The notes beneath the pieces are model-generated. The model was given only the letters and a program-made list of their open reading frames with translations, was not told where the DNA came from and ran no database searches. Position numbers and translations under genes: made by a program. 64,000 nucleotides of DNA from Arthrobacter stackebrandtii (GTDB lineage Bacteria; Actinomycetota; Actinomycetes; Actinomycetales; Micrococcaceae), in the NCBI RefSeq assembly GCF_017876675.1, contig NZ_JAGIOI010000001.1, forward strand, positions 1,798,001 through 1,862,000, read 5' to 3'. Within the stretch, counting starts at the first letter, position 1. Each line of letters begins with the position of its first letter. Positions 1 through 64,000 of the stretch are shown here, one piece after another.

Positions 1-1
1 A

Positions 2-1141
2 GATCGGGCGTTGGCCGCGAAGGCTGCGCCGAAGTATGAACGAAGGCCTGCGGGTTCTTCCTTCGACGCTTTTGAGAAGGATGTTCGGCGCTTGCTAGTG
101 GTGACGCCGAGGATGCCGGCAACGGTGTTGGCAGAGCGGGTGGGCTGGACTGGGGCGGCGTCTTTGTTCCGGGCCAAGGTCGCAGCGATCCGGCCCGAGT
201 ATGCGCCGGCGGATCCGGCGGACCGCCTCGTGCACGAACCGGGCAAGGTGGTGCAGTGTGATCTATGGTTCCCGCATCAGCCTCTGCCGTTAGGGCACGG
301 GCAAGAGGGCAAGCCTCCGGTGCTGGTGATGACTAGTGCTTATTCTGGGTTTGTGCAGGCTCGCATGATTCCCTCCCGGACGACCGAGGATCTGCTCGGG
401 GGTATGTGGGAGCTGATCCAGGAGGCCGATGCTGTACCGGCTCGCCTGTTGTGGGACAACGAGACTGGGATCGGGCGCGGGAAGCTGACCGAGGCGGCCA
501 GCGCGTTCGCCGGGGTGTTGGGTACCGAGATCAAGCTCTTGCCACCGAGGGATCCTGAGTCCAAGGGCATGGTGGAGCGGATGAACGGGTTCTTCCGCCG
601 CGGGTTCATGCCGGGTCGTGATTTCATTGACCCGCATGATTTCAACGACCAGCTCTATGCCTGGTTGCCACGGGCGAACGCCCGCTACACCCGCACCCGC
701 GGCGGCACCCCGGCAGACATCGTGATCGAGGACCGGGCGGCAATGCGCCCGTTGGGTCCCATCGCCCCGGAAGCCGTGTTCCGCAAAGAGATTCGACTGC
801 CCAGGGATTACTACGTACGGGTTCATTCGAACGACTACTCCGTGGACCCGTCCGCGATCGGCCGGCTCGTGCAGGTCACAGCAGATCTGGATACGGTCAC
901 GGTCACCGCCGGCGCTACGGTGTTGGCACGGCATGAACGCCGATGGGCCAAACACCAGATCTTCACTGACCCGGCCCATGTCAGCCGCGCCGCCGAGTTG
1001 CGTCGGGACTACCGGACCTCCATGGCCCGGAAACCGCCAGGGCAGGAGGCCGTGCAGGAGCGAGATCTTTCCATCTACGACCAGGCCTTCGGACTCTCCA
1101 CCCCCAGCGACGACCTCGAGTTGGCTGGAGCTGCGCAATGA
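2..1141 (+). CDS. istA: IS21-family transposase IstA (5' partial)
   Basis: This is a DDE transposase of the IS21 type, cut by the window edge; the frame is open back to base 2. The rve-like catalytic core is visible: the first Asp in QCDLWF, the second Asp in LWDNETGIG, and the Glu in ESKGMVERMN. The C-terminal beta-rich region (RDYYVRVHSNDYSVDP) is typical of IstA. It ends with TGA overlapping the istB start (ATGA), so the two are translationally coupled. IstA does strand cleavage and transfer and needs the IstB ATPase as helper. No frameshift is seen in the visible part. Confidence 0.93.
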   Translation, partial: DRALAAKAAPKYERRPAGSSFDAFEKDVRRLLVVTPRMPATVLAERVGWTGAASLFRAKVAAIRPEYAPADPADRLVHEPGKVVQCDLWFPHQPLPLGHGQEGKPPVLVMTSAYSGFVQARMIPSRTTEDLLGGMWELIQEADAVPARLLWDNETGIGRGKLTEAASAFAGVLGTEIKLLPPRDPESKGMVERMNGFFRRGFMPGRDFIDPHDFNDQLYAWLPRANARYTRTRGGTPADIVIEDRAAMRPLGPIAPEAVFRKEIRLPRDYYVRVHSNDYSVDPSAIGRLVQVTADLDTVTVTAGATVLARHERRWAKHQIFTDPAHVSRAAELRRDYRTSMARKPPGQEAVQERDLSIYDQAFGLSTPSDDLELAGAAQ

Positions 1142-1908
1142 GCGCCGTCACCGCAAACGCGGGCAAGGATGTTCAGTACTACGCCCGGGCGCTGCGGGCG
1201 CCTCGGATCGGGGACGGGTACCGGCACCTGGCCGACACGGCCCGGGATGCGGGCTGGACGCATGAGGAATACCTTGCCGCCGTGCTCTCCCGGGAAGTCG
1301 CCGAGCGCGAAGCCTCCGGTGCCGCGTTGAGAGTCAAGGCCGCGAAATTCCCTGGCCACAAGACCCTGGAGGAGTTCAACTTCGATCACCAGCCCGCTGC
1401 CGACCGGTCCCTGATCGCTCATCTGGGCACTGGGTTGTTCCTGGAGGAAGCGAAAAACGTTGTCTTGCTCGGCCCGCCCGGGACAGGGAAAACGCACCTG
1501 GCCGTCGGTATCGCTACCCGCGCCGCCCACTCCGGGCACCGGGTTCTCTTCGATTCCGCGACCGGCTGGGTGGCCCGCCTCGCCCAGGCCCACAACCGCG
1601 GGCAACTGGCCGCCGAGCTGGCCAAACTGCGCCGCTACAAGCTCCTCATAATTGACGAAGTGGGCTACATCCCGTTCGACCAGGACTCCGCGAACCTGTT
1701 CTTCCAGCTCGTCTCCTCCCGCTACGAGCGGGCCTCGCTAATCCTGACCAGCAACCTTGCCTTCAGCCGCTGGGCCGACGTGTTCGGTGACGCCACGATC
1801 GCCTCGGCCATGATCGACAGGATCATCCACCACGCCGAAGTCATCAACCTCACCGGCAACAGCTACCGCCTCCAAGGCCGGCTCAAGCCACAAACAATGG
1901 CACAATAA
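1138..1908 (+). CDS. istB: IS21-family helper ATPase IstB
   Basis: An AAA+ ATPase of 256 aa, the normal IstB length. Walker A is GPPGTGKTH at about residue 118 and Walker B is LLIIDEVGY at about residue 175; a sensor-like LILTSN follows. It acts with IstA in target selection and strand transfer of IS21 elements. The start ATG overlaps the istA stop by 4 bp. The frame is intact to TAA, 64 bp before the inferred right end of the element. Confidence 0.94.
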   Translation: MSAVTANAGKDVQYYARALRAPRIGDGYRHLADTARDAGWTHEEYLAAVLSREVAEREASGAALRVKAAKFPGHKTLEEFNFDHQPAADRSLIAHLGTGLFLEEAKNVVLLGPPGTGKTHLAVGIATRAAHSGHRVLFDSATGWVARLAQAHNRGQLAAELAKLRRYKLLIIDEVGYIPFDQDSANLFFQLVSSRYERASLILTSNLAFSRWADVFGDATIASAMIDRIIHHAEVINLTGNSYRLQGRLKPQTMAQ

Positions 1909-1920
1909 GACCACACACCG

Positions 1921-1972
1921 TGGCCCCGTTTTCAATTGGCAAAAGTGGCCCTATTTTCGGTTGGCGTTGACA
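1921..1972 (+). repeat. IS21 right-end multiple terminal repeats
   Basis: Two related 20-bp units, TGGCCCCGTTTTCAATTGGC (1921-1940) and TGGCCCTATTTTCGGTTGGC (1946-1965), stand 25 bp apart just inside the terminus. Multiple internal copies of a terminal sequence are typical of IS21 ends and are thought to be transposase binding sites. Confidence 0.75.
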
Positions 1973-2682
1973 TGAGGGCAGGACAGGTGCGAGGAGTCCA
2001 ACATCTCCTGCAAGCCAGAGTCACTCACCGGTCGAATCTCGACCTAGGTCGTATTGGTCTACTGGCGGTCGGTGTTGGCCTCCTGCCATCATGGGCACCT
2101 TGGTGAGTGGGAGCAGAACAGGTTCGCTGCGGTTGAGGCTCGGATCAGTTTGCTCAATACGAGATCCCGAAATGGCAGTGGATACAGTCCTGCGTTCAGC
2201 GCACCATGACGCCAACCTCCGGCCCGTTGGCTCGGAGACAGACGGAGGCGGCACTCGATGGCTCGCGATGCTGCCGCGGCGATTGCTTGCGACATGGAGG
2301 AGAATGGCGCAGAGGACGATGCTAGGTGGATGGAAGAATCTACGGGCGCCAAACGGAATACTTGTTATGGCGATGGATCGCCTGCCGGCCTAGATGGGAC
2401 TCCTCTGCTTGAGAATCCCGTCCGTTGCGATCGGCGCCTGCAGATCCTGCCAACGTTTCATCGGCTTTGTTTGCGGCAAAGGTTCCCCAACCCGCGCTTT
2501 GAACATCGCAAGTCCGGAAAGGCAGATTGGACGGTAGCGCCAGTTCGACACATAGACGTTGATTACCTGACGGGTCTGCCTGTGCGCTTTCACTCATCGA
2601 CGATGGGCTGTCCGTTAGAAGACTCGTCCATGGGGATCCCGTGGAGGTGAATGCTCAAGGCGAACGGACTCAGGTGCAGGTT

Positions 2683-2698
2683 CGTTTCACGTGAAACT
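2683..2698. promoter_or_regulatory. parS: parS centromere site (ParB binding)
   Basis: CGTTTCACGTGAAACT contains the perfect 14-bp palindrome GTTTCACGTGAAAC, the core of the conserved bacterial parS consensus. ParB binds it and spreads to organise origin segregation. It lies outside any gene and has two more copies nearby. Confidence 0.92.
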
Positions 2699-3488
2699 CA
2701 TGCGGGGATCGGATGACGACACATTACGAAAATGGCTACTCGGTGAGGCGGTGGAGTTGTTGGTGCAGCCAGCTTCTTTACGCAGATGAATAGGTGCCAC
2801 GGCTGGAGTGCCTGAGTAATGTCTCTGAGGTTGAATGGGCTTCCCATGCACTGGGACGGCAAATGGCAATCCGGGAGCTCGCGACGCCCCAAGGGCATGG
2901 CACCCCCTGTCCTGCGACCAGGTGCCCGGCGGCCGAGGCGGATGCTCGGACTCCGATGTCGGTCAGCTGAGCGCGTGGGGGATGCACGGCTCTCTCTTCG
3001 TGTGGCGTGAGCATAGCAGTCAGCTGTCCTGTCGCCGGCCCGAATACTAAGAAGGAGCAAGGCGACCGTGCCGCGGGTAGTGCCACCGTGACGGGGCCGC
3101 AGTAAGTTGATGATCGGTCCGCTCCGAGGACACCACAATACTGGGTAGACATTAGGCGCCTGGGATGTGCCATGCCCGGGGAGCAGTGGCACTGTCTGGA
3201 GCCTATTATCTCCTCGCTTTCGGAGGGGGCACACCCCGAGCGGCGCTGGCTACTTCTGCCCGGCCGCCAAGCCAAGCGACGGCGGATCGCAAGGGTTCAG
3301 GCAAGACACCCCATTGACTGCGGCAGGATCTAGGGCACCAGTTTGACTTGCGATCATCTGGACTGGGGTGAAGGGGTAGCCAAGCCTCTTGGGGACGTCT
3401 CCACCCGAACCTACGGCACCGCCTTGACCATTGCATCGCAGGCTACGCGGCGAACAGTGCCGCCCAAACCAGCGATAGCGGGATGTCG

Positions 3489-3504
3489 CGTTTCACGTGA
3501 AACG
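3489..3504. promoter_or_regulatory. parS: parS centromere site (ParB binding)
   Basis: CGTTTCACGTGAAACG is a perfect 16-bp palindrome with the full GTTTCACGTGAAAC core. It is the second parS copy, 806 bp from the first and also intergenic. Confidence 0.93.
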
Positions 3505-3574
3505 AAATGAAGGGGTTCGACTGTACTGGCCATGGAACCGCCAAGTTATGCCTGAGTGCGACTTCGGGACAGGA

Positions 3575-4188
3575 TCAAGAAACTTTGCAGCGGCCCAGAT
3601 CCGGGTCGTGAAGCCCACGGAGGATGGCTTGGCGATCCATGATGGCAGAGTCCTCGGGCGAAGGACGCCAGGCAGCGGGTTCCGCTGGAAGTACGTCAGG
3701 GTTCCAGTGAGGATCCTCTGCCAGCGCAGAGGCATCGAAGTCGAAGTGTTCTGCAGTGGATGGCGCGAGGGCCAGCTCGATGAGCGCCTTCAGCCATCGA
3801 GGATACTGCATCAATACCGGCTCACTCGGGTCGGATGGGAAGAGTCGACCCGTTGGGGAGCTCCAAGATACGTGGCCGTCTTCCTCGACCACCGGCGTCC
3901 AACCCCGAAGACCAACTCGGGCACGCTCCGGATTGGGGTGAGTGCGCTTTGATCCGCTCTTGGTCTTGTCATCTTTGAAGTGTTTGAGCAGATGGTGATG
4001 AAGACACAAGCTCTCGAGGTTGCCGAACGTGGTCTGTCCGCCACCTTCAAATGCCCTAATGTGGTCTACATCGGAGCTGCATGCCTTCGCCGTGCACCCT
4101 GGGAACTGACAGTATTCATCCCTGATTCGGATCATGGTACGCATCGCTTTGGTGATGCGGTAGCTCTCGGGTGCAATGTCCAGGGGCT
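3575..4188 (-). pseudogene. DUF222/HNH endonuclease, C-terminal fragment (split by IS)
   Basis: This is the 3' part of a DUF222 (13E12-type) protein with an HNH nuclease domain. The HNH module is clear: CQFPGC, then DHIRAFEGGG, then NLESLCLHHH, giving the D-H, N and H positions. Reading back from it, the frame stays homologous through EPLDIAPESYRITKAMR up to base 4188, where the transposable element begins. The matching 5' part lies at 6614-8419 on the same strand. The first internal Met (4142-4144) sits inside the conserved region, so a product from here would lack DUF222 and is unlikely to work. Confidence 0.88.
4184..4188. repeat. Target site duplication, left copy
   Basis: GGGCT lies directly outside the left terminal repeat and is repeated outside the right one (6614-6618). 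The copy can be read as 6 bp (GGGGCT), depending on which base is assigned to the element. Confidence 0.75.
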
Positions 4189-4209
4189 CAGGCCTCCGGA
4201 CATGGTCAG
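4189..4209 (+). repeat. Left terminal inverted repeat of the IS element
   Basis: CAGGCCTCCGGACATGGTCA plus one more G pairs with the reverse complement of 6593-6613, with mismatches at repeat positions 5, 12 and 19. Confidence 0.8.
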
Positions 4210-4328
4210 TGCGCGGTTTTTGTAGTTTGTTGAATTGCCGCGGTTCTTACTGCGGCTGAGGCTGTTAATTTCACGCCTGTTGTGAGATAATAAAGGCGTG
4301 ATGATTTCTTGTGTGGGTGGGTGAAACA

Positions 4329-6575
4329 ATGGTTTCAATGACTACCCAAACCGCCCTTCCCGTACTTCCGGACCTTGGCGCTGTGCTCATGGGCGAGCGT
4401 GCGGCCCTGCTGGAAAACGCCTCTGGTGGCAAGGTCTTCATTAACGGGCAGCTGGCCTATGTGTGGGGTGCGGGCCAGGACGGTCTGCGCCGGTTGGCGG
4501 CCTCTCAACTGGTCGATACCGGTGCCGCCCAGGTCAACGAGGTCGCCGCAGCTTTCGGCGTCAACACGGAGTCGTTGCGGCGCTGGCGCAAGTCCCTTGA
4601 AGGCACTGGCCTGATGGGCCTGGCACCGGTAAAGAAGGGACCCAAACGCCCCTCCCTGCTCACGGAAGCCAAAGCAGCAGAAATTCGTGCTATTCGTGCC
4701 GGCGGTTTGAGCCTGCGGGCCACCGCTGAAGCGACGGGGGTTTCCACCGACACGGTCCGGCGCGCCATGGCCATGACCACCACGGCAGAAGCACCGACCA
4801 CTGATGCTGCCCACGATTCTCTGGTACCCCTTGAAGCAGCGGGGCAGCGTGCACTGCCGCTCTTACCAGCCCCGGTGGCCCGCGATGCCGAGCGGGCCGC
4901 TGCCGGCCTGCTCGAGGCTGCAGCGCCTTTGTTTGCCCCGGCCGCCAACGTTCGCCACGCCGGCTTGTTCCTGGCCTTCCCCGCACTGGAATCCACCGGT
5001 CTGATCAGCTGTGCGAAAGAGGTGTACGGGGCGTTGCCGAATGGTTTCTACGGCCTCGAGACCGTCCTGATTGATAGCGTGCTGCGAGCACTGGCCGGGG
5101 AATCTAGGGCTGAGGGCGCGACGCGCTTTGACCCGGGTGAGCTCGGGCGGGTGTTGGGGTTGGATCGGGCCCCGGAAGTAAAAACCATCCGCCGCCGGAT
5201 CAGCCAACTCGCCGAAACCGGCAAGGCCGGGGAACTGATTGCCGCCCTGGCCAAACACCATCTGACAGGCACCGGGCCTGGCGGGGAGGACCTGGCTGCG
5301 GTGCTTTATGTTGACGGGCACGTGCGCGCCTATCAAGGCACGAAAAAGATTGGGAAGATCTACTCCACGAGGCTCAAGTTCCCAGTCCCGGCGACCGAAG
5401 AAACCTGGGTCACCGACGCCCATGGTTCACCGGTCTTCGTTGTCATGGCCGCACCCGGCGCGTCCCTGGCCGCCGAACTGCGCGACCTCCTGCCCGAGCT
5501 GCGCACAGCCGTTGGGGATGACCGGCGCGTGTTGGTCGGCTTCGACCGCGGCGGCTGGTCACCGGCATTGTTCAAGCACATGGACTCAGCCGGTTTTGAT
5601 GTGTTGACCTGGCGCAAAGGCGTTACGGAGGACATCAGCGAAGATCTCTTCACAGAGGTCACGCACACCGACGACCACGGGCAGAGACGCAAATGGTCGG
5701 TGGCGGACACGCTCGTTGATCTGCCCCTGGCAACGACCAAGACCAGCGGTGAAGTCTTCACGATCCGGCAGATCAGCAGGGTCGTGGGCACCACCGGTGA
5801 CGGGAGCAGGCAAATCCATATCCTCACCACCGACCGGACCATGAGTGCCGGGGAGGTTGTGTATCGCATGGGCAATAGGTGGAGGCAGGAAAATCAGTTC
5901 CGCTACGCCCGGATGCACTTCGATCTTGACTCCCACGATTCCTACACCAGCACCGGTGACGATGAGGAGCGGATGGTGCCGAACCCTGCCAAGGCCAAGG
6001 CGTACCAAAAAGTCGTTGCCGCCCGGAATGCTCATGCCGAGGCCGCTGCGATCGCCGAGACGAACCTGATGGCGCTGAAAACCCCGGCAGAAGGCTCCAC
6101 GGAACTGGCTGTCACGGTCACCAGCGCCATGCACAACCAGGCCATGGCACCGCTCTGGGAAGCAGAAACGGCGCTGATCGCGGCCGAGAAGGCTCACAAA
6201 GCCATTCCGGCAAAACTCCGTCTCGGGGAACTGAACCCGGGCCAGCAAGTCCTGGATACCGAGGTCAAGCTCATCCATACCGGCATCCGCATGGCCGCCT
6301 ACAACACCGCGATGACCATCGCCCGCGAGATCCGCACCAACACCGGCTACCGGCGCGCCAGCCAGGAAGCCCACGCCCTCATGCGTCAGATATTCAACCA
6401 GCCCGGCGACATCGACACCACCAAGCCCGGCCTCCTCACCATCACCCTGGACCCGCTACCCACCAAGGCCAAAACCGCGGCCGCCGCCCAACTATGCGAG
6501 CACCTAAACAGCGCCGAAACTCGCTACCCCAGCACCGAGCTCATCCTGCGCTACAAAATCAAGAACACCACCTAG
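4329..6575 (+). CDS. DDE transposase of the 4189-6613 IS element
   Basis: A 749-aa transposase. The N-terminal quarter has two helix-turn-helix segments (VNEVAAAFGVNTESLRRW and LSLRATAEATGVSTDTVRRA) for end binding. The catalytic core follows: D329 in LYVDGHVRAY, D406 in LVGFDRGGW and E521 in RWRQENQFR. The tail is helical and Ala-rich, possibly coiled. The ATG at 4329 is preferred because GGTGGGTG precedes it; ATG 4338 and GTG 4311 are alternatives. It is the only gene of its element. The DDE assignment rests on motif spacing; the exact IS family is uncertain. Confidence 0.85.
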   Translation: MVSMTTQTALPVLPDLGAVLMGERAALLENASGGKVFINGQLAYVWGAGQDGLRRLAASQLVDTGAAQVNEVAAAFGVNTESLRRWRKSLEGTGLMGLAPVKKGPKRPSLLTEAKAAEIRAIRAGGLSLRATAEATGVSTDTVRRAMAMTTTAEAPTTDAAHDSLVPLEAAGQRALPLLPAPVARDAERAAAGLLEAAAPLFAPAANVRHAGLFLAFPALESTGLISCAKEVYGALPNGFYGLETVLIDSVLRALAGESRAEGATRFDPGELGRVLGLDRAPEVKTIRRRISQLAETGKAGELIAALAKHHLTGTGPGGEDLAAVLYVDGHVRAYQGTKKIGKIYSTRLKFPVPATEETWVTDAHGSPVFVVMAAPGASLAAELRDLLPELRTAVGDDRRVLVGFDRGGWSPALFKHMDSAGFDVLTWRKGVTEDISEDLFTEVTHTDDHGQRRKWSVADTLVDLPLATTKTSGEVFTIRQISRVVGTTGDGSRQIHILTTDRTMSAGEVVYRMGNRWRQENQFRYARMHFDLDSHDSYTSTGDDEERMVPNPAKAKAYQKVVAARNAHAEAAAIAETNLMALKTPAEGSTELAVTVTSAMHNQAMAPLWEAETALIAAEKAHKAIPAKLRLGELNPGQQVLDTEVKLIHTGIRMAAYNTAMTIAREIRTNTGYRRASQEAHALMRQIFNQPGDIDTTKPGLLTITLDPLPTKAKTAAAAQLCEHLNSAETRYPSTELILRYKIKNTT

Positions 6576-6592
6576 CACCCCACAGCAATTAC

Positions 6593-6613
6593 CTCACCAT
6601 GACCGGAGCCCTG
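6593..6613 (-). repeat. Right terminal inverted repeat of the IS element
   Basis: On the minus strand this reads CAGGGCTCCGGTCATGGTGA plus G, matching the left end at 18 of 21 positions. GGGCT, the target duplication, follows at 6614-6618. Confidence 0.8.
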
Positions 6614-8419
6614 GGGCTTGCTGCTAATGGGATCCACTAGGAGTCGGTAAAGACTCGGTGCATTCGCGGTCAGTTCCTTGGCGACCTCAATGCTGATGGG
6701 ACCGACCCCTTCCATCCATGCGGGTTCCGTAGTGGCGCCAAGAAGGGACAAGACGGGGACAACAACAATCGGAAGAACACGAGGCAGTGGCGGCCAAATT
6801 GAATCGTTGCCTGACTTCCCGGGCTGCGGTGGTTCCCCATCTGGTTGCAGGTCAGTTTGCGCCCGAAATTCAGGCACTGGAAGGAGCGTTGGGGGAGTGG
6901 CTCCAGGGAACCAATCTGGCTCATTTCTGGGGTCAGGCTCTTTGAAGTTGGGATCCCGGTAATCGGGATCATCAAAGACGGGGACGTTCCACGGGTACAT
7001 CCACCAATACCTTGCCCCGTCGTCGCATCCAGGATCATCCGATCCGCCAGCCACGAATGTATCGGTTCTTGCCGTCTCAAATGGGATGTTTGACCGGTTT
7101 GCGAAGCCTTGGGGTGAATTGCTGATGGGCTCCTGCCCTGACTTCGACTCGGGAATGGGCTCATCTTGTGTATTGCCATCTGATGCGCCGGTAAGCCCAT
7201 CTGTGGAGGTGCTTTCATTGTCCCCAGACCCAGACCCAGACCCAGACCCAGACCCAGACCCAGAGCCAGAGCCAGACCCAGCCCCAGACTCGGTGCTGGC
7301 AGTGAAGGTGGCCTTGGGATGGGATGCGTGAACAGGAGTGGGAGACGGAGGTGGTCCGCAGGACGGTAGGTCCGGGCTTGGGTAGGGATTCGTTCCATCG
7401 CTGTAGGGCACACCCGCTGGTTCTGGAAATCCGACCCGGGATGGGGCGAAGATGTTGTTCTCTGCAAGACTTTGATTCAGCAGCATGGCTGCTGCAACGT
7501 CTATCCTCAGCTGCGTCAGCGTGCGACTTTCATGGGGACCCTGTGCTGCCTGAGCTGTGGCAGTGCATTGGTCCCAGATGCCCTCAACAGTGGGCGCAGG
7601 CGCGTAGAAGCTCAACCAGGCCATACCGTCACGCGCATGGCTCTTGGTCATTCTGCGGTCTGAATACGCCTTGCGGGTGCGTGGGACCAGGCTCTCCGGG
7701 TACCGGCGTTCACGCATGCGGCGGGCCTTCTCGCGGAAGCTGGGAATCGTACAGTTCTGGGCTTTGCCAAGCAGTAGGAGTTCAAAGGCCGCTATGTCAG
7801 CGTCGGGAACTCCGGACTCACGAAGCAATGACGTTTCCTCTGCGATGATGACGGCGTGTTCCCACCCCAGCTCGCCTCTGTGGAGATGTTGCATGGTGGT
7901 GGGCAATTGCCTCACCAGTGTTGTGGAGTGGAGCATCAGATTGTTGCCAGCGCCCTCGGGCAATTGCAGGACCGCGGCCAGTTCTGCGGCCATGCTTGAA
8001 AGGGAGTTCTGGCACTGCCAAGCATCGAGTGCGAGAATTCCGGCTTCGAGTTCTACGCTGCTGGCGAGACGGTCAATCAGTACCGCTGCCATGCCGGCGC
8101 AAGTGTTCTGGTGCTTCTTAAGTGCATCCACGGACGACATGCAGTCGTCCATGAGCCGCCGGGCGTAGTCGAGTTGTGACGCGCAGGCAGTCTGGGGAGA
8201 CGTGGCGGATTCTTGGGGTCCCGGCCCATCTGGATGACCCGGGTCAGAAATTTTGTTGCTATTGGTGGGGCCAGGAAAGACCGGCAGGGGGATCATCGAC
8301 TGAATGTCAGTGGCAAGTGGTTGAATGCGGGGAAGGTTCAGCGCTGCAATCAGCTCCGCCACAGCAGCTGTGGTGGATGTGTCAGCCCGTCCATACGGGA
8401 AATTCTGAAGATTGCCCAT
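6614..8419 (-). pseudogene. DUF222/HNH endonuclease, N-terminal fragment (split by IS)
   Basis: This is the 5' part of a DUF222 family protein. The DUF222 region covers roughly the first 330 residues (RLASSVELEAGILALDAWQC, then the RMRERRYPESLVPRTRKA and FYAPAPTVEGIWDQC stretches). A (GS)n-rich acidic linker follows, then the conserved GPISIEVAKELTANAPSLYR segment that normally leads into the HNH domain. Translation runs from LLVDPISSKP into the element and stops after about 13 foreign residues. Joining this to 3575-4188 restores VDPISSKP-LDIAPESYRITK in frame and a protein of roughly 800 aa. ATG 8419 was chosen; an in-frame ATG at 8446 would add nine hydrophobic residues. Neither has a clear ribosome binding site. 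Confidence 0.87.
7223..7288 (-). repeat. Hexanucleotide tandem repeat coding Gly-Ser linker
   Basis: Eleven consecutive 6-bp units of CCCAGA or close variants on the plus strand encode alternating Gly and Ser on the minus strand, inside the linker of the DUF222 fragment. Being a multiple of three, gain or loss of units would change linker length without a frameshift. Confidence 0.85.
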
Positions 8420-8446
8420 AACTAATATTAGAACAAAGATTCGCAT

Positions 8447-10210
8447 TACACAATAGCTTACATTAGATTGTAATCATTAGATTCTAGTGCCATGTGGCGC
8501 CGGGTGGGCGCATTCAAGCCCGGGCGAGGGGCCTGGCTGGGGAATGTTTCACGTGGAACGAGCCTGTCGGTCAATGCGGAGATGCGTGGGGTTCGAAGTC
8601 TCACAATAGTGACCGCGCGTCGGGCGATACCTGGGAGGGGTTGTGCGACGGATGGCGAAAGGCGCGAGGCATGGCGAGTTAGCAGCCTGCTGGGCCTTTC
8701 CAGTCCCTGAGTGGATCGAAACAGGGGCGCGCCGGCGGGTGAGTATTTGCTTGTTTGTGAGCCAGCAATATTCCGCGTGGGGACCGCCACGGGAAGCGCA
8801 ATTGTTCTCCGCGTGGGCCACTAGTGGACTTGCCGGGAGCCATTTCGCCGACGGTGTGGTGGGCGATGCCGCGGCGTAAGAAGGTTCGCCCTGGACCGCT
8901 CGCCCCTGCAGGCTGCCGGGCAATGCCAACTACGGGATGTGCACGGCGGACTCCAAGCTGGCGGCGATAGCGGAGCAGTTGTCCAGCGGGGACCCCGAGG
9001 GGAAGCCTCTCCGGAAGTGGCGTGCGCCCGGGGAACGCCGTTGCGGCCCGGCTCCACGTGTTCTGCACGCGGTGTCCGCATATGGACCGGCACCGGCACC
9101 GGCACCGGCATCCGCGCCGACGTGGTCAATAACCGGGACGCCCACCACCCCATCCGGATCCGAGCCAGAAGGTACACGTGACGCGAGAACATCGACGCCG
9201 TCCAGGAATAGATCAGGCCCATGGGAAGGTGGTGGCTCCCACGCGGGGAGGTACTGGCCCCCAACAGCATTATCACTGGCTCCCGACGGCGATAATGGGT
9301 GGTCCCCAGACCATCGATTACTCAGCAGGAGGGTGCTGGCGTGCAGGCGGCGCGGGGAAGATCAGCTGAGGCGGTCCGGTGTCTCCTCGATGCGACCGGG
9401 GGTGCTGAAGTAAGTCGCGGGGTGGCTAAGGTTGGGGTTGAAATTCTGAGGCGCCTGATAGTCGATCGAGGCTATGTGCCGTCACAGCGCGGACGCTGCC
9501 TTCATGGCGCAAGATACTTGCGGGTACCGGATGTAACTATGTGTTAGCCTGCGCTCAGCCCTGGCTTGCAGTTGATCTAAGATGCAGCTCATGGAGCGAC
9601 CAAGGTGCCGCGTGGTTTGACGGGACTGGCGATCGAAGCTGCTCGGGGGGCAGGTGTGTCAGCCGCTTGAAGTTCAGCGGCCCATCGCGGTCGGATGGTC
9701 CAGATGCCAGGACGGGTTGCGGGGTGGGTCTGGTGCGTGGTCAGGGCGGTTGGCCTGGTGGGTCAGGAGCGTGGTTGGGGCCGTTGGTTGGTTGGGTCGG
9801 AGACGTGACCAGGGTTCGCGCGCTTCAAATCAGAGGCGGGTCGGCCGGCGGGATGGCAGTTTGGCGATCTCTGGCTGGGGGCTGAACGCGTTGATTCTGG
9901 ACACTCCCGCTCTCTGACACCTCGGCGCGTTCGCCTGGCACTGTCAACTTCCGGAAAGAAGAGATGTGCAACAAGTGGCTATGAGGGGGGAAGGCTGCCA
10001 GCGCGAATCTGTTGGTGAATTGAGGGCCGACGACGAATTGAGGAACAACGGTGCAGGTTGCCGAAGTGCGCCAACGGTTGATGGCGCCCGTTGGCAAAAT
10101 TTGGGTGGGCCGGGTTGAAATAGTGACTGAAAACCGTCCGGTAACAGAAAGTGGCCGCATTATTTTTGGCGCTTAGGATCAATCTGGGAGAAGCGAATAT
10201 GGGGTGTTAA
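8447..10210. other. Gene-poor tract with one parS site
   Basis: No frame here shows a recognisable family, start signal or domain. It has the third parS site (8545) and a short GGCACC repeat near 9088-9112. It lies between the start of the DUF222 fragment and the trxA terminator. Confidence 0.55.
8545..8560. promoter_or_regulatory. parS: parS-like site (ParB binding, one-base variant)
   Basis: TGTTTCACGTGGAACG matches the parS consensus except for GGAAC in place of GAAAC in the right half. It lies about 5 kb from the second parS, in noncoding DNA. Single-base variants of this kind are common among functional parS sites. Confidence 0.8.
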
Positions 10211-10247
10211 ACAGCTGGGGGCCGGACAATGTCCGGCCCCCAGCTGT
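10211..10247 (-). terminator. Strong hairpin terminator after trxA
   Basis: Perfect 17-bp arms (ACAGCTGGGGGCCGGAC and its complement) with a 3-nt loop AAT lie about 100 bp past the trxA stop. There is only a weak T-run on the minus-strand side, which is common for actinobacterial hairpin terminators. A second smaller hairpin (TCGCGGG/CCCGCGA) sits between it and trxA. Confidence 0.75.
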
Positions 10248-10343
10248 CTACTCTTCGCATCTTGCGCCTTGGCCTATGCGAACCCAAAGTTGCTCCGCTT
10301 GGGGCAGCTTCAGGGCTCGCGGGTAGGCGACAGGCCCGCGACC

Positions 10344-10670
10344 CTACTTAAGGACGCTGGCGAATTCCTTCTCAAAGTACTGCTTGGGGCGTGCGCCAAT
10401 GACGGTGCCCGTTACTTCGCCGCCCTGGAACAGGTAGACAGCGGGAATCGAAGTGATTCCATACTTGGCGGAGATTGCCGGGTTGGCGTCGACATCGACC
10501 TTGACTACCTCAACCTTCTCAGCGTGCTCCACGGAGATTTCGTCCAGGATGGGACCGAGCTTGCGGCAGGGGCCACACCATTCTGCCCAGAAGTCCACGA
10601 TGACAGGCTTGTCTGAATTCAGGACCAGTTCTTCAAATGTCGCATCAGATGCGCTCTTGGCATTGCTCAT
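10344..10670 (-). CDS. trxA: Thioredoxin
   Basis: A 108-aa cytoplasmic thioredoxin of normal length with the redox motif WCGPC (C32 and C35). The cis-Pro loop is in TSIPAVYLF. It reduces protein disulfides and is recharged by the thioredoxin reductase encoded 18 bp upstream, so trxB-trxA form an operon. The pair usually lies near parAB and the origin in Arthrobacter-type genomes, which fits the parS sites. Confidence 0.97.
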   Translation of the reverse strand: MSNAKSASDATFEELVLNSDKPVIVDFWAEWCGPCRKLGPILDEISVEHAEKVEVVKVDVDANPAISAKYGITSIPAVYLFQGGEVTGTVIGARPKQYFEKEFASVLK

Positions 10671-10688
10671 GGCTGTCTCAGCTTTCTC

Positions 10689-11645
10689 TTAGGAATCCTG
10701 CTCGGCGAGGAAGTGCTCCACATCCAGGGCGGCAACACATCCGGAACCGGCGGCCGTGATGGCCTGGCGGTAGGTGGGGTCAACGACGTCGCCTGCGGCG
10801 AAGACGCCGGGGAGGCTGGTCTTGGAGGAGCGGCCTTCGACGGCGATCGTGCCGGCTTCGGTCAGTTCCAGGACACCCTTCACGAGGTCCACTCGGGGAT
10901 CGTTGCCTATGGCAACGAAAACGCCGGTGACGGCAAGCTCGGAGGCCTCACCGGTGACCAGGTTGTTCAGGCGGACGCCGGAGACCTTGGCTTCCCCGTC
11001 GATGCCCACCACTTCAGAGTTCCAAATGAACTTGATCTTGGGGTGGTTCAGGGCACGGTCGGCCATGATCTTTGAGGCGCGGAGGGTGTCACGGCGGTGC
11101 ACAACGGTGACGGTCTCGGCGAACTTGGTCAGGAAGATGGCTTCCTCCATGGCGGAGTCGCCGCCGCCAATCACGGCGATGTCCTGGCCCTTGAAGAAGA
11201 AGCCGTCACAGGTGGCACATGAGCTGACGCCGTGGCCGACGAGGCGCTTCTCGCCCTCCACGCCCAGGGCGCGGTAGGCGGACCCGGTGGACACAATGAC
11301 CGTGCGGGCCTTGAATTCCTGGCCGTCGGCCAGGGTGACGGTCTTTACCGCACCTTCAAGCTCAACGGAAGTGACGTCGTCGTACATGACCTCGGTGCCA
11401 AACTTCTCTGCCTGTGCGCCGAGGTTCTCCATGAGGTCCGGGCCCATGATGCCGTCGGGGAATCCGGGGAAGTTCTCCACGTCGGTGGTGTTCATGAGCT
11501 CGCCGCCGGCGGTCACGGAACCGGCGATCATGAGGGGCTTGAGGTCTGCACGGGCGGTGTAAATGGCCGCGGTGTAGCCTGCCGGGCCGGAACCGACGAT
11601 GATGACATCGCGAACGTCGCTGGCGGGGGTTACTTCAGTGCTCAC
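10689..11645 (-). CDS. trxB: Thioredoxin-disulfide reductase
   Basis: An FAD-dependent, NADPH-using reductase that recycles thioredoxin. The FAD fold is at the N-terminus ([10 protein letters not shown]), the redox pair CATC is at C143 and C146, the NADPH site is [10 protein letters not shown], and the C-terminal FAD segment is GVFAAGDV. The GTG at 11645 is chosen because GAGGA stands about 10 bp upstream and the protein then begins at the usual point for the family. An in-frame ATG at 11669 would add eight acidic residues. It is first in the trxB-trxA operon. Confidence 0.96.
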
Positions 11646-11756
11646 GGGTGAGTGTTCCTCTTCCTTCATTGACTGGACCGCATTGGCAGCCCAACGGGAC
11701 CTTCGATAGCCACAACCGGTGGGGGATCCCAGATATTCCGCACCGGTGCTTGAAAG

Positions 11757-13154
11757 CTACTTGATGCTGATCTCGGCAATCTTCAAGCCGTAGGGATACT
11801 GGGTGAACGGAGCCAGGTTGGGCAGCTGCGTGAAGTTGATGATGACGTACTTGCCCTTGGCTCCGGGAGCGGCAGGAATGGTCAGGTCGGGGGCGCTGAA
11901 GGAGCCGTTGCCGATCTTTGTGGCTCCGTCGACGGAAGGTTTGTCGTTGGTCAGGATGTTGAACTGGCCACCGGTGCCGTTGAGCTGGGTGATGGTGACG
12001 GAACTGATGTTGGAATCCGCCTCCAATTCCACGGCGAGGTTGATGCCCTCCGTCATGCCGGCAAAGTCGGCGCTGGAGAACTCGACGGTGGGCCAGTAGG
12101 TGGCCTTGTTGCCGTCGATGGCGTCCGGGAGCCGAGGGAAGTAGGTTTCACCGTAGTTGGGCACGCCGTCGGCGTAGGTGGTGACGTCCGTCAGGCCCTT
12201 GATGACAGGGAGCACCGGCGCGGGTTCAACCGGTGCCTGCGAGCTGGGTGTGCCTGTGCTGTTGCTGCTGGTTTCATCCGACGGCGCGGCGCTGGTGTTG
12301 CCGCCTGCCTGGTTGGAGCCGTTCAGCAGGCCGGCGATGTGCTGGACCGCAAAGACCAGCGCAATGATGAGCAGCACGCTGACGATTGCACCGGTCAGCC
12401 ACCGTCCGCTGATGCGCGGGGTGTTGCGCTCGTCGTCTTCCTCATCGTCGTAGTAGTCCTCTTCGTAGCCGTCGCTGGCCGCGCGCAGCTCGGTTGGGAA
12501 GACGCCCGGGCGGTTGGTGCCGGAATTCGCGGGCTGCCCGGCGTCGTCGTTCATGAAGCCAAAATCAGAGTCGTCCCAGACGGTGACCTTGGAGGCCGGC
12601 CCCTTCGCCGCCGCTGGAGGCACGACGGCGTCACCCGGCTGGGTTGGACGTCCCACCGCAGCAGCGGGCGGGGGTGTGGGGTCCGGCTCCCGGTGCACGC
12701 GCGGCAGCGGGTGGGCGGGTGTCAGCGGTGAATTGTCTTCATAAACGTAGCCGCTGGCGGTGGGGGCGGCATCACGGGCCGCACCAAAGATTTCAGTGCC
12801 CAGGGTGTCGGTGAAGAACGGCTCCTGGTACGTTTCTTCCACGGGTTCGGTGGGGACGACAAGGTCAAGGAGATCAGCCGGGGTGGTTCGTGCGGCGATC
12901 AGGTAGGCGGAGCTGTCCTGGACACCAAGGTCAAGGATGGAGACGTTGGAAATTCGTGCACCGGTGGCCACTTCGCGGGCACTTTGTGTCAGGTGCTCGG
13001 AGTTGTCGACGGACGCCACCAAAATGCTAACGGGCCGGTTCAAGACCTGGTCCAGGCCATCCAAAATGACGTCGTTCTCAGCGGAAGCCAAGATACGGCC
13101 AGTCACCTTGTAGCGACCGCCAAGGATGGAGCCCACATCAATAGGTTGTGGCAC
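11757..13154 (-). CDS. Pseudokinase-like membrane protein associated with MurJ
   Basis: The GTG start follows AGAGGAGG by about 5 bp. The N-terminus (GSILGGRYKVTGRI, then a short kinase N-lobe-like stretch) resembles a degenerate serine/threonine kinase fold without a usable ATP or catalytic loop. A long Pro-, Ala- and acid-rich cytoplasmic linker follows, then one membrane helix (LTGAIVSVLLIIALVFAV). The exterior part ends in a discoidin-like beta-sandwich (AIDGNKATYWPTVEF to the C-terminus). In mycobacteria, MurJ/MviN carries a pseudokinase and a similar extracellular domain in the same chain; here they are a separate protein just downstream of murJ. A role in regulating lipid II flipping is inferred from that. 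Confidence 0.72.
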   Translation of the reverse strand: MPQPIDVGSILGGRYKVTGRILASAENDVILDGLDQVLNRPVSILVASVDNSEHLTQSAREVATGARISNVSILDLGVQDSSAYLIAARTTPADLLDLVVPTEPVEETYQEPFFTDTLGTEIFGAARDAAPTASGYVYEDNSPLTPAHPLPRVHREPDPTPPPAAAVGRPTQPGDAVVPPAAAKGPASKVTVWDDSDFGFMNDDAGQPANSGTNRPGVFPTELRAASDGYEEDYYDDEEDDERNTPRISGRWLTGAIVSVLLIIALVFAVQHIAGLLNGSNQAGGNTSAAPSDETSSNSTGTPSSQAPVEPAPVLPVIKGLTDVTTYADGVPNYGETYFPRLPDAIDGNKATYWPTVEFSSADFAGMTEGINLAVELEADSNISSVTITQLNGTGGQFNILTNDKPSVDGATKIGNGSFSAPDLTIPAAPGAKGKYVIINFTQLPNLAPFTQYPYGLKIAEISIK

Positions 13155-13373
13155 CAATTCCTCCTCTAACATGCATGGTGGCCTGTGCTGCGGATGCGCA
13201 CGAAGCCATATTCTGACTGATTCTATAGGAAAACCCTGTAAGAACCATGGATTCCGCTACCGGATGATGGCGGCGGCATTATGCCGAAACTACCCCATAA
13301 AACGATGCGTGGCTGCCTAAAAAGCTCGGGGCGGCACCCGATAAAGGCCCCAACGGCGCCCAAACATCAACCT

Positions 13374-15212
13374 TTAGCGCCCCGGCAGGCGGCTCTTGAC
13401 CTTGGACAGGACGGGATTCATCAGGGCATCCACCTCTGGAATCCGCATCTGCTTGAGGATGACGAAATAGAGGACCGCCATCACGGTGCCCACAACGGCG
13501 AGGACGATTGCCGAGGCAGTAATGGACTGCCACATGAAGCCGTCGCTGGATGAACTGCCAAAGAGCCGCAGGAGCAGCTCGCCCGCAACGCCGGCTGCGA
13601 GGGCCGCCACCAGGTAGCGCATGTGGGCGCGCATGACGAGTCCTTGGCCGTAGTCGCCGATCTTCGCCCTCAGGAAGAAATGGCTGATAACTGCGGCAGC
13701 CACATTGCTGATGGTGTAGCTGAGCGCCAATCCGTAAATGATCCATTCGTGCGGCAGTGATCCCGCGTACAGTGCGGTGCATAAACCAATGGCCACCATG
13801 ATGCACTGAATGATGAATGGCGTCTTGGCGTTTTCCTGCGCATAAAACACACGGTTGAGGATGAAATTGATGCTGTAAAAAGGGGCGCCGATCGCGAGGA
13901 TGGCGAGGGTGATCGCCACCTGCCGGCCGACGTCGGGCTGGTTGCCTGAGAAGAGCATGCCGAAGGGTCCCGACAGCACCAACAGGGCGATCCCGGCGAA
14001 GACCGTGGCGATTCCCGTGGTGCGCAAGGCCGCGGCCAGGGAGTCACGCACCCCCGAGGAGTCATTGCGGGCGGCAGCATGGGCCATGGCCGTAAACATG
14101 ACGGTGGCGATGGACAGCGCGATGATCGAGTGCGGCATGATGTACAGCTCGGTGGCGCGGTTCAGGACCAGGATGCCCGGATTCGAGGTGGCCGATTGGG
14201 GGTCGCTGTCCGTGGGGATGGTCGCAACACGGAGGATGACCAGGAAGAACAGGTTGCCGATGATCATGGTGCCCATGGTCCAGGTGGCGATCTTCGCGGT
14301 GGAGCCAAGGCCCGTACCCTTCAATCCAAACCGCGGACGCAGGTTGAGCCCGAGCCGGTGCACAGGGATGATCAGAGCCGCCGCCTGGATGACAATGCCC
14401 AGCGTGGCGGTGCCTGCGAGCATCGCCGTTTCACCCAGGGTCCAGTTGTCCACGGTGTGATGGCTGTTGGCCTCGCTGCCGGCCACCAGGATGAAGACCA
14501 GCAGCCCGGCGATGGCCACCACGTTGTTGAGGACGGGCGCCCAGGCGTAGGCCTTGAAGGAATCATGGGCGTTGAGCACCTGGCCCAACAATGAGTACAA
14601 CCCGTAAAAGAAGATCTGGGGCAGCAGGAACAGGCCAAAGATGATGGCCAGTTGCATGTTCTTGCCTGTAAAGGACATGGTCAGGCCCATGAGCGGAACC
14701 ACCAGCACCAAGACAAGGGCCGTCAATCCCAAGAGCCCGGTGATGCCCACGGTCAAGAGCCGGGAAATGAACTCAGTGCCGCCGTCGGCCTCGCGGCTGG
14801 CCTTGGCGATCTGTGGGATCAACACTGCATTGAACACGCCGCCGGCGATCATGATGAAGATGAGGTTGGGCAGGTAGTTCGCCGCTTCAAAGATGTCCGC
14901 CACAGGGCTGCCGATGATGGCGATGCTGAGCACGATGCCCTTGAGGAACCCCAAGATGCGCGATGCCATGGTGCCCAGGGCCAGGGACGCGCTGGACCGC
15001 ACCGCGCTGGGCGCGGCACCGCCGGGGGCTTCACCCTCCCCCTCGTTGTCCATGTCGATGATGGGCAGGGCCCCCGTGGCGGGGCCGACCATCATGGCGG
15101 ACTGCGGATTGGCCTGCACCACGGCAAACATGGAAGTGTCCACGGTGGGCCGCGCAGATCGCGGCGCCCACGTGGGTTTTGGCGGGATTTGTACCCGTTC
15201 TTCGTTAGACAT
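13374..15212 (-). CDS. murJ: Lipid II flippase MurJ
   Basis: A MATE/MVF-type integral membrane protein that moves lipid II across the cytoplasmic membrane for peptidoglycan synthesis. After a soluble, Pro-rich N-terminal stretch of about 75 residues, the MurJ core starts at SSASLALGTMASRILGFLKG, followed by about 14 membrane helices. Family landmarks such as NLIFIMIAGGVFNAVLIPQ and FYAQENAKTPF are present. The ATG at 15212 has GGGA just upstream; ATGs at 15221 and 15224 are alternatives. The pseudokinase-like gene lies 219 bp downstream. Confidence 0.94.
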   Translation of the reverse strand: MSNEERVQIPPKPTWAPRSARPTVDTSMFAVVQANPQSAMMVGPATGALPIIDMDNEGEGEAPGGAAPSAVRSSASLALGTMASRILGFLKGIVLSIAIIGSPVADIFEAANYLPNLIFIMIAGGVFNAVLIPQIAKASREADGGTEFISRLLTVGITGLLGLTALVLVLVVPLMGLTMSFTGKNMQLAIIFGLFLLPQIFFYGLYSLLGQVLNAHDSFKAYAWAPVLNNVVAIAGLLVFILVAGSEANSHHTVDNWTLGETAMLAGTATLGIVIQAAALIIPVHRLGLNLRPRFGLKGTGLGSTAKIATWTMGTMIIGNLFFLVILRVATIPTDSDPQSATSNPGILVLNRATELYIMPHSIIALSIATVMFTAMAHAAARNDSSGVRDSLAAALRTTGIATVFAGIALLVLSGPFGMLFSGNQPDVGRQVAITLAILAIGAPFYSINFILNRVFYAQENAKTPFIIQCIMVAIGLCTALYAGSLPHEWIIYGLALSYTISNVAAAVISHFFLRAKIGDYGQGLVMRAHMRYLVAALAAGVAGELLLRLFGSSSSDGFMWQSITASAIVLAVVGTVMAVLYFVILKQMRIPEVDALMNPVLSKVKSRLPGR

Positions 15213-15331
15213 CGTTCCCATCATCTCACCGCAGCCTTGGTGGGGGCTGGTAACCGGGAAAGCGGTGTTGGATACATGTCGGACACAGGGCCCACCCCTC
15301 GGCAGGGTGTCCGCAGTTTCCCGGCATGGGC

Positions 15332-15868
15332 CTAAAAGTGCTCCGGCAGCAGTTCGCGGGCAAGGTCCGTGATGCGCCGTTCATTGGGAAACGACAGCTT
15401 CCGGGCCAATTCGTCAAGCGGAACCCAGGCCACATCCACGGCCTCGTGGTCGGGGTCATTCTCAATGGTGAGGAACCCGCCGGTGGCCCGCAGCAGGAAG
15501 TGGTGGACCGTTTTGTGCACGCGGTGGCCGCTGACGGTGAACCAGTAGTCGATGCTGCCGAGCGGGGCCAGCACGTCCCCGGCGATGCCGGTCTCTTCCT
15601 CAATCTCCCGCACGGCGGCCTGGGCATGGGTTTCCACGCCTTCGGGATGGCCCTTCGGCAGGCACCACTCAAGCCGGCCACCGCGGTTGATGCGGGCAAT
15701 AATCGCAACCCGGGGGGCGCCGTCGTGCATCTCCACCACCACGCCGCCGGCGGAGACTTCCTCCATGGTGGGCAGCTGGCTGGGGACCGGTGCCGCGGGC
15801 ATGCCTTGGGACCCCAGTGCCGGCGGCAACGGGTTCCTCTTCGGCGCGCGCGGCACGGGGTGGACCAT
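15332..15868 (-). CDS. NUDIX hydrolase
   Basis: A 178-aa NUDIX protein. The full box is visible as GHPEGVETHAQAAVREIEEE followed by TG, matching G-x5-E-x7-R-E-U-x-E-E-x-G-U. Such enzymes cleave nucleoside diphosphate-linked compounds; the substrate cannot be read from sequence. ATG 15868 is chosen, since the upstream frame runs through low-complexity sequence into the cca start. It is divergent from the CCA-adding enzyme, and this pairing near murJ is a conserved actinobacterial order. Confidence 0.9.
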   Translation of the reverse strand: MVHPVPRAPKRNPLPPALGSQGMPAAPVPSQLPTMEEVSAGGVVVEMHDGAPRVAIIARINRGGRLEWCLPKGHPEGVETHAQAAVREIEEETGIAGDVLAPLGSIDYWFTVSGHRVHKTVHHFLLRATGGFLTIENDPDHEAVDVAWVPLDELARKLSFPNERRITDLARELLPEHF

Positions 15869-15996
15869 GGAGTCCACTCTAGCTATCTTTGGGCGCCGAT
15901 GATGACAGGAAGGCGCGCAGTTTGCCATGTCCGCGCGTGCAGGCGGCGGATGCGGGCGGCGGCGTGTCGGCAAAAGTCTGGCATTCTTAAGGAACC

Positions 15997-17517
15997 ATGG
16001 ATTTAGTGCCTGATACTTCAAAACTTGACCCGGTCGTCCTTGAGCTGGGACGGCTCTTTGACGACGCCGGATATGAGCTTTCGCTGGTTGGCGGGCCTGT
16101 GCGGGACCTCTTTTTGGGACGAATTTCCCCGGACCTGGATTTCACCACCAACGCCACGCCGGAGCAGATTCTTCAGGTGGCCCGGAAATGGGCGGACTCG
16201 CACTGGGAGATGGGCCGGGACTTTGGCACCATCGGCTTCCGGAAGCGCAACCGGAACAAGGAGGTGCTTCTCATTGAGGTCACCACCTACCGGGCCGAGG
16301 CGTACGACCCTGACTCCCGCAAGCCGGTGGTGGCGTTCGGCACCTCGCTCGTGGATGACCTGCAGCGCCGTGACTTCAGCGTCAACTCGATGGCGCTGCG
16401 GCTGCCCGGCATGGAGCTGGTGGACCCGTTTGGCGGCACCGCCGACCTGGCCGCAGGCATCCTGCGCACACCCGGCGCGCCCGAGGACTCCTTTTCCGAC
16501 GACCCCCTGCGCATGATGCGGGCAGCCCGGTTCGCCTCGCAGCTGGGCTTCGACCTCCACCCGGAAGTGCTGGCCGCCATGACTGGCATGGCTGAGCGGA
16601 TCAGCATCATCTCCGCCGAGCGGGTCCGCGACGAACTCGTGAAGCTGATCTGCGGTGCCCACCCGCGGGCCGGCGTGGACATCCTGGTTTCCACGGGGCT
16701 GGCCGAGCTGGTGCTGCCCGAGGTTCCAGCGCTCAAGCTGGAAACGGACGAGCACCACCGCCACAAGGACGTCTACCAGCACTCGCTGCAGGTCCTGGAA
16801 CAGGCGGCCGCCCTGGAAACCGGGCCCGACGGCGCCGTGCCCGGCCCTGACTTCGTGCTGCGGTTTGCCGCGCTGATGCACGACGTCGGCAAGCCCAAGA
16901 CCCGCCGTTTTGAGCCGGGCGGGGGTGTCAGTTTCCGGCACCATGACCTGGCTGGCGCGAAGCTCACCGCCAAGCGGATGCGGGCGCTGCGCTTTGACAA
17001 CGACTCGATCAAGGCCGTCTCACGCCTGGTGGAACTGCACATGCGCTTCTACGGATACGGCGAATCCGGCTGGAGTGACTCCGCCGTGCGCCGCTACGTG
17101 ACGGATGCCGGGCCGCTGCTGGAGCGCCTGCACCGGCTGACCCGCTCCGACGTCACCACGCGGAACCAGCGCAAGGCCGAGCGCCTCTCATTTGCCTACG
17201 ACGACCTGGAACAGCGGATTTCCGAACTCGCCGCCCAGGAGGAGCTGAATTCCATCCGCCCCGACCTGGACGGCGGGGCCATCATGGCGCTGCTTGGGGT
17301 CAAGCCGGGCCGTGTGGTGGGACGCGCCTACAACTTCCTGCTTGAACTGCGCATGGAACACGGCCCGCTGGGCCCGGAGAGGGCTGAAGCCGAGCTGCGG
17401 GCCTGGTGGGCGGACCAGCCGGAGTCGCAGGAAACTGGACCCGAAACGGAACCCAGGGCCCCCGAGTCTCCGGCTGCGCCGGGATCCCCGCTTCCGGCGC
17501 AGGACACCTCAGACTGA
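15997..17517 (+). CDS. CCA tRNA nucleotidyltransferase
   Basis: A 506-aa class II nucleotidyltransferase that adds or repairs the 3' CCA of tRNA. The head domain has LVGGPVRDLFLG and the catalytic carboxylates in DLDFTT. The RRDFSVNSMAL and DDPLRMMRAARFASQL motifs follow. A C-terminal HD phosphohydrolase domain (ALMHDVGKPKTR) is fused, as in many actinobacterial versions. The start is supported by AAGGA four bases upstream. The last 40 residues are a Pro/Glu-rich tail. Confidence 0.95.
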   Translation: MDLVPDTSKLDPVVLELGRLFDDAGYELSLVGGPVRDLFLGRISPDLDFTTNATPEQILQVARKWADSHWEMGRDFGTIGFRKRNRNKEVLLIEVTTYRAEAYDPDSRKPVVAFGTSLVDDLQRRDFSVNSMALRLPGMELVDPFGGTADLAAGILRTPGAPEDSFSDDPLRMMRAARFASQLGFDLHPEVLAAMTGMAERISIISAERVRDELVKLICGAHPRAGVDILVSTGLAELVLPEVPALKLETDEHHRHKDVYQHSLQVLEQAAALETGPDGAVPGPDFVLRFAALMHDVGKPKTRRFEPGGGVSFRHHDLAGAKLTAKRMRALRFDNDSIKAVSRLVELHMRFYGYGESGWSDSAVRRYVTDAGPLLERLHRLTRSDVTTRNQRKAERLSFAYDDLEQRISELAAQEELNSIRPDLDGGAIMALLGVKPGRVVGRAYNFLLELRMEHGPLGPERAEAELRAWWADQPESQETGPETEPRAPESPAAPGSPLPAQDTSD

Positions 17518-17565
17518 CGGGCAGATATTCCCTCACCCCTATATTCTTAGATTGGAATATGAACC

Positions 17566-18189
17566 ATGAGCGCTGACAATGTTGGAACCACACCTGCTGC
17601 CGCCGTTCCCGGCGGACCAAAGCTGTGGCTGCTGCGCCACGGCGAAACGGAATGGTCCCGCAGCGGGCAATACACGGGCCTGACGGACATTCCGTTGACC
17701 GAGGAAGGGGAAGGGCAGGCGCGGTCGGCACGCAAGGCGCTGGCTGGCGTCGAGCTTGACCTGGTGCTCACTTCGCCACTGCAGCGGGCGCACACGACCG
17801 CCATCCTCGCGGGCTACCCGGACGCAGTGGTGGAGCCGAACGCCGTCGAATGGGACTATGGCGACTACGAGGGCATTGACAGCGCCGTGGTCCGGGCGGA
17901 AAACCCCGGCTACTTGATCTGGGACAACGGTGTTCCCAACGGTGAGTCCCTGGATTCCGTGGCGGCGCGGGCGGACAGGATCGTGGAGCGTGTCCGTGCC
18001 GTGACGCGCGAGGACGGGGCACAGGCCAACGTGCTGCTCGTGGCCCACGGGCACTTTCTGCGCATCCTGACGGCACGGTGGCTGGGGCTGCCGGCCGGCC
18101 AGGGCCGGCACTTCATGCTCGGCACCGCCAAGGTCTGCACCCTGGGTTGGGACAAGAAGACGCCGGCCGTGGAGCAGTGGGGGCTGTAA
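17566..18189 (+). CDS. Histidine phosphatase family protein (phosphoglycerate mutase-like)
   Basis: A 207-aa protein of the histidine phosphatase superfamily. The phospho-accepting His lies in LLRHGETEWS, and the second conserved His in VAHGHFLRIL. The fold matches small acid phosphatases and phosphoglycerate mutase-like hydrolases. The substrate is unknown. It follows the CCA enzyme by 48 bp on the same strand and may be co-transcribed. Confidence 0.92.
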   Translation: MSADNVGTTPAAAVPGGPKLWLLRHGETEWSRSGQYTGLTDIPLTEEGEGQARSARKALAGVELDLVLTSPLQRAHTTAILAGYPDAVVEPNAVEWDYGDYEGIDSAVVRAENPGYLIWDNGVPNGESLDSVAARADRIVERVRAVTREDGAQANVLLVAHGHFLRILTARWLGLPAGQGRHFMLGTAKVCTLGWDKKTPAVEQWGL

Positions 18190-18240
18190 TGCTGTGCCGG
18201 AACGGGCACCGGGACTGAGCCAGCCGGTAGGCTCGTGTCC

Positions 18241-19650
18241 ATGCAGGAAACACCGCCTTCGGGGTCGTCCACGCCGCAGCCACTGATCGTGCCGTCACGC
18301 AGCGACCCCCTGCTGTCTGCCATGACCGAGCCGGTGGGCGGACCGCTGGGCAGGCGCACTGCACCCGGTGTCGTCAAGCCCGGATTCTTCACGGTGGAGC
18401 GGGTGCTGGTGCTCGTGACGGCCGCGGCCGCGCTGCTGGCGGTTGTCCTGAAGGGCCACTGCCGAACCTCCGGATGGGCCACGCCCGACCAGTACTCCAC
18501 GGTTTGCTATTCCGTGTTTCCCAACGCCTTCCTGGACGGCCAGCTGGAGAAGCTGGTGCCGTTCTTCAGCCAGGGGTCCCCTTTCGACGGTCCGGTCCTG
18601 GCCGGATGGGTGGCTGGCGCGGCTGCGTGGCTGACCTCCGCAGCCGGCGGCGGACCGGTGCGCCAGCTGGCGTTCTTCGACGTCAACGCAGCGCTGATTG
18701 CCCTGCTGTGGATCCTGACGGTGGTTGTTGCGGCACGGACCGCCGGGCGCAGGAGCTGGGACGCGGCGATCATTGCCGCCAGCCCCGTGCTCATCCTGAC
18801 CGCGTACGTCAGCTGGGACTTCTGGGCCGTGGCACCGGTGGCCCTGGCCTTGTATTTCTTCGCCCGGGGACGTGCCGTGGCGTCGGGAGCGGCCCTGGGC
18901 GTTGCGGCCATGGCAGCGCCGTATCCCGTTGTCATCCTCTTGGCACTGCTGTTCCTGGGAATCCGTGCGGGCGCGTTGACCAAGATGCTGGAGCTTCTGG
19001 CGGCCGCCCTGGTGTCCTGGCTGCTGGTGCTGGCGCCGGTCATGCTGTTCAACCCGCCGGCCTTCGCAGACCACGTGAAACAAATGATGGCAGCCGAACC
19101 AACGGAATCCTCCATTTACGGCGGCTACAACCTGGTTGCCCAGCGGCTGGGCCTGGACGAGATGCATGTGGGCACCGTCAATGCACTGTCGGCTGTGCTG
19201 CTGGTGGTGCTGGTTCTCGGGATCATGGCTCTGGCGTTCTATGCACCGCACCCCCCTCGTGTGGGACAGCTGTTGTTCGTGGCCGTGGCCGGATACGTGG
19301 TGCTCAGCAAGGACACCGAGCCGTGGCATGCAATGTGGCTGGTTCCCCTCGCGGCGCTGGCCCTGCCCAAATGGCGCCCGGTTCTGTTGTGGCAGGCCGC
19401 CGTGGTGGCACACTTCATCGCGCTGATGCTGTTCCGAAGCAAGGGGCTGGGGAACCTTGGCAACCAACACGCGATCGACATGCCCTACTTCTTGCTGGCG
19501 GCCATGATCTCCATGCTGGCCACCTGTGCCCTGGCGGCGATGGTCGTCCGCGACATATACGCCCCTGAGCATGATGTGGTGGCCCGGGGTGGCCAGGACC
19601 CGCAGGGCGGCGTCCTGGACCCGGCCCCCGCGCGGGCCCCCCATGCCTGA
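18241..19650 (+). CDS. Polytopic membrane protein, GT87-like
   Basis: A protein of about 469 aa with a soluble N-terminus of some 50 residues and about ten predicted membrane helices. The order of an early Asp-containing exterior loop (WATPDQYSTVCYSVFPNAF) and later AAPYPVVILL and LSKDTEPWHAMWLVP segments resembles polyprenol-phosphate-dependent mannosyltransferases (GT87/DUF2029). That assignment is inference; no catalytic residue can be assigned. GTG 18235 is an alternative start. The stop overlaps the next gene by 8 bp. Confidence 0.65.
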   Translation: MQETPPSGSSTPQPLIVPSRSDPLLSAMTEPVGGPLGRRTAPGVVKPGFFTVERVLVLVTAAAALLAVVLKGHCRTSGWATPDQYSTVCYSVFPNAFLDGQLEKLVPFFSQGSPFDGPVLAGWVAGAAAWLTSAAGGGPVRQLAFFDVNAALIALLWILTVVVAARTAGRRSWDAAIIAASPVLILTAYVSWDFWAVAPVALALYFFARGRAVASGAALGVAAMAAPYPVVILLALLFLGIRAGALTKMLELLAAALVSWLLVLAPVMLFNPPAFADHVKQMMAAEPTESSIYGGYNLVAQRLGLDEMHVGTVNALSAVLLVVLVLGIMALAFYAPHPPRVGQLLFVAVAGYVVLSKDTEPWHAMWLVPLAALALPKWRPVLLWQAAVVAHFIALMLFRSKGLGNLGNQHAIDMPYFLLAAMISMLATCALAAMVVRDIYAPEHDVVARGGQDPQGGVLDPAPARAPHA

Positions 19651-21097
19651 CGTCGCCGTGGTGGGCTCCGGGCCCAACGGCCTGGCTGCAGCCGTGACGA
19701 TGGCACGCGCCGGCCTCTCAGTGCAACTGTTTGAGGCGGCCGGGACCGTGGGCGGCGGCATCCGCACAGCCGAACTGACACTGCCCGGTTACCGGCACGA
19801 CGTCTGCGCGGCAGTCCACCCCATGGCGCTGGCGTCGCCATTCTTCCAGGCCTTTGAACTGGGCAGGCGCATCGAGCTGCTGGTGCCGGACGTTTCCTAC
19901 GCCCACCCGCTCGACGGCGGTCGCGCCGGCATTGCGCACCGCAGCCTGGACCGGACGGTGGCCGGACTCGGGCCGGACGGGCCCGCCTGGCGGCGCCTGA
20001 TGGAGCCGCTGCTCAGGCGCCTTGACGGGATCGTTGATTTTACCCAGGACAAGCTGCTGCGGCTTCCCGCCGATCCGCTGGCCGTGGCGGCCTTTGGGCT
20101 TCGTGTGCTGGCCCAGGGCACTCCGGGATGGAACGTTGGGTTTAAGTCGGACGTGGTCCCGGCCATGCTGACGGGAGTGGGGGCGCATGCGATCGGGCGG
20201 CTTCCCTCCCTCGCGACGTCCGGGGCCGGCCTGCTGCTGGGTGTCCTGGCCCATGCCGGCGGATGGCCTGTCCCGGCGGGCGGCAGCCAGGCCATTGCTG
20301 ATTCGCTGGCCGATGACCTTGTGGCGCACGGCGGGGAAATCACCGTCTCCCACAAGGTGCGGAGCATAGCGGAACTGAAAGCCGCCACCGGTGCCAGGGC
20401 AGTTATTGCCGATGTCACGCCCAGGGCGCTGGCGGCCATGGCCGGGGACATCCTGCCGCCGCGCTATATGCGCAGCCTGGAATCCTTCCGGTACGGGCCC
20501 GGCGTGTTCAAGGTGGACTTTGCCCTGTCCGGCCCGGTTCCCTGGATCGCGCCCGGCGTGGGACGGGCGCCCACGGTGCACCTGGGCGGATCCCGGGCAG
20601 CCATCGCCTTCGCAGAATCGGAAGTGCTGGCTGGCCGCCATCCCGAGAATCCCTACGTGCTGGCTGTTCAGCCATCCGTTCTCGACGGCAGCCGTGCACC
20701 TGCCGGCCACCACACCTTCTGGGCCTACACGCACGTGCCGGCCGGCTCCACGCGGGACTGCACAGAACAGATCATTGCCGCGGTGGAGCGGCACGCGCCG
20801 GGTTTCCGCGACCTCATCCTGGCCAGCCGGGGGCAGACGGCCCGCGACATGGGCGAATACAACGCCAATTACATTGGCGGGGACATCAGCTCCGGCGCAG
20901 TGACGTTGGGCCAGCTGTTGAAGCGGCCCGTGGTGTCCGCCGACCCGTGGCGCACACCCGCCGCTGGACTGTACCTGGGTTCCGCCTCCACGCCGCCGGG
21001 GCCGGCCGTGCACGGCATGGGCGGATGGCTGGCCGCACGGTCGGCGCTGAAGCACTCATTCGGGCTGCCCGCCCCCGACCTGGGAATGGGTGCCTAG
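19643..21097 (+). CDS. FAD-dependent oxidoreductase, phytoene desaturase-like
   Basis: A 484-aa amine oxidase/CrtI-type flavoprotein. The dinucleotide-binding motif is at the extreme N-terminus (VVGSGPNGLAAAVTMARAG, then Glu in LFEAAG), and GVRT-type GGGIRTAEL follows. The C-terminal FAD segment is YLGSASTPPGPAVHGMGGW. Members include PYROXD2-like and carotenoid desaturase-like enzymes; the substrate is unknown. The ATG lies inside the end of the preceding membrane-protein gene (ATGCCTGA), which implies translational coupling and a joint role. No carotenoid genes are nearby. Confidence 0.85.
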   Translation: MPDVAVVGSGPNGLAAAVTMARAGLSVQLFEAAGTVGGGIRTAELTLPGYRHDVCAAVHPMALASPFFQAFELGRRIELLVPDVSYAHPLDGGRAGIAHRSLDRTVAGLGPDGPAWRRLMEPLLRRLDGIVDFTQDKLLRLPADPLAVAAFGLRVLAQGTPGWNVGFKSDVVPAMLTGVGAHAIGRLPSLATSGAGLLLGVLAHAGGWPVPAGGSQAIADSLADDLVAHGGEITVSHKVRSIAELKAATGARAVIADVTPRALAAMAGDILPPRYMRSLESFRYGPGVFKVDFALSGPVPWIAPGVGRAPTVHLGGSRAAIAFAESEVLAGRHPENPYVLAVQPSVLDGSRAPAGHHTFWAYTHVPAGSTRDCTEQIIAAVERHAPGFRDLILASRGQTARDMGEYNANYIGGDISSGAVTLGQLLKRPVVSADPWRTPAAGLYLGSASTPPGPAVHGMGGWLAARSALKHSFGLPAPDLGMGA

Positions 21098-21151
21098 ACC
21101 CAGGTCCCGAAGCTGGGCTCCCAAACCGCACTGCTGCGTGGTGAAAAAATA

Positions 21152-21224
21152 CAACCGGCCCGCAGCCAGGGGCCAAAACTGGCGAACAATCGCCAAGTCT
21201 CGAGCCCGGGCTGCGGGCCGGTTG
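21152..21224 (-). terminator. Terminator between convergent genes
   Basis: Sixteen-base arms CAACCGGCCCGCAGCC (21152-21167) and complement (21209-21224) flank a smaller hairpin (TGGCGA/TCGCCA). On the minus strand the stem is followed by TATTTTTTC, so it is a good intrinsic terminator for the META lipoprotein gene, and may also stop the plus-strand oxidoreductase transcript. Confidence 0.8.
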
Positions 21225-21262
21225 CAAAGAATGTGGTGCCGGTGTGGGGCCTGCCGACCAGG

Positions 21263-21652
21263 CTAGTTGCGGCGGTCCAGGGTGCCAAGCTCGGCGCCGG
21301 TGGCGTCGTGGACGGTGAGCGTGTCGCCGTCGACCTTGGCGGTGGCCGCCTTGGAGAGCCAGGTGTCAACACCCTCGCACTGCATCAGCGTGCCGCCCAA
21401 GTTCTGGAACTTCAGTTCGCCCTGTGCGTAGAACCACTGACCGGAGAGGCGGTTGCAGCCGTCGCTGCCGCTGATGAAACCGGCCTGCTCGAAGCTGGCA
21501 TCCTGGTCTGCGGCCAATGCGAGTTCGAGGTACGGCTGCTTGTCGGTGTTGTAGCCGTCGCCCCACGTGCCGACGGGGCCCGTTGTGGCACCGCAGGAGG
21601 AGATGGTCAAGGCAAGGAGAAGGCCGCCGGCAAGGGCTGCAAGACGTTTCAT
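21263..21652 (-). CDS. META domain lipoprotein
   Basis: A 129-aa exported lipoprotein. The signal sequence ends in the lipobox LTISSCG, giving a lipidated Cys at about residue 20. The mature part is a single META domain (GTWGDGYN, then GSDGCNRLSGQW, with a paired Cys in MQCEG), as in HslJ-like proteins. The molecular role of the domain is not established. It is monocistronic with its own terminator. Confidence 0.85.
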   Translation of the reverse strand: MKRLAALAGGLLLALTISSCGATTGPVGTWGDGYNTDKQPYLELALAADQDASFEQAGFISGSDGCNRLSGQWFYAQGELKFQNLGGTLMQCEGVDTWLSKAATAKVDGDTLTVHDATGAELGTLDRRN

Positions 21653-21828
21653 TGTGTGGGTGGCTCCGATCGCACTGGTCTAAAGGTCCGTTTCCCTTAT
21701 GTTATTGCATGGCCGGGAATTCCCGGCTTCTGGCGGGAGCTCCGGCGCGGAAGCGGCGCCCGGCCCCGGGCCTGCAGCCGCCCGGACCGGAGCCGGGCAC
21801 ACAGGCCGGGCACCCGCCGTCGCAGGTG

Positions 21829-22533
21829 TCAGTGGGCGCCAACGCCGGCGTCGGCAGGAACCGGTGCCGTCAGGACGCCGTCGCGCATGGTGGCGACGGC
21901 ATCGGTGAGCGGGACGAACTCGGTGTCGTGGGTGACCATGACGGTGGCGACATTGAATTCGTCGCAGACCTCTCGCAGCAGGCGGACGATGGAGTCGCTG
22001 CGGGCGTGGTCCAGAGCGGCGGTGGGCTCGTCAACCAGCAGCACCTTTGGCTGCGCCATGAGGGCGCGGGCAATGTTGACGCGCTGGCGCTGGCCGCCGG
22101 AGAGCTGGTGCGGGCGCTTCTTGGCGCAGTCGGCCAGGCCCACCAAATCCAGCAGTTCGATGGCCCGGGCGGCGGCAGACTTGGGGGACTTGCCGCGCAG
22201 GTGGTCCGTGATGACAAGCTGCTCGGCGGCGGTTAGCGAGGCGAGCAGGTTCGGCTGCTGGAAGATGATGCCCACCTTGTCGCGGCGCAGCGCGGCCAGC
22301 TCCTTCTCGTTGAGGCCGGTCGCGTCGACGCCGTCGATCACCACGAGCCCGCTGGTGGGCTTGATGAGGGTGGCGGCCACTGCGAGCAGGCTCGACTTGC
22401 CCGAGCCCGACGGGCCCACCAGGGACACGAACTGGCCGGGGTGGACGGCAAGGTTTACGGCATCCAGCGCGGTCATGGTGCCTTCGCCGTCCGGGTATTC
22501 CAGCGTCACGTTGACAAGATTCAATGCAGTCAT
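21829..22533 (-). CDS. ABC transporter ATP-binding protein (MacB/LolD-type)
   Basis: A 234-aa ATPase with Walker A GPSGSGKSS, Q-loop IFQQPNLL, signature LSGGQRQRV, Walker B VLLVDEPTAALD and switch His in VTHD. It belongs to the FtsE/MacB-like group that pairs with FtsX-type permeases, and the permease is encoded 48 bp upstream on the same strand. ATG 22533 is preferred; AAGGA precedes it by 7 bp. Confidence 0.93.
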   Translation of the reverse strand: MTALNLVNVTLEYPDGEGTMTALDAVNLAVHPGQFVSLVGPSGSGKSSLLAVAATLIKPTSGLVVIDGVDATGLNEKELAALRRDKVGIIFQQPNLLASLTAAEQLVITDHLRGKSPKSAAARAIELLDLVGLADCAKKRPHQLSGGQRQRVNIARALMAQPKVLLVDEPTAALDHARSDSIVRLLREVCDEFNVATVMVTHDTEFVPLTDAVATMRDGVLTAPVPADAGVGAH

Positions 22534-22581
22534 GGGAGGTTCCTTAGAAATTGTGGGGTGTTCGGCAGGCACGGCAGCGGG

Positions 22582-23712
22582 TCAGTTGCCGCCGAGGGCG
22601 ATCATGGCGTCGACGCGGGTGACCTTTCGGACGGCCAGTGCGGCGCCGGCCAGGCCCAGGGCCACAATGCCCACCATGGGCAGCAGCGTGGTGGCCGGTG
22701 TGAGCAGGAACGGGGCGGCCTTGGCGGCGAAGATGCCGCCCGCGATGCCCACGAGCCCGCCGAGCCCGGCGCCGGCCAACAGCACCAGGGCGGCCTGCGT
22801 CAGGGCGTCGCGCAGCAGGTAGCTGCCGGAGGCGCCCATGGCCTTCAGCACGGCGATGTCCCGGGTGCGCTGGACGGTCCAGACGGTCAGGAACGCCACG
22901 ATCACCAGGGCCGAGATGCCGTACAGGAACGCCTGCATCATCATGAGTGAGCCGTTCTCACTCTTGTAGCCGCCCAGGCCGGCGAAGGATCCGCTGCGGG
23001 TGGTGCTGATGGTTCCGGCCGCGGCATTGGCGGCGTCGGTGTCCACGGTGGCGCCCTTGTCATAGGTCACGGCAAGCACGGTGGCCAGCTGGTCGGGGTC
23101 GCTCAGGTGCGCAATCTTGGTCCAGGTGGGGAGCGTTGTCCAGACAACCGAGCTGTGCGAGTACCACTCGTCCACCACAATCCCGCCAACCGCCAGCTCC
23201 GTGCCAGCAATGGTCACGGCGTCGCCGGTCTTGAGGTTGAGTTCCTTGGCCACGCTTTCGCCGATCACCACAGTTGAATCGCTGATGTCCGACGGCGCGA
23301 TCCCGGCTTCCGCGGCCGTCCCGCCATCCGCGGGGGTGCCGACGCCAAAGACCGCCACGTTGGCGATGCCCTGGCTGTCGCCGGCGCCCTGGAAACGGCT
23401 CTGGCTCACGCCCAGCGGCACCACCGAGGAGACGCCCGGCGTGCCTGCCCAGCTGTTGGCCTGTTTCTCCGTGACCTGGCTTTCGGTAAACGAGATCTTG
23501 GGGTCGTTCTTGGCCGGCGCGCCAAACACCATCTGGCTGACCGGGGTTCCGGACGCCTCGCCGAGGTCGGCGACGGCGGAGGTGGACTGGTTGCCCAGCC
23601 CGGCTGTGAGCCCGGACAGCAGCACCAGCAGCAGGCTGATCAGCGCCACGACGGCGCCCATCAGGGCAAAGCGCCCCTTGGCAAAGCGGATGTCTCGGAT
23701 CGCGAGGAACAT
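22582..23712 (-). CDS. FtsX-like ABC transporter permease
   Basis: A 376-aa permease with the FtsX/MacB layout: one N-terminal helix (LMGAVVALISLLLVLLSGL), a long extracytoplasmic domain of about 210 residues, and three C-terminal helices with the conserved TRDIAVLKAMGAS coupling region. It works with the downstream ATPase, typically as a mechanotransmission exporter or stress module. The ATG at 23712 begins at the canonical MFLAIRDI. The divergent two-component genes are its likely regulators. Confidence 0.92.
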   Translation of the reverse strand: MFLAIRDIRFAKGRFALMGAVVALISLLLVLLSGLTAGLGNQSTSAVADLGEASGTPVSQMVFGAPAKNDPKISFTESQVTEKQANSWAGTPGVSSVVPLGVSQSRFQGAGDSQGIANVAVFGVGTPADGGTAAEAGIAPSDISDSTVVIGESVAKELNLKTGDAVTIAGTELAVGGIVVDEWYSHSSVVWTTLPTWTKIAHLSDPDQLATVLAVTYDKGATVDTDAANAAAGTISTTRSGSFAGLGGYKSENGSLMMMQAFLYGISALVIVAFLTVWTVQRTRDIAVLKAMGASGSYLLRDALTQAALVLLAGAGLGGLVGIAGGIFAAKAAPFLLTPATTLLPMVGIVALGLAGAALAVRKVTRVDAMIALGGN

Positions 23713-23827
23713 GTACAGCTCTTTTCTGGTGCCGGACCACGAGGATTTGTCCGGGATGATTTGCAAGTACTTCAACCTTCCCGTGGAACTGCAGCCGTTC
23801 CATCGCGGCCTTGGATGATCTGCTGGC

Positions 23828-23868
23828 GGCAGGAGGTTGATCCTGCCATCAACCTTTTGGTTGATGGC
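23828..23868. promoter_or_regulatory. Alternating GGTTGAT repeats between ABC and two-component genes
   Basis: Three GGTTGAT heptamers in alternating orientation lie in the divergent promoter region. AGGTTGAT and ATCAACCT are 6 bp apart, and GCCATCAACC/GGTTGATGGC form a perfect 10-bp inverted repeat with a TTTT centre (23845-23868). GGCAGGA/TCCTGCC also pairs around the first copy. This is the layout expected of a NarL-type response-regulator operator, though the hairpin could also act in RNA. Confidence 0.55.
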
Positions 23869-23910
23869 GTTTGAGGAATATGTGGGAGGGCGTGGGGATA
23901 GGCTTGTGCC

Positions 23911-25203
23911 ATGTCTGCCGTGGATGCACCGCCCGTGACCAGTGGCACGATCCTGCGCTTCCTGCGCGTGAGCCTGCATGTTGGCTTTGCCGTGCTGCTG
24001 GGCGTTGGCATGGTGCGGCTGATCCTGGAGCCCGACGGCGGTGCCGGCCGATACTTCTACCTCGCGTTGTCGCTGCTGCTGGCCGCAACCTACCTTGTGG
24101 GGACGGTTGCCGAGAAACGCTTCTCCGCGGGGGCCCTGAAGCGCAACCCGCGCCGCTACGCCGTCGTGTGGCTGGCGCTCATCACTGTGATGTGGGCAGT
24201 GCTGATGTTTGGCACGGTGGAGTTCTCCTGGCTGGTCTTCCCCCTCTTCTTCCTGCACCTGCACCTGCTGCCGCGCTGGGCGGGCATCACCATGGTGCTG
24301 CTCATGACGGCCGGCGTGGTGTTTGCCCAGTGGCGCGCGTCGGGCGCCGCGTACCCGCCCATCGCAGTCATTGTGGGGCCGGTTTTCGGCATGGGGTTTT
24401 CGGTGGCAACGTCCAAGGCGTACCGGCTCCTGTACCAGGAGGGGGAAAACCAGCGCCAAGCCGCCGACGAGCTCCGCCGCACCCGTGCCGAGCTGGCCGC
24501 CACCCAGCACGAATCCGGCGTCCTGGCCGAACGTGCCCGGCTGGCCCGGGAAATCCACGACACCCTGGCCCAGGGCTTCTCCTCCATCATTCTGGTCTCC
24601 CGTGCGGCACGGCGTTCACTGGCCTCGGGCGACCTGGAATCCACGGAGGAAAGCCTGGCCATGGTGGAGGCGACGGCGGCGGAGAACCTGGCCGAGGCCC
24701 GGAATTTTGTGCGCGGGCTCTCCTCCCCGGCATTGTCGGAGGCATCACTTGTGGAGAGCCTGTCCAGGTTGTGCGCCAAGACCCAGCGGGAGGCGGCCGC
24801 GCGTGGCGGAAAGCTTCGGTGCAGCTTCCGGCTCGACGGCGAACCCATTGACCTGCCGCAGCCCTACAAGGTGACGCTGCTGCGCGCCGCCCAGGCGAGC
24901 CTCGCCAATGTCTGGCTGCACGCCAAGGCGGACTCCGCCGTCGTCAGCCTGGCGTTTCTGGGCAGCGAGGTGACACTTGACGTGTTCGACGACGGACGCG
25001 GCTTTGAGCCGGAAAGGCTCGCCGACACTGTGGCCGGGCGGGCGGATGGGAGCGGCTTTGGGCTGCGGTCGCTGCGTGAGAGGGTGGTTGCGCAGGGCGG
25101 GACGCTGACCATTGAGTCGGCCCCGGATGAAGGGACGGTGGTGGCCATCCGGCTGCCGCTGGAAGCTGGCGTGAGTGCAGGGACAGGGAATGTTGATGGG
25201 TGA
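23911..25203 (+). CDS. NarL-type sensor histidine kinase
   Basis: A 430-aa kinase with about five N-terminal membrane helices (to about residue 165) and very short loops, so it probably senses within the membrane or through a partner. A coiled stretch leads into the HisKA_3 motif AREIHDTLAQGFSS with phospho-acceptor H216. The ATPase domain has DDGRGFEPE and GFGLRSLRERV. It overlaps the response-regulator start. Its divergence from the FtsX-type ABC operon suggests it controls that transporter. Confidence 0.92.
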   Translation: MSAVDAPPVTSGTILRFLRVSLHVGFAVLLGVGMVRLILEPDGGAGRYFYLALSLLLAATYLVGTVAEKRFSAGALKRNPRRYAVVWLALITVMWAVLMFGTVEFSWLVFPLFFLHLHLLPRWAGITMVLLMTAGVVFAQWRASGAAYPPIAVIVGPVFGMGFSVATSKAYRLLYQEGENQRQAADELRRTRAELAATQHESGVLAERARLAREIHDTLAQGFSSIILVSRAARRSLASGDLESTEESLAMVEATAAENLAEARNFVRGLSSPALSEASLVESLSRLCAKTQREAAARGGKLRCSFRLDGEPIDLPQPYKVTLLRAAQASLANVWLHAKADSAVVSLAFLGSEVTLDVFDDGRGFEPERLADTVAGRADGSGFGLRSLRERVVAQGGTLTIESAPDEGTVVAIRLPLEAGVSAGTGNVDG

Positions 25204-25846
25204 AATTAGGATCCTGCTGGTGGATGACCACCCCGTGGTGCGTGCCGGGCTGCGGGCCATGCTGACCGAGTTTGAGGGCTTCACGGTGGTGGCGGAGGCG
25301 CCGGAGGGGGCCGCCGCCGTCAAGGAGGTGCAACGGCTGGCCGTGCTGGGCGAGCCCGTGGACGTGGTGCTCATGGACCTGCAAATGGGTGAGGGCATGG
25401 ACGGGGTCAGCGCCACCAAGGCGTTGAAGGAGCTGCCAGACGCGCCGCCGGTGCTGATCTTGACCACCTACGACACCGACGCCGATATTTTGGCTGCTGT
25501 GGAGGCCGGGGCCAGCGGCTACATGTTGAAGGATGCGCCGCCGGAACAGATCCGCAGCGCGGTGCAGTCGGCCGCGGCGGGGCAGACAGCGCTGGCACCC
25601 GAGGTCGCGGCGCGGCTCATGGGACGGATCCGGAATCCCGCACCGGTGCTCTCTGCCCGGGAGGTGGAGCTGCTGGAGTTGCTGTCCACGGGCATGAGCA
25701 ACAAGGCCATTGCCAAGGAGCTGTTTATTTCCGAAGCCACCGTCAAGACTCACCTGGTGCACATTTACGACAAGCTGGGCGTGGACAACAGGACGGCGGC
25801 CATCTCCGTGGCGGTTTCCCGGCGGATCATCCGCAGCGCGGGGTAG
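25196..25846 (+). CDS. NarL/LuxR-family response regulator
   Basis: A 216-aa regulator. The receiver has LLVDDHP, phospho-acceptor D61 in VVLMDLQM and the K of YMLKDAPP. The C-terminal LuxR-type HTH is LSAREVELLELLSTGMSNKA to VKTHLVHIYDKLGV. ATG 25196 has AGGGA six bases upstream; ATG 25190 and GTG 25175 are in frame. Its start overlaps the kinase stop, so the pair is translationally coupled. Confidence 0.93.
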   Translation: MGEIRILLVDDHPVVRAGLRAMLTEFEGFTVVAEAPEGAAAVKEVQRLAVLGEPVDVVLMDLQMGEGMDGVSATKALKELPDAPPVLILTTYDTDADILAAVEAGASGYMLKDAPPEQIRSAVQSAAAGQTALAPEVAARLMGRIRNPAPVLSAREVELLELLSTGMSNKAIAKELFISEATVKTHLVHIYDKLGVDNRTAAISVAVSRRIIRSAG

Positions 25847-25973
25847 CAGCAGCCGGAACTGAGCGATGTTATGGATGACATGCCGTGAAAGATTTTCGCG
25901 CAGAAGCATCGCCAGAGGCGTCAGGAACAGCTAGGCTCGTCTTACCGCGTGCAAAGAAGCTGGAGGGCCATCT

Positions 25974-27350
25974 GTGGGGACAAGGCAAGGTGGCGCACAC
26001 CGGTACCCGTTGAGCATGGCAGTCATCTGCACGGTGCTGGCATCCGGCGGCCTTATTGCGGCAGGTTATTCGGAAACCTCCACGGCGGATGCTGCCGCGT
26101 CCCTGAGCCGCAGCAGTCTCACGCGCATGGCCAATAATTTTGACGAGGTGGCCGCGATCGGCTTCGACCCCGTCATGGCTCCGGGATATGGCGTGAAACT
26201 TTCCTTTGCAGACATGCTGCTTGAAGCCCGCCGCCCCACTCCCAAGCCGCTCTTTGACCTAACAGACCCCAATGCGAGCACCCCCCACCTGGCTCAGGGC
26301 GTCTATGCCATGCGTTCCAAGCTTCCCGAGATCAGCGCGGCGGAAATGTCGCAGGTCCGCCGCGAGATCATGGCGGCCGCCTACCTGGGCCTGGGGCACT
26401 CTTATGTCTGGGGCGGGACCAGTTTTGACCACGGCTGGGACTGCTCTGGATTTGTACAATGGGCCTATGCCCGGGCCGGCATTTCGCTGCCTCGCACCGA
26501 GCAGTGGGCTCCCATGGTGGAGACGAACAACCCGCAGCCCGGCGACCTCGTGGCGCAGAACCCCGACGGTCCCAACCACTGGTCGCACATCGGCATCTAC
26601 ATTGGCAACGGCAAGATGATCAGCGCCCTCAATCCCTCGGTGGGCACCATCCTGCACGCCCCTTCCGATGTCAGCAGCTCGTCCACGTACTTCACCCTTC
26701 CCGCCTTTGCCTCCTCCGACGAACTGGCCAGGGCCGAGGCGGCGGCGAAGGCAACGGCAAGCGCATCGGCCAAGCCCGGCGCTTCGGCGAAACCAAGTGC
26801 CAGTGCATCTGCCAGTGCCACGATGAAGGAAACCGGGAAGGCAACGGGCACGCCCACGGCGAAGCCAAGCGCGAAGCCGACACCCAAGCCGACCGCAAAG
26901 CCGACGGTTCCCGGAACCACGCCGCCGACAACCAAACCGACCACGACTCCGGGGACCACCGCACCGACCACGCCGCCAGCAACCACTCCGGGGACCACAA
27001 CGCCGCCCAGCACGCAGCCCACCGCCACCCCGACAACAGCACCAACAACGACTGCGCCAACCCCGACCGCTGCGCCGCCGGCGACAACGGTGGCGCCTCC
27101 GCCGCCTACGACTCCAGCCGCCAGCGCACCGCCAACCACGGCGTCGCCATCACCAAGCCCGATCCCGTCGGCAACTCCGAGTCCCACGCCAACAGCGACA
27201 CCCACACCGACACTGACAGGTGATGCGGATCCCGCCGCTGCCGATCCCACAAGTTCGGCGCCGGCGCAGACCGATGCCGCCGGGACCACCTTGGAATCAG
27301 GTTCCGATTCGCCGGCCGCGCAGCCAGCCGAGAGTCCCTCCGCACCTTAG
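25974..27350 (+). CDS. Secreted NlpC/P60 peptidase with Pro/Thr-rich tail
   Basis: A 458-aa exported protein. After an N-terminal hydrophobic signal (about residues 14-32), the NlpC/P60 domain spans about residues 125-240. Catalytic Cys157 lies in WDCSGFVQW and His205 in WSHIGIYIG. Such enzymes cleave peptide bonds in peptidoglycan stems. The last 200 residues are Ala/Ser/Lys- then Pro/Thr-rich low complexity, a likely wall-spanning segment. The GTG start has GGAGGG upstream. It lies just before the amylase-pilus region but upstream of the operators, so co-regulation is not implied. Confidence 0.9.
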   Translation: MGTRQGGAHRYPLSMAVICTVLASGGLIAAGYSETSTADAAASLSRSSLTRMANNFDEVAAIGFDPVMAPGYGVKLSFADMLLEARRPTPKPLFDLTDPNASTPHLAQGVYAMRSKLPEISAAEMSQVRREIMAAAYLGLGHSYVWGGTSFDHGWDCSGFVQWAYARAGISLPRTEQWAPMVETNNPQPGDLVAQNPDGPNHWSHIGIYIGNGKMISALNPSVGTILHAPSDVSSSSTYFTLPAFASSDELARAEAAAKATASASAKPGASAKPSASASASATMKETGKATGTPTAKPSAKPTPKPTAKPTVPGTTPPTTKPTTTPGTTAPTTPPATTPGTTTPPSTQPTATPTTAPTTTAPTPTAAPPATTVAPPPPTTPAASAPPTTASPSPSPIPSATPSPTPTATPTPTLTGDADPAAADPTSSAPAQTDAAGTTLESGSDSPAAQPAESPSAP

Positions 27351-27517
27351 TGCTGCCGAGCCGCAAGGCGCCTGGCCCGCCCCTCGATCCGTCCGTCGCC
27401 GGGGCAGCAGGCATGCCATTGGACGGCAGGATCTTTCTTTGCGGATTCCCTGGTGAACTGTGCCAAGAACCTGACCCAATGAGCTCCGAACAGGTTCAAA
27501 ATGAGTCTCACGTCACA

Positions 27518-27579
27518 TTGGAAGCGTTTGCAGTAATTTGTTGGAAACGCTTGCATTAAATTGGTGGCTTGTGTTGAGT
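27518..27579 (+). promoter_or_regulatory. Tandem LacI-type operators and promoter of the amylase gene
   Basis: Two LacI-family operator-like palindromes, TTGGAAGCGTTTGCAG (27518-27533) and TTGGAAACGCTTGCAT (27541-27556), are 23 bp centre to centre. The second overlaps a likely -35 (TTGCAT, 27551-27556), with TTGAGT at -10 spacing (27574-27579). The central CG and GGAA/TTCC-type arms match MalR/CcpA-like sites. The same arrangement recurs at 34750 in front of the pilus genes. Confidence 0.8.
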
Positions 27580-27632
27580 GACAAGAGGCGCGGTGCAAGA
27601 GCAGCGCGCTTTTTGATGCAAAGGAGCACAGC

Positions 27633-30600
27633 ATGCACGGAAGTGTGACTATGGAGGCGCAGCGGAGCCTGCGCCGATTATTGGCGGTCCTTGCGGCCGC
27701 ATCCCTCCTGGTTACGGGGTTGGTCGCCACAGGCGGCGCCTCTCCAGCCCAAGCAGCTGCGGCCGGTCCCAAGGACACGATCGCAGTGCTTTTTTCATAC
27801 ACCTGGAACCAGATCGCCAAGGAATGTGAATCAACGCTGGGTCCGGCGGGGTATGGCTACGTCCAGACCTCCCCGCCCCAGGAACATGTGAAAGGCAGCC
27901 AGTGGTGGACTTACTACCAGCCGGTCTCGTACAAACTTGAGACCAGGATGGGCACCGAGGCTGAATTCACCTCAATGGTCCAGCGGTGCAAGGCCGCCGG
28001 CGTCGGCGTCATCGTCGATGCAGTGATCAACCACATGTCCGGCAAGTCAGAAGGCGGTACAGGCTGGGCAGGGACACCATTCCAACACTACGACTACCCC
28101 GGAATTTACAGCAGCAGCGACTTCCACAACTGCCGCAAGGACATCACCAACTACCAGGACCGCTATGACGTCCAGAACTGCAACCTGGTCAACCTCTCGG
28201 ACCTGGATACATCCTCCGACCACGTGCAGCAGACCATCGCCAACTACCTGAACCGCTTCGTCGACATGGGAGTTGCCGGTTTCCGCATTGACGCCGTCAA
28301 GCACATTGCTGCACAGGACATGGCAGGAATCTGGAATCGCGTGCGCAAAAAGGACTCGCTCTACGTGGTGCAGGAAGTCATCCGTGCCAACGAACCGGTC
28401 CAGCCTGAGGAGTACATCTCCATCGGCGACGTCCACGAGTTCGGCTTTGCCCGCAAGCTCAAGGAGGCCTTCGGCGGATCCCGCATCGACTGGCTGATCT
28501 CGGGTGCCGGTATTGGCGGCAGCTGGGACGGGTTCCTCAAGCAGGACGATGCGGCAGTATTCGTGGACAACCACGACACCGAACGCAACAACGAAACCCT
28601 GTCCTACAAGGACGGAAAATCCTACGACCTGGCCCAGGCGTTTACCCTGGCCTGGCCATACGGATCCCCGTCCGTCCACTCCGGATATGCCTTCTCTGAC
28701 AAGGACGCAGGCCCCGCCCTTGACGGCCAGGGCCGTGTCATTGACCCGGCACCGGGCCAGAACGGCTGGACGTTCAAGCACGCGCAGAACGACATCCAGA
28801 ACATGGTTGGATTCCGCGTGGCAACGTACGGCACGGCAGTCGCCAACAAGTGGTCCAGCGCGGACGGCTCTGCCATGTCGTTCAGCCGGGGCGACAGGGG
28901 CTTCATCGCCCTCAACAACGGCAGCGGCCAGGTCCAGCGCGAATTCACCACCAGCCTGCCCGACGGCAAGTACTACAACGTGATCACCGCCAAGCGCACC
29001 GGCGGCACCTGGAGCGGCGACACAGTCACCGTTGCCGGGGGCAAGTTCACGGCCACAGTGTCTGCCAAGACCGCCCTTGCCCTGCATGCGGGTGCAAAGG
29101 TTGAAAGCTGCGTCGACGTCAGTGCACCCAGCACCCCTGCGGCCGTCAGCGCCAAGGTCGACGGCGGTTCGCTTGCGGTTTCGTGGCAGGCGTCAAGCGA
29201 CGACTGTGGCGTATCCGGCTACGACGTGGTCCGCACAGGCGGAAGCGGCGGGGCGGTCACCAAGACCGTCACGGGCACGACTCTGACAGACAAGACCTTC
29301 TCGGCAGCCACCGCATACACGTACACGGTGACGGCCAGGGACGCTTCCGGCAAGTCAAGTGCAGCCTCTGCACCAGCCACCGTCACCACTCCGGAAGCAC
29401 CGGTCGTGACCGGCACATCGGTGTACTACAAGGCACCGTCCGGATGGTCCAAGGCGTATATGCACTACCGCTCCGGCACCGGCGCATGGACGACGGCACC
29501 CGGCACGGAGATGGCGCCGGTGGCCGGACTTGCCGGATGGTTCTCGGCAACGGTTGATGCGGCGGACGGCGCTGCGCTGACCGCCGCCTTCAACAATGGC
29601 GGGGGAACATGGGACAACAACGGCGACAAGAACTATGCCATCCCGGCAGGTCCGGAATGGTCCGTGTCGGAGGGCAAGGTCGTGGCCGGAACCCCCGACA
29701 AGCCGGTCGTGACGGGCTCCTCGGTGTACTACCAGGCACCCGCCGGCTGGACGAAAGCCTACCTGCACTACCGTGTTGGCACGGCCGCCTGGACCACGGC
29801 ACCGGGCGTCGAAATGACGCCGGTGGAGGGCATCCCGGGTTGGTTCAAGGCTTCCATCGAGGCTCCTGCCGGCACTGCCACCACCGCTGCATTCAACAAT
29901 GGTGCAGGTGCCTGGGACAACAACGGCGGCAACAACTACGCCATCCCGACAGGCCCGGCATGGTCGGTGTCGGGCGGTTCCGTCAACGCAGGAGCGCCCC
30001 AGAAACCGGTGGCACCCAAGCCGCTGGCGGGGAAGCTGGACCTTTTCTACAAGACGGGCCCCGGCTGGTCGACAGCCAACGCGCACTACCAGGTTGGTGC
30101 GGGTGCCTGGACCGCTGCTCCGGGCATTGCCATGGCGGCCGTGTCCAGCTGCGTCTCGGGTAACGGCTGGTACCGCCTGACAATAGACAGCGGAACTGCT
30201 GCAAACGTGACAGTGGCATTCAACAACGGCGCAGGGGCATGGGATAACAACGGAGGCAAGAACTACACGTTCACGACCGATGTTGCCGCGGTGTCCGCAG
30301 GAAAGGTCACAACCGCCGACCCCTGTGGCGTGATTGTGCCTGAGCCGGCCATTCCGGCCATGCCAACGGCCGTCGCGGTCAAGCCGCTGGGCAGCACCAG
30401 CATCCAGGCAACGTGGACTGCCGTCCCCGACGCCACCAGCTACTCCATCTCATACGGGCTGGACGGGCAGGGCGAGCCCCTGTTCGTCAAGGTCTCATCG
30501 GGAACTGAGCTCACGGCGCCGGGCCTGCTCCCGGGCAAGCGCTACTGGTTCAAGGTGCGTGCGGAAAACGCAGCGGGGGCCTCGGCCTACTCGCCGGCAG

Positions 30601-33600
30601 CCTTCGCCACCACGGAGGCCGAAATTGAGCCGACCGTTGAACCCACGGCAACTGCCACCGTTGAACCCACAGCACCTCCGACCAGCGAACCGGGCGATCG
30701 CGTGGGAACCGACCACTCGGTCGGGCTCTACAAGACGAACCCCTCGGCGCAGGTTGGCAAGTCGAAGGCCATCACGGTCGACGGCGATGCCTCGGAGTGG
30801 ACCGCGGACATGATCATCGCCCAAGGCGTGGCAAACGACGATCCGCGCATCTTCCGCGGATCGCATGAAGGCCCTGTCTACGATCCCTATGCGCTCTACG
30901 GCTCCTGGGATGACGATAACCTCTACCTGATGTGGCAATTCACCAACGTCACGGACGTGGTGGACCCGGCCCAGGGGTACCCCATCAGCGATAACGGCAA
31001 GCCTTACCAGGGAGACATCCCCCAGGCCATTGCTCTGGACGTGAACAACCGCGGCAGCAATGGCATGGTCACGGCGGACGAAAAGGGCGTCTGGGGCATG
31101 CGCTACTCCTTTGCGAACAACGAGGCAGACCACCTGCTGATGTTCTCAAGCAAGCCCAAGGTGGGCCAGCCGTCGATCTTCTCGCTCAACTCGGATGACG
31201 AATTCGACTATGAGCCGGAAAACGTGAGCGCTTTCAAGGACGCTGGCGTGAGCTTCGCCTACGGAGATGGTTTCGTCGGATCAACTGTGATGGGCATCAA
31301 GAAGAACGGCTATGAGGGATATGTTCCGGCCGATTTGAAGGATGCAGCGAACTTCACGGATCTGTTGACGAAGGGCCACGACAAGGCCCAGGACACCACC
31401 TACGAGATGAAGATCCCGTTGGCTTCGCTCGGCATCGACCGCGGCTATCTGGAAGGCAATGGGGTCGGCGTCATGCTGGTTTCCACTTTCGGGGAATCCG
31501 CAATTGGCTCGCTGCCGTACGATCCGACAACGCTGGACCATGCCCTGGACCCCTACACCGCGGATGAGTCAACGTCAGCTGAGAAGGAGGACGTGGATAC
31601 GTTCACGGCCAAATTCGCCAGTGTTGGTAGCGTCGGCACATCATCCGTCCTGCCGGCAACACCCAAATCGGTGACAGCTGCCCCCGTGGGAACGACAAGT
31701 CTCAAGGCGTCGTGGGCTGCCGTTGCAGGCGCCACCTCGTACACCGTCACCTATGCAGCTGAGAGCCAGGGCCAACCTGTCTTCGTGAAGGTCGCTTCGG
31801 GCACCCAGTTCACGGCGACGGGCCTGGCACCGGGAACCCGCTACTGGTTCAAGGTGCGCGCGGAGACGACTGCGGGGGCTTCGCCCTACTCGGCCGCGGT
31901 TTTTGCGGCCACCGACACAGAGGTGGAGCCCACCACCGAGCCCACCGAGACACCGACCATCGATCCGACGGTGGAACCAACGGTGGATCCCACCCCGGAA
32001 CCCACCGTCGACCCGACCCCGGAACCGACAGTGGATCCCACCCCGGAACCGACAGTTGACCCGACGCCGATCCCCACACCCACCGTTGACCCGACGCCGG
32101 GTCCCGGAACGGAGCCTGGCGGCTCGGTGGCCGGGGCAACCCAGGGTTCACCTTTGGGCGGGGACCCCCGTGAAGACTCGATTTACTTCATGATGACAGC
32201 GCGCTGGAATGACGGCGACAGCTCGAACAACATGGGCGGAAGCCAGCATGTTAAGTCGGGCAATGCCGCCAACAACGACCCGATGTACCGTGGGGACTTC
32301 CAAGGTGTCATCGACAAGCTCGACTACATCAAGGGAATCGGCTTCTCTGCCATCTGGATCACCCCGGTGGTCACCAACCGCAGCGACTATGACTTCCATG
32401 GTTACCACGGCTGGGACTTCCAGCGCATTGATCCGCGCCTGGAATCAGAGGGTGCCACTTACCAGGAACTGATCGATGCTGCCCACGCCAAGGGCATCAA
32501 GATCTACCAGGACGTGGTCTACAACCACACCTCGCGGTGGGGTGAAAAGAACCTCTTTGTCCCCACCGTCTTCGGCACACGTGATGCACAGTGGGACTGG
32601 TACTACGACGAGCCGGTGGAAGGCAAGGCCTACAACCCCGCCGAAACCGACGCCGACGGCAGCACCTACAACGGGGACTTGTGGTCCACAACCCAGCCCG
32701 CAGACCAAAAATGCAAGAACTGGGGCGTGCAGAGCGGCTTCTCGGCTGAAGGCTACAAGGTGTACAACTGCCAGTGGCCCAACGCCACCTCGGGCATGTT
32801 CCCGGCCGACACCTTCCACCAGTGCTGGATTGGCAACTGGGAAGGCAAGGACGCACAGGACTGCTGGATCCATGAGGACCTGGCTGACCTGAACACCGAA
32901 AGCGCCAAGGTGCAGGACTACCTGATCGACACGTACAACAAGTACATCGACATGGGTGTGGACGGTTTCCGTGTCGACACGGCGGTGCACATTCCGCGCG
33001 TCATGTGGAACCGGCACTTCCTGCCGGCGCTGCAGGAGCACGCAGTGGCAACGCATGGTGACAAGGGCAAGGACTTCTACGTCTTTGGCGAGGTCGCCCA
33101 GTTTGTCCATGACAAGTGGAACCGCGGATCCGTAAACCATTCGGCCCCGTTCTACACCTGGAAGGAGCGCCGCTCCTACAGCATTGACGACGTTGTGGCG
33201 GCGGCCGAGCAGTTCCAGTATGAGAACCTCATGGGACCTGCCGGCCAGCCGACAAGCGCCAACCACAAGCTGGACGGCAACAATTACCACAAACCCGACC
33301 ATTCGGCGTCGTCCGGCATGAGCATCATCGACATGCGGATGCACATGAACTTCGACAACGCCTCCAATGCCTTCCATTCGGGCATGGACTCCGACGACGC
33401 AACGAACGATGCCACCTACAACGCCGTGTATGTGGACAGCCATGATTATGGTCCGGGAAAGTCGCAAGTGAGGTTCGACGGCGGCACGGATGCCTGGGCG
33501 GAAAACCTGAGCCTCATGTGGTCCTTCCGGGGAGTGCCTGTGCTGTTCTACGGTTCAGAGATCGAGTTCCAGGCGGGCAAGCCGATCGACTGCGGGCCCA

Positions 33601-34073
33601 CGTGTCCGCTGGCGACCACCGGCCGTGCCTACTTCGGCGACCACCTGGCGGGAACCGTGACGGCCGGAGATTTCGGCACTGTCACCTCTGCCAGCGGTGC
33701 AGTGGCTGAGACGCTGCAGAAACCGCTGGTAAAGCACCTCCAGACACTGAACCAAGTCCGTCGTGCCGTCCCAGCCCTTCAGAAGGGCCAGTATTCAACG
33801 GACGGCGTCAGCGGAAACATGGCGTTCAAGCGCCGTTTCACGGAAGGCTCCGTGGACAGCTTTGTGCTGGTTGCGGTTTCTGAAGGGGCGTCGTTCTCCG
33901 GCATCCCCAACGGCACCTACGTGGATGCGGTAACCGGTGACAGCAAGACGGTCTCCAACGGATCGCTGACCATTCCGCTCTCCGGCAAGGGCAACATGCG
34001 TGCGTATGTGCTGTCCCTGCCAGGCAACCCTGCCCCGGGCAAGGTTGGCAATGGAAGCCCCTTCCTGAAGTGA
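27633..34073 (+). CDS. Giant secreted dual-domain GH13 amylase
   Basis: A 2146-aa exported protein with a signal peptide (about residues 7-42, ending SPAQA). In order: GH13 module 1 (about 45-490; D220 in FRIDAVKH, E248 in VVQEVIRANE, D315 in VDNHDTER); an FN3 domain; three CBM25-like starch-binding modules (about 590-905, each ending GxWDNNGxxNYA or NYT); a second FN3; a CBM9-like module (about 1025-1340); a third FN3; a Thr/Pro/Asp repeat linker; and GH13 module 2 (about 1505-2110; D1782 in FRVDTAVH, E1820 in VFGEVAQF, D1938 in VDSHDYGP). Both catalytic triads look complete. Module 1 is alpha-amylase-like; module 2 resembles secreted amylases or pullulanase-like enzymes, exact bond specificity unknown. 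AAAGGAG precedes the ATG. No sorting signal. Confidence 0.93.
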   Translation: MHGSVTMEAQRSLRRLLAVLAAASLLVTGLVATGGASPAQAAAAGPKDTIAVLFSYTWNQIAKECESTLGPAGYGYVQTSPPQEHVKGSQWWTYYQPVSYKLETRMGTEAEFTSMVQRCKAAGVGVIVDAVINHMSGKSEGGTGWAGTPFQHYDYPGIYSSSDFHNCRKDITNYQDRYDVQNCNLVNLSDLDTSSDHVQQTIANYLNRFVDMGVAGFRIDAVKHIAAQDMAGIWNRVRKKDSLYVVQEVIRANEPVQPEEYISIGDVHEFGFARKLKEAFGGSRIDWLISGAGIGGSWDGFLKQDDAAVFVDNHDTERNNETLSYKDGKSYDLAQAFTLAWPYGSPSVHSGYAFSDKDAGPALDGQGRVIDPAPGQNGWTFKHAQNDIQNMVGFRVATYGTAVANKWSSADGSAMSFSRGDRGFIALNNGSGQVQREFTTSLPDGKYYNVITAKRTGGTWSGDTVTVAGGKFTATVSAKTALALHAGAKVESCVDVSAPSTPAAVSAKVDGGSLAVSWQASSDDCGVSGYDVVRTGGSGGAVTKTVTGTTLTDKTFSAATAYTYTVTARDASGKSSAASAPATVTTPEAPVVTGTSVYYKAPSGWSKAYMHYRSGTGAWTTAPGTEMAPVAGLAGWFSATVDAADGAALTAAFNNGGGTWDNNGDKNYAIPAGPEWSVSEGKVVAGTPDKPVVTGSSVYYQAPAGWTKAYLHYRVGTAAWTTAPGVEMTPVEGIPGWFKASIEAPAGTATTAAFNNGAGAWDNNGGNNYAIPTGPAWSVSGGSVNAGAPQKPVAPKPLAGKLDLFYKTGPGWSTANAHYQVGAGAWTAAPGIAMAAVSSCVSGNGWYRLTIDSGTAANVTVAFNNGAGAWDNNGGKNYTFTTDVAAVSAGKVTTADPCGVIVPEPAIPAMPTAVAVKPLGSTSIQATWTAVPDATSYSISYGLDGQGEPLFVKVSSGTELTAPGLLPGKRYWFKVRAENAAGASAYSPAAFATTEAEIEPTVEPTATATVEPTAPPTSEPGDRVGTDHSVGLYKTNPSAQVGKSKAITVDGDASEWTADMIIAQGVANDDPRIFRGSHEGPVYDPYALYGSWDDDNLYLMWQFTNVTDVVDPAQGYPISDNGKPYQGDIPQAIALDVNNRGSNGMVTADEKGVWGMRYSFANNEADHLLMFSSKPKVGQPSIFSLNSDDEFDYEPENVSAFKDAGVSFAYGDGFVGSTVMGIKKNGYEGYVPADLKDAANFTDLLTKGHDKAQDTTYEMKIPLASLGIDRGYLEGNGVGVMLVSTFGESAIGSLPYDPTTLDHALDPYTADESTSAEKEDVDTFTAKFASVGSVGTSSVLPATPKSVTAAPVGTTSLKASWAAVAGATSYTVTYAAESQGQPVFVKVASGTQFTATGLAPGTRYWFKVRAETTAGASPYSAAVFAATDTEVEPTTEPTETPTIDPTVEPTVDPTPEPTVDPTPEPTVDPTPEPTVDPTPIPTPTVDPTPGPGTEPGGSVAGATQGSPLGGDPREDSIYFMMTARWNDGDSSNNMGGSQHVKSGNAANNDPMYRGDFQGVIDKLDYIKGIGFSAIWITPVVTNRSDYDFHGYHGWDFQRIDPRLESEGATYQELIDAAHAKGIKIYQDVVYNHTSRWGEKNLFVPTVFGTRDAQWDWYYDEPVEGKAYNPAETDADGSTYNGDLWSTTQPADQKCKNWGVQSGFSAEGYKVYNCQWPNATSGMFPADTFHQCWIGNWEGKDAQDCWIHEDLADLNTESAKVQDYLIDTYNKYIDMGVDGFRVDTAVHIPRVMWNRHFLPALQEHAVATHGDKGKDFYVFGEVAQFVHDKWNRGSVNHSAPFYTWKERRSYSIDDVVAAAEQFQYENLMGPAGQPTSANHKLDGNNYHKPDHSASSGMSIIDMRMHMNFDNASNAFHSGMDSDDATNDATYNAVYVDSHDYGPGKSQVRFDGGTDAWAENLSLMWSFRGVPVLFYGSEIEFQAGKPIDCGPTCPLATTGRAYFGDHLAGTVTAGDFGTVTSASGAVAETLQKPLVKHLQTLNQVRRAVPALQKGQYSTDGVSGNMAFKRRFTEGSVDSFVLVAVSEGASFSGIPNGTYVDAVTGDSKTVSNGSLTIPLSGKGNMRAYVLSLPGNPAPGKVGNGSPFLK
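31974..32100 (+). repeat. Tandem repeat coding the TVDPTPEP linker
   Basis: Successive 24-bp units encode TVDPTPEP four to five times between the third FN3 domain and the second GH13 module of the amylase, forming a flexible, probably glycosylated spacer. Related TVEPTATATVEPT sequence follows the second FN3 (about 30628-30690). Confidence 0.8.
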
Positions 34074-34087
34074 GGACTGCAGACGAA

Positions 34088-34666
34088 ATGCGAACCAACA
34101 AGATGGGCCTCTGGGCAAGGGGCGCCACGGCTGCGGCGGTCATGTCGCTTGCGCTTGCCGGCTGTACCGTGGGCGGCCCGCCGCCCACCGCGACGCAGGA
34201 CGCAGCGCCCTCTGCTGTGGAATACGTGCCTGATGCCTCTGCAGCAGGTGCCGCCGTGCTCGAGAGCATCACCGACTGCAAGGCAGTCGGTGAGCACTTT
34301 GGGGCGTTGCTGGATGGGATGGAACCCACGATGGAATCGGTCAGCGATGCCAGTGTGTTCTGCGACTGGGCTGCAGCCGACGATGAGGAGACTGTCTTCA
34401 GCGTCGAAGTGTGGCCTGCAACAAGTCCCGTTCCCGCCGCGGAGGCAGTTGCTGCTTCAGGCGGCACGGTCCTTGAGGATCCGCGCATTTCGGACGCTGG
34501 CGGCATTGTCTATGCAATCGCCCCCAGCAGCGAGGCGCTCGCCCTGACGGTGCTGCTGCCGGAGTACTCCATCTCGGCGACGGCACTCAACTTGGTGTCC
34601 GAGGCCGAGCAAAAGCAACAGATGTCCGTCGGCCTGTTTGAAATGACAGGACTGGCAGCCAGCTGA
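34088..34666 (+). CDS. Hypothetical lipoprotein downstream of the amylase
   Basis: A 192-aa lipoprotein with lipobox LALAGC (lipidated Cys near residue 26). The mature part has two further Cys (in TDCKAVG and VFCDWAA), a possible disulfide, and resembles small actinobacterial lipoproteins of unknown function in general composition only. ATG 34088 is 14 bp past the amylase stop, so it is probably in the same transcript. A strong hairpin follows the gene, ending the unit before the pilus promoter. No function is assigned. Confidence 0.8.
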   Translation: MRTNKMGLWARGATAAAVMSLALAGCTVGGPPPTATQDAAPSAVEYVPDASAAGAAVLESITDCKAVGEHFGALLDGMEPTMESVSDASVFCDWAAADDEETVFSVEVWPATSPVPAAEAVAASGGTVLEDPRISDAGGIVYAIAPSSEALALTVLLPEYSISATALNLVSEAEQKQQMSVGLFEMTGLAAS

Positions 34667-34689
34667 GTTGCCCGGGCCACGCACGGCCC

Positions 34690-34727
34690 GCGATGCCCGG
34701 GCAGGGAATCCCCTGCCCGGGCATCGC
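34690..34727 (+). terminator. Strong hairpin terminator after the amylase-lipoprotein unit
   Basis: Perfect 17-bp arms (GCGATGCCCGGGCAGGG and complement) flank the loop AATC, 24 bp after the lipoprotein stop. The following CTTGTC is only weakly T-rich. It separates the amylase transcript from the next promoter. Confidence 0.8.
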
Positions 34728-34749
34728 CTTGTCGCGGCGATGTCATAAA

Positions 34750-34810
34750 TGGAAGCGTTTCCAAGTATTTTGTGGAAACGCTTGCAAAAATTGGATGGCG
34801 TTGTTAGCCT
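34750..34810 (+). promoter_or_regulatory. Tandem LacI-type operators and promoter of the pilus genes
   Basis: TGGAAGCGTTTCCA (34750-34763) and TGGAAACGCTTGCA (34773-34786) have the same order and 23-bp spacing as the pair before the amylase, and the flanking bases are also alike (AAATTGG-TGGC against AATTGGATGGC). A likely -35 TTGCAA (34782-34787) overlaps the second operator, with TAGCCT 17 bp downstream (34805-34810). Repressor binding here would block transcription. Confidence 0.82.
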
Positions 34811-34875
34811 GATTACTAATTCTGTCGGACGGCGCGCCGAAGAACAACGACGCCGAAAATCTATTGGGGGAACAA

Positions 34876-37800
34876 ATGCCACGGCACCAGCCTGTCCGCA
34901 CGCCCAGCTTCCGGAAGCAGCAACGTTCACGTGTGCTCCATCAGTGGTTTGCGGGCGTGGGCGCCCTCATGCTCGCAGGAACCCTGGTCGTTGCGCCGGG
35001 CATTGCCGGGCAGGAACCCGCGGCGAAGGCCGCCAGCGGAAACTCGGTCTACATCGACGAGCCGCTGCAAGGCGAGGCGCCGCTGACCGGATGGTCGCTG
35101 TCCGGTGACGGCAACGTCTCTGACGTCAGCGGAAATCAGGCGGGTGCATGGCTTCCGCAACTGAGCACGATATCTGAGAACAACAACGTCAACCACAGCA
35201 TCAACACGAACAACTGTGGGTTTAGCACCGGCGCCAACCAGTGGCCGAGGTGCCTGGCGAACAAAAGCCCGGACCGCGACGGCAAGTGGATGACGTTGAC
35301 GACGGACAACACCAACGCAAACAGTGCCAACAACAACGGCGGTGCGCAGGCCGGCACAGCCCTGAACAACACACCCTTTAAATCCGACTTGGGCGTGGTG
35401 CTCGAATACGACCAGCGTCTGTACCGCACCAACGACGGCCGCATCGGAGGCTCTCCGGCCATCCAGGGCGGCGGTGACGGCCTGGCCGTCTACCTGGCAG
35501 ACGCCAACGGCAACAACTACGGCAACAGCGGCATCGACACGTCTGTCGGCGAGGCCGGAGGTTACGGTGCAGGCCTCGGATACTCGGCCGTGTCATACAA
35601 CGGCGACAATCTCTGCCCCGCTGCGCAGGGCGTGGCAGGCGGCTACATCGGCGTCGGCTTCGACGTGTACGGCAACTACCAGAAAGCCGAGAACACCAAC
35701 GCCACCACCCAGTACAACCGCGCGACACGGCCATGGAGCGTGGCGCAGAGCAACCCTGCAGCGTTTGCAGACCTCGGCGGCGGAGTCACATCTGCCCGCA
35801 TCCCCCAGTCCATCGGCCTGCGCGGCTCGGGCGTGCGCTACACCGACCCACCTGCGTGCGACCCCGCTGCAACGGGCGGCATGAACCAGGCCTTTGGCCT
35901 TGTTGCCACCAATGATGCCCTCGTGACGCAGCCCGGCAACGTCACCGTCTTCCAGCCGAAATGGGACGGCAATGACACTGCCGCCGACTACAAGGCCGGC
36001 TACAACGACAAGCAAAGCGGCACGTGGGTGAACCTTCCCCAGAGCGCAATTACCCAGGCCACGGCTGCGCAGTTGCCGGCGGGCCTCGGCGACCCGAAAG
36101 GATACGTGATGCTCACGGTGCCGGCCGCGGCAGCCCCGTTCGACCTCTGGTACACGCGCAAGAATGTAACCGCCGGTGCCAACTTTGTCGGCATCAACGG
36201 GGACGCGGCCCTGGGCAAAGCGCCCAGCTACACGCCGCTGAAGCGCACGGTTGGCGGTTATCGATGGCTGGCCGGAACAAACAACCTGTCAAGCGCACCG
36301 AACCCGACCAACCCCGGCCTCATCAACGACAACGCCGCTGCGCGCCAGGGCGCCGTCATTGACAACGCTCAGATGGACTCGACCAAGTACCGCCGCGTGC
36401 GGATCACCCTCACGCCGAAAGCCGACGGGTCACGTTCCGTAAAGGTGTACTGGACCGACAAGTTGAATGTCTCGGATGACAAGTGCTACACCCCGGCCGG
36501 TGTGGAAATCACGGGAGTCGGCGCCAACGGTTCCAGCGACAGCTGCATCAGCGGCGGCGGCACGTGGCACCACGGCCAGCCCTATGCCTTCAACGAGCAG
36601 TTCTCATACGACGTCGCATCCAGCAGCTATCAGGCCGAGCTGCCGACAGAGTTCAAACTTGGCTTCTCGGCCTCGACCGGCTGGGCCGTCAACTACCACC
36701 AGATCCGCAACGTGCGCGTGACGAGTGTCGTGGACCTCGCGGTCGACAAGACCGTGCAGGCAACAGGTGCGGGCAGCTCAATTGACGACGGCGCGTGGGC
36801 CGACGAGACCCAGGTGAATGCCGGCGAGAAGGTCGCCTACAAGATTGATGCCTGGAACAACGGGATCTCCGACCTTGACGACGAATACCCCGCCAGCCTG
36901 GTGGACGGCCTCGACCAGGTGCCGTTCGACGACCTGGCCAACGTGGCGTGGACCGCAACGGCCACGGGTGATGCGAAGGTGTGCACGACATGGAACACGG
37001 CAACCGTGAAGTGCGATGCATACGGCACAACGCTTTCCGGAACCGGAGCGCTCACGGATGCAGCGCCCCTGCGCTGGGCTGCGGCCTCGCGGACCCACGA
37101 CCCAACGGCAAACATCAACGTCGTGTTCACAGGCACTGTCGGCGCGTCGACAGGCGAAGGCAGCTACCCGAACACCGCAGTCGTGGCCACGAGCCGTGTG
37201 GGCGGCCCCCAGGAAGACGACTTCAGCAACAACAAAGACGACGCCCTGATCACGGTCCTCCCGCACATCCCGCAGTGGACGCTTGGCAAGGCCGCTGAGC
37301 CGGCATCAGGCAGCCTGGTGGGAGCGGGGGAAACGATCGAATACACGGTCTCGGTTGAAGCCCTCGACCCTGAGCCCATCGGAACCGTTGCGGGTGTTTC
37401 AGTGGTCGACAACCTCGCAGAGGTGCTGCAATACGCAGAATTCGAGGCCGGTTCCGTGCTCATCAACGGCGCTGCACCGGCGGCCGGGGTGACCGTCACG
37501 GAGCCGGTGCCGGCGAACAACCAAACGCTCACAGTCGCCGGGCTCAACCTGCCTGCCGCAACAACAACGCCCATAACCTACAAGGTGACGGTCAAGGATC
37601 CCGCTGCATCGAACGTGTCATTCCGCAACTACGTGCTTGGCGTGCTTGCGGACAACCCGCCGGTGCAATGTGCGGCAGACAGCGAGGCCGACTACCTGGC
37701 CAACTGTTCCACCATTCACCACACGCCCAGCCTCCTTCAGGTGCTGAAGGTCGGCGAAGATTCCACCGGCGCCACGATCCCGTTCGAAGGGTCCGAGTGG

Positions 37801-38259
37801 GCCATCTACCCGGACGACAACGGTGCACCTGCCGCGACGCCGGTGGTGGAGTTTGGCCCGGAGCCCAAGTCGCCGGAAATTGGCACAGGCCTGTTCCAGG
37901 CCCAGTTGGCACCCGGCAGCTACTGGCTGGCGGAGACCAAGGCGCTGGACGGCTTCAATCTACTGCCCGGACCCGTGGCATTTACCGTGGCCGCCGACGG
38001 CACCGTGACACTGGCCGGAGGAAATACGGGTTCGATTGAGGCGTGTGCCGTGGCGGCGTCCACAGGGCTGTGCCAGCACATACCCGCCGACAACACCACC
38101 GTCCCCACCATCGTGGTGCAGGACGTTCCGATTCTTGCCCTGCCAGAAACTGGCGGGTTGGTTCCCCCATGGTTGTTCTATGCCGCTGGGGTCTTGATGG
38201 TCGCCCTAACCGGGACCATCGCCGTTGTACTCATCAGGCGACGCCGCGATGACGCATGA
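34876..38259 (+). CDS. LPXTG pilus tip adhesin with L-type lectin-like domain
   Basis: An 1127-aa surface protein. The start ATG is 4 bp after GGGGGA. A signal peptide runs to about residue 55 (AAKAASG). The large N-terminal part has legume-type lectin features (GGGDGLAVYLADANG, GAGLGYSAVSY, GVGFDVYGNY) and ends near residue 620. DUF11-like isopeptide or beta-sandwich domains follow, then a SpaA/Cna-B prealbumin-like domain (LLQVLKVGEDSTG to YWLAETKALDGFNL). The sorting signal is LPETG at residue 1089, a hydrophobic helix and an RRRR tail. It is first in the tip-backbone-sortase order of SpaA-type pilus operons. The ligand is unknown; an alpha-glucan is inferred from the neighbours. Confidence 0.88.
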   Translation: MPRHQPVRTPSFRKQQRSRVLHQWFAGVGALMLAGTLVVAPGIAGQEPAAKAASGNSVYIDEPLQGEAPLTGWSLSGDGNVSDVSGNQAGAWLPQLSTISENNNVNHSINTNNCGFSTGANQWPRCLANKSPDRDGKWMTLTTDNTNANSANNNGGAQAGTALNNTPFKSDLGVVLEYDQRLYRTNDGRIGGSPAIQGGGDGLAVYLADANGNNYGNSGIDTSVGEAGGYGAGLGYSAVSYNGDNLCPAAQGVAGGYIGVGFDVYGNYQKAENTNATTQYNRATRPWSVAQSNPAAFADLGGGVTSARIPQSIGLRGSGVRYTDPPACDPAATGGMNQAFGLVATNDALVTQPGNVTVFQPKWDGNDTAADYKAGYNDKQSGTWVNLPQSAITQATAAQLPAGLGDPKGYVMLTVPAAAAPFDLWYTRKNVTAGANFVGINGDAALGKAPSYTPLKRTVGGYRWLAGTNNLSSAPNPTNPGLINDNAAARQGAVIDNAQMDSTKYRRVRITLTPKADGSRSVKVYWTDKLNVSDDKCYTPAGVEITGVGANGSSDSCISGGGTWHHGQPYAFNEQFSYDVASSSYQAELPTEFKLGFSASTGWAVNYHQIRNVRVTSVVDLAVDKTVQATGAGSSIDDGAWADETQVNAGEKVAYKIDAWNNGISDLDDEYPASLVDGLDQVPFDDLANVAWTATATGDAKVCTTWNTATVKCDAYGTTLSGTGALTDAAPLRWAAASRTHDPTANINVVFTGTVGASTGEGSYPNTAVVATSRVGGPQEDDFSNNKDDALITVLPHIPQWTLGKAAEPASGSLVGAGETIEYTVSVEALDPEPIGTVAGVSVVDNLAEVLQYAEFEAGSVLINGAAPAAGVTVTEPVPANNQTLTVAGLNLPAATTTPITYKVTVKDPAASNVSFRNYVLGVLADNPPVQCAADSEADYLANCSTIHHTPSLLQVLKVGEDSTGATIPFEGSEWAIYPDDNGAPAATPVVEFGPEPKSPEIGTGLFQAQLAPGSYWLAETKALDGFNLLPGPVAFTVAADGTVTLAGGNTGSIEACAVAASTGLCQHIPADNTTVPTIVVQDVPILALPETGGLVPPWLFYAAGVLMVALTGTIAVVLIRRRRDDA

Positions 38260-38329
38260 CCGCCGCAAACCCGCGGCATTCACACCCTTCAAAACTGCAC
38301 GATCGACACACGGAACAGGAGAACTACCT

Positions 38330-39868
38330 GTGAATTCCTCATTCACGCGTCGCTGGCGGAATACGCTCGCGATCACCGCCATCGCCGCTCTCACGGCCAT
38401 TGGCTTCGCCAGCCCGGCGGCCGCCGCCCCGACGATTGACCCAGGTGCGACCGGCAGTCTCACCATCCACAAGCGGGTCAACCCGGCGGGAGTCCTGACC
38501 CCGGGCAATGGGCTGGAAGACCCCGCCGCCCCGGGAGGCCCGCTGGCGGGCATCAACTTTGACCTACAGTCCATCGGCAATGTTGACCTGCTCACGACCG
38601 CAGGTTGGACGGCAGCAGGCGCGTTTGCGCAGGACCCAAGCACCATCCCGGCCGGGGACCTCGGCACTGCCGTCTCGGGGACCACGACAGCCCCCGATGG
38701 CAGCTACACGTTTGGCAACCTGGACATTGGCGCCTACCTCGTCACCGAGCGGCTGACGCCTGCCCAGGTCGACAGCGGCATCTCCGGCGCGTCACCCTTC
38801 GTCGTGACCATCCCGATCACGGATCCGGACAACCTGGACAACTGGGTGTATGACGTCCACGTTTACCCCAAAAACCACCAGACCGAACCCACGAAGACCG
38901 TCGATGACGGCCCGAACTCGACCTACCAGGTCGGCGACCTGATCGACTGGACCATCTCGGCCCAAGTCCCCTCGCAGGCAACAGATGCCTACGCCTTCAA
39001 GGACGAACTGGTTGCCAACCTCGAGATCCCGGCGAGCGTCGCAGACAACATTGAGGTAGCCATTGGTGGAACCGCACTTGTGACTGCCGACTACACGTTC
39101 AGCTACGACGCGGCGGGCGGCAACGTCCTCACCGTGGAGCTCACTGCGGCCGGCCTGGCCAAGCTCAATGCTGTGGCAGGCGGCACCCAGAACATTGCAC
39201 TGACGATCACCACTAAGGTTGTGTCCCTGCCGGCAAACGGCATCATCGAGAACGAGGGCATCATCTTCCCGAACTCGGGCTACCCGATTTCGGGTCCGGG
39301 CGTTGTGACTCCGCCGGTGGAGTCCAAGTTCGGTGCGATCAACGTCCTGAAGGTTGATGCATCCGACGACGCGAAGTTCCTTGCAGATGCTGAATTCAAG
39401 GTCTTCAAGAGTGAAGCCGACGCACAGGCATACGCCGCTGATCCAACGGGGAACGCCGCCCTCCCGCTGAAGGCGCAGGAAAACGGCGCCGGCGCCCTGG
39501 TCGAGACGTTCACGACGGGCACCAACGGTGAAGTTTCGATCTTCGGCCTGCGCGCCTCCAACTGGCAGGACGGCGTGGAGCTGACTGATCCGGCAACCTT
39601 CCAGAACTACTGGCTGCTGGAGACAAAGGCGCCCCAGGGCTACGTGCTCTCGACGGCTCCGTTTGGGCCGATCACGGTGGCGTACAACAGCGCAGCGCCG
39701 ACAGTCCTGCCGTTTGGCGACCTGAACGTGCCCAACGTTGAAAAGACCGAACTGCCGCTTACCGGTGGAACCATTGCAACCGGCATCTTCTTCCTTGCCG
39801 GAGCCCTGATCCTCGGCGGCATTGCGCTGCTGGTTGTCCGCTCACGCAAGCGTGGAGCCATGGCATAA
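38330..39868 (+). CDS. SpaA-type major (backbone) pilin, LPXTG
   Basis: A 512-aa pilin with a signal peptide ending SPAAAA. The pilin motif WVYDVHVYPKN places the polymerising Lys at K181. The E-box YWLLETKAPQGY has E431, which promotes the internal isopeptide bond. The sorting signal is LPLTG at residue 475, with a membrane helix and RSRKRG tail. Domain 1 has the GSLTIHKR start typical of such pilins. The GTG start follows AGGAG by 8 bp. Pilins of this type are joined head to tail by the class C sortase, encoded next. Confidence 0.94.
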   Translation: MNSSFTRRWRNTLAITAIAALTAIGFASPAAAAPTIDPGATGSLTIHKRVNPAGVLTPGNGLEDPAAPGGPLAGINFDLQSIGNVDLLTTAGWTAAGAFAQDPSTIPAGDLGTAVSGTTTAPDGSYTFGNLDIGAYLVTERLTPAQVDSGISGASPFVVTIPITDPDNLDNWVYDVHVYPKNHQTEPTKTVDDGPNSTYQVGDLIDWTISAQVPSQATDAYAFKDELVANLEIPASVADNIEVAIGGTALVTADYTFSYDAAGGNVLTVELTAAGLAKLNAVAGGTQNIALTITTKVVSLPANGIIENEGIIFPNSGYPISGPGVVTPPVESKFGAINVLKVDASDDAKFLADAEFKVFKSEADAQAYAADPTGNAALPLKAQENGAGALVETFTTGTNGEVSIFGLRASNWQDGVELTDPATFQNYWLLETKAPQGYVLSTAPFGPITVAYNSAAPTVLPFGDLNVPNVEKTELPLTGGTIATGIFFLAGALILGGIALLVVRSRKRGAMA

Positions 39869-39986
39869 GGCAAGCACCATCCTGGCGGTGGGCGACGCAT
39901 CCGTGCGCCGCCCACCGCACAGCTGTTTCTGCCGTGCAAAGCCGTTCCAGCAGCACTCGAATGCACTAGTACAAGATGGCACATCA

Positions 39987-40967
39987 ATGAGTATTTTTCT
40001 TCAACCAGGCCCGGGACCAGACTCCGTTTGGGAGCCGGAACCGGAGCAAACGCCGAGCCCGCGCCGCCGCAGTTCCGCGGCCTTACGCGGGTTTAATGCC
40101 CTTCTGGTGCTGGGGGCCCTGGCCGGGGGAATTGTCTTTTCCTACCCGCTGGCGGCTCCATGGATAGCCGATTCCATCCAGGCCGACGCGGTTGTCAAGT
40201 ATGAGCAGCAAAACTCCGAGATCGACCCGCAAGCCCGCCAGCGGCTGCTTGCTGCTGCACATGAATACAATTCCCACCTGCCCAGCGGACCGCTCCGCGA
40301 CCCATACGTCATCAATGAACGCGGTGAAGCGGTCAACATGGAAGAGGGCCGCGAACAGTACCAGCAACAGCTCGCGATAAATCCCGACGATCCCGCAGCA
40401 CCCATGGCGCGACTGGTGGTTCCCGGGTTGGGCCTTGACCTGCCCGTCTACCACGGAACCGATGAAGAAACTCTGACGCGCGGGGTCGGGCACTTTTACG
40501 GTTCCGGACTGCCCGTGGGTGGTGCAGGAAACCACGCGGTTCTGAGTGCGCACTCCGGATACGTCAACTCGACCCTGTTCAATGACCTGCCCTCGATGAA
40601 GCTGGGCGACACCTTCACCCTGACGGTGCTGGGGGAGGTGCTGACATACAAAGTCGACAACATAGCGACAGTCCTTCCCAATGAATCTGAGCTGTTGCGA
40701 CAGGTGCCCGGCAAGGATTACGTGACACTCCTGACGTGCACACCGCGGTACGTGAACACGCACCGGCTGTTGGTCCGCGGCGAGCGGATACAGACGGAGG
40801 ATGCCGAGGCGAAAGTCGCTCAAAGCCAGCTGGTCAGCGCCCCCGATCCAGGCCTGCCTTGGTGGGTCTTGATTGCGCTGGGGCCAGCCACGCTCACGCT
40901 CCTTTTGCTCATCCGACCCGCACCGCACCCCCTCGGTGGCATGCGTCACATTCAAAGGAATGGTTGA
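39987..40967 (+). CDS. Class C (pilus-polymerising) sortase
   Basis: A 326-aa sortase with an N-terminal membrane helix (ALLVLGALAGGIVFSYPLA) and a C-terminal one (WWVLIALGPATLTLLLLI). The catalytic His189 is in LSAHSG, Cys251 in LLTCTPRY and Arg260 in NTHRLLV. The lid loop has the class C DPY motif (GPLRDPYV). It cleaves LPXTG between Thr and Gly and links pilin Lys side chains. It lies 118 bp after the backbone pilin. No housekeeping sortase is in the window, so wall anchoring would rely on one elsewhere. Confidence 0.94.
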   Translation: MSIFLQPGPGPDSVWEPEPEQTPSPRRRSSAALRGFNALLVLGALAGGIVFSYPLAAPWIADSIQADAVVKYEQQNSEIDPQARQRLLAAAHEYNSHLPSGPLRDPYVINERGEAVNMEEGREQYQQQLAINPDDPAAPMARLVVPGLGLDLPVYHGTDEETLTRGVGHFYGSGLPVGGAGNHAVLSAHSGYVNSTLFNDLPSMKLGDTFTLTVLGEVLTYKVDNIATVLPNESELLRQVPGKDYVTLLTCTPRYVNTHRLLVRGERIQTEDAEAKVAQSQLVSAPDPGLPWWVLIALGPATLTLLLLIRPAPHPLGGMRHIQRNG

Positions 40968-40985
40968 CCTGCATCACACTTTTAA

Positions 40986-41023
40986 GTGATTGTTGGTGAG
41001 TATTTGATTTACAAATCAATCAC
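40986..41023 (+). promoter_or_regulatory. AT-rich inverted repeats before the GH31 gene
   Basis: GTGATTG (40986-40992) and CAATCAC (41017-41023) enclose a perfect 12-bp palindrome GATTTACAAATC (41006-41017). The stretch is much more AT-rich than its surroundings and lies between the sortase stop and the GH31 start. It is a candidate promoter/operator and does not match the LacI-type operators of the amylase and pilus genes. Confidence 0.45.
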
Positions 41024-41055
41024 GAACCATCGTCAATAGTTGAAAGTGAGTTCGC

Positions 41056-44000
41056 ATGTCACCGTTTCACATGAAGGACCCGGCAGCGCTGCCGACGAAG
41101 CCGCCGGATCGAAGACTGTTGGGCAGGCGCGCCACAGCGGTGGCTCTGGCAGGGCTGATGGCCGTTGGAACTGTGCCGGCACTCGCAGTGTCCGGGGCCG
41201 GACTGGCACCGGCCGCGGCAGCGGACGCGGGAACCCCCATCTCGGCCTCAAGCATCAAGCCGGAAGTGGGGGTGGACGCCAACGGGAGTACCCTCGGCGC
41301 CATCGCCTCATTCAGCCAGGCCGACAACGTCGTCACCCTGGTCCCGGCCAAGGGCGCCGTCCGCGTCACCTTCCTCGACGACGGAAACTTCCGTCTCGAA
41401 GCCACCCCCACGGGAACTTTCACCGACCCTGCCAACACTCCGGAGTCCCCGGCGGACCCCACCCGCATCGCTGACATCGTGGTGGGGGCGGACCAGTTCA
41501 AGAAGGGCTCCGTCACGGTCACCGATTCCGGCGGCGTGATCACCATGGCCACTGCAACGGTCAAGCTGGAAGCCAACAAGGCCAGCGGGGCCTTCACGCT
41601 CAGGCGTGCCGACGGCACCGTCGTATGGCAGGAGTCCTCGGCACTGAGCTTTGGTTCCGACACCACCACCCAGCACCTCGAGCCCATCGCCGGGGAGCAG
41701 TTCCTGGGCGGCGGCATGCAGAACGGCCGCGTGGTCCACACGGGATCCACCATCAACATCTCCAACAACTTCAACTGGGCGGACGGCGGCCACCCCAACG
41801 CCGCCCCCTACTACATGACGAGCGCCGGCTATGGCGTGCTGCGCAACACCTTCGCGCCCGGCTCCTACACGTTCACCCAGAACGAGACCACCACACACCG
41901 CGAAAAGCGTTTTGACGCCTACTACTTTGTCGGCGACTACAAGCAGAGCCTGGACGGCTACACCAAGCTGACAGGCCGGCCCAACCTGCCTCCCGTCTAC
42001 GGCCTGGAGTACGGCGACGCCGACTGCTACAACCGCTCAAACCCGGGATATTCGTCGTCCGGCTATGGTGAGGGCGACACCCCCAAACAGGTCACCTTCG
42101 ACGCCGTCCAGACGGCCAAGGCGTTCAAGGACAACGACATGCCGGCCGGCTGGATGCTGGTCAACGACGGCTACGGCTGTGAATACACGCCGGACCCGGC
42201 AGGCTACGACAAGGACGCCCCCTACGATCCGGTCAACCCGGACAAGGGCCTCGGCGGGACCGTGAAGGCCATCAAGGCCGAGGCGGACCTGAAGACCGGC
42301 CTGTGGACGCAGCGCTCACTCACCAACCAGGAATCCGAGGTCGGCAACGACGGCATTGCCCTGCGCAAGCTCGACGTCGCCTGGGTCGGTGCCGGCTACC
42401 GCCTGGCCCTGACCGGCTGCGAAAGCGCCAAGTCCGGCATCGAAAGCTATTCCGACGGCCGCGCCAACACCCTCATGGTCGAGGGCTGGGCCGGCTCCCA
42501 GCGTTGCGGCGTGCAGTGGACAGGCGACCACTCCGGCAACCTGGACCAGGGCCGCTGGGGTGTTTCGGCGCTGGCCGGCGCCACGAACTCGGGGATGGCC
42601 TTCACCACTTCGGACGTGGACGGCATCTTCGGCGGCAGCGCCGAAAGCTACGTCCGCGACCTGCAGTGGAAGGCCTTCGCCCCGGAAATCTACTCCATGA
42701 GCGGCTGGGCGCCCACCGACAAGCGCCCGTGGCTCTACGGCGAGACCGCCACGGAGATCAACCGCAAGTACCTGCAGATGCGCCAGGAGCTCATGCCCTA
42801 CATCTACTCGCTGGCGGTTGACGCCAGCAACACCGGCGTGGGCATGATGCGCACCATGCCGCTGGAGTTCCCCAACGACCCGCTCTCCTACACCAAGGAA
42901 GCCGAGACGCAGTTCTTCCTGGGCCGCGACTACCTGGTCGCACCCATCTCCAACAGCAACCCTGTCCGCAACGGAATCGTGCTCCCGGCAGGGTCACAGT
43001 GGGTCGACTACTGGACCGGCGCCGTCTACGAAGGCGGCCAGATCCTGAACGGCTACAGCGCCCCCCTGGAGACGCTGCCCATGTTTGTCCGGGCAGGATC
43101 CGTGGTGCCGCAGGGCGAGATTGCCCGCAACGCCTCGCTCGTCCCGGAGGACTCACCCATCACGGTTGACGTCTACCCTGCAGGTGCCTCCTCATTCGCC
43201 ATGAATGAGGACGACAAGGTCAGCCGAGAATACCGCAACGGCGCCACCAGCCGGCAGGAATTCGCCGTCACCGCACCCGCCAAGGACGGCGGCGACGTCG
43301 CCGTCACCATTGGCAAGCGCGACGGCGACTACGCCGGCAAGGCTGCCGCCCGCCCCTACAAGCTGGACGTCCACAGCGGCTCGCAGCCGTCGGCCGTGCT
43401 GGTCGGGGCCACCATCCTGGACAAGGTCGCCGACGCTGCAGCCTTCGACGCCGCCGAGACGGGCTGGTACTACGACGCCGCCGACGCGGGCGGCACGGTG
43501 CATGTGAAGGCCGGGGCTGTTGCCTCCAACGCAACCGCAACGATCACGCTCAAGGATGCATCCGCCGTCGGCGGCACCGATTCAGACGCCAAGGCCGCAC
43601 AGGTGGCAGTGACGCTGGAGGAGAAGGTCTTCCAGGGCCAGGCAACGCAGGCCTCGGCACAGTTCACCAACACCGGATCCAATGCCAAGACCGACGTGGT
43701 CATCACACCCGCCGTCCCCGAAGGCTGGAGCGTCAGCAACGCCAAGGGCAACACCGTGGCCTCGGTGGCTCCGGGCGCCACGGTCCAGGCAACATTTGAA
43801 CTGACACCCGGCACGGAGGCTGCGGCCGGGCTGCAGAGCATCGGTGCCACCGCGAGCTACACCGACTCCAAGGGCGCGGCCCGGGAAGTCACCGGTTCCA
43901 ACCAGATGTACGTTGCGTACGGCTCACTCGCCGGAGCGTTCAACAATATCTCCGTCACGACCGCCAACGGCTCGTTTGTTGACAAGCTGGGCAACTTCGA

Positions 44001-45840
44001 CGGCGGCGGCGCCACGTTCAGCGCCGACCAGCTCAAGACCGCCCCGGTTCCGGCCGGCGGCGTAAGCCCCGGTTCCACGGTAACCGTGGACGCGGGCCTG
44101 CCCACCGAGGTCAACTACACCTGGCCTGCCGTGGGTGCGGACAAGAACAACGCGGTGGCCCTCAACGGCCAGACCGTTGCCCTCACCGGCAAGGGAACCG
44201 ACCTGGCAGTACTTGGTTCCTCCGCATCCGGCCCCGGCGTCAGCCCGGAATTCACCATCACCTACACCGACGGCACCGTCCAGAAGCAGAGCCTGTACTA
44301 TCCCAACTGGCTGCCGCAGGGCGACACCAAGGGCGCCAAGGTGGCCATCAAGTCCATGGGCCGCAACAGCACCGGACAGGCCAGCAACCCCGAGTACACG
44401 AGCACCGGCTACCAGATCTACTCCGGCACCCTGCGCCTGCTGCCCGCCAAGGAACTGGCGTCCGTGCAGCTGCCCATTGCCGAAAACGTGAAGATCTTCG
44501 ACTGGCAGGTGGTGGACTTCCCGCTGCCGACGGCCCCGGATGCGGACGCCTTCGCCTCCGACCTGGAACCTGTCAGCGCCACCAACGGCTACGGCGTCAT
44601 CGGCTGGGACGTGGTCAACAAGGACTCGGCCGGCTCGCCGGACGTCCCGCTGACCATCATCGACAAGACGGATCCGGCCAAGCCGGTCACCAACACCTAT
44701 GAAAAGGGCCTGGGCGTTCACGCGCCGTCCAACGTCCAGTTCTACACGGGCGGGCAGTGCACCAGCTTCTCGAGTTTCGTCGGCCTGGAAGGTGCGTTCG
44801 GCGGCAAGATCATCTTCACCATCGTCGGCGACGGCAAGGTCCTCTACCAGAGCCGCACCTTCACGAGCGGCTTCGCCCCGGAGCACCCTGTGGTGGACCT
44901 GACGGGCGTCTCCTATGTTGAGCTGAAGGTCGACCCAATCTCCGCCGGCGCCATCAACGGCGCCCACGGCGTGTGGGGCGATGCCAAGTTCAGCTGCGGC
45001 GCACCCGCCCCGGTGGATGAGACCGCACCCGTCACGACGGCGACAATCGCACCCGCCGAGCCCGCCGCATCCGGCTGGTACACCACTGCCCCGGCGGTGA
45101 CGCTGGCAGCGGCGGACGAGTCCGGCGTCGAGCTTACCGAGTACAAGATCGGTGAGGGACCCTGGACCGAGTACACCGGGACGGTGACGCTCCCCGAGGG
45201 TGTCAACGGCTTCAGCTACCGCTCACGCGACACGGCCGGCAACCTCGAGGAGGCCAAGGCCGCCGCCGAGTTCAAGGTGGACACGCAGGCGCCCACGGTG
45301 TCGGCCGCGGTTGACGCCGATGCCCGCACCGTCACGGTTGAGGCCGCGGATTCCGGCTCAGGCATTGCCACGGTGGAATACTCCACCGACGGCGGCGCCA
45401 CCTGGCAGGCCTACGCGGCTGCGATCCAGGCCGGGGACGACGGCGTGTCCGTCGCCTACCGCGCCACGGACCACGCAGGCCTGGCAGCAGCCTCCGCCGC
45501 GGACGCCGTCGTGGCACCGGTTGACACGCCGGCACCCCCGGCACCCGTGGTCGATGCACCCGCCAAGGCCGCACCGGGCGAAACCGTCACGGTGCAGTTC
45601 ACCGGACTCGCGGCCGGGGCCAAGTACGCGCTGTGGACCAACGCCAAGCCCGGCAAGTCCGCGGCCGTGGGCGACCTCAAGCTCGCGGACGTCACGGCCG
45701 GGGCCAACGGTTCCGCAACCGTTGACATCACCCTGCCGAAGTCGCTGTCCAACGGCATGCACACCCTGCTCCTGCAGCAGGGCGGGACCGTGGTGGCCAA
45801 TTCCGCCATCGTGGTGAACAAGGGGAAGGGCGGCAGGTAG
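41056..45840 (+). CDS. Secreted multidomain GH31 alpha-glucosidase/transglucosidase
   Basis: A 1594-aa exported enzyme (signal to about residue 55, ending APAAAADA). The GH31 catalytic domain spans about 90-700; the likely nucleophile is D440 in KLDVAWVGAGY and acid/base D491 in WTGDHSGNLDQ. The nucleophile region differs from the common WxDMNE form and resembles actinobacterial GH31 transglucosidase subgroups. A NEW3-type domain (about 855-955), an NPCBM-like carbohydrate-binding domain (about 1180-1315), OmpL47-like beta repeats and a C-terminal beta domain follow; there is no sorting signal. It likely acts on alpha-glucan oligosaccharides from the amylase, by hydrolysis or transfer; specificity is inferred. 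Confidence 0.88.
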   Translation: MSPFHMKDPAALPTKPPDRRLLGRRATAVALAGLMAVGTVPALAVSGAGLAPAAAADAGTPISASSIKPEVGVDANGSTLGAIASFSQADNVVTLVPAKGAVRVTFLDDGNFRLEATPTGTFTDPANTPESPADPTRIADIVVGADQFKKGSVTVTDSGGVITMATATVKLEANKASGAFTLRRADGTVVWQESSALSFGSDTTTQHLEPIAGEQFLGGGMQNGRVVHTGSTINISNNFNWADGGHPNAAPYYMTSAGYGVLRNTFAPGSYTFTQNETTTHREKRFDAYYFVGDYKQSLDGYTKLTGRPNLPPVYGLEYGDADCYNRSNPGYSSSGYGEGDTPKQVTFDAVQTAKAFKDNDMPAGWMLVNDGYGCEYTPDPAGYDKDAPYDPVNPDKGLGGTVKAIKAEADLKTGLWTQRSLTNQESEVGNDGIALRKLDVAWVGAGYRLALTGCESAKSGIESYSDGRANTLMVEGWAGSQRCGVQWTGDHSGNLDQGRWGVSALAGATNSGMAFTTSDVDGIFGGSAESYVRDLQWKAFAPEIYSMSGWAPTDKRPWLYGETATEINRKYLQMRQELMPYIYSLAVDASNTGVGMMRTMPLEFPNDPLSYTKEAETQFFLGRDYLVAPISNSNPVRNGIVLPAGSQWVDYWTGAVYEGGQILNGYSAPLETLPMFVRAGSVVPQGEIARNASLVPEDSPITVDVYPAGASSFAMNEDDKVSREYRNGATSRQEFAVTAPAKDGGDVAVTIGKRDGDYAGKAAARPYKLDVHSGSQPSAVLVGATILDKVADAAAFDAAETGWYYDAADAGGTVHVKAGAVASNATATITLKDASAVGGTDSDAKAAQVAVTLEEKVFQGQATQASAQFTNTGSNAKTDVVITPAVPEGWSVSNAKGNTVASVAPGATVQATFELTPGTEAAAGLQSIGATASYTDSKGAAREVTGSNQMYVAYGSLAGAFNNISVTTANGSFVDKLGNFDGGGATFSADQLKTAPVPAGGVSPGSTVTVDAGLPTEVNYTWPAVGADKNNAVALNGQTVALTGKGTDLAVLGSSASGPGVSPEFTITYTDGTVQKQSLYYPNWLPQGDTKGAKVAIKSMGRNSTGQASNPEYTSTGYQIYSGTLRLLPAKELASVQLPIAENVKIFDWQVVDFPLPTAPDADAFASDLEPVSATNGYGVIGWDVVNKDSAGSPDVPLTIIDKTDPAKPVTNTYEKGLGVHAPSNVQFYTGGQCTSFSSFVGLEGAFGGKIIFTIVGDGKVLYQSRTFTSGFAPEHPVVDLTGVSYVELKVDPISAGAINGAHGVWGDAKFSCGAPAPVDETAPVTTATIAPAEPAASGWYTTAPAVTLAAADESGVELTEYKIGEGPWTEYTGTVTLPEGVNGFSYRSRDTAGNLEEAKAAAEFKVDTQAPTVSAAVDADARTVTVEAADSGSGIATVEYSTDGGATWQAYAAAIQAGDDGVSVAYRATDHAGLAAASAADAVVAPVDTPAPPAPVVDAPAKAAPGETVTVQFTGLAAGAKYALWTNAKPGKSAAVGDLKLADVTAGANGSATVDITLPKSLSNGMHTLLLQQGGTVVANSAIVVNKGKGGR

Positions 45841-45856
45841 CCGTTCCTGAATTGCA

Positions 45857-45904
45857 AGGGCCGGGCCCGTCCGCCTTGCGCGGGCGGGCCCCGGCCCTAT
45901 TTTG
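45857..45904 (+). terminator. Intrinsic terminator after the GH31 gene
   Basis: AGGGCCGGGCCCGTCC and CGGGCGGGCCCCGGCCCT form a GC-rich stem with one bulge, followed by TATTTT. It lies 17 bp past the GH31 stop and marks the right end of the alpha-glucan region. Confidence 0.8.
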
Positions 45905-45955
45905 CGGGGGCGTTGGTGCGGCCGGCCTGACCGTTCCGGCGGCGTTTCCCGCGGA

Positions 45956-46612
45956 TCAGCCCCGCGTCTGCAGGAATTGCAGCACGGCCAGGACGCGGCG
46001 GTGGTCGTCGGGACCCTGCGCCAGCCCCAGCTTCATGAAGATGGAGCTGATGTGCTTTTCCACGGCGCCGGCGCTGACCACCAGGGCCCTGGCGATGCCG
46101 GCGTTCGTGAGCCCCTGCGCCATGAGTCCGAGGACCTCCGATTCCCGCGGGCTCAGCGCATTCAGCGGGTCCTGGGCGCTCCGGTTGCCCAGCAGGGCGC
46201 CGACAACCTCGGGGTCGAGCACCGTGCCGCCGGCGCAGACGCGTGCAACGGCGTCCGTGAAATCTTCAAACCGCGCCACCCGGTCCTTGAGCAGGTAGCC
46301 CAGCCCGGCGCCGCTGCCCGCACCCGCCAGCAGTTCGCCGGCGTAGCTGAGCTCAACATATTGCGAGAGCACCAGGATGGCCACCTCCGGGTGCCGGGCC
46401 CTGACCTCCAGCGCCGCACGCAGCCCCTCGTCCCGGTGCGACGGCGGCATCCGGACATCCGTGATGAGCAGCTCCGGGCGGTGCCGGGCCACCGCCTGGA
46501 GAAGTTCGACGCCGTCTCCCACCGCCGCGCACACCTCGCCGCCGATTTCCCCGAGCAGGCGGACCAGGCCCTCCCGCAGCAGGACGGAATCTTCAGCTAT
46601 GACAACACGCAT
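45956..46612 (-). CDS. NarL/LuxR-family response regulator
   Basis: A 218-aa regulator: receiver with acidic pair in IAEDSVLL, phospho-acceptor D52 in LLITDVRM, Lys in YLLKDRV; C-terminal HTH LSPRESEVLGLMAQGLTNAG to GAVEKHISSIFMKLGL. ATG 46612 is the canonical start. It follows the kinase gene by 77 bp on the same strand. Members with this PPSHRDEGLRAA segment often control membrane-stress or export genes, but the target is not visible here. Confidence 0.92.
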   Translation of the reverse strand: MRVVIAEDSVLLREGLVRLLGEIGGEVCAAVGDGVELLQAVARHRPELLITDVRMPPSHRDEGLRAALEVRARHPEVAILVLSQYVELSYAGELLAGAGSGAGLGYLLKDRVARFEDFTDAVARVCAGGTVLDPEVVGALLGNRSAQDPLNALSPRESEVLGLMAQGLTNAGIARALVVSAGAVEKHISSIFMKLGLAQGPDDHRRVLAVLQFLQTRG

Positions 46613-46689
46613 GGCATCCACACTAGCGCCCGGGTGCCGTGGACCGGCCGCTTCCGGCCAGGCCGCAGCCGGCAGGTGCGCCATGGGTT

Positions 46690-48000
46690 TCAGCCGTTGA
46701 GCGGGATGCTGGCGCGCAGCGAAGTGGGCCCGCCCGCGGGGCTGCTGATCTCCAGGGAACCGTCCACGCCGGCCAGCCGGTCCACGAGCCCGGCCAGCCC
46801 GTGGCCCTTGCCCACATGGGCGCCGCCAACGCCGTCGTCCGTGACAACAATGAGCAGCTCGGTGGGCTGGGCGTCGACGGCGACACTGGCGCTGCCGGCA
46901 CCCGAATGCTTGGAAACGTTGGCGAGGGCTTCCGAGACCACAAAGTAGGCTGCGTTTTCCGCACCCTCGGCGAGCCTGGCGCCGTGGGCAAGGCTGCCGT
47001 TGACGGTCACAGGGACGGCGGATTTTGCGGCAAGGGACTCGACGGCGGCGCGCAGCCCACGGTCCGCCAGCAGCGGCGGCGCGATGCCGCGGGAGAGCTG
47101 GCGCAGCTCGGCGAGGGCCTCGCGGCTCTGCTCAATGGCGCCGTCCATCAATTCGCGGGCGCCCGCGGGGTTCTTCTCCATCTGGCGCTGGGCCGCCTCG
47201 ACGTCCATTTGCAGGCGGATCAGGCGCTGCTGCGGGCCGTCGTGGAGGTCGCGCTCGATCTTGCGCAACGTGCTGGCCTCCTCTTGGACCACCTGCGCGC
47301 GGCTGGCGGCCAGCTCCTCGCTGCGGGCGCGCAGGGCCGCGGTCTCGTTGGTGAGCAGGGTGCGGGTGGTGGCGGCGTCGGCCAAGGCCAGGGCGTGGGT
47401 GATGAAGGGCAGGGCGAGCAAAAGTATCACGCCGTAGGCCAGGCCGAACCAGGACTCGGCTGTCTCCGGGCTGACACCCAGGTACGTGTCCAGGCCGATA
47501 AGTTCGGCGAGGGTGGTGTTGTCCGAGGGCAGGAACCTCATCCAGAACCACTGCGTCAACCCGCCGGCCGTGGCTGCAAGGATGGTGATGGCCGTGCAGA
47601 AGGTTGCGGTGCGCAGCGGAAAGGCAACCAGGAAACCGTGGAAGAAGTCCTTCCACAGCTGCGGATCGCCAAGGTTCTTGAACATGCCGCCAATGGAATA
47701 TTTGTGCGGCTCCCGGTAATGGACAGGCGGAATATTACCCGCCCAGCGGCGCAGGGCAGCACGGTTGACGCCGGCAAACCAGCGGGCCGTTGCGAGGCAG
47801 GCGATGAGCACCGGCAGCCCCACCCAGATGATGAGGGTGCTCACGCCGAGGGTGAACAGGGCCGTCAGTGCCGTGAACGAGGCGATGGAAATGAAGAAGC
47901 CCGGCAAGATATATGCCAAGTCGCGGCCGATCTGGCGCCACGTGGCGGGGCGCAGGATGAACCAGGACTTCTGTTGCATGGGTGACATGGTTTTGCTCAT
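46690..48000 (-). CDS. NarL-type sensor histidine kinase
   Basis: A 436-aa kinase with an N-terminal putative sensor region of four membrane helices with a long extracytoplasmic loop (about 30-205), a coiled stretch, and the HisKA_3 motif IERDLHDGPQQRLIRL with H253. The ATPase domain has SEALANVSKHS, VTDDGVGG and GHGLAGLVDRL. It is first in a kinase-regulator operon and divergent from the ABC-F gene. Confidence 0.92.
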   Translation of the reverse strand: MSKTMSPMQQKSWFILRPATWRQIGRDLAYILPGFFISIASFTALTALFTLGVSTLIIWVGLPVLIACLATARWFAGVNRAALRRWAGNIPPVHYREPHKYSIGGMFKNLGDPQLWKDFFHGFLVAFPLRTATFCTAITILAATAGGLTQWFWMRFLPSDNTTLAELIGLDTYLGVSPETAESWFGLAYGVILLLALPFITHALALADAATTRTLLTNETAALRARSEELAASRAQVVQEEASTLRKIERDLHDGPQQRLIRLQMDVEAAQRQMEKNPAGARELMDGAIEQSREALAELRQLSRGIAPPLLADRGLRAAVESLAAKSAVPVTVNGSLAHGARLAEGAENAAYFVVSEALANVSKHSGAGSASVAVDAQPTELLIVVTDDGVGGAHVGKGHGLAGLVDRLAGVDGSLEISSPAGGPTSLRASIPLNG

Positions 48001-48074
48001 GTATCAATCCTTGTTGCGGCGGCGTCCTGAAACCATCATGCCAGCCGGTGAATGCGGGGTGGGGTTTTCCCCAC

Positions 48075-48155
48075 CTGCGACAGGGTCCGTGAAATTCCAG
48101 CCAGTGCTGCGACAGGGTCCACGAAGAATCAGCCAATGCCGCGACAGGGTTTGGG
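48075..48155 (+). repeat. 32-bp tandem repeat, about 2.5 copies, upstream of the ABC-F gene
   Basis: Units start at 48075, 48107 and 48139 with CTGCGACAGGG or CCGCGACAGGG, and the first two continue with near-identical sequence (GTCC, GAA, CAGCCA-TG). The period is exactly 32 bp. It lies in the 197-bp divergent region between the kinase and the ABC-F gene. Function unknown; it may be a dispersed repeat family or a regulatory array. Confidence 0.75.
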
Positions 48156-48197
48156 GGAGGGGCGGGGAAGTCGTGCGGAAGATGGGAGAATTGCCGG

Positions 48198-49880
48198 GTG
48201 GGACATATTGACGTTGCAAACATTGACTATTTTCTCTCCGACGGCCGGCAGCTGCTGAACGGGGTGAACTTTCGCGTCTCCGACGGCACCAAGACGGCCC
48301 TGATCGGGCCCAACGGCACCGGCAAGACCACACTGCTGCGCATCATCTGCCAGGACATCAAGGCTGATGAAGGGGCGGTGTCGCGCTCGGGCAGCATGGG
48401 TGTGATGCGCCAGTTTGTGGGCCAGGTGCGCGATGACAGCACGGTGCGCGACCTGCTGCTGTCGGTGGCGGCCGAGAACATTGCCAAAGCCGGAAAGGCC
48501 GTCGACGACGCCGAGCTGGCCATGGTTGAGCGCGACGACGAGCCCAGCCAGATGGCCTACGCGCAGGCGATTGCCGACTGGGGCGACGTGGGCGGCTACG
48601 AGATGGAGACCACCTGGGACGAGGTCACCATGGCCGCCATGGGCATGGACTTCTATACGGCGCAGCATCGCAAGGCGGCCTCGCTGAGCGGCGGCGAGCA
48701 GAAGCGGCTCGTGCTGGAGGCGCTGTTCTCCGGTCCCGACGAGCTTCTGCTCCTCGATGAGCCCGACAACTACCTCGACGTGCCCGGCAAGCGCTGGCTC
48801 GAGGCGAAGATGGCGGAGTCGGACAAGTCCGTGCTGTTTGTCAGCCACGACCGGGAGCTGCTGGCCAACGCCGCGGACCGGATTGTCACGCTGGAGCCGG
48901 GCATCAACGGCGCCTCGAGCTGGACGCACGGCGGCGGATTTGAGTCATATGTGAAGGCGCGCGAGGACCGCAACGCCCGTTTTGAGGAGCTGCGCAAGCG
49001 CTGGGACGAGGAGCACATCAAGCTCAAGGAACTCGTCAACATGTACAAGACCAAGGCGGCCTTCCGCTCCGACATGGCCAATCGCTACCAGGCCGCGCAA
49101 TCACGGCTGGCACAGTTCCTCGAGAAGGGTCCGCCGGAAGCACTGCCGATCGAGCAGAACGTGAAGATGCGGCTCAAGGGCGGGCGCACGGCGAAGCGTG
49201 CAATCGTCGCCACGAAGCTGGAGCTGACAGGGCTCATGAAGCCGTTCAACACCGAGGTGTGGTTTGGCGACCGCGTGGGCGTCCTCGGCTCCAACGGCTC
49301 GGGCAAGTCCCACTTCCTGCGCCTGCTTGCCGCGGGAGGCTCAGACCCGGACAAAGAGCATGAGCCGGTGTCCGACGTCGAAATTGCCCACGTGCCCCAC
49401 GAGGGGTCCGTGAAGCTTGGCGCCCGGATCCGTCCCGGCTTCTTTGCCCAGACGCACGCCCGCCCGGACCTGCTGAACCGCACGCTGCTGGACATCCTGC
49501 ACCGCGGCGACGAGCACCGTTCCGGGCTGGGGCGCGAGGCCGCCGCCAGTGCGCTGGACCGCTACGGCCTGGCCTCCAGCTCCGAGCAGAAGTACGACTC
49601 CCTCTCCGGCGGGCAGCAGGCGCGCTTCCAGATCCTGCTGCTGGAGCTTTCCGGGGCAACGCTGCTGTTGCTTGACGAGCCCACCGACAACCTTGACCTG
49701 CATTCGGCCGAGGCGCTGGAAAAGGCGATCGACTCCTTCGAGGGGACCGTCCTGGCCGTCACGCATGACCGCTGGTTTGCCCGGTCCTTTGACCGGTTCC
49801 TGGTGTTTGGCTCCGACGGCAAGGTGTACGAATCCGACGAACCCGTGTGGGACGAAAAGCGGGTGGAGCGGGCCCGCTAG
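48198..49880 (+). CDS. ABC-F family ATPase
   Basis: A 560-aa soluble protein with two ABC domains and no membrane segment. Walker A motifs are GPNGTGKTT (about residue 37) and GSNGSGKSH (about residue 364); signatures are LSGGEQKRL and LSGGQQARF; Walker B motifs are LLLLDEPDNYLD and LLLLDEPTDNLD. A helical linker of about 90 residues joins them. ABC-F proteins bind ribosomes and either tune translation or protect from antibiotics; which applies here is unknown. The GTG start has GGGAG upstream. Its TAG overlaps the stop of the convergent gene. Confidence 0.93.
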   Translation: MGHIDVANIDYFLSDGRQLLNGVNFRVSDGTKTALIGPNGTGKTTLLRIICQDIKADEGAVSRSGSMGVMRQFVGQVRDDSTVRDLLLSVAAENIAKAGKAVDDAELAMVERDDEPSQMAYAQAIADWGDVGGYEMETTWDEVTMAAMGMDFYTAQHRKAASLSGGEQKRLVLEALFSGPDELLLLDEPDNYLDVPGKRWLEAKMAESDKSVLFVSHDRELLANAADRIVTLEPGINGASSWTHGGGFESYVKAREDRNARFEELRKRWDEEHIKLKELVNMYKTKAAFRSDMANRYQAAQSRLAQFLEKGPPEALPIEQNVKMRLKGGRTAKRAIVATKLELTGLMKPFNTEVWFGDRVGVLGSNGSGKSHFLRLLAAGGSDPDKEHEPVSDVEIAHVPHEGSVKLGARIRPGFFAQTHARPDLLNRTLLDILHRGDEHRSGLGREAAASALDRYGLASSSEQKYDSLSGGQQARFQILLLELSGATLLLLDEPTDNLDLHSAEALEKAIDSFEGTVLAVTHDRWFARSFDRFLVFGSDGKVYESDEPVWDEKRVERAR

Positions 49881-51028
49881 AACTGGGCGAAGGTCTTCTG
49901 TGCCAGTCCGAAGCTGATGGTCATGCCGATGCCCGAGGTGACCGAGACTGCGGTGACGTTGGGCGCCAGCTCCTTGATGAGGAAGCTCTGCTGCGGGCTC
50001 GAGGCGTAGATGCCCTGCCACCGCTGCAGCACCTCGAAGTTGCGGCCCAGCAGTGTTTGGGCGGCCTGCATCAAGGTGTCCGAGGTTGCCTCGGACAGGA
50101 ACGGGTCCTGCGTGGTTTCCGTGTGGTGGCTGTCGCCAATGAGCAGGGTGCCGTCGGGGCGCTGGGTCAGCATGAGGTTTGCGTCGATCGCCAGCAGCTC
50201 GGGACTCCTGGCTTCCAGTTCCGTCCGCAGGGCCGCGGCGGCAGCGGTCTCGGCAAAAGCCGGGTAGCGCAGCATCGACGTGCCGGTCAGCACGGCGCGC
50301 TTGATGGACGTGTGGGCAGCGGGGCGGACCAGTGCCATCTGCAGTGCGCAGCGGTTGACCTCGAACGGTTCGGCAAGTTCAGTGTGCACCCAGTCGAGGT
50401 CGTGCCCCACGCAGACAATGGCGCGCGACGCCGTCACCGGGCCGCGGGAGGTGCGCACGGTGACGGGGCCCTCCGGGGAGGATCCGGCGTCGGCCACGCC
50501 AAGGTAGGAGGTGCGCCAGGAGAAGCTGACGCCGGGCTGCGTGGCAAGCCAGGCGGCCAGCCTGCCCACGGCCTCGCGGGGGTCCACGCGGATGTCGCGG
50601 TGCAGCAGCGCGCCGCCCAGGATGGCCGGGTCGCCGCTGCCGGAAAGCTCCTGCCGCACGCGTGCGGCGCCCACCAGCTCCACCTCGCCGGCGCCCCGGA
50701 CGGCCGAAAGCTCCTCGAGCACGGCCACCTCCTGCACATTCCGCGCCACGGCCAGGGCGCCCGACTCCACCGCAAAAAAGCCGGCCAGTGCGCTGTGCCT
50801 GAGCCAGCCCTCCCGTGCGGCCGAGGCCAGTTCGAGCAGTTCGCCGGACTGTGCGCTGACGCAGCAGTGCCCGAAGTTGCGGATGGAGGCGCCCACGGCG
50901 CGGGTGTCGCGGTCGATGATGTGCACGCTCAGGCCGCGGGCCACTGCCTCGGCGGCGTGGGCCAAGCCAATGATGCCGGCCCCCACGATGAGGACGTCGG
51001 CGGGCGGAACGGGGTTGGAAACTGTCAT
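49877..51028 (-). CDS. FAD-dependent oxidoreductase, phosphonate-associated (TIGR03364-like)
   Basis: A 383-aa DAO-type flavoprotein. The FAD-binding motif is VLIVGAGIIGLAHAAEA, followed by ASIRNFGHC, and the C-terminal segment is SVTSGIGMTISFGLA. This matches the TIGR03364 clade, known to be linked with TIGR03351 phosphonatase-like hydrolases and proposed to deaminate an aminophosphonate oxidatively. Exactly such a hydrolase is encoded divergently 217 bp away. ATG 51028 is the canonical start. The substrate is inferred. Confidence 0.85.
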   Translation of the reverse strand: MTVSNPVPPADVLIVGAGIIGLAHAAEAVARGLSVHIIDRDTRAVGASIRNFGHCCVSAQSGELLELASAAREGWLRHSALAGFFAVESGALAVARNVQEVAVLEELSAVRGAGEVELVGAARVRQELSGSGDPAILGGALLHRDIRVDPREAVGRLAAWLATQPGVSFSWRTSYLGVADAGSSPEGPVTVRTSRGPVTASRAIVCVGHDLDWVHTELAEPFEVNRCALQMALVRPAAHTSIKRAVLTGTSMLRYPAFAETAAAAALRTELEARSPELLAIDANLMLTQRPDGTLLIGDSHHTETTQDPFLSEATSDTLMQAAQTLLGRNFEVLQRWQGIYASSPQQSFLIKELAPNVTAVSVTSGIGMTISFGLAQKTFAQF

Positions 51029-51245
51029 GACTTCGACTTTTCCTTGCCGGGATCGGGCCGGGCAAGCTGTGGCGGGCCCGCCGCGGGAAGTTCTCCCAGG
51101 GTTCATCCGGCGGCCCCACTGTTTGCAAATTGTTCAACCGAAGGGCCTCTGGTTTGGCGGAATTCCGCGGATTTCGGGGGATAGACTCAACGCCATGAGC
51201 GGGCAGCCCCGCACCCACAGCACTGCAGCCAAGGATTTGAACACC

Positions 51246-51938
51246 ATGATTGAACTCGCCGTCTTTGACATGGCCGGAACCACTGTCGATGACCACGGAA
51301 TTGTCTACATCGCCCTCAAGGACGCCGTGGAGGAGACCGGGGCCCCGGTGTCGGCGGCGGACCTGCAGGAGTGGATGGGCGCCGACAAGGTTTCTGCCAT
51401 CACGGCCCTCATGAAGCTTGGCGGACAGGAGCCCGACGGCGGCCGGGTCGCCGCCGCGTTTGTTCGCTTCCGCGAGATCCTGGCCGAACGCTATGCGGCC
51501 ACCCCGCCCGTGGCACTGCCGGGCGTGGCGGAGGCCATCGAAACGCTGCGCGGCCGCGGCATCAAGGTTGCGCTTACCACCGGCTTTGACGACGGCGTTG
51601 CCTACCCGCTGCTCGAATCGCTCGGTTGGGCAGTTGGGGCGGGGGAGGGGACGATGGTCGATGCCGTTGTCACCACCTCCGACGTGGCGCAGGGCCGGCC
51701 CGCGCCCTACATGATCCACCGGGCCATGGAGCGCACCGGCGTGCACAACGTCCGTGCCGTGCTGGCCGCCGGGGACACGGTGGTCGACATGCAGGCGGGG
51801 CGCAATGCCGGAGCCATCGCCGTGGGTGTGCTGACCGGCAAGCTCGGCCGCGCCGAACTGGCGGCCGTGTCCCACGACCACATCCTGGCCGGTGTGGCGG
51901 ACGTTCCGGGACTGGCGGAGACGCAGCCGGGGGCCTGA
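51246..51938 (+). CDS. Phosphonatase-like HAD hydrolase (TIGR03351-like)
   Basis: A 230-aa HAD hydrolase with nucleophile motif LAVFDMAGTTVDD (D8, D-M-A-G-T-T as in phosphonoacetaldehyde hydrolase relatives), the KVALTTGF motif II, and the acidic motif AAGDTVVDMQAG. It is predicted to cleave a C-P bond or a phosphate ester of a phosphonate breakdown product made by the divergent FAD enzyme. ATG 51246 is the usual family start with AAGGA 10 bp upstream; in-frame ATG 51195 would add 17 residues. Confidence 0.87.
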   Translation: MIELAVFDMAGTTVDDHGIVYIALKDAVEETGAPVSAADLQEWMGADKVSAITALMKLGGQEPDGGRVAAAFVRFREILAERYAATPPVALPGVAEAIETLRGRGIKVALTTGFDDGVAYPLLESLGWAVGAGEGTMVDAVVTTSDVAQGRPAPYMIHRAMERTGVHNVRAVLAAGDTVVDMQAGRNAGAIAVGVLTGKLGRAELAAVSHDHILAGVADVPGLAETQPGA

Positions 51939-52079
51939 CCGCCGGCCAAGCCGGTGCGCCGGGGCAGGCCGTTCCGGCGCACCTCTGGACAACAACGGCG
52001 CAGGCGGCACTAGAGTTGATGGAGCGCCGGGAAGTGTGGCGCCCCTTTCGCCCCTCCCCGTGTAAAGAGCCCCACCACC

Positions 52080-53279
52080 ATGAACCAGAACACGGTCCGC
52101 GCAGCCGCGGTCGCCACCTTCTCCGTCTTTGCCATCAACGGCTTCGTCTTCGCCAGCTGGGCCGCGCGCATCCCCGCCGTCACACGCATCCTTGACCTGA
52201 CCGCCGGGGAGATGGGCCTGCTGCTGCTGACCATCGCAGCCGGCTCCGTGATTGCACTGCCGCTGGCCGGGACCGTGGTGGCGCGGATCGGCACGGCACA
52301 TACCATCCGCACCGGCGGCTTCACCGCGGCGTTTGGCGGGCTCATCATTTCCCTGGCCCTTTCCCAGCACAATGTTCCGCTGACCGCCGTGGGGCTGTTC
52401 TTCTTCGGCATCGGGATCGGCCTGTGGGACGTGGCCCAGAACATCGAGGGCGCCGACGTGGAACGCCACCTCGGCCGCACCGTCATGCCCCAGTTCCATG
52501 CAGGGTTCTCCGGCGGGGCGCTCATCGGCGCCCTTGTTGGAGCCGGCCTTTCCGCCCTGGACGTGAGCATGTCGGCGCACCTGCTGGTCATTGTGCTGGG
52601 CGTGTCGGTGGCAATGGTGTTCGTGCCCAAGCTGTTCCTGCCCGAAACCGCCACCAGCGGCAGCCGCAGCTCCGCCGCGGACAAGGCCGGGAAGGGTCGC
52701 AGCGCCTGGACCGAAAAGCGCACGCTCATGGTGGGCCTGGTGGTCCTGGGCGCGGCCCTCACGGAAGGTTCCGCCAACGACTGGATCGCCAAGGCAACGG
52801 TTGACGGGCTGGGCTCCACCGAGGCCGGCGGGGCCATCATGTTCGCCGTCTTCGTCGCCTCCATGACGCTGTTCAGGTTCTTTGGCGGAAGCTTCGTGGA
52901 CAAGTTTGGCCGCGTCCCCGTGCTGTACGGCAGCCTCGGCTCGGCGCTGCTGGGCCTGGTGGTCTTTGTTGTGGCGCCGAATCTCCTGCTCGCCGCCGTG
53001 GGAGCCGTATTGTGGGGCGCCGGGTCCGCCATGGGCTTCCCCATGGGCATGAGCGCCGCCGCCGACGACCCCGCCCGGGCAGCCGCCCGCGTCTCCGTGG
53101 TCTCGACCATCGGCTACGTGGCGTTCCTCGCGGGTCCTCCGCTGCTGGGCTTCCTGGGCGACCACTTCACGATCCGCTGGGCGCTGCTCGCGATCGCGGT
53201 GGCCATCATTGCCTCCATCCTGACCGCCCCGGCCGCCAAGCCGCTGCCGAAGTCGGAATACGAGAACGCAGCGAACTAG
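52080..53279 (+). CDS. MFS transporter
   Basis: A 399-aa permease with about 12 membrane helices. The N-terminal half has the FASWAARIPAVTRILDLTAGEMG loop and the central loop has RSAWTEKRTL. It is most like the bacterial MFS subgroup annotated near fucose or general efflux permeases; the substrate is unknown. It lies downstream of the phosphonatase-like gene on the same strand with a 141-bp gap. Its TAG overlaps the stop of the convergent PAP2 gene. Confidence 0.88.
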   Translation: MNQNTVRAAAVATFSVFAINGFVFASWAARIPAVTRILDLTAGEMGLLLLTIAAGSVIALPLAGTVVARIGTAHTIRTGGFTAAFGGLIISLALSQHNVPLTAVGLFFFGIGIGLWDVAQNIEGADVERHLGRTVMPQFHAGFSGGALIGALVGAGLSALDVSMSAHLLVIVLGVSVAMVFVPKLFLPETATSGSRSSAADKAGKGRSAWTEKRTLMVGLVVLGAALTEGSANDWIAKATVDGLGSTEAGGAIMFAVFVASMTLFRFFGGSFVDKFGRVPVLYGSLGSALLGLVVFVVAPNLLLAAVGAVLWGAGSAMGFPMGMSAAADDPARAAARVSVVSTIGYVAFLAGPPLLGFLGDHFTIRWALLAIAVAIIASILTAPAAKPLPKSEYENAAN

Positions 53280-53932
53280 CCCGGCATATGCTGGCCCAGG
53301 CATTTGTTCCTGGCCACGGCCCACACCAGCAGGACCATGCCGGCTCCGAGCAGCGCCCCCGCAATGGTGTCGGAGAGCCAATGGGCGCCCAGATAGGTGC
53401 GGCTGTACATCATGGCCACGCTGAGGATGGCGCCGCTGACCCACATCCACAGCCTGCCAAGCACGACGGCGGTTGCCACCATGGCAGCCACCGTGGCACT
53501 TACATGCCCGGAAGGGTATGAGTCCGAGCTGACATGCACCAGCCGGTCCAGCGGGCGCGGGCGGCCCACAAGGAACTTGACGAGGTGGGTCAGGCCCAGC
53601 GCGCCAAGGTTTGCGCCTGCGGTAAACAGTGCCAGTCGCCAGTGGCGGCGGGCCAGCACCAGTAACAGCGCCACGGCGTAGATGTACATGCCGGCGTTGC
53701 CCACGAAGTTCAGCACGAGATTTGCCTGGGTGAGCCACGGCGTGCGCGAGGACAGCATGAAAAGGTACCAGTCGTCGTCGTACTTCTGAAAGGGCGGGTT
53801 GTTGCCGGTGGCCCACACCAGCAGGCCCCCGGCCAGCATGAGCGCCAGGGCGGGCAGCGATGCCCAGAGAAGGCGGGACCGGGCCCAGTCGAGGGGGCGC
53901 AGTGCGGCGGTGCGGAGAGCAGTTTGGACCAT
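53276..53932 (-). CDS. PAP2 family phosphatase
   Basis: A 218-aa membrane phosphatase with about six helices. All three motifs are present: KFLVGRPRP, YPSGH and SRTYLGAHWLSD. Such enzymes dephosphorylate lipid phosphates, for example undecaprenyl pyrophosphate or phosphatidic acid; the substrate here is unknown. Confidence 0.92.
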   Translation of the reverse strand: MVQTALRTAALRPLDWARSRLLWASLPALALMLAGGLLVWATGNNPPFQKYDDDWYLFMLSSRTPWLTQANLVLNFVGNAGMYIYAVALLLVLARRHWRLALFTAGANLGALGLTHLVKFLVGRPRPLDRLVHVSSDSYPSGHVSATVAAMVATAVVLGRLWMWVSGAILSVAMMYSRTYLGAHWLSDTIAGALLGAGMVLLVWAVARNKCLGQHMPG

Positions 53933-54095
53933 GGGGCAAGTCTAGGGCGGCGGGCCTGTCATCCCTTGTGACTACCCTGAGTGAACCCTGAATCATCCCT
54001 GAGATAGATGTAATACGGCATTCCGTTGCGTACCGTGGTTATAGATTCGCACGCCGTGCCGCAATGGGCCGGCGGTCACCCGAGGGGGAACCCAC

Positions 54096-55037
54096 ATGAT
54101 TGAGGCAGTAAACCTGGCCAAGCACTACGGTGCCAAGACGGCCGTCGGCGGTGTCACGTTCACCGTCAAGCCGGGAATGGTGACGGGCTTCCTGGGCCCC
54201 AACGGCGCCGGCAAGTCCACCACGATGCGCATGATCGTGGGACTGGACAAGCCCACCCGCGGCACGGTCACCGTCAACGGCAAGCCGTTTGAACAGCACC
54301 GCGACCCGCTGCACCAGGTGGGCGCCCTGCTCGATGCCAAGGCCGTGCACACGTCCCGCAGCGCGTACAACCACCTGCTGGCCATGGCCGCCACGCACAA
54401 CATCCCCACCCGCCGCGTCAACGAGGTCATCGACATGACAGGCCTGGGCCCGGTGGCCAAGAAGAAGGCCGGCGGCTTCTCCCTCGGCATGGGCCAGCGG
54501 CTGGGCATCGCCTCGGCACTGCTGGGCGATCCCCAGACCCTGATCCTGGACGAGCCCGTCAACGGCCTGGACCCCGAAGGCGTGCTGTGGGTGCGCAACC
54601 TGGCCCGCTACCTGGCCTCCGAGGGCAAGACCGTGTTCCTGTCCTCGCACCTCATGAGCGAAATGGCGCAGACCGCCGACCACCTCATCGTGATCGGCCG
54701 CGGCCAGATCATCGCCGACGCGCCGATAGCCCAGATCCTGGCCGGTTCGGACAAGGCCAAGATCCGCGTCCGCACCTCCGAGGTCACGCGCCTGAGCCAG
54801 CTGCTGGGCGGTGCCGGCGTCAACGTGGCCTGCCACGAAAACGAGACCCTTGAGGTCACGGGCCTCGATGCCCGCCAGATCGCGGCCACCGCCCTGGAGA
54901 ACCAGGTGCTCGTGTACGAGCTGACGCCCATGAACGGCTCCCTGGAGGACGCGTACTTCAACCTCACGAAGGACGAGGTCGAATACCACTCCCAACAATT
55001 CAATGACCAAGCCCCCGTTGCTGTGAAGGGACTCTAA
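54096..55037 (+). CDS. ABC-2 type transporter ATP-binding protein
   Basis: A 313-aa ATPase with Walker A GPNGAGKSTT, signature SLGMGQRLGIA, Walker B LILDEPVNGLDPEG and switch His in SSHLMSE. The C-terminal extra domain is typical of the DrrA/BcrA-type drug or peptide exporters. It is first in an ATPase-permease-kinase-regulator operon; the permease starts 2 bp after its stop. Confidence 0.94.
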   Translation: MIEAVNLAKHYGAKTAVGGVTFTVKPGMVTGFLGPNGAGKSTTMRMIVGLDKPTRGTVTVNGKPFEQHRDPLHQVGALLDAKAVHTSRSAYNHLLAMAATHNIPTRRVNEVIDMTGLGPVAKKKAGGFSLGMGQRLGIASALLGDPQTLILDEPVNGLDPEGVLWVRNLARYLASEGKTVFLSSHLMSEMAQTADHLIVIGRGQIIADAPIAQILAGSDKAKIRVRTSEVTRLSQLLGGAGVNVACHENETLEVTGLDARQIAATALENQVLVYELTPMNGSLEDAYFNLTKDEVEYHSQQFNDQAPVAVKGL

Positions 55038-55039
55038 AG

Positions 55040-55933
55040 ATGAGCACGACGACGATTTCCTCACCCTCGCGCGCCGCCGGTGGCACCGGGCTGTCCTTTG
55101 CCGGCATCCTCCGCAGTGAATGGATCAAGTTCCGTTCCCTGCGCTCCACCCAGCTGTTGCTGCTGTTCACCTTCCTGGCTGTTGTGGGCGTTGGCGCCAT
55201 GACGGCCTGGGTACAGGCACTGTCCCTTGACGGGATTATGCAGCACGGCATGGGCATGGGTGCTCCCGGGTCGCCGGAGAGCAAGATGACGCTCGACCAG
55301 GCCACCGCTGCCATGGGCGTCAACCTCTACGGGATCCCGAACGCGGGCCTGCAGATCGGCATCTTGATCCTGGGCTCCCTGGCCGTGCTGTTCATCTCTT
55401 CTGAATTTGGCACCGGCATGATCCGCTCCACCCTCACCGCTGTCCCCAAGCGACTGCCGGTCTTCTTCGCCAAGGCAGCCGTCCTGGTGGTGGTTTCCTA
55501 CGTCCTGACCCTGGTGGCCGCCGTTGCCACGACGGTTGTGGCCATGCCCATCTTCAGCGCCTACGGGATTGAGATCTCCTTTGGCCTGGACGGCATTGTC
55601 TACTCAATCCTCATGGGCGGGCTCTATGTGGCCGGCGTGGCCCTGATCGGCCTGTCCCTGGGCACGCTGCTGCGCAGCTCCGCAGGCGGCATCATCGTCT
55701 TGGTGGTGGTATTTTTCCTCCTCGACTTCGGCACCCAGCTCATGAGCTTCATCCCCGGTGAGTTCTGGAAGTACGTCAACCAGTACGTGCCCAGCGTGGC
55801 CGGCGGCCGCATGCTGGAGATCAACGACAAGGTGGCCTTCATCAGCCCCGGGGCCGGAGCGCTGATCTTCGTCGGCTGGATCCTGCTCTTCATGATTCCG
55901 GCACTCATCGCCCTCAAGACCCGTGACGTCTAG
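55040..55933 (+). CDS. ABC-2 type transporter permease
   Basis: A 297-aa permease with six membrane helices and a long first exterior loop rich in Met and Gly. It pairs with the ATPase just upstream. Transport substrate is unknown; the linked two-component system suggests envelope-stress or antimicrobial export. Confidence 0.9.
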   Translation: MSTTTISSPSRAAGGTGLSFAGILRSEWIKFRSLRSTQLLLLFTFLAVVGVGAMTAWVQALSLDGIMQHGMGMGAPGSPESKMTLDQATAAMGVNLYGIPNAGLQIGILILGSLAVLFISSEFGTGMIRSTLTAVPKRLPVFFAKAAVLVVVSYVLTLVAAVATTVVAMPIFSAYGIEISFGLDGIVYSILMGGLYVAGVALIGLSLGTLLRSSAGGIIVLVVVFFLLDFGTQLMSFIPGEFWKYVNQYVPSVAGGRMLEINDKVAFISPGAGALIFVGWILLFMIPALIALKTRDV

Positions 55934-55973
55934 AAACGGTCCGGCGCCCCGCACGGGGCCCTGACCCGAAGCG

Positions 55974-57257
55974 ATGAGCACACCAGACCAGGCGGGGGAC
56001 GCGGAACGAACGGCCGCGCCCCTCGCCGAACTACCCTCCGTTGTGCGGCGGGCCGAAGAATTTGCGGCCCGCCGCCGCGGCGTGCTCCGGACTTATTTTT
56101 ACAACCACCCCCGCATCATGGATGTGGTGGTGGTTTTGGTTTACCTGCTGGTCTCCTCCGGGGTGTTTGCCGGCGACCGCCCCGGCATGAACGTGCGGGC
56201 CCATGTCGTCATGGTGGCTGCGTCCGCGATCGTGCTGATGTTCCGGCGGGACAAGCCGCTGGCCGTGCTGGCCATCCTTTCCCTGTTTGAAGTCATCAAC
56301 ATCGCCATGGTGCCCAACACCGGCAACATTGGCGTGAGCCTGTGGTTCGCGTTGTACTCGGTGGCCGTTGCCTACCGGGCGCTCATCAGCTTCGCCCTGT
56401 CCGTGCTGTGCTCGGTTCCACTGATCCTCTACACCCTGTTTGTCTACCGGCTTCCGCCGGAATTGCTTCTGCCGGACGGCCCCAGCGCTGCGCAGACCAG
56501 CCTGATCACGGCCATCATCATGGTCCTGGCCAACATCATTGCGGCAGGCATCGGCGCCTCGGTGCGCAGCGGCCGCGCCCATGAGACCGAGCTGCGCCAG
56601 TGGGCGGTGCGCAATGCCGAGCTTGCCTCCGTTGCCGAGCGCAACCGCATCGCGCGCGAAATGCACGATGTGGTGGCCCACTCGCTGACTGTCATGGTGG
56701 CGCTCTCGGACGGGGCCGCCGTCGTGGTCAGGCGCGATCCGGCCCAGGCGGGGGAGGTGCTGGGCCAGCTGTCCCAGACCGGCCGCACCGCACTCGCCGA
56801 CATGCGCCGCGTGCTGGGCGTGCTGCGTGCCGACGGCGGATCCCAGCGTTCGCCGCAGCCGCTGCAGGCAGACATGGGCGCGCTGGTTGAGGGTTTCCGC
56901 CAGGCCGGGCTGCCCATCACTTTCTCGCAGGCCGGGCCCGCCGTCCCCGAAGACCCTGCGTTGGCCCTGACCGTGTATCGGATCGTGCAGGAATCGCTGA
57001 CCAATGTGCTGCGCTACGGTGCCGCCGTCTCGCGCGTGAATGCCGCATTGGAATACGACGCCGGCCTGGGCGTGCTGGTCATCACCGTGACAAATGACGG
57101 CCACGCCACCCTTGATGGCTCGATCGGCACGGGCCGTGGGATAGTCGGTATGCGGGAGCGTGCCGGTATTTTCGCCGGGACGGTCGACGCCGGACCCCTT
57201 GCGTCGGGCGGTTGGCAGGTCCGGGCCGTGCTGTATCCGGCGCAGGGGCCCGAATAG
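55974..57257 (+). CDS. NarL-type sensor histidine kinase
   Basis: A 427-aa kinase with four to five N-terminal membrane helices (about 50-190), then HisKA_3 motif AREMHDVVAHSLTVMV with H231 and an ATPase domain (ESLTNVLRYG, VTNDGH, GRGIVGMRERAG). It lies 40 bp after the ABC permease and 29 bp before the regulator, on the same strand. Confidence 0.93.
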   Translation: MSTPDQAGDAERTAAPLAELPSVVRRAEEFAARRRGVLRTYFYNHPRIMDVVVVLVYLLVSSGVFAGDRPGMNVRAHVVMVAASAIVLMFRRDKPLAVLAILSLFEVINIAMVPNTGNIGVSLWFALYSVAVAYRALISFALSVLCSVPLILYTLFVYRLPPELLLPDGPSAAQTSLITAIIMVLANIIAAGIGASVRSGRAHETELRQWAVRNAELASVAERNRIAREMHDVVAHSLTVMVALSDGAAVVVRRDPAQAGEVLGQLSQTGRTALADMRRVLGVLRADGGSQRSPQPLQADMGALVEGFRQAGLPITFSQAGPAVPEDPALALTVYRIVQESLTNVLRYGAAVSRVNAALEYDAGLGVLVITVTNDGHATLDGSIGTGRGIVGMRERAGIFAGTVDAGPLASGGWQVRAVLYPAQGPE

Positions 57258-57286
57258 TGGGGGAGCATTCAGATGGGAAGCATGCC

Positions 57287-57964
57287 ATGGAAGATGAACT
57301 GATCAAGGTCCTGCTGGTTGACGACCAGCCGCTGCTGCGGATGGGGTTCCGGCTGATCCTTGAAGGTGAGGACGACCTCGTGGTGGTTGGCGAGGCCTCC
57401 AACGGCATCGAGGCGCTGGCCGCGGTTCAGTCCCTGCAGCCGCATGTGGTGCTCATGGACGTCCGCATGCCGCTCATGGACGGGATCGAGGCGACCGGGC
57501 GGATCACGGCCTCCGAATCATGCGCCCGGGTCATCATCCTGACCACCTTTGACCTGGACGAGTATGCCTTTGCTGGATTGCAGGCCGGTGCCAGTGCGTT
57601 CCTGCTCAAGGACGTGGCGCCCGCAGACCTGGTGCAGGCAGTGCGGCTCGTTGCGAGCGGGGACGCCGTCGTGGCGCCCCGGGTCACGCAGCGGCTGCTG
57701 GAGAACTTTGTCCGCAGCCGCCACCCCGTCACCCATCCGGACCCGCTCCTGGAGGACCTGACACCCCGCGAACTTGAAGTTGCCAAGCTGATTGCGCAGG
57801 GGCTGTCCAACGCCGAGATCGCCCACAAGCTGTTCCTCTCCGAGGCCACCGTCAAGACCCATGTGCGCAGGATCCTGACCAAGCTGCACCTGCGCGACCG
57901 CGTGCAAGTGGTGGTCTACGCCTACGAAACCGGGCTGGTCATTCCCAGCAACCCGGATTATTGA
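57287..57964 (+). CDS. NarL/LuxR-family response regulator
   Basis: A 225-aa regulator: LLVDDQPL, phospho-acceptor D58 in VVLMDVRMP, Lys in FLLKDVAP; HTH LTPRELEVAKLIAQGLSNAE to VKTHVRRILTKLHL. ATG 57287 has GGGAAG upstream; the GTG further upstream lies inside the end of the kinase gene. It is last in the ABC-kinase-regulator operon and probably regulates it. Confidence 0.94.
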   Translation: MEDELIKVLLVDDQPLLRMGFRLILEGEDDLVVVGEASNGIEALAAVQSLQPHVVLMDVRMPLMDGIEATGRITASESCARVIILTTFDLDEYAFAGLQAGASAFLLKDVAPADLVQAVRLVASGDAVVAPRVTQRLLENFVRSRHPVTHPDPLLEDLTPRELEVAKLIAQGLSNAEIAHKLFLSEATVKTHVRRILTKLHLRDRVQVVVYAYETGLVIPSNPDY

Positions 57965-58010
57965 CCCCGGCACCGGCTACTCCCCTCGCCGTTCATGATT
58001 GAATCGAAGC

Positions 58011-59285
58011 ATGACTTCTGTTGAGCACATCCTGGACCTTCGCGACTTCATCGAGGCCTCGCCGTCGAGTTTCCATGCGGCCCGTGAGGCCGGTCGGCGG
58101 CTGGCGGCAGCCGGCTTTACACAGTTGGACGAGGCAGCCGCATGGCCCGTCCACGGCAAGTTCTTCATGATCCGCGACGGTGCGGTCATGGCCTGGATCG
58201 TGCCGGAGGACGCCACAACTACCACCGGCTTCAATATTTTGGGTGCGCACACGGACTCGCCGTCGTTCAAGCTCAAGCCCAAGCCCACCACGGGCCGGTT
58301 TGGCTGGCTGCAGGCGGGCGTTGAGGTGTACGGCGGGCCGCTCATCAATTCGTGGCTGGACCGGGAACTGCAGTTTGCCGGCCGCCTCGTGGACCGCGAC
58401 GGCACGGAAACACTCGTGGCCACCGGGCCGCTGCTGCGCTTCCCGCAGCTGGCCATCCACCTGGACCGGGCCGTCAACGACGGGCTGAAGCTGGACAAGC
58501 AGTACCAGATGAACCCTGTCTGGGGGCAGGGTGATGCCGGGCAGGCCGACCTCCTGGGCCTGCTTGCCGACCGCGCCGGCGTCGACGCGGCCACCATCGG
58601 CGGCTACGACATCATCGTGGCGGACACCCAGCCGGGCCAGGTCTTTGGCGCCAACAACGAGTTCTTCGCCGCCGGGCGCATGGACAACCTGACGTCCGTG
58701 CACGCCGGCCTGGTGGCACTGATCGCAGCCGCCGACAAGCCCGCTGCCAATGTCATTCCCGTGCTGGCCGCGTTTGATCACGAGGAAATCGGCTCGGGCT
58801 CGCGCTCCGGCGCCTGCGGACCCATCCTGGAAGACGTGCTGACCCGCGTGTCGGACGGCCTGGGCGCATCCGTGAGCGACCGCCGTCGTGCCTTCTCCAA
58901 TTCGTTCTGTGTCTCAGCTGATGCCGGACATGCTGTCCACCCCAACTACGGTGAACGCCACGATCCCGCCAACCTGCCGGTGCTCAACGGCGGCCCGCTG
59001 CTGAAGATCAACGCGAACCAGCGCTACGCCACCGACGGCGTTGGCGCGGCAGTGTGGGCCGGGCTGTGCGAGAAGGCCGGAGCGCCGTACCAGGAGTTCG
59101 TGTCCAACAACAATGTGCCGTGCGGCTCCACGATCGGCCCGCTCACGGCGACTCGCCTGGGCATCCGCACACTGGACGTGGGAACGCCGCTGCTGTCGAT
59201 GCACTCGGCGCGCGAACTGTGCGGCGTCGACGACCCGCACCACCTGGCCCTCATCACGGGTGTGTTCTTCACGGCAGCCGTGTAG
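58011..59285 (+). CDS. apeB: M18 family aspartyl aminopeptidase
   Basis: A 424-aa cytoplasmic zinc aminopeptidase. Metal-site motifs are visible: GAHTDSPSFKLKPKP, FDHEEIGSGS and the C-terminal MHSARELCG. It removes N-terminal Asp or Glu from peptides. ATG 58011 begins the protein at the usual family point; the upstream TTG is not needed. It ends 23 bp before the convergent DUF1345 gene. Confidence 0.93.
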   Translation: MTSVEHILDLRDFIEASPSSFHAAREAGRRLAAAGFTQLDEAAAWPVHGKFFMIRDGAVMAWIVPEDATTTTGFNILGAHTDSPSFKLKPKPTTGRFGWLQAGVEVYGGPLINSWLDRELQFAGRLVDRDGTETLVATGPLLRFPQLAIHLDRAVNDGLKLDKQYQMNPVWGQGDAGQADLLGLLADRAGVDAATIGGYDIIVADTQPGQVFGANNEFFAAGRMDNLTSVHAGLVALIAAADKPAANVIPVLAAFDHEEIGSGSRSGACGPILEDVLTRVSDGLGASVSDRRRAFSNSFCVSADAGHAVHPNYGERHDPANLPVLNGGPLLKINANQRYATDGVGAAVWAGLCEKAGAPYQEFVSNNNVPCGSTIGPLTATRLGIRTLDVGTPLLSMHSARELCGVDDPHHLALITGVFFTAAV

Positions 59286-59308
59286 CGGCCGGCCGGGAAC
59301 CTGCAGCG

Positions 59309-59971
59309 CTACGGGGCGAGGCTGACCACCAGGTTGATCGTGGTGGCGAGGATGCCGGTGCCAAACACAAATGCGAGCAGGCTGTGCCGGAACACGGCCG
59401 AGCGCATGGCCCGCGTGGTGATGTTGGTGTCGGACACCTGGTAGGTCATGCCCACGCTGAACGCCATGTATGCAATGTCCATGTATTGGGGAGGCTCATC
59501 CTGGTTGAAGCCGATGCCACCGGGCTCCCCGCTGTAGTAGATCTCGGCGTAGCGCAGCGTGAACACGGTGTGCACCATGAGCCACGACATGGCCGTGCAC
59601 GTCATGGCGAGCAGCGCCAGCAGCAGCCGGCCCTGGCCCCCCACGTCCTTGCTGCCCACCATGACCAGCACGACGGCGGCCAGCGAACCCAGTGCGGCCA
59701 AGAGGATCAAGAGGTCGGAAATGTTCCGGCCGGGGTCCTCCTCCATGGCGTGAATTGCCGTTTGCGTGGCGTCCATGGGTGCGATCTTCAACCACACCCA
59801 TGCGTTGTAGATCAGGGCCGCGACGGTCCAGCCGACGGCGGGGGCGTAGACCCATGCGCCCAGCAGGCCGCTGATAGCCGTGGCTGCGGCACCGCACACC
59901 AGCATGGCAATGATGCGCAGCTGCCGGTGCCTGGCACGTGCGGAAGTCAGGTGGTCCATGAGTGTGATCAT
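59309..59971 (-). CDS. DUF1345 membrane protein
   Basis: A 220-aa membrane protein with about five helices and the conserved DUF1345 segment YMAFSVGMTYQVSDTNIT, which follows an exterior loop. No biochemical role is known for the family. ATG 59971 is used; ATG 59959 is a nearby alternative. It is monocistronic between convergent and divergent neighbours. Confidence 0.88.
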   Translation of the reverse strand: MITLMDHLTSARARHRQLRIIAMLVCGAAATAISGLLGAWVYAPAVGWTVAALIYNAWVWLKIAPMDATQTAIHAMEEDPGRNISDLLILLAALGSLAAVVLVMVGSKDVGGQGRLLLALLAMTCTAMSWLMVHTVFTLRYAEIYYSGEPGGIGFNQDEPPQYMDIAYMAFSVGMTYQVSDTNITTRAMRSAVFRHSLLAFVFGTGILATTINLVVSLAP

Positions 59972-60161
59972 GCCACGGCCGGGCCTTCCCCGTCCTGACG
60001 TTTCGCCACGCCGCTGGATCTGCTGCGGTGCACGGATCGTTTATGACGGGATCCAGGACCCCGCGACGGCCGTGCATTCGAGAAAATCCATCAATCTTAT
60101 TAAGCTCCTAGGGGGCCTTTGATACGGGCCGTCATCACCGCACAGGATATGGGGAACTCGA

Positions 60162-62960
60162 GTGACATCGTCACCACAGGAATCACAACCGGAAACAGGC
60201 GCCGCGCCGCCGCCCGAAACTGCACCGACCGCGCCGGCTCCGCAGCAGGGTCCGCCTGCAGGGTGGCCGGCACCACCGCCTCCCGGAGCTGCTCCGCAGC
60301 AGGGTTGGCCGGCACCGCCCGCGCCCGGGTCGGCACCGCAGCAGGGTTGGCAGGCTCCTCCTGCTCCCGGGTCGGCACCGCAGCAGGGTTGGCAGGCTCC
60401 TCCTGCTCCCGGGTCGGCGCCGCAGCAGGGCTGGCAGGCTCCGCCCGCGCCGCAGCAAGGTTGGCCGGCGGCGGCCCCCATCACCGTCGTCAAGAAGCGC
60501 GAGATGCCTGCCGGATTGAATCCGGCAGCATGGTGGACCGGTGCAGTGGCAGGTGCCGGCGTGTATGTTGCTGTGCTGCTGCTGTCGCTGGCCATCACCA
60601 CGATTGCCGTGATCGGTGCGGCACTGGGCGGATCGGGCGATGCATCTGTTGTCCCTGACAACCCGTTCATACCTCAGGACGCCATGCCGTCGCCGTGGTC
60701 GATCCTGTTCTCACTGGCCGCCCAGCTCCCTGCCCTTGCCATGTTTGGCAGCCTGGGCGGGGCCATGGATGCCGATCTTGGCATGTTTGGGCAGATGAAC
60801 GTCGCGATGACGATTGCCTTCGTGCCGCTACTGCTGACAGTTGCGGTCGTTGCCTTCGCTGCACTGGCTGGAAAGTATGCCCAAAAGAGCATTCCATCAG
60901 CCACCGTCCTGGATCGCCTGGCGCAGTCCATCATTACAGGCGTCGTGGCCTCGCTCCTGCTCAACGTGGTGGCGGCCATTGCGGCTCTGCGCATCCCCGT
61001 GGGTGACGGTGTCGGCATCTCACTGAACGCAGTCAACTTTGGCTCCGTCGCCATGACGTTCGCCGTGGCAGCTGCCGCCAGTTATTGGGGCCGGCGCAAG
61101 CGTGGCATTCCGGGCGCGAGCAAGGCGGCATTTGCATTCTTCCTGGTGCGCGACGCCGGCCGAACCGTCGCCATTCATGTGGGCGTCTTCCTCCTGGTTG
61201 CCGTGCCGGTGGCCGTTGTCGTCCTGGGCATCAAGGGTGGCGTCAGTGCTGTCCTGTCGTCCCTGATCTGGGTGCCGACACTCGGCCTGGTCATGCTTGG
61301 TCTGGGACACCTGGCCGCTATTGGCGCGGTCACTGTCGGAGGCGTGGGTGCTGCCGGAGCCACCGTGAGCAAGCATGAATTTGCCTACGGTGTCGATGGT
61401 TCCCTTGCCGACGCTGGACTGCCGGTCTGGGCAGGCTGGCTCCTCGTGCTGCTGGTGCTGATCTCGCTGACGGCAGCCTCCGTCCACTGGTACTTGCGCC
61501 GTGGCGGACAAAAGGCCCGCGGCGTCCTGGGCTGGGCGGCCCTCCCCGTGGCGTTCCTGATCCTGGGCATTCTCCTGCTCTGGCTGACGGGCATCCAGGC
61601 AGAGGTCACCACGCCCCTGGGCGGCGGCGGCGCGGCTGTCGGCTTCGCCTGGTGGACTCCCTTCCTGTTTGCCTTGTGGGGCGTTGGTGCCGAGGCTCTG
61701 TCGCGCTACGTGGCACCGCACCTTGCCCCGCTGCTGCCGGCCGCACTTGTGCGCCGCATCCAGCGCTGGCCCTCCGTGCCGTTCCCGGCCGGTGCCGCAT
61801 CCGCCCCTGCTGCGGGTGCGCCCGCTGCGGCGGGCATTGTCGGCACCTCCACCGGAACTTCCGCGCCACAGGCTGCGGCGCCGCTCCCGGTGGGAGGCGT
61901 AAAGGTGGAGCACAAGCCTCTGTCCAAGAAGGCCAAGCGGAACTTGATCATAGGTGCAGGTGCGGCCGGGCTCGTGGTGTTGCTGGCCGTCGGCGGCAGC
62001 ATCGCCGTCGGCGTCGTCAAGGGGGCCAATGGCCCCGAGAACGTGGTCGAAGACTACCTGGAAGCCCTTGTTGCAGGTGACGCGGCACGCGCCATGGAGA
62101 TTTCCCAGGCCAGCGTTCCCAATGACCAGCGCCTCCTGCTGACGAACGAGATTTACTCCAAGGCCACCAACCGTATCGACGGGTTCACGATCGGGAAGTC
62201 CACGGTCAAGGGGAATACGGCAACGGTGGCAGTAGAGGTGACGCAGAACGGGCAGCGCCTGGAAGACAGCGTCATCCTCACCAAGAAGAACCCAACGTTC
62301 TTCAATGACAACTGGAGCATGGGCAACGCGCCGACTTCATTTGGCATGGCCGTTCAGGGAACGGGCACGCTGAGATTCTCTGCTGACGAAGGCGCCTCGG
62401 CGGTGCTGGTCAACGGTGTGGAGGTTTCCCTCGAAAACGCCACCGGCCGGCTCGACGGCTACTACGAGTTGCCTGCCTATGCCGGAAGCTACGAATTGGA
62501 GCTCGCGACCGACTCGAAGTACCTTGGCTCCAACAAGGTGTCGGGACTGGTCTCGATCGACGCGCGCAGCAGCCTTGACATGGCACGGTTGGAACTGGAG
62601 CCCAACGAGGTCTTCGATGCAGAGGTGACCAAGCAGGTGGGTGACTACCTGAAGGCTTGTGCGGCCCAAACCGTGGTGAAGCCCGTCGATTGCCCCATGA
62701 GCGCATACTCGTACGGGGACACCCGCAACGTGGTCTGGAAGATCACGAAGGAGCCGACGCTGCGCATCTCGTCGTACTACGACGGCGCCTGGCGGTTCAG
62801 CTCGGATGAATTCGGCGAAGCAACGGCCACCTTCCAGGAAAAGAGTTCGTTCTCTTCCAAGGGTGAATGGGAGGACGAAAGCTACGATGACCGCTTCTAC
62901 CTGTACGGCAACATCGCCATTGACGACGGCGGCAAGCTGGCGGTGACGTTCACGGACTAA
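60162..62960 (+). CDS. Large membrane protein with Gln/Pro repeats and TcaA-like exterior domain
   Basis: A 932-aa protein. The first 110 residues hold about five copies of a Gln-Gly-Trp/Ala-Pro-Pro-Ala-Pro repeat on the cytoplasmic side. Eight or nine membrane helices follow (about 125-525), then a second Ala/Pro-rich cytoplasmic linker, another helix (about 594-618, LIIGAGAAGLVVLLAVGGSI), and a roughly 310-residue exterior part (VVEDYLEALVAGDAARAMEI, a PEGA-like ASAVLVNGVEV section and an acidic C-terminus). The exterior part resembles YvbJ/TcaA-type surface domains, a weak inference. The GTG start has GGGGA six bases upstream. Confidence 0.75.
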   Translation: MTSSPQESQPETGAAPPPETAPTAPAPQQGPPAGWPAPPPPGAAPQQGWPAPPAPGSAPQQGWQAPPAPGSAPQQGWQAPPAPGSAPQQGWQAPPAPQQGWPAAAPITVVKKREMPAGLNPAAWWTGAVAGAGVYVAVLLLSLAITTIAVIGAALGGSGDASVVPDNPFIPQDAMPSPWSILFSLAAQLPALAMFGSLGGAMDADLGMFGQMNVAMTIAFVPLLLTVAVVAFAALAGKYAQKSIPSATVLDRLAQSIITGVVASLLLNVVAAIAALRIPVGDGVGISLNAVNFGSVAMTFAVAAAASYWGRRKRGIPGASKAAFAFFLVRDAGRTVAIHVGVFLLVAVPVAVVVLGIKGGVSAVLSSLIWVPTLGLVMLGLGHLAAIGAVTVGGVGAAGATVSKHEFAYGVDGSLADAGLPVWAGWLLVLLVLISLTAASVHWYLRRGGQKARGVLGWAALPVAFLILGILLLWLTGIQAEVTTPLGGGGAAVGFAWWTPFLFALWGVGAEALSRYVAPHLAPLLPAALVRRIQRWPSVPFPAGAASAPAAGAPAAAGIVGTSTGTSAPQAAAPLPVGGVKVEHKPLSKKAKRNLIIGAGAAGLVVLLAVGGSIAVGVVKGANGPENVVEDYLEALVAGDAARAMEISQASVPNDQRLLLTNEIYSKATNRIDGFTIGKSTVKGNTATVAVEVTQNGQRLEDSVILTKKNPTFFNDNWSMGNAPTSFGMAVQGTGTLRFSADEGASAVLVNGVEVSLENATGRLDGYYELPAYAGSYELELATDSKYLGSNKVSGLVSIDARSSLDMARLELEPNEVFDAEVTKQVGDYLKACAAQTVVKPVDCPMSAYSYGDTRNVVWKITKEPTLRISSYYDGAWRFSSDEFGEATATFQEKSSFSSKGEWEDESYDDRFYLYGNIAIDDGGKLAVTFTD
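60240..60458 (+). repeat. 42-bp tandem repeats coding the QGW/APPAPGSAPQ segment
   Basis: Four to five 42-bp units (14 codons; for example starting near 60330 and 60372) are nearly identical at the DNA level, encoding the N-terminal repeats of the 932-aa membrane protein. Two adjacent units differ at only a base or two, which suggests recent expansion. Confidence 0.85.
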
Positions 62961-64000
62961 CCGCCGGCACCCGCACATAGGCCGATGAACGCGCCCAATT
63001 CAGCCATTCCCTCCGGCCGCCCGGGCATGAAGTTGCTCAGGCCGGGAGAGCGGATGATGACGGCGCGCCATTGGCCGCGCGAGACCGCAACGTTGATCCG
63101 GTTGCGGTTCAGCAGGAACTCCATGCCGCGCGGGGCCCCCGTGGGCTCCGCGCAGGCCATGGTCACCAGCACCACAGGTGCCTCCTGCCCCTGGAACTTG
63201 TCCACGGTGCCCACACGCACGTCCGGAAGCCCGGCGTCGTCCAGGGCCTCCCGGACCAGGTGCACCTGCGCGTTGTAGGCGGCCACCACCAAAATATCGT
63301 CCTGAACGAGTGCCATGGCAGGCTGGTCCGGGCCCGGCGTCCACCTCAGCCCGAGGTGTTCGCGGGCCTGGGCCACCACCTCGGCCGCTTCCTCCGGGGA
63401 CGACTGCCGGTTGTCGCGCCCACTGGCGGGGTCCGGGCTGACCAGGACAGTTTCCACCCCGGGTGCCTTGCCTTCCAGGTGTCGAAGCGACGCCGCCGGG
63501 GCGGACTGCAGCCTGCCGTCGTAGCTCAGGCGCGACACCGCAGCGCACAGCTCCGGGTGCATGCGCCACGAGTCTGCGAGGAAATAGCCCAGCTCGGACG
63601 GCAGCGTGGCGTGCCCTGCGGACAGCCAGCCCAGCGCAGATTCATCCACGGGTGCCGGGTGCGAACCCTGCGTCACCTGCGGCAGCTGCTGCGGGTCACC
63701 CAAAAGCAGCAGGTTCTTCGCCGCGCGCGACACCGCCAGGGTGTTGGCCAGCGAATACTGCCCGGCCTCGTCAATGACCAGCAGGTCCAGCGAGCCCTCA
63801 GGGACATTGGCGCCCGTCAGGGTCCAGGCCGTTCCGCCAATCAGCGCCCCGCCCTCGCTGTTCAGCAACTTGCCGAACTGCTTGTCGTCGGTGACCTTCC
63901 AAGGTACCTCGTATGCGCCGTTGAGCTTCTTGCCCACGCGATCCGGGTCCACCCCGGCCTTCTCAATGGCGGCACGCAGCATGTTTTCCACCACGGCGTG
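62957..64000 (-). CDS. Superfamily I DNA/RNA helicase, C-terminal part (partial)
   Basis: This is the last 347 residues of an AAA_12/DNA2-NAM7-type helicase; the frame remains open at the window edge. Motif II is LLVIDEAGQ, motif III LLLGDPQQLPQV, motif IV-region SWRMHPELC, motif V VGTVDKFQGQEAPVV and motif VI NRINVAVSRGQ. The pattern matches the C-terminus of TM0106-type RecB-nuclease/helicase fusions, but the N-terminal nuclease lies outside the window, so that is inference. Its TAG overlaps the TAA of the convergent membrane-protein gene. Confidence 0.9.
   Translation of the reverse strand, partial: HAVVENMLRAAIEKAGVDPDRVGKKLNGAYEVPWKVTDDKQFGKLLNSEGGALIGGTAWTLTGANVPEGSLDLLVIDEAGQYSLANTLAVSRAAKNLLLLGDPQQLPQVTQGSHPAPVDESALGWLSAGHATLPSELGYFLADSWRMHPELCAAVSRLSYDGRLQSAPAASLRHLEGKAPGVETVLVSPDPASGRDNRQSSPEEAAEVVAQAREHLGLRWTPGPDQPAMALVQDDILVVAAYNAQVHLVREALDDAGLPDVRVGTVDKFQGQEAPVVLVTMACAEPTGAPRGMEFLLNRNRINVAVSRGQWRAVIIRSPGLSNFMPGRPEGMAELGAFIGLCAGAGG

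Follow-up and report, generated by a model that had tools for sequence, protein, structure and literature searches.

What is a sortase-type pilus locus doing beside the gene for a giant starch-degrading enzyme in Arthrobacter stackebrandtii? Sortase pili have been studied mainly as host-adhesion factors, and the original prediction for this locus, made within a window of 64,000 nucleotides (the whole stretch of DNA analysed), was that the pilus holds the cell to starch or another α-glucan while a GH13 amylase and a GH31 enzyme digest it. Our analysis suggests an α-glucan-regulated adhesion pilus with putative starch binding by the tip. The predicted gene content and tandem operators are retained, and the operator link with starch enzymes, the grouping of the genes in one block and the lectin-related head speak for the interpretation, whereas the GH31 partner and a conserved gene arrangement have to be given up. 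The relevant features are:

25974..27350, + strand: NlpC/P60 gene flanking the block on its left; in relatives it lies beside GH31
27519..27555, + strand: two 14-bp sites, 23 bp apart, forming a tandem LacI-type operator pair before the amylase gene
27633..34073, + strand: secreted amylase of 2146 aa with GH13, CBM25/26, FN3 and CBM74
30621..31673, + strand: amylase region with the CBM74 module (R. bromii CBM74 chain 7uwv, E 1.3e-53)
34070..34666, + strand: lipoprotein-like protein of 198 aa, overlapping the amylase stop (lipobox by eye; weak DUF3558)
34690..34727, + strand: perfect hairpin between the two units, at least 16 bp, no T run (by eye)
34750..34786, + strand: tandem pair of LacI-type operators before the tip gene, spaced by 23 bp as at the amylase
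34864..38259, + strand: pilus tip, LPETG, with an L-type-lectin-like head carrying a large insert, DUF7927 and a SpaA domain
38225..39868, + strand: SpaH/EbpB-type backbone pilin, LPLTG (NF033902, 335.8 bits, cut-off 95)
39822..40967, + strand: open reading frame of the class C (pilus) sortase (NF033745, 234.4 bits, cut-off 160)
41056..45840, + strand: GH31 α-N-acetylgalactosaminidase-like enzyme, outside the block (PDB matches, relatives' synteny)

Five genes follow one another in the order GH13 amylase, lipoprotein-like gene, LPETG tip, LPLTG pilin and class C sortase. The last three, lying between the amylase and GH31 as had been proposed, are predicted to form the gene set of a SpaA-type pilus, which would be assembled by the sortase. 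The likely start codons are ATG 34876 for the tip, ATG 38249 for the pilin and ATG 39984 for the sortase; the pilin contains WVYDVHVYPK (with the YPK pilin motif) at 207, the E-box YWLLETKAPQGY at 462 and LPLTG at 510, and the sortase shows the motifs TLLTC and DPY. The amylase unites GH13, CBM25/26 and CBM74 in one chain, arranged as GH13 (~44-489), three CBM25/26 (~597-901), FN3, CBM74, FN3, a PT-rich linker and a further GH13 (~1512-1980). The earlier description of a giant starch-binding GH13 amylase is accordingly sound, but it overlooked the second GH13 domain and the CBM74 module. At E ≤1e-10 CBM74 is encountered in one of 394 genomes of the class, namely the present one, and a search in plasmids found none. 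As had also been claimed, neither the amylase nor the GH31 enzyme carries a sorting signal at its C-terminus (inspected by eye). The 198-aa gene between amylase and tip had likewise escaped notice; its DUF3558 match (E 8.8e-4) falls below the cut-off, and the protein is 100% identical in a second genome, G015.

The operator pattern GGAARCGYTTSC-N11-GGAARCGYTTSC starts at 27520 and 34751. Paired copies with a gap of 10-12 occur at just these two places in the 4.43-Mb genome, as against 0 for the reversed control, and the rough chance expectation of the tandem pair is 3.4e-5; this bears out the claim that the amylase and the tip gene have tandem operators in common. The single 12-mer, with at most one mismatch, has 9 matches in the window (shuffled sequences average 2.97, with one of the 100 attaining 9), while the exact 12-mer has 11 hits genome-wide, no more than the reversed control (13), so that only its position and pairing are informative. 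The 10 genome places of the exact 12-mer comprise five upstream of the amylase, the tip or an amylopullulanase, four within predicted genes and one in the gap next to a transposase gene. The exact 14-mer stands upstream of just three genes, two of which encode starch enzymes, with one more copy intragenic (the genome-wide counts cover the exact 12-mer, the exact 14-mer and the exact tandem). The third operator copy, whose partner is one base off, precedes a predicted wall-anchored amylopullulanase encoded elsewhere in the genome, which combines enzyme domains with a LASTG sorting signal, and this gene and the amylase have an identical 18-bp string, TGGAAACGCTTGCATTAA, in their upstream regions. 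The two amylopullulanase sites are conspicuously conserved across three genomes, one of which, G001, has no full-length amylase or tip. In G015 the tip operator pair is identical, and the amylase operator keeps its second site and shows a one-base change in the first. On this evidence from sequence, a rare operator is common to the pilus and two starch enzymes, one encoded next to it (the amylase) and one at a distance (the amylopullulanase).

These sites also bear on an improbable explanation, in which an accessory pilus and an amylase came to lie in one island by accident and the operators serve general carbon-catabolite control. A general catabolite site would be expected at many sugar genes, whereas the exact tandem is limited to two places and the 14-mer to its three genes. 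Copies of the 14-mer were also seen in other genomes: those in G014, G019 and G020 lie inside open frames, and the one in G004 sits right where a frame begins; this frame matches RNA ligase weakly, and a dehydrogenase gene is nearby. By Pfam, no starch gene adjoins any of these four copies. We take them as chance occurrences, although the copy in G004 may be a genuine operator. The hairpin between the two units is not among the results of the terminator scan. As a consensus scan of 27.0-46.5 kb found no sigma-70-type promoter (0 against 2.4 expected), "promoter" is used below for the stretch upstream of a gene.

The five genes make up 13.6 kb that are missing from relatives: in seven of the eight examined, the NlpC/P60 and GH31 genes directly adjoin each other and the block is absent. 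Its GC content is lower (0.627 versus 0.663-0.675). The final sortase codons resemble, by eye, the intergenic sequence of relatives, and the right edge therefore seems to lie within the end of the sortase gene. From the amylase to the tip, the DNA is 97-100% identical to that of G015 in 20 of 21 500-bp bins (28.0-38.5 kb), with 93% in the remaining bin and 72-93% in the adjoining bins. Identity to G015 rises again to 96-100% inside GH31 (42.5-44.0 kb), so exchange tracts are not confined to the block. The amylase and pilus genes are, as judged from the DNA, one inserted block.

The GH31 gene is a different case. It follows the sortase after 88 bp and in the same orientation, a placement that favours a three-part system in which GH31 would also digest the α-glucan held by the pilus, and it had been put forward as such a partner. 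The best PDB matches of the enzyme are, however, the GH31 α-N-acetylgalactosaminidases 6m76, 7f7q and 7f7r (E 8e-120; next other match 6e-48), with the segments around two aspartates aligned, and α-glucosidases or α-xylosidases did not come out of these PDB matches as its closest relatives. The three matched entries are presumably Enterococcus faecalis proteins; 6m76 is LPXTG-anchored by its depositor name, a point in which the window enzyme differs. Moreover, 11 of 23 genomes of the genus carry GH31 at full or almost full length, and nine of the 11 lack a full-length tip and the block; the gene adjoins NlpC/P60 at the empty sites described above, its upstream region is conserved (by eye) in block-less relatives, and no exact operator precedes it. 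Its kinship with α-N-acetylgalactosaminidases and its presence in nine block-less genomes place GH31 outside the system; we reject it as an α-glucan component, regard it as an older resident, and find the three-part arrangement very hard to credit.

Conservation of the amylase-tip-pilin-sortase order, which had been named as a check, did not emerge. The full-length tip is present in two of 23 genomes of the genus and two of 395 sampled genomes of the family (at most two candidates scored per genome), and across both samples just two closely related genomes carry the block; a scan of genome contigs with two narrow peptide patterns found one locus, on the G015 contig. The full-length tip head occurs in two of 396 genomes of the order sample, own genome included, with two more partial (at most three candidates scored); the second, G588, is the only one of 221 in its own family, where 25 further genomes have partial heads. 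This rarity makes conservation unusable as support. G588 has a distant orthologous pilus, with pilin and sortase 62% identical and the tip head 48% identical, and neither an amylase (~17 kb upstream and ~12 kb downstream) nor an exact operator was found beside it, so this pilus type exists without an amylase neighbour. The stretches fetched around two other lectin-tipped pili likewise contain no amylase, so that related pili without an adjacent α-glucan enzyme, which had been named as counter-evidence, do exist. No amylase catalytic match lies near 19 other family pilus loci and 20 loci with related lectin heads, and this, together with the restriction of the block to two genomes of the genus, favours the accidental-neighbour explanation. 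Here an amylase counts as absent if nothing in the fetched stretch, ~5-8 kb on each side and less on short contigs, gave a BLAST match to the window amylase in its catalytic parts, a search that would miss carbohydrate enzymes unlike the window amylase. Gene limits in these loci and in the stretches of the own genome follow a longest-ORF and GC3 rule and are approximate.

What the pilus might hold depends on its tip. A profile of the window head aligns with a lectin set at an hhalign probability of 99.8 (E 1.8e-29, 143 columns, head residues 79-263), and the profile of its lectin relatives in turn finds peanut lectin in the PDB (E 4.9e-8). By this chain of profiles the head is related to L-type lectins, in agreement with the lectin-like tip of the original prediction. 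Direct matching to PF18483 gave E 1.8 for the window head and 0.0099 for the G588 head, short of the 78.3-bit cut-off, and further relatives also fall below Pfam cut-offs; the head is hence a relative of L-type lectins and not a Pfam member. Pfam detected no starch-binding module in the tip. D145, G172/G175, D207 and N211 are invariant in five related heads, and we take them as candidate counterparts of the legume sugar-site residues Asp, Gly and Asn. AlphaFold2, given an alignment of two near-identical rows, modelled the head at a mean pLDDT of 31.7, too low for the model to be of use. A PDB profile search with three heads also gave weak matches to YraM/LpoA (E 0.0022, 0.0075), located within the insert.

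L-type lectins bind many sugars, and their specificity cannot be read from sequence. The pilus might thus be co-regulated with starch enzymes without binding starch: starch would indicate decaying or plant material, and the lectin at the tip would hold another glycan of plant walls or of fungal or bacterial surfaces. G588, which keeps the head with no amylase found beside it, and the many head relatives that look like ordinary anchored surface proteins are consistent with this, as is a starch-as-signal reading given for Bifidobacterium pili in the accessible text of PMC11286577. On the other hand, the union of amylase and tip in one tract near-identical to G015, and a tandem operator found nowhere else in the genome, fit a direct partnership better, and we consider the non-starch lectin somewhat unlikely. 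A dedicated starch-adhesion pilus, whose tip would bind α-glucan, whose regulator would be common to both starch enzymes and which would have moved between related bacteria within the amylase tract, is a tentative possibility that we hold at rather less than even odds.

In our best explanation, to which we give a probability of about 0.5, the block is an α-glucan foraging module in which one regulator acts on three promoters and the pilus holds starch during digestion. Starting from what the DNA itself provides, namely the gene content, the shared operators, the third operator-bearing gene, the inserted block and the lectin relationship of the head, we infer the identity and signal of the regulator, the assembly of the pilus and the sugar bound by its tip. 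A single regulator, probably of the LacI type, would sense α-glucan breakdown products and free the promoters of the raw-starch amylase, the pilus and the distant wall-anchored amylopullulanase together. The two-part sortase pilus, through its L-type lectin tip, would hold the cell to a starch granule or starch-carrying material; CBM25/26 and CBM74 would keep the amylase bound to the granule, and this enzyme and the anchored amylopullulanase would digest the starch. The pilus is connected with starch digestion through upstream sites, a third gene far away and a common insertion, and its place in the starch machinery now becomes a simple question of binding and induction.

The Ruminococcus bromii amylosome and its Sas proteins (Sas6 structure 7uwu/7uwv) resemble this locus in CBM74 and in the strategy of capturing starch at the cell surface. 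Amylosome assembly is of the cohesin-dockerin kind, whereas the Pfam matches of window proteins P0001-P0006 at E ≤0.01 include no cohesin or dockerin, and a covalent pilus would give the contact; a starch-adhesion pilus, if true, would be the pilus-based equivalent of an amylosome. SpaA-type pili of Gram-positive bacteria are likewise encoded by a row of tip, LPxTG pilin and class C sortase genes, the pilin bearing a pilin motif and an E-box, and the window pilus differs from them in its L-type-lectin-like tip head and in operators common with starch enzymes. The Microbacterium aurum raw-starch amylases MaAmyA and MaAmyB share GH13, CBM25, FNIII and, in MaAmyA, CBM74, and an origin by transfer and reshuffling has been proposed for them (PMC5093618). 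The window amylase differs in having two GH13 domains in one chain and a pilus beside it, a pilus being unmentioned in the accessible text of that paper.

The general idea of a starch-responsive sortase pilus is not new: such pili have been reported in Bifidobacterium, in B. pseudocatenulatum MM0196 and, as cited there, B. adolescentis 22L (PMC11286577), and in B. globosum 45 (PMC13271388). The supposition that no pilus with such a linkage had been described holds, in the accessible parts of these reports, for the genetic linkage and not for induction by starch. There, sortase-type pilus or pilin-related proteins rise on starch and multi-module extracellular amylases are present, with CBM25/26/74 in B. 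globosum and CBM20/26 in B. pseudocatenulatum strains. According to the text available, the authors of PMC11286577 see in starch the signal of a niche, to which pili for gut colonisation respond, and not what the pili target, and PMC13271388 holds that the role of pili in starch metabolism needs further work. The Bifidobacterium evidence, as far as these texts go, is one of expression, whereas the link in the window is genetic (one block, shared operators) and known from sequence alone. The pilus genes of B. pseudocatenulatum carry locus tags 0074-0078, far in number from those of its amy cluster, 1449-1458 (PMC11286577). For B. globosum it is stated that the vWA gene and the clustered amylases are not co-located; the accessible text names this vWA protein (PMC13271388), whereas the tip head in the window is lectin-like.

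The region at 27.5-45.9 kb of the window, within the 4.43 Mb single-contig genome of Arthrobacter stackebrandtii, contains the features below, and every listed gene, from the amylase through the GH31 enzyme, lies on the + strand.

Gene row at 27.5-45.9 kb, in order
Amylase, + strand: first gene of the row; 2146 aa, secreted
Lipoprotein-like protein, + strand: overlaps the amylase stop; 198 aa
Hairpin: after the lipoprotein-like gene and before the tip; seen on reading the region
Tip surface protein, + strand: after the hairpin; 1131 aa, LPETG; SpaA domain (Pfam/NCBIfam)
Pilin, + strand: after the tip; 547 aa, LPLTG; assigned by Pfam/NCBIfam to the SpaH/EbpB family (335.8 bits, cut-off 95)
Class C sortase, + strand: after the pilin; 234.4 bits against a cut-off of 160 (Pfam/NCBIfam)
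GH31 enzyme, + strand: after the sortase; 1594 aa

A pattern check recovered the pilin motif, E-boxes, sorting signals and the sortase TLLTC motif, and together with the Pfam/NCBIfam matches these patterns bear out the presence of a pilus gene set (LPETG tip, LPLTG pilin, class C sortase) after the amylase. The amylase is indeed a giant starch-binding GH13 protein, and is richer than the original prediction held: it combines two GH13 domains, three CBM25/26 modules and FN3 repeats with a region (residues about 997-1347) resembling the CBM74 of Ruminococcus bromii Sas6, both in a whole-protein search (E 1.9e-52) and when the region is excised (E 1.3e-53). CBM74 is known from M. aurum MaAmyA and resistant-starch amylases (PMC5093618, PMC13271388).

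Two GGAARCGYTTSC-type sites at 23 bp spacing precede the amylase (27520, 27543), and two more with the same spacing precede the tip (34751, 34774). This gapped pair is found at exactly these two places in the whole genome, as against none for the reversed control and about 3.4e-5 pairs expected from the single-site density, and the claim that the amylase and the tip have tandem operators in common stands. Alone, the 12-mer is not rare, with 11 matches at 10 places genome-wide versus 13 for the reversed control. Five of these places precede genes relevant here, four in the amylase-to-sortase block and one at G000:C1:37021 (G000 being the present genome); of the remainder, four are internal to predicted genes and one occupies a gap next to a transposase gene. 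The site at 37021 precedes a 2070-aa amylopullulanase with GH13, three X25 and pullulanase N2 and C domains and a C-terminal LASTG sorting signal. An 18-mer there is identical to that of the amylase, a second site is one base off, and both are conserved amid an otherwise diverged stretch in three genomes, namely G000 and the congeners G015 and G001. As G001 lacks a full-length tip and a full-length amylase, the operator site exists there without the block.

From the shape of the site we take the putative operator to be of the LacI type, and its regulator would likewise be a LacI-type protein. A consensus scan of the region found no sigma-70 consensus promoter. The 14-mer TGGAARCGYTTSCA is present in 7 of 23 genus genomes: in G000, G015 and G001 it lies upstream of block genes or the amylopullulanase (with one extra intragenic copy in G000), in G014, G019 and G020 within open frames, and in G004 where a frame weakly matching an RNA ligase begins. 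By Pfam, no starch gene adjoins it in the last four genomes. The palindromic TGGAAGCGCTTCCA at L101:1501 (G004:C6:16583), where an unidentified frame begins, may be a genuine operator belonging to a different regulon.

Conservation of the amylase-pilus order in relatives was not borne out: of the 23 genomes of the genus, G000 and G015 alone carry the amylase and the tip at full length. GH31 is complete or almost complete in 11 of the 23. In 7 of 8 carriers without the block (a ninth, G021, was excluded, its contig beginning 719 bp upstream), the left-flank NlpC/P60 gene sits beside GH31, counting G016, with a doubtful 134-aa frame in between, and G010, whose NlpC gene is only 42% identical. 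On this comparison the genes from amylase to sortase constitute one inserted block, with a GC content of 62.7% versus 66.3-67.5% in its neighbours. By eye, the last sortase codons (40930-40967) resemble intergenic sequence of relatives; the right edge of the block seems to lie there, as if the insertion had fused the sortase end to old GH31 upstream DNA. In G012 (L119, G012:C3 7532-11413), about 4 kb of other genes separate NlpC/P60 from GH31, and this gap is a possible insertion hot spot.

Compared with G015 (stretch L051), the DNA is 97-100% identical in all but one of the 21 bins at 28.0-38.5 kb (20 bins; 93% in the other), 72-93% to the left of 28.0 kb, 84-92% at 38.5-42.5 kb, and again 96-100% inside GH31. 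The amylase, lipoprotein and tip genes thus form one near-identical tract, most simply explained by recent exchange, and the pilin and sortase are more divergent. The tract ends early in the pilin. G015 is placed in the window's genus, yet its contig NZ_JADHDY010000001.1 (L079) is titled 'Sporosarcina beigongshangi'; for a genome of actinobacterial appearance, this title looks doubtful.

The GH31 enzyme, proposed as an alpha-glucan partner of the pilus, does not belong to such a system. Among solved structures it comes closest to the GH31 alpha-N-acetylgalactosaminidases 6m76/7f7r/7f7q (E 8e-120 to 1e-118), with alpha-glucosidases far behind in the PDB search, and segments around two aspartates, which we presume to be catalytic, align with these GH31 enzymes. 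Its upstream region is, by eye, kept in relatives without the block, and a 12-mer scan found no exact operator there. The G001 orthologue (G001:C1:3465979-3470439) has one TAG within the matched stretch.

The tip head (residues 61-624) carries a large insert. Among 395 sampled family genomes, in each of which up to two candidates were scored, only G000 and G015 have a full-length head; outside the family, the order sample yielded one, in the distant G588 (48% identity), whose own family has head matches in 26 of 221 genomes, 25 of them partial. Plasmid matches to the tip (3 records in Arthrobacter and Paenarthrobacter) cover only the C-terminal half. Seven of the head relatives from the G588 family give weak, repeated L-type lectin matches, with E as low as 8e-8 for PF18483 and 7e-6 for PF00139, none of them reaching the curated cut-offs. 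The head profile aligns with a seven-member lectin set over residues 79-263 (hhalign probability 99.8), and the profile of the set finds legume lectins in the PDB, among them peanut lectin (E 4.9e-8). Hence the predicted lectin-like tip is upheld as kinship to L-type lectins through a chain of homology, but the window head alone is not significant in Pfam (E 1.8). Five heads share invariant positions that resemble the Asp, Gly and Asn of what we take to be the legume sugar site. AlphaFold gave no usable model of the head.

The G588 pilus (L076:1276-7874; tip about 40%, pilin 62% and sortase 62% identical) starts directly after tRNA-Leu. Protein kinase and FtsW-type genes flank it to one side, genes of the succinate dehydrogenase/fumarate reductase type and fumarase genes to the other; neither an amylase match nor the exact operator was seen in the fetched region. 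Outside G588, the scan of its family gave 28 partial head matches in all; 20 stretches were examined here, with G450 and G628 fetched separately. None of the 20 matches the amylase catalytic parts, and four match only its low-complexity linker. Two (G1288 and G1295; L163, L170) are lectin-headed pili, each with a class C sortase and two pilin-like genes, and L-type lectin tips seem more widespread in that family. Of 20 pilus loci fetched from the window's own family, one is the G015 block; the other 19 lack a GH13 match, two matching only the amylase FN3/linker stretch. With no amylase match beside these pili in the stretches fetched, the pilus type needs no adjacent amylase, and its link to one is peculiar to this lineage.

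The gene content, the shared and conserved operators, the insertion as one block and the lectin kinship of the tip head are seen in the sequence, and we read the block as a probable alpha-glucan foraging unit. One predicted regulator, responding to a presumed inducer, would open the three promoters of amylase, tip and amylopullulanase; the amylase would bind granules via its modules, the anchored amylopullulanase would act at the cell wall, and the pilus, if assembled as its genes predict, would provide contact. We put at about one half the probability that the pilus is an adhesion structure which is regulated by alpha-glucan and serves the use of starch. Direct binding of starch by the tip, its presumed sugar specificity, is a more tentative proposal, judged less likely than not.

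Two clusters of B. pseudocatenulatum MM0196, one for a sortase-dependent pilus and one for amylases, rise on starch versus lactose according to PMC11286577, in which a pilus cluster of B. adolescentis 22L is cited as starch-induced. Similarly, PMC13271388 describes pilin-related and vWA proteins of B. globosum 45 rising on starch with CBM25/26/74 amylases, and states that the clustered amylase and vWA genes are not co-located. Starch-induced sortase pili are thus already known in Bifidobacterium; what is added here is a tie at the level of genes and regulation, and a tip of another kind. Among the open-licence papers listed in the literature searches, none was seen to describe an amylase and a pilus in one block, or a pilus tip of the L-type lectin kind linked to starch.

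The genome also has a second pilus locus (G000:C1:2411156-2416564; L052:6157-11565), with no amylase match in the 17 kb fetched around it. It encodes a tip, an LPLTG pilin and a class C sortase, and its tip matches the ice-binding-like adhesive domain PF20597.
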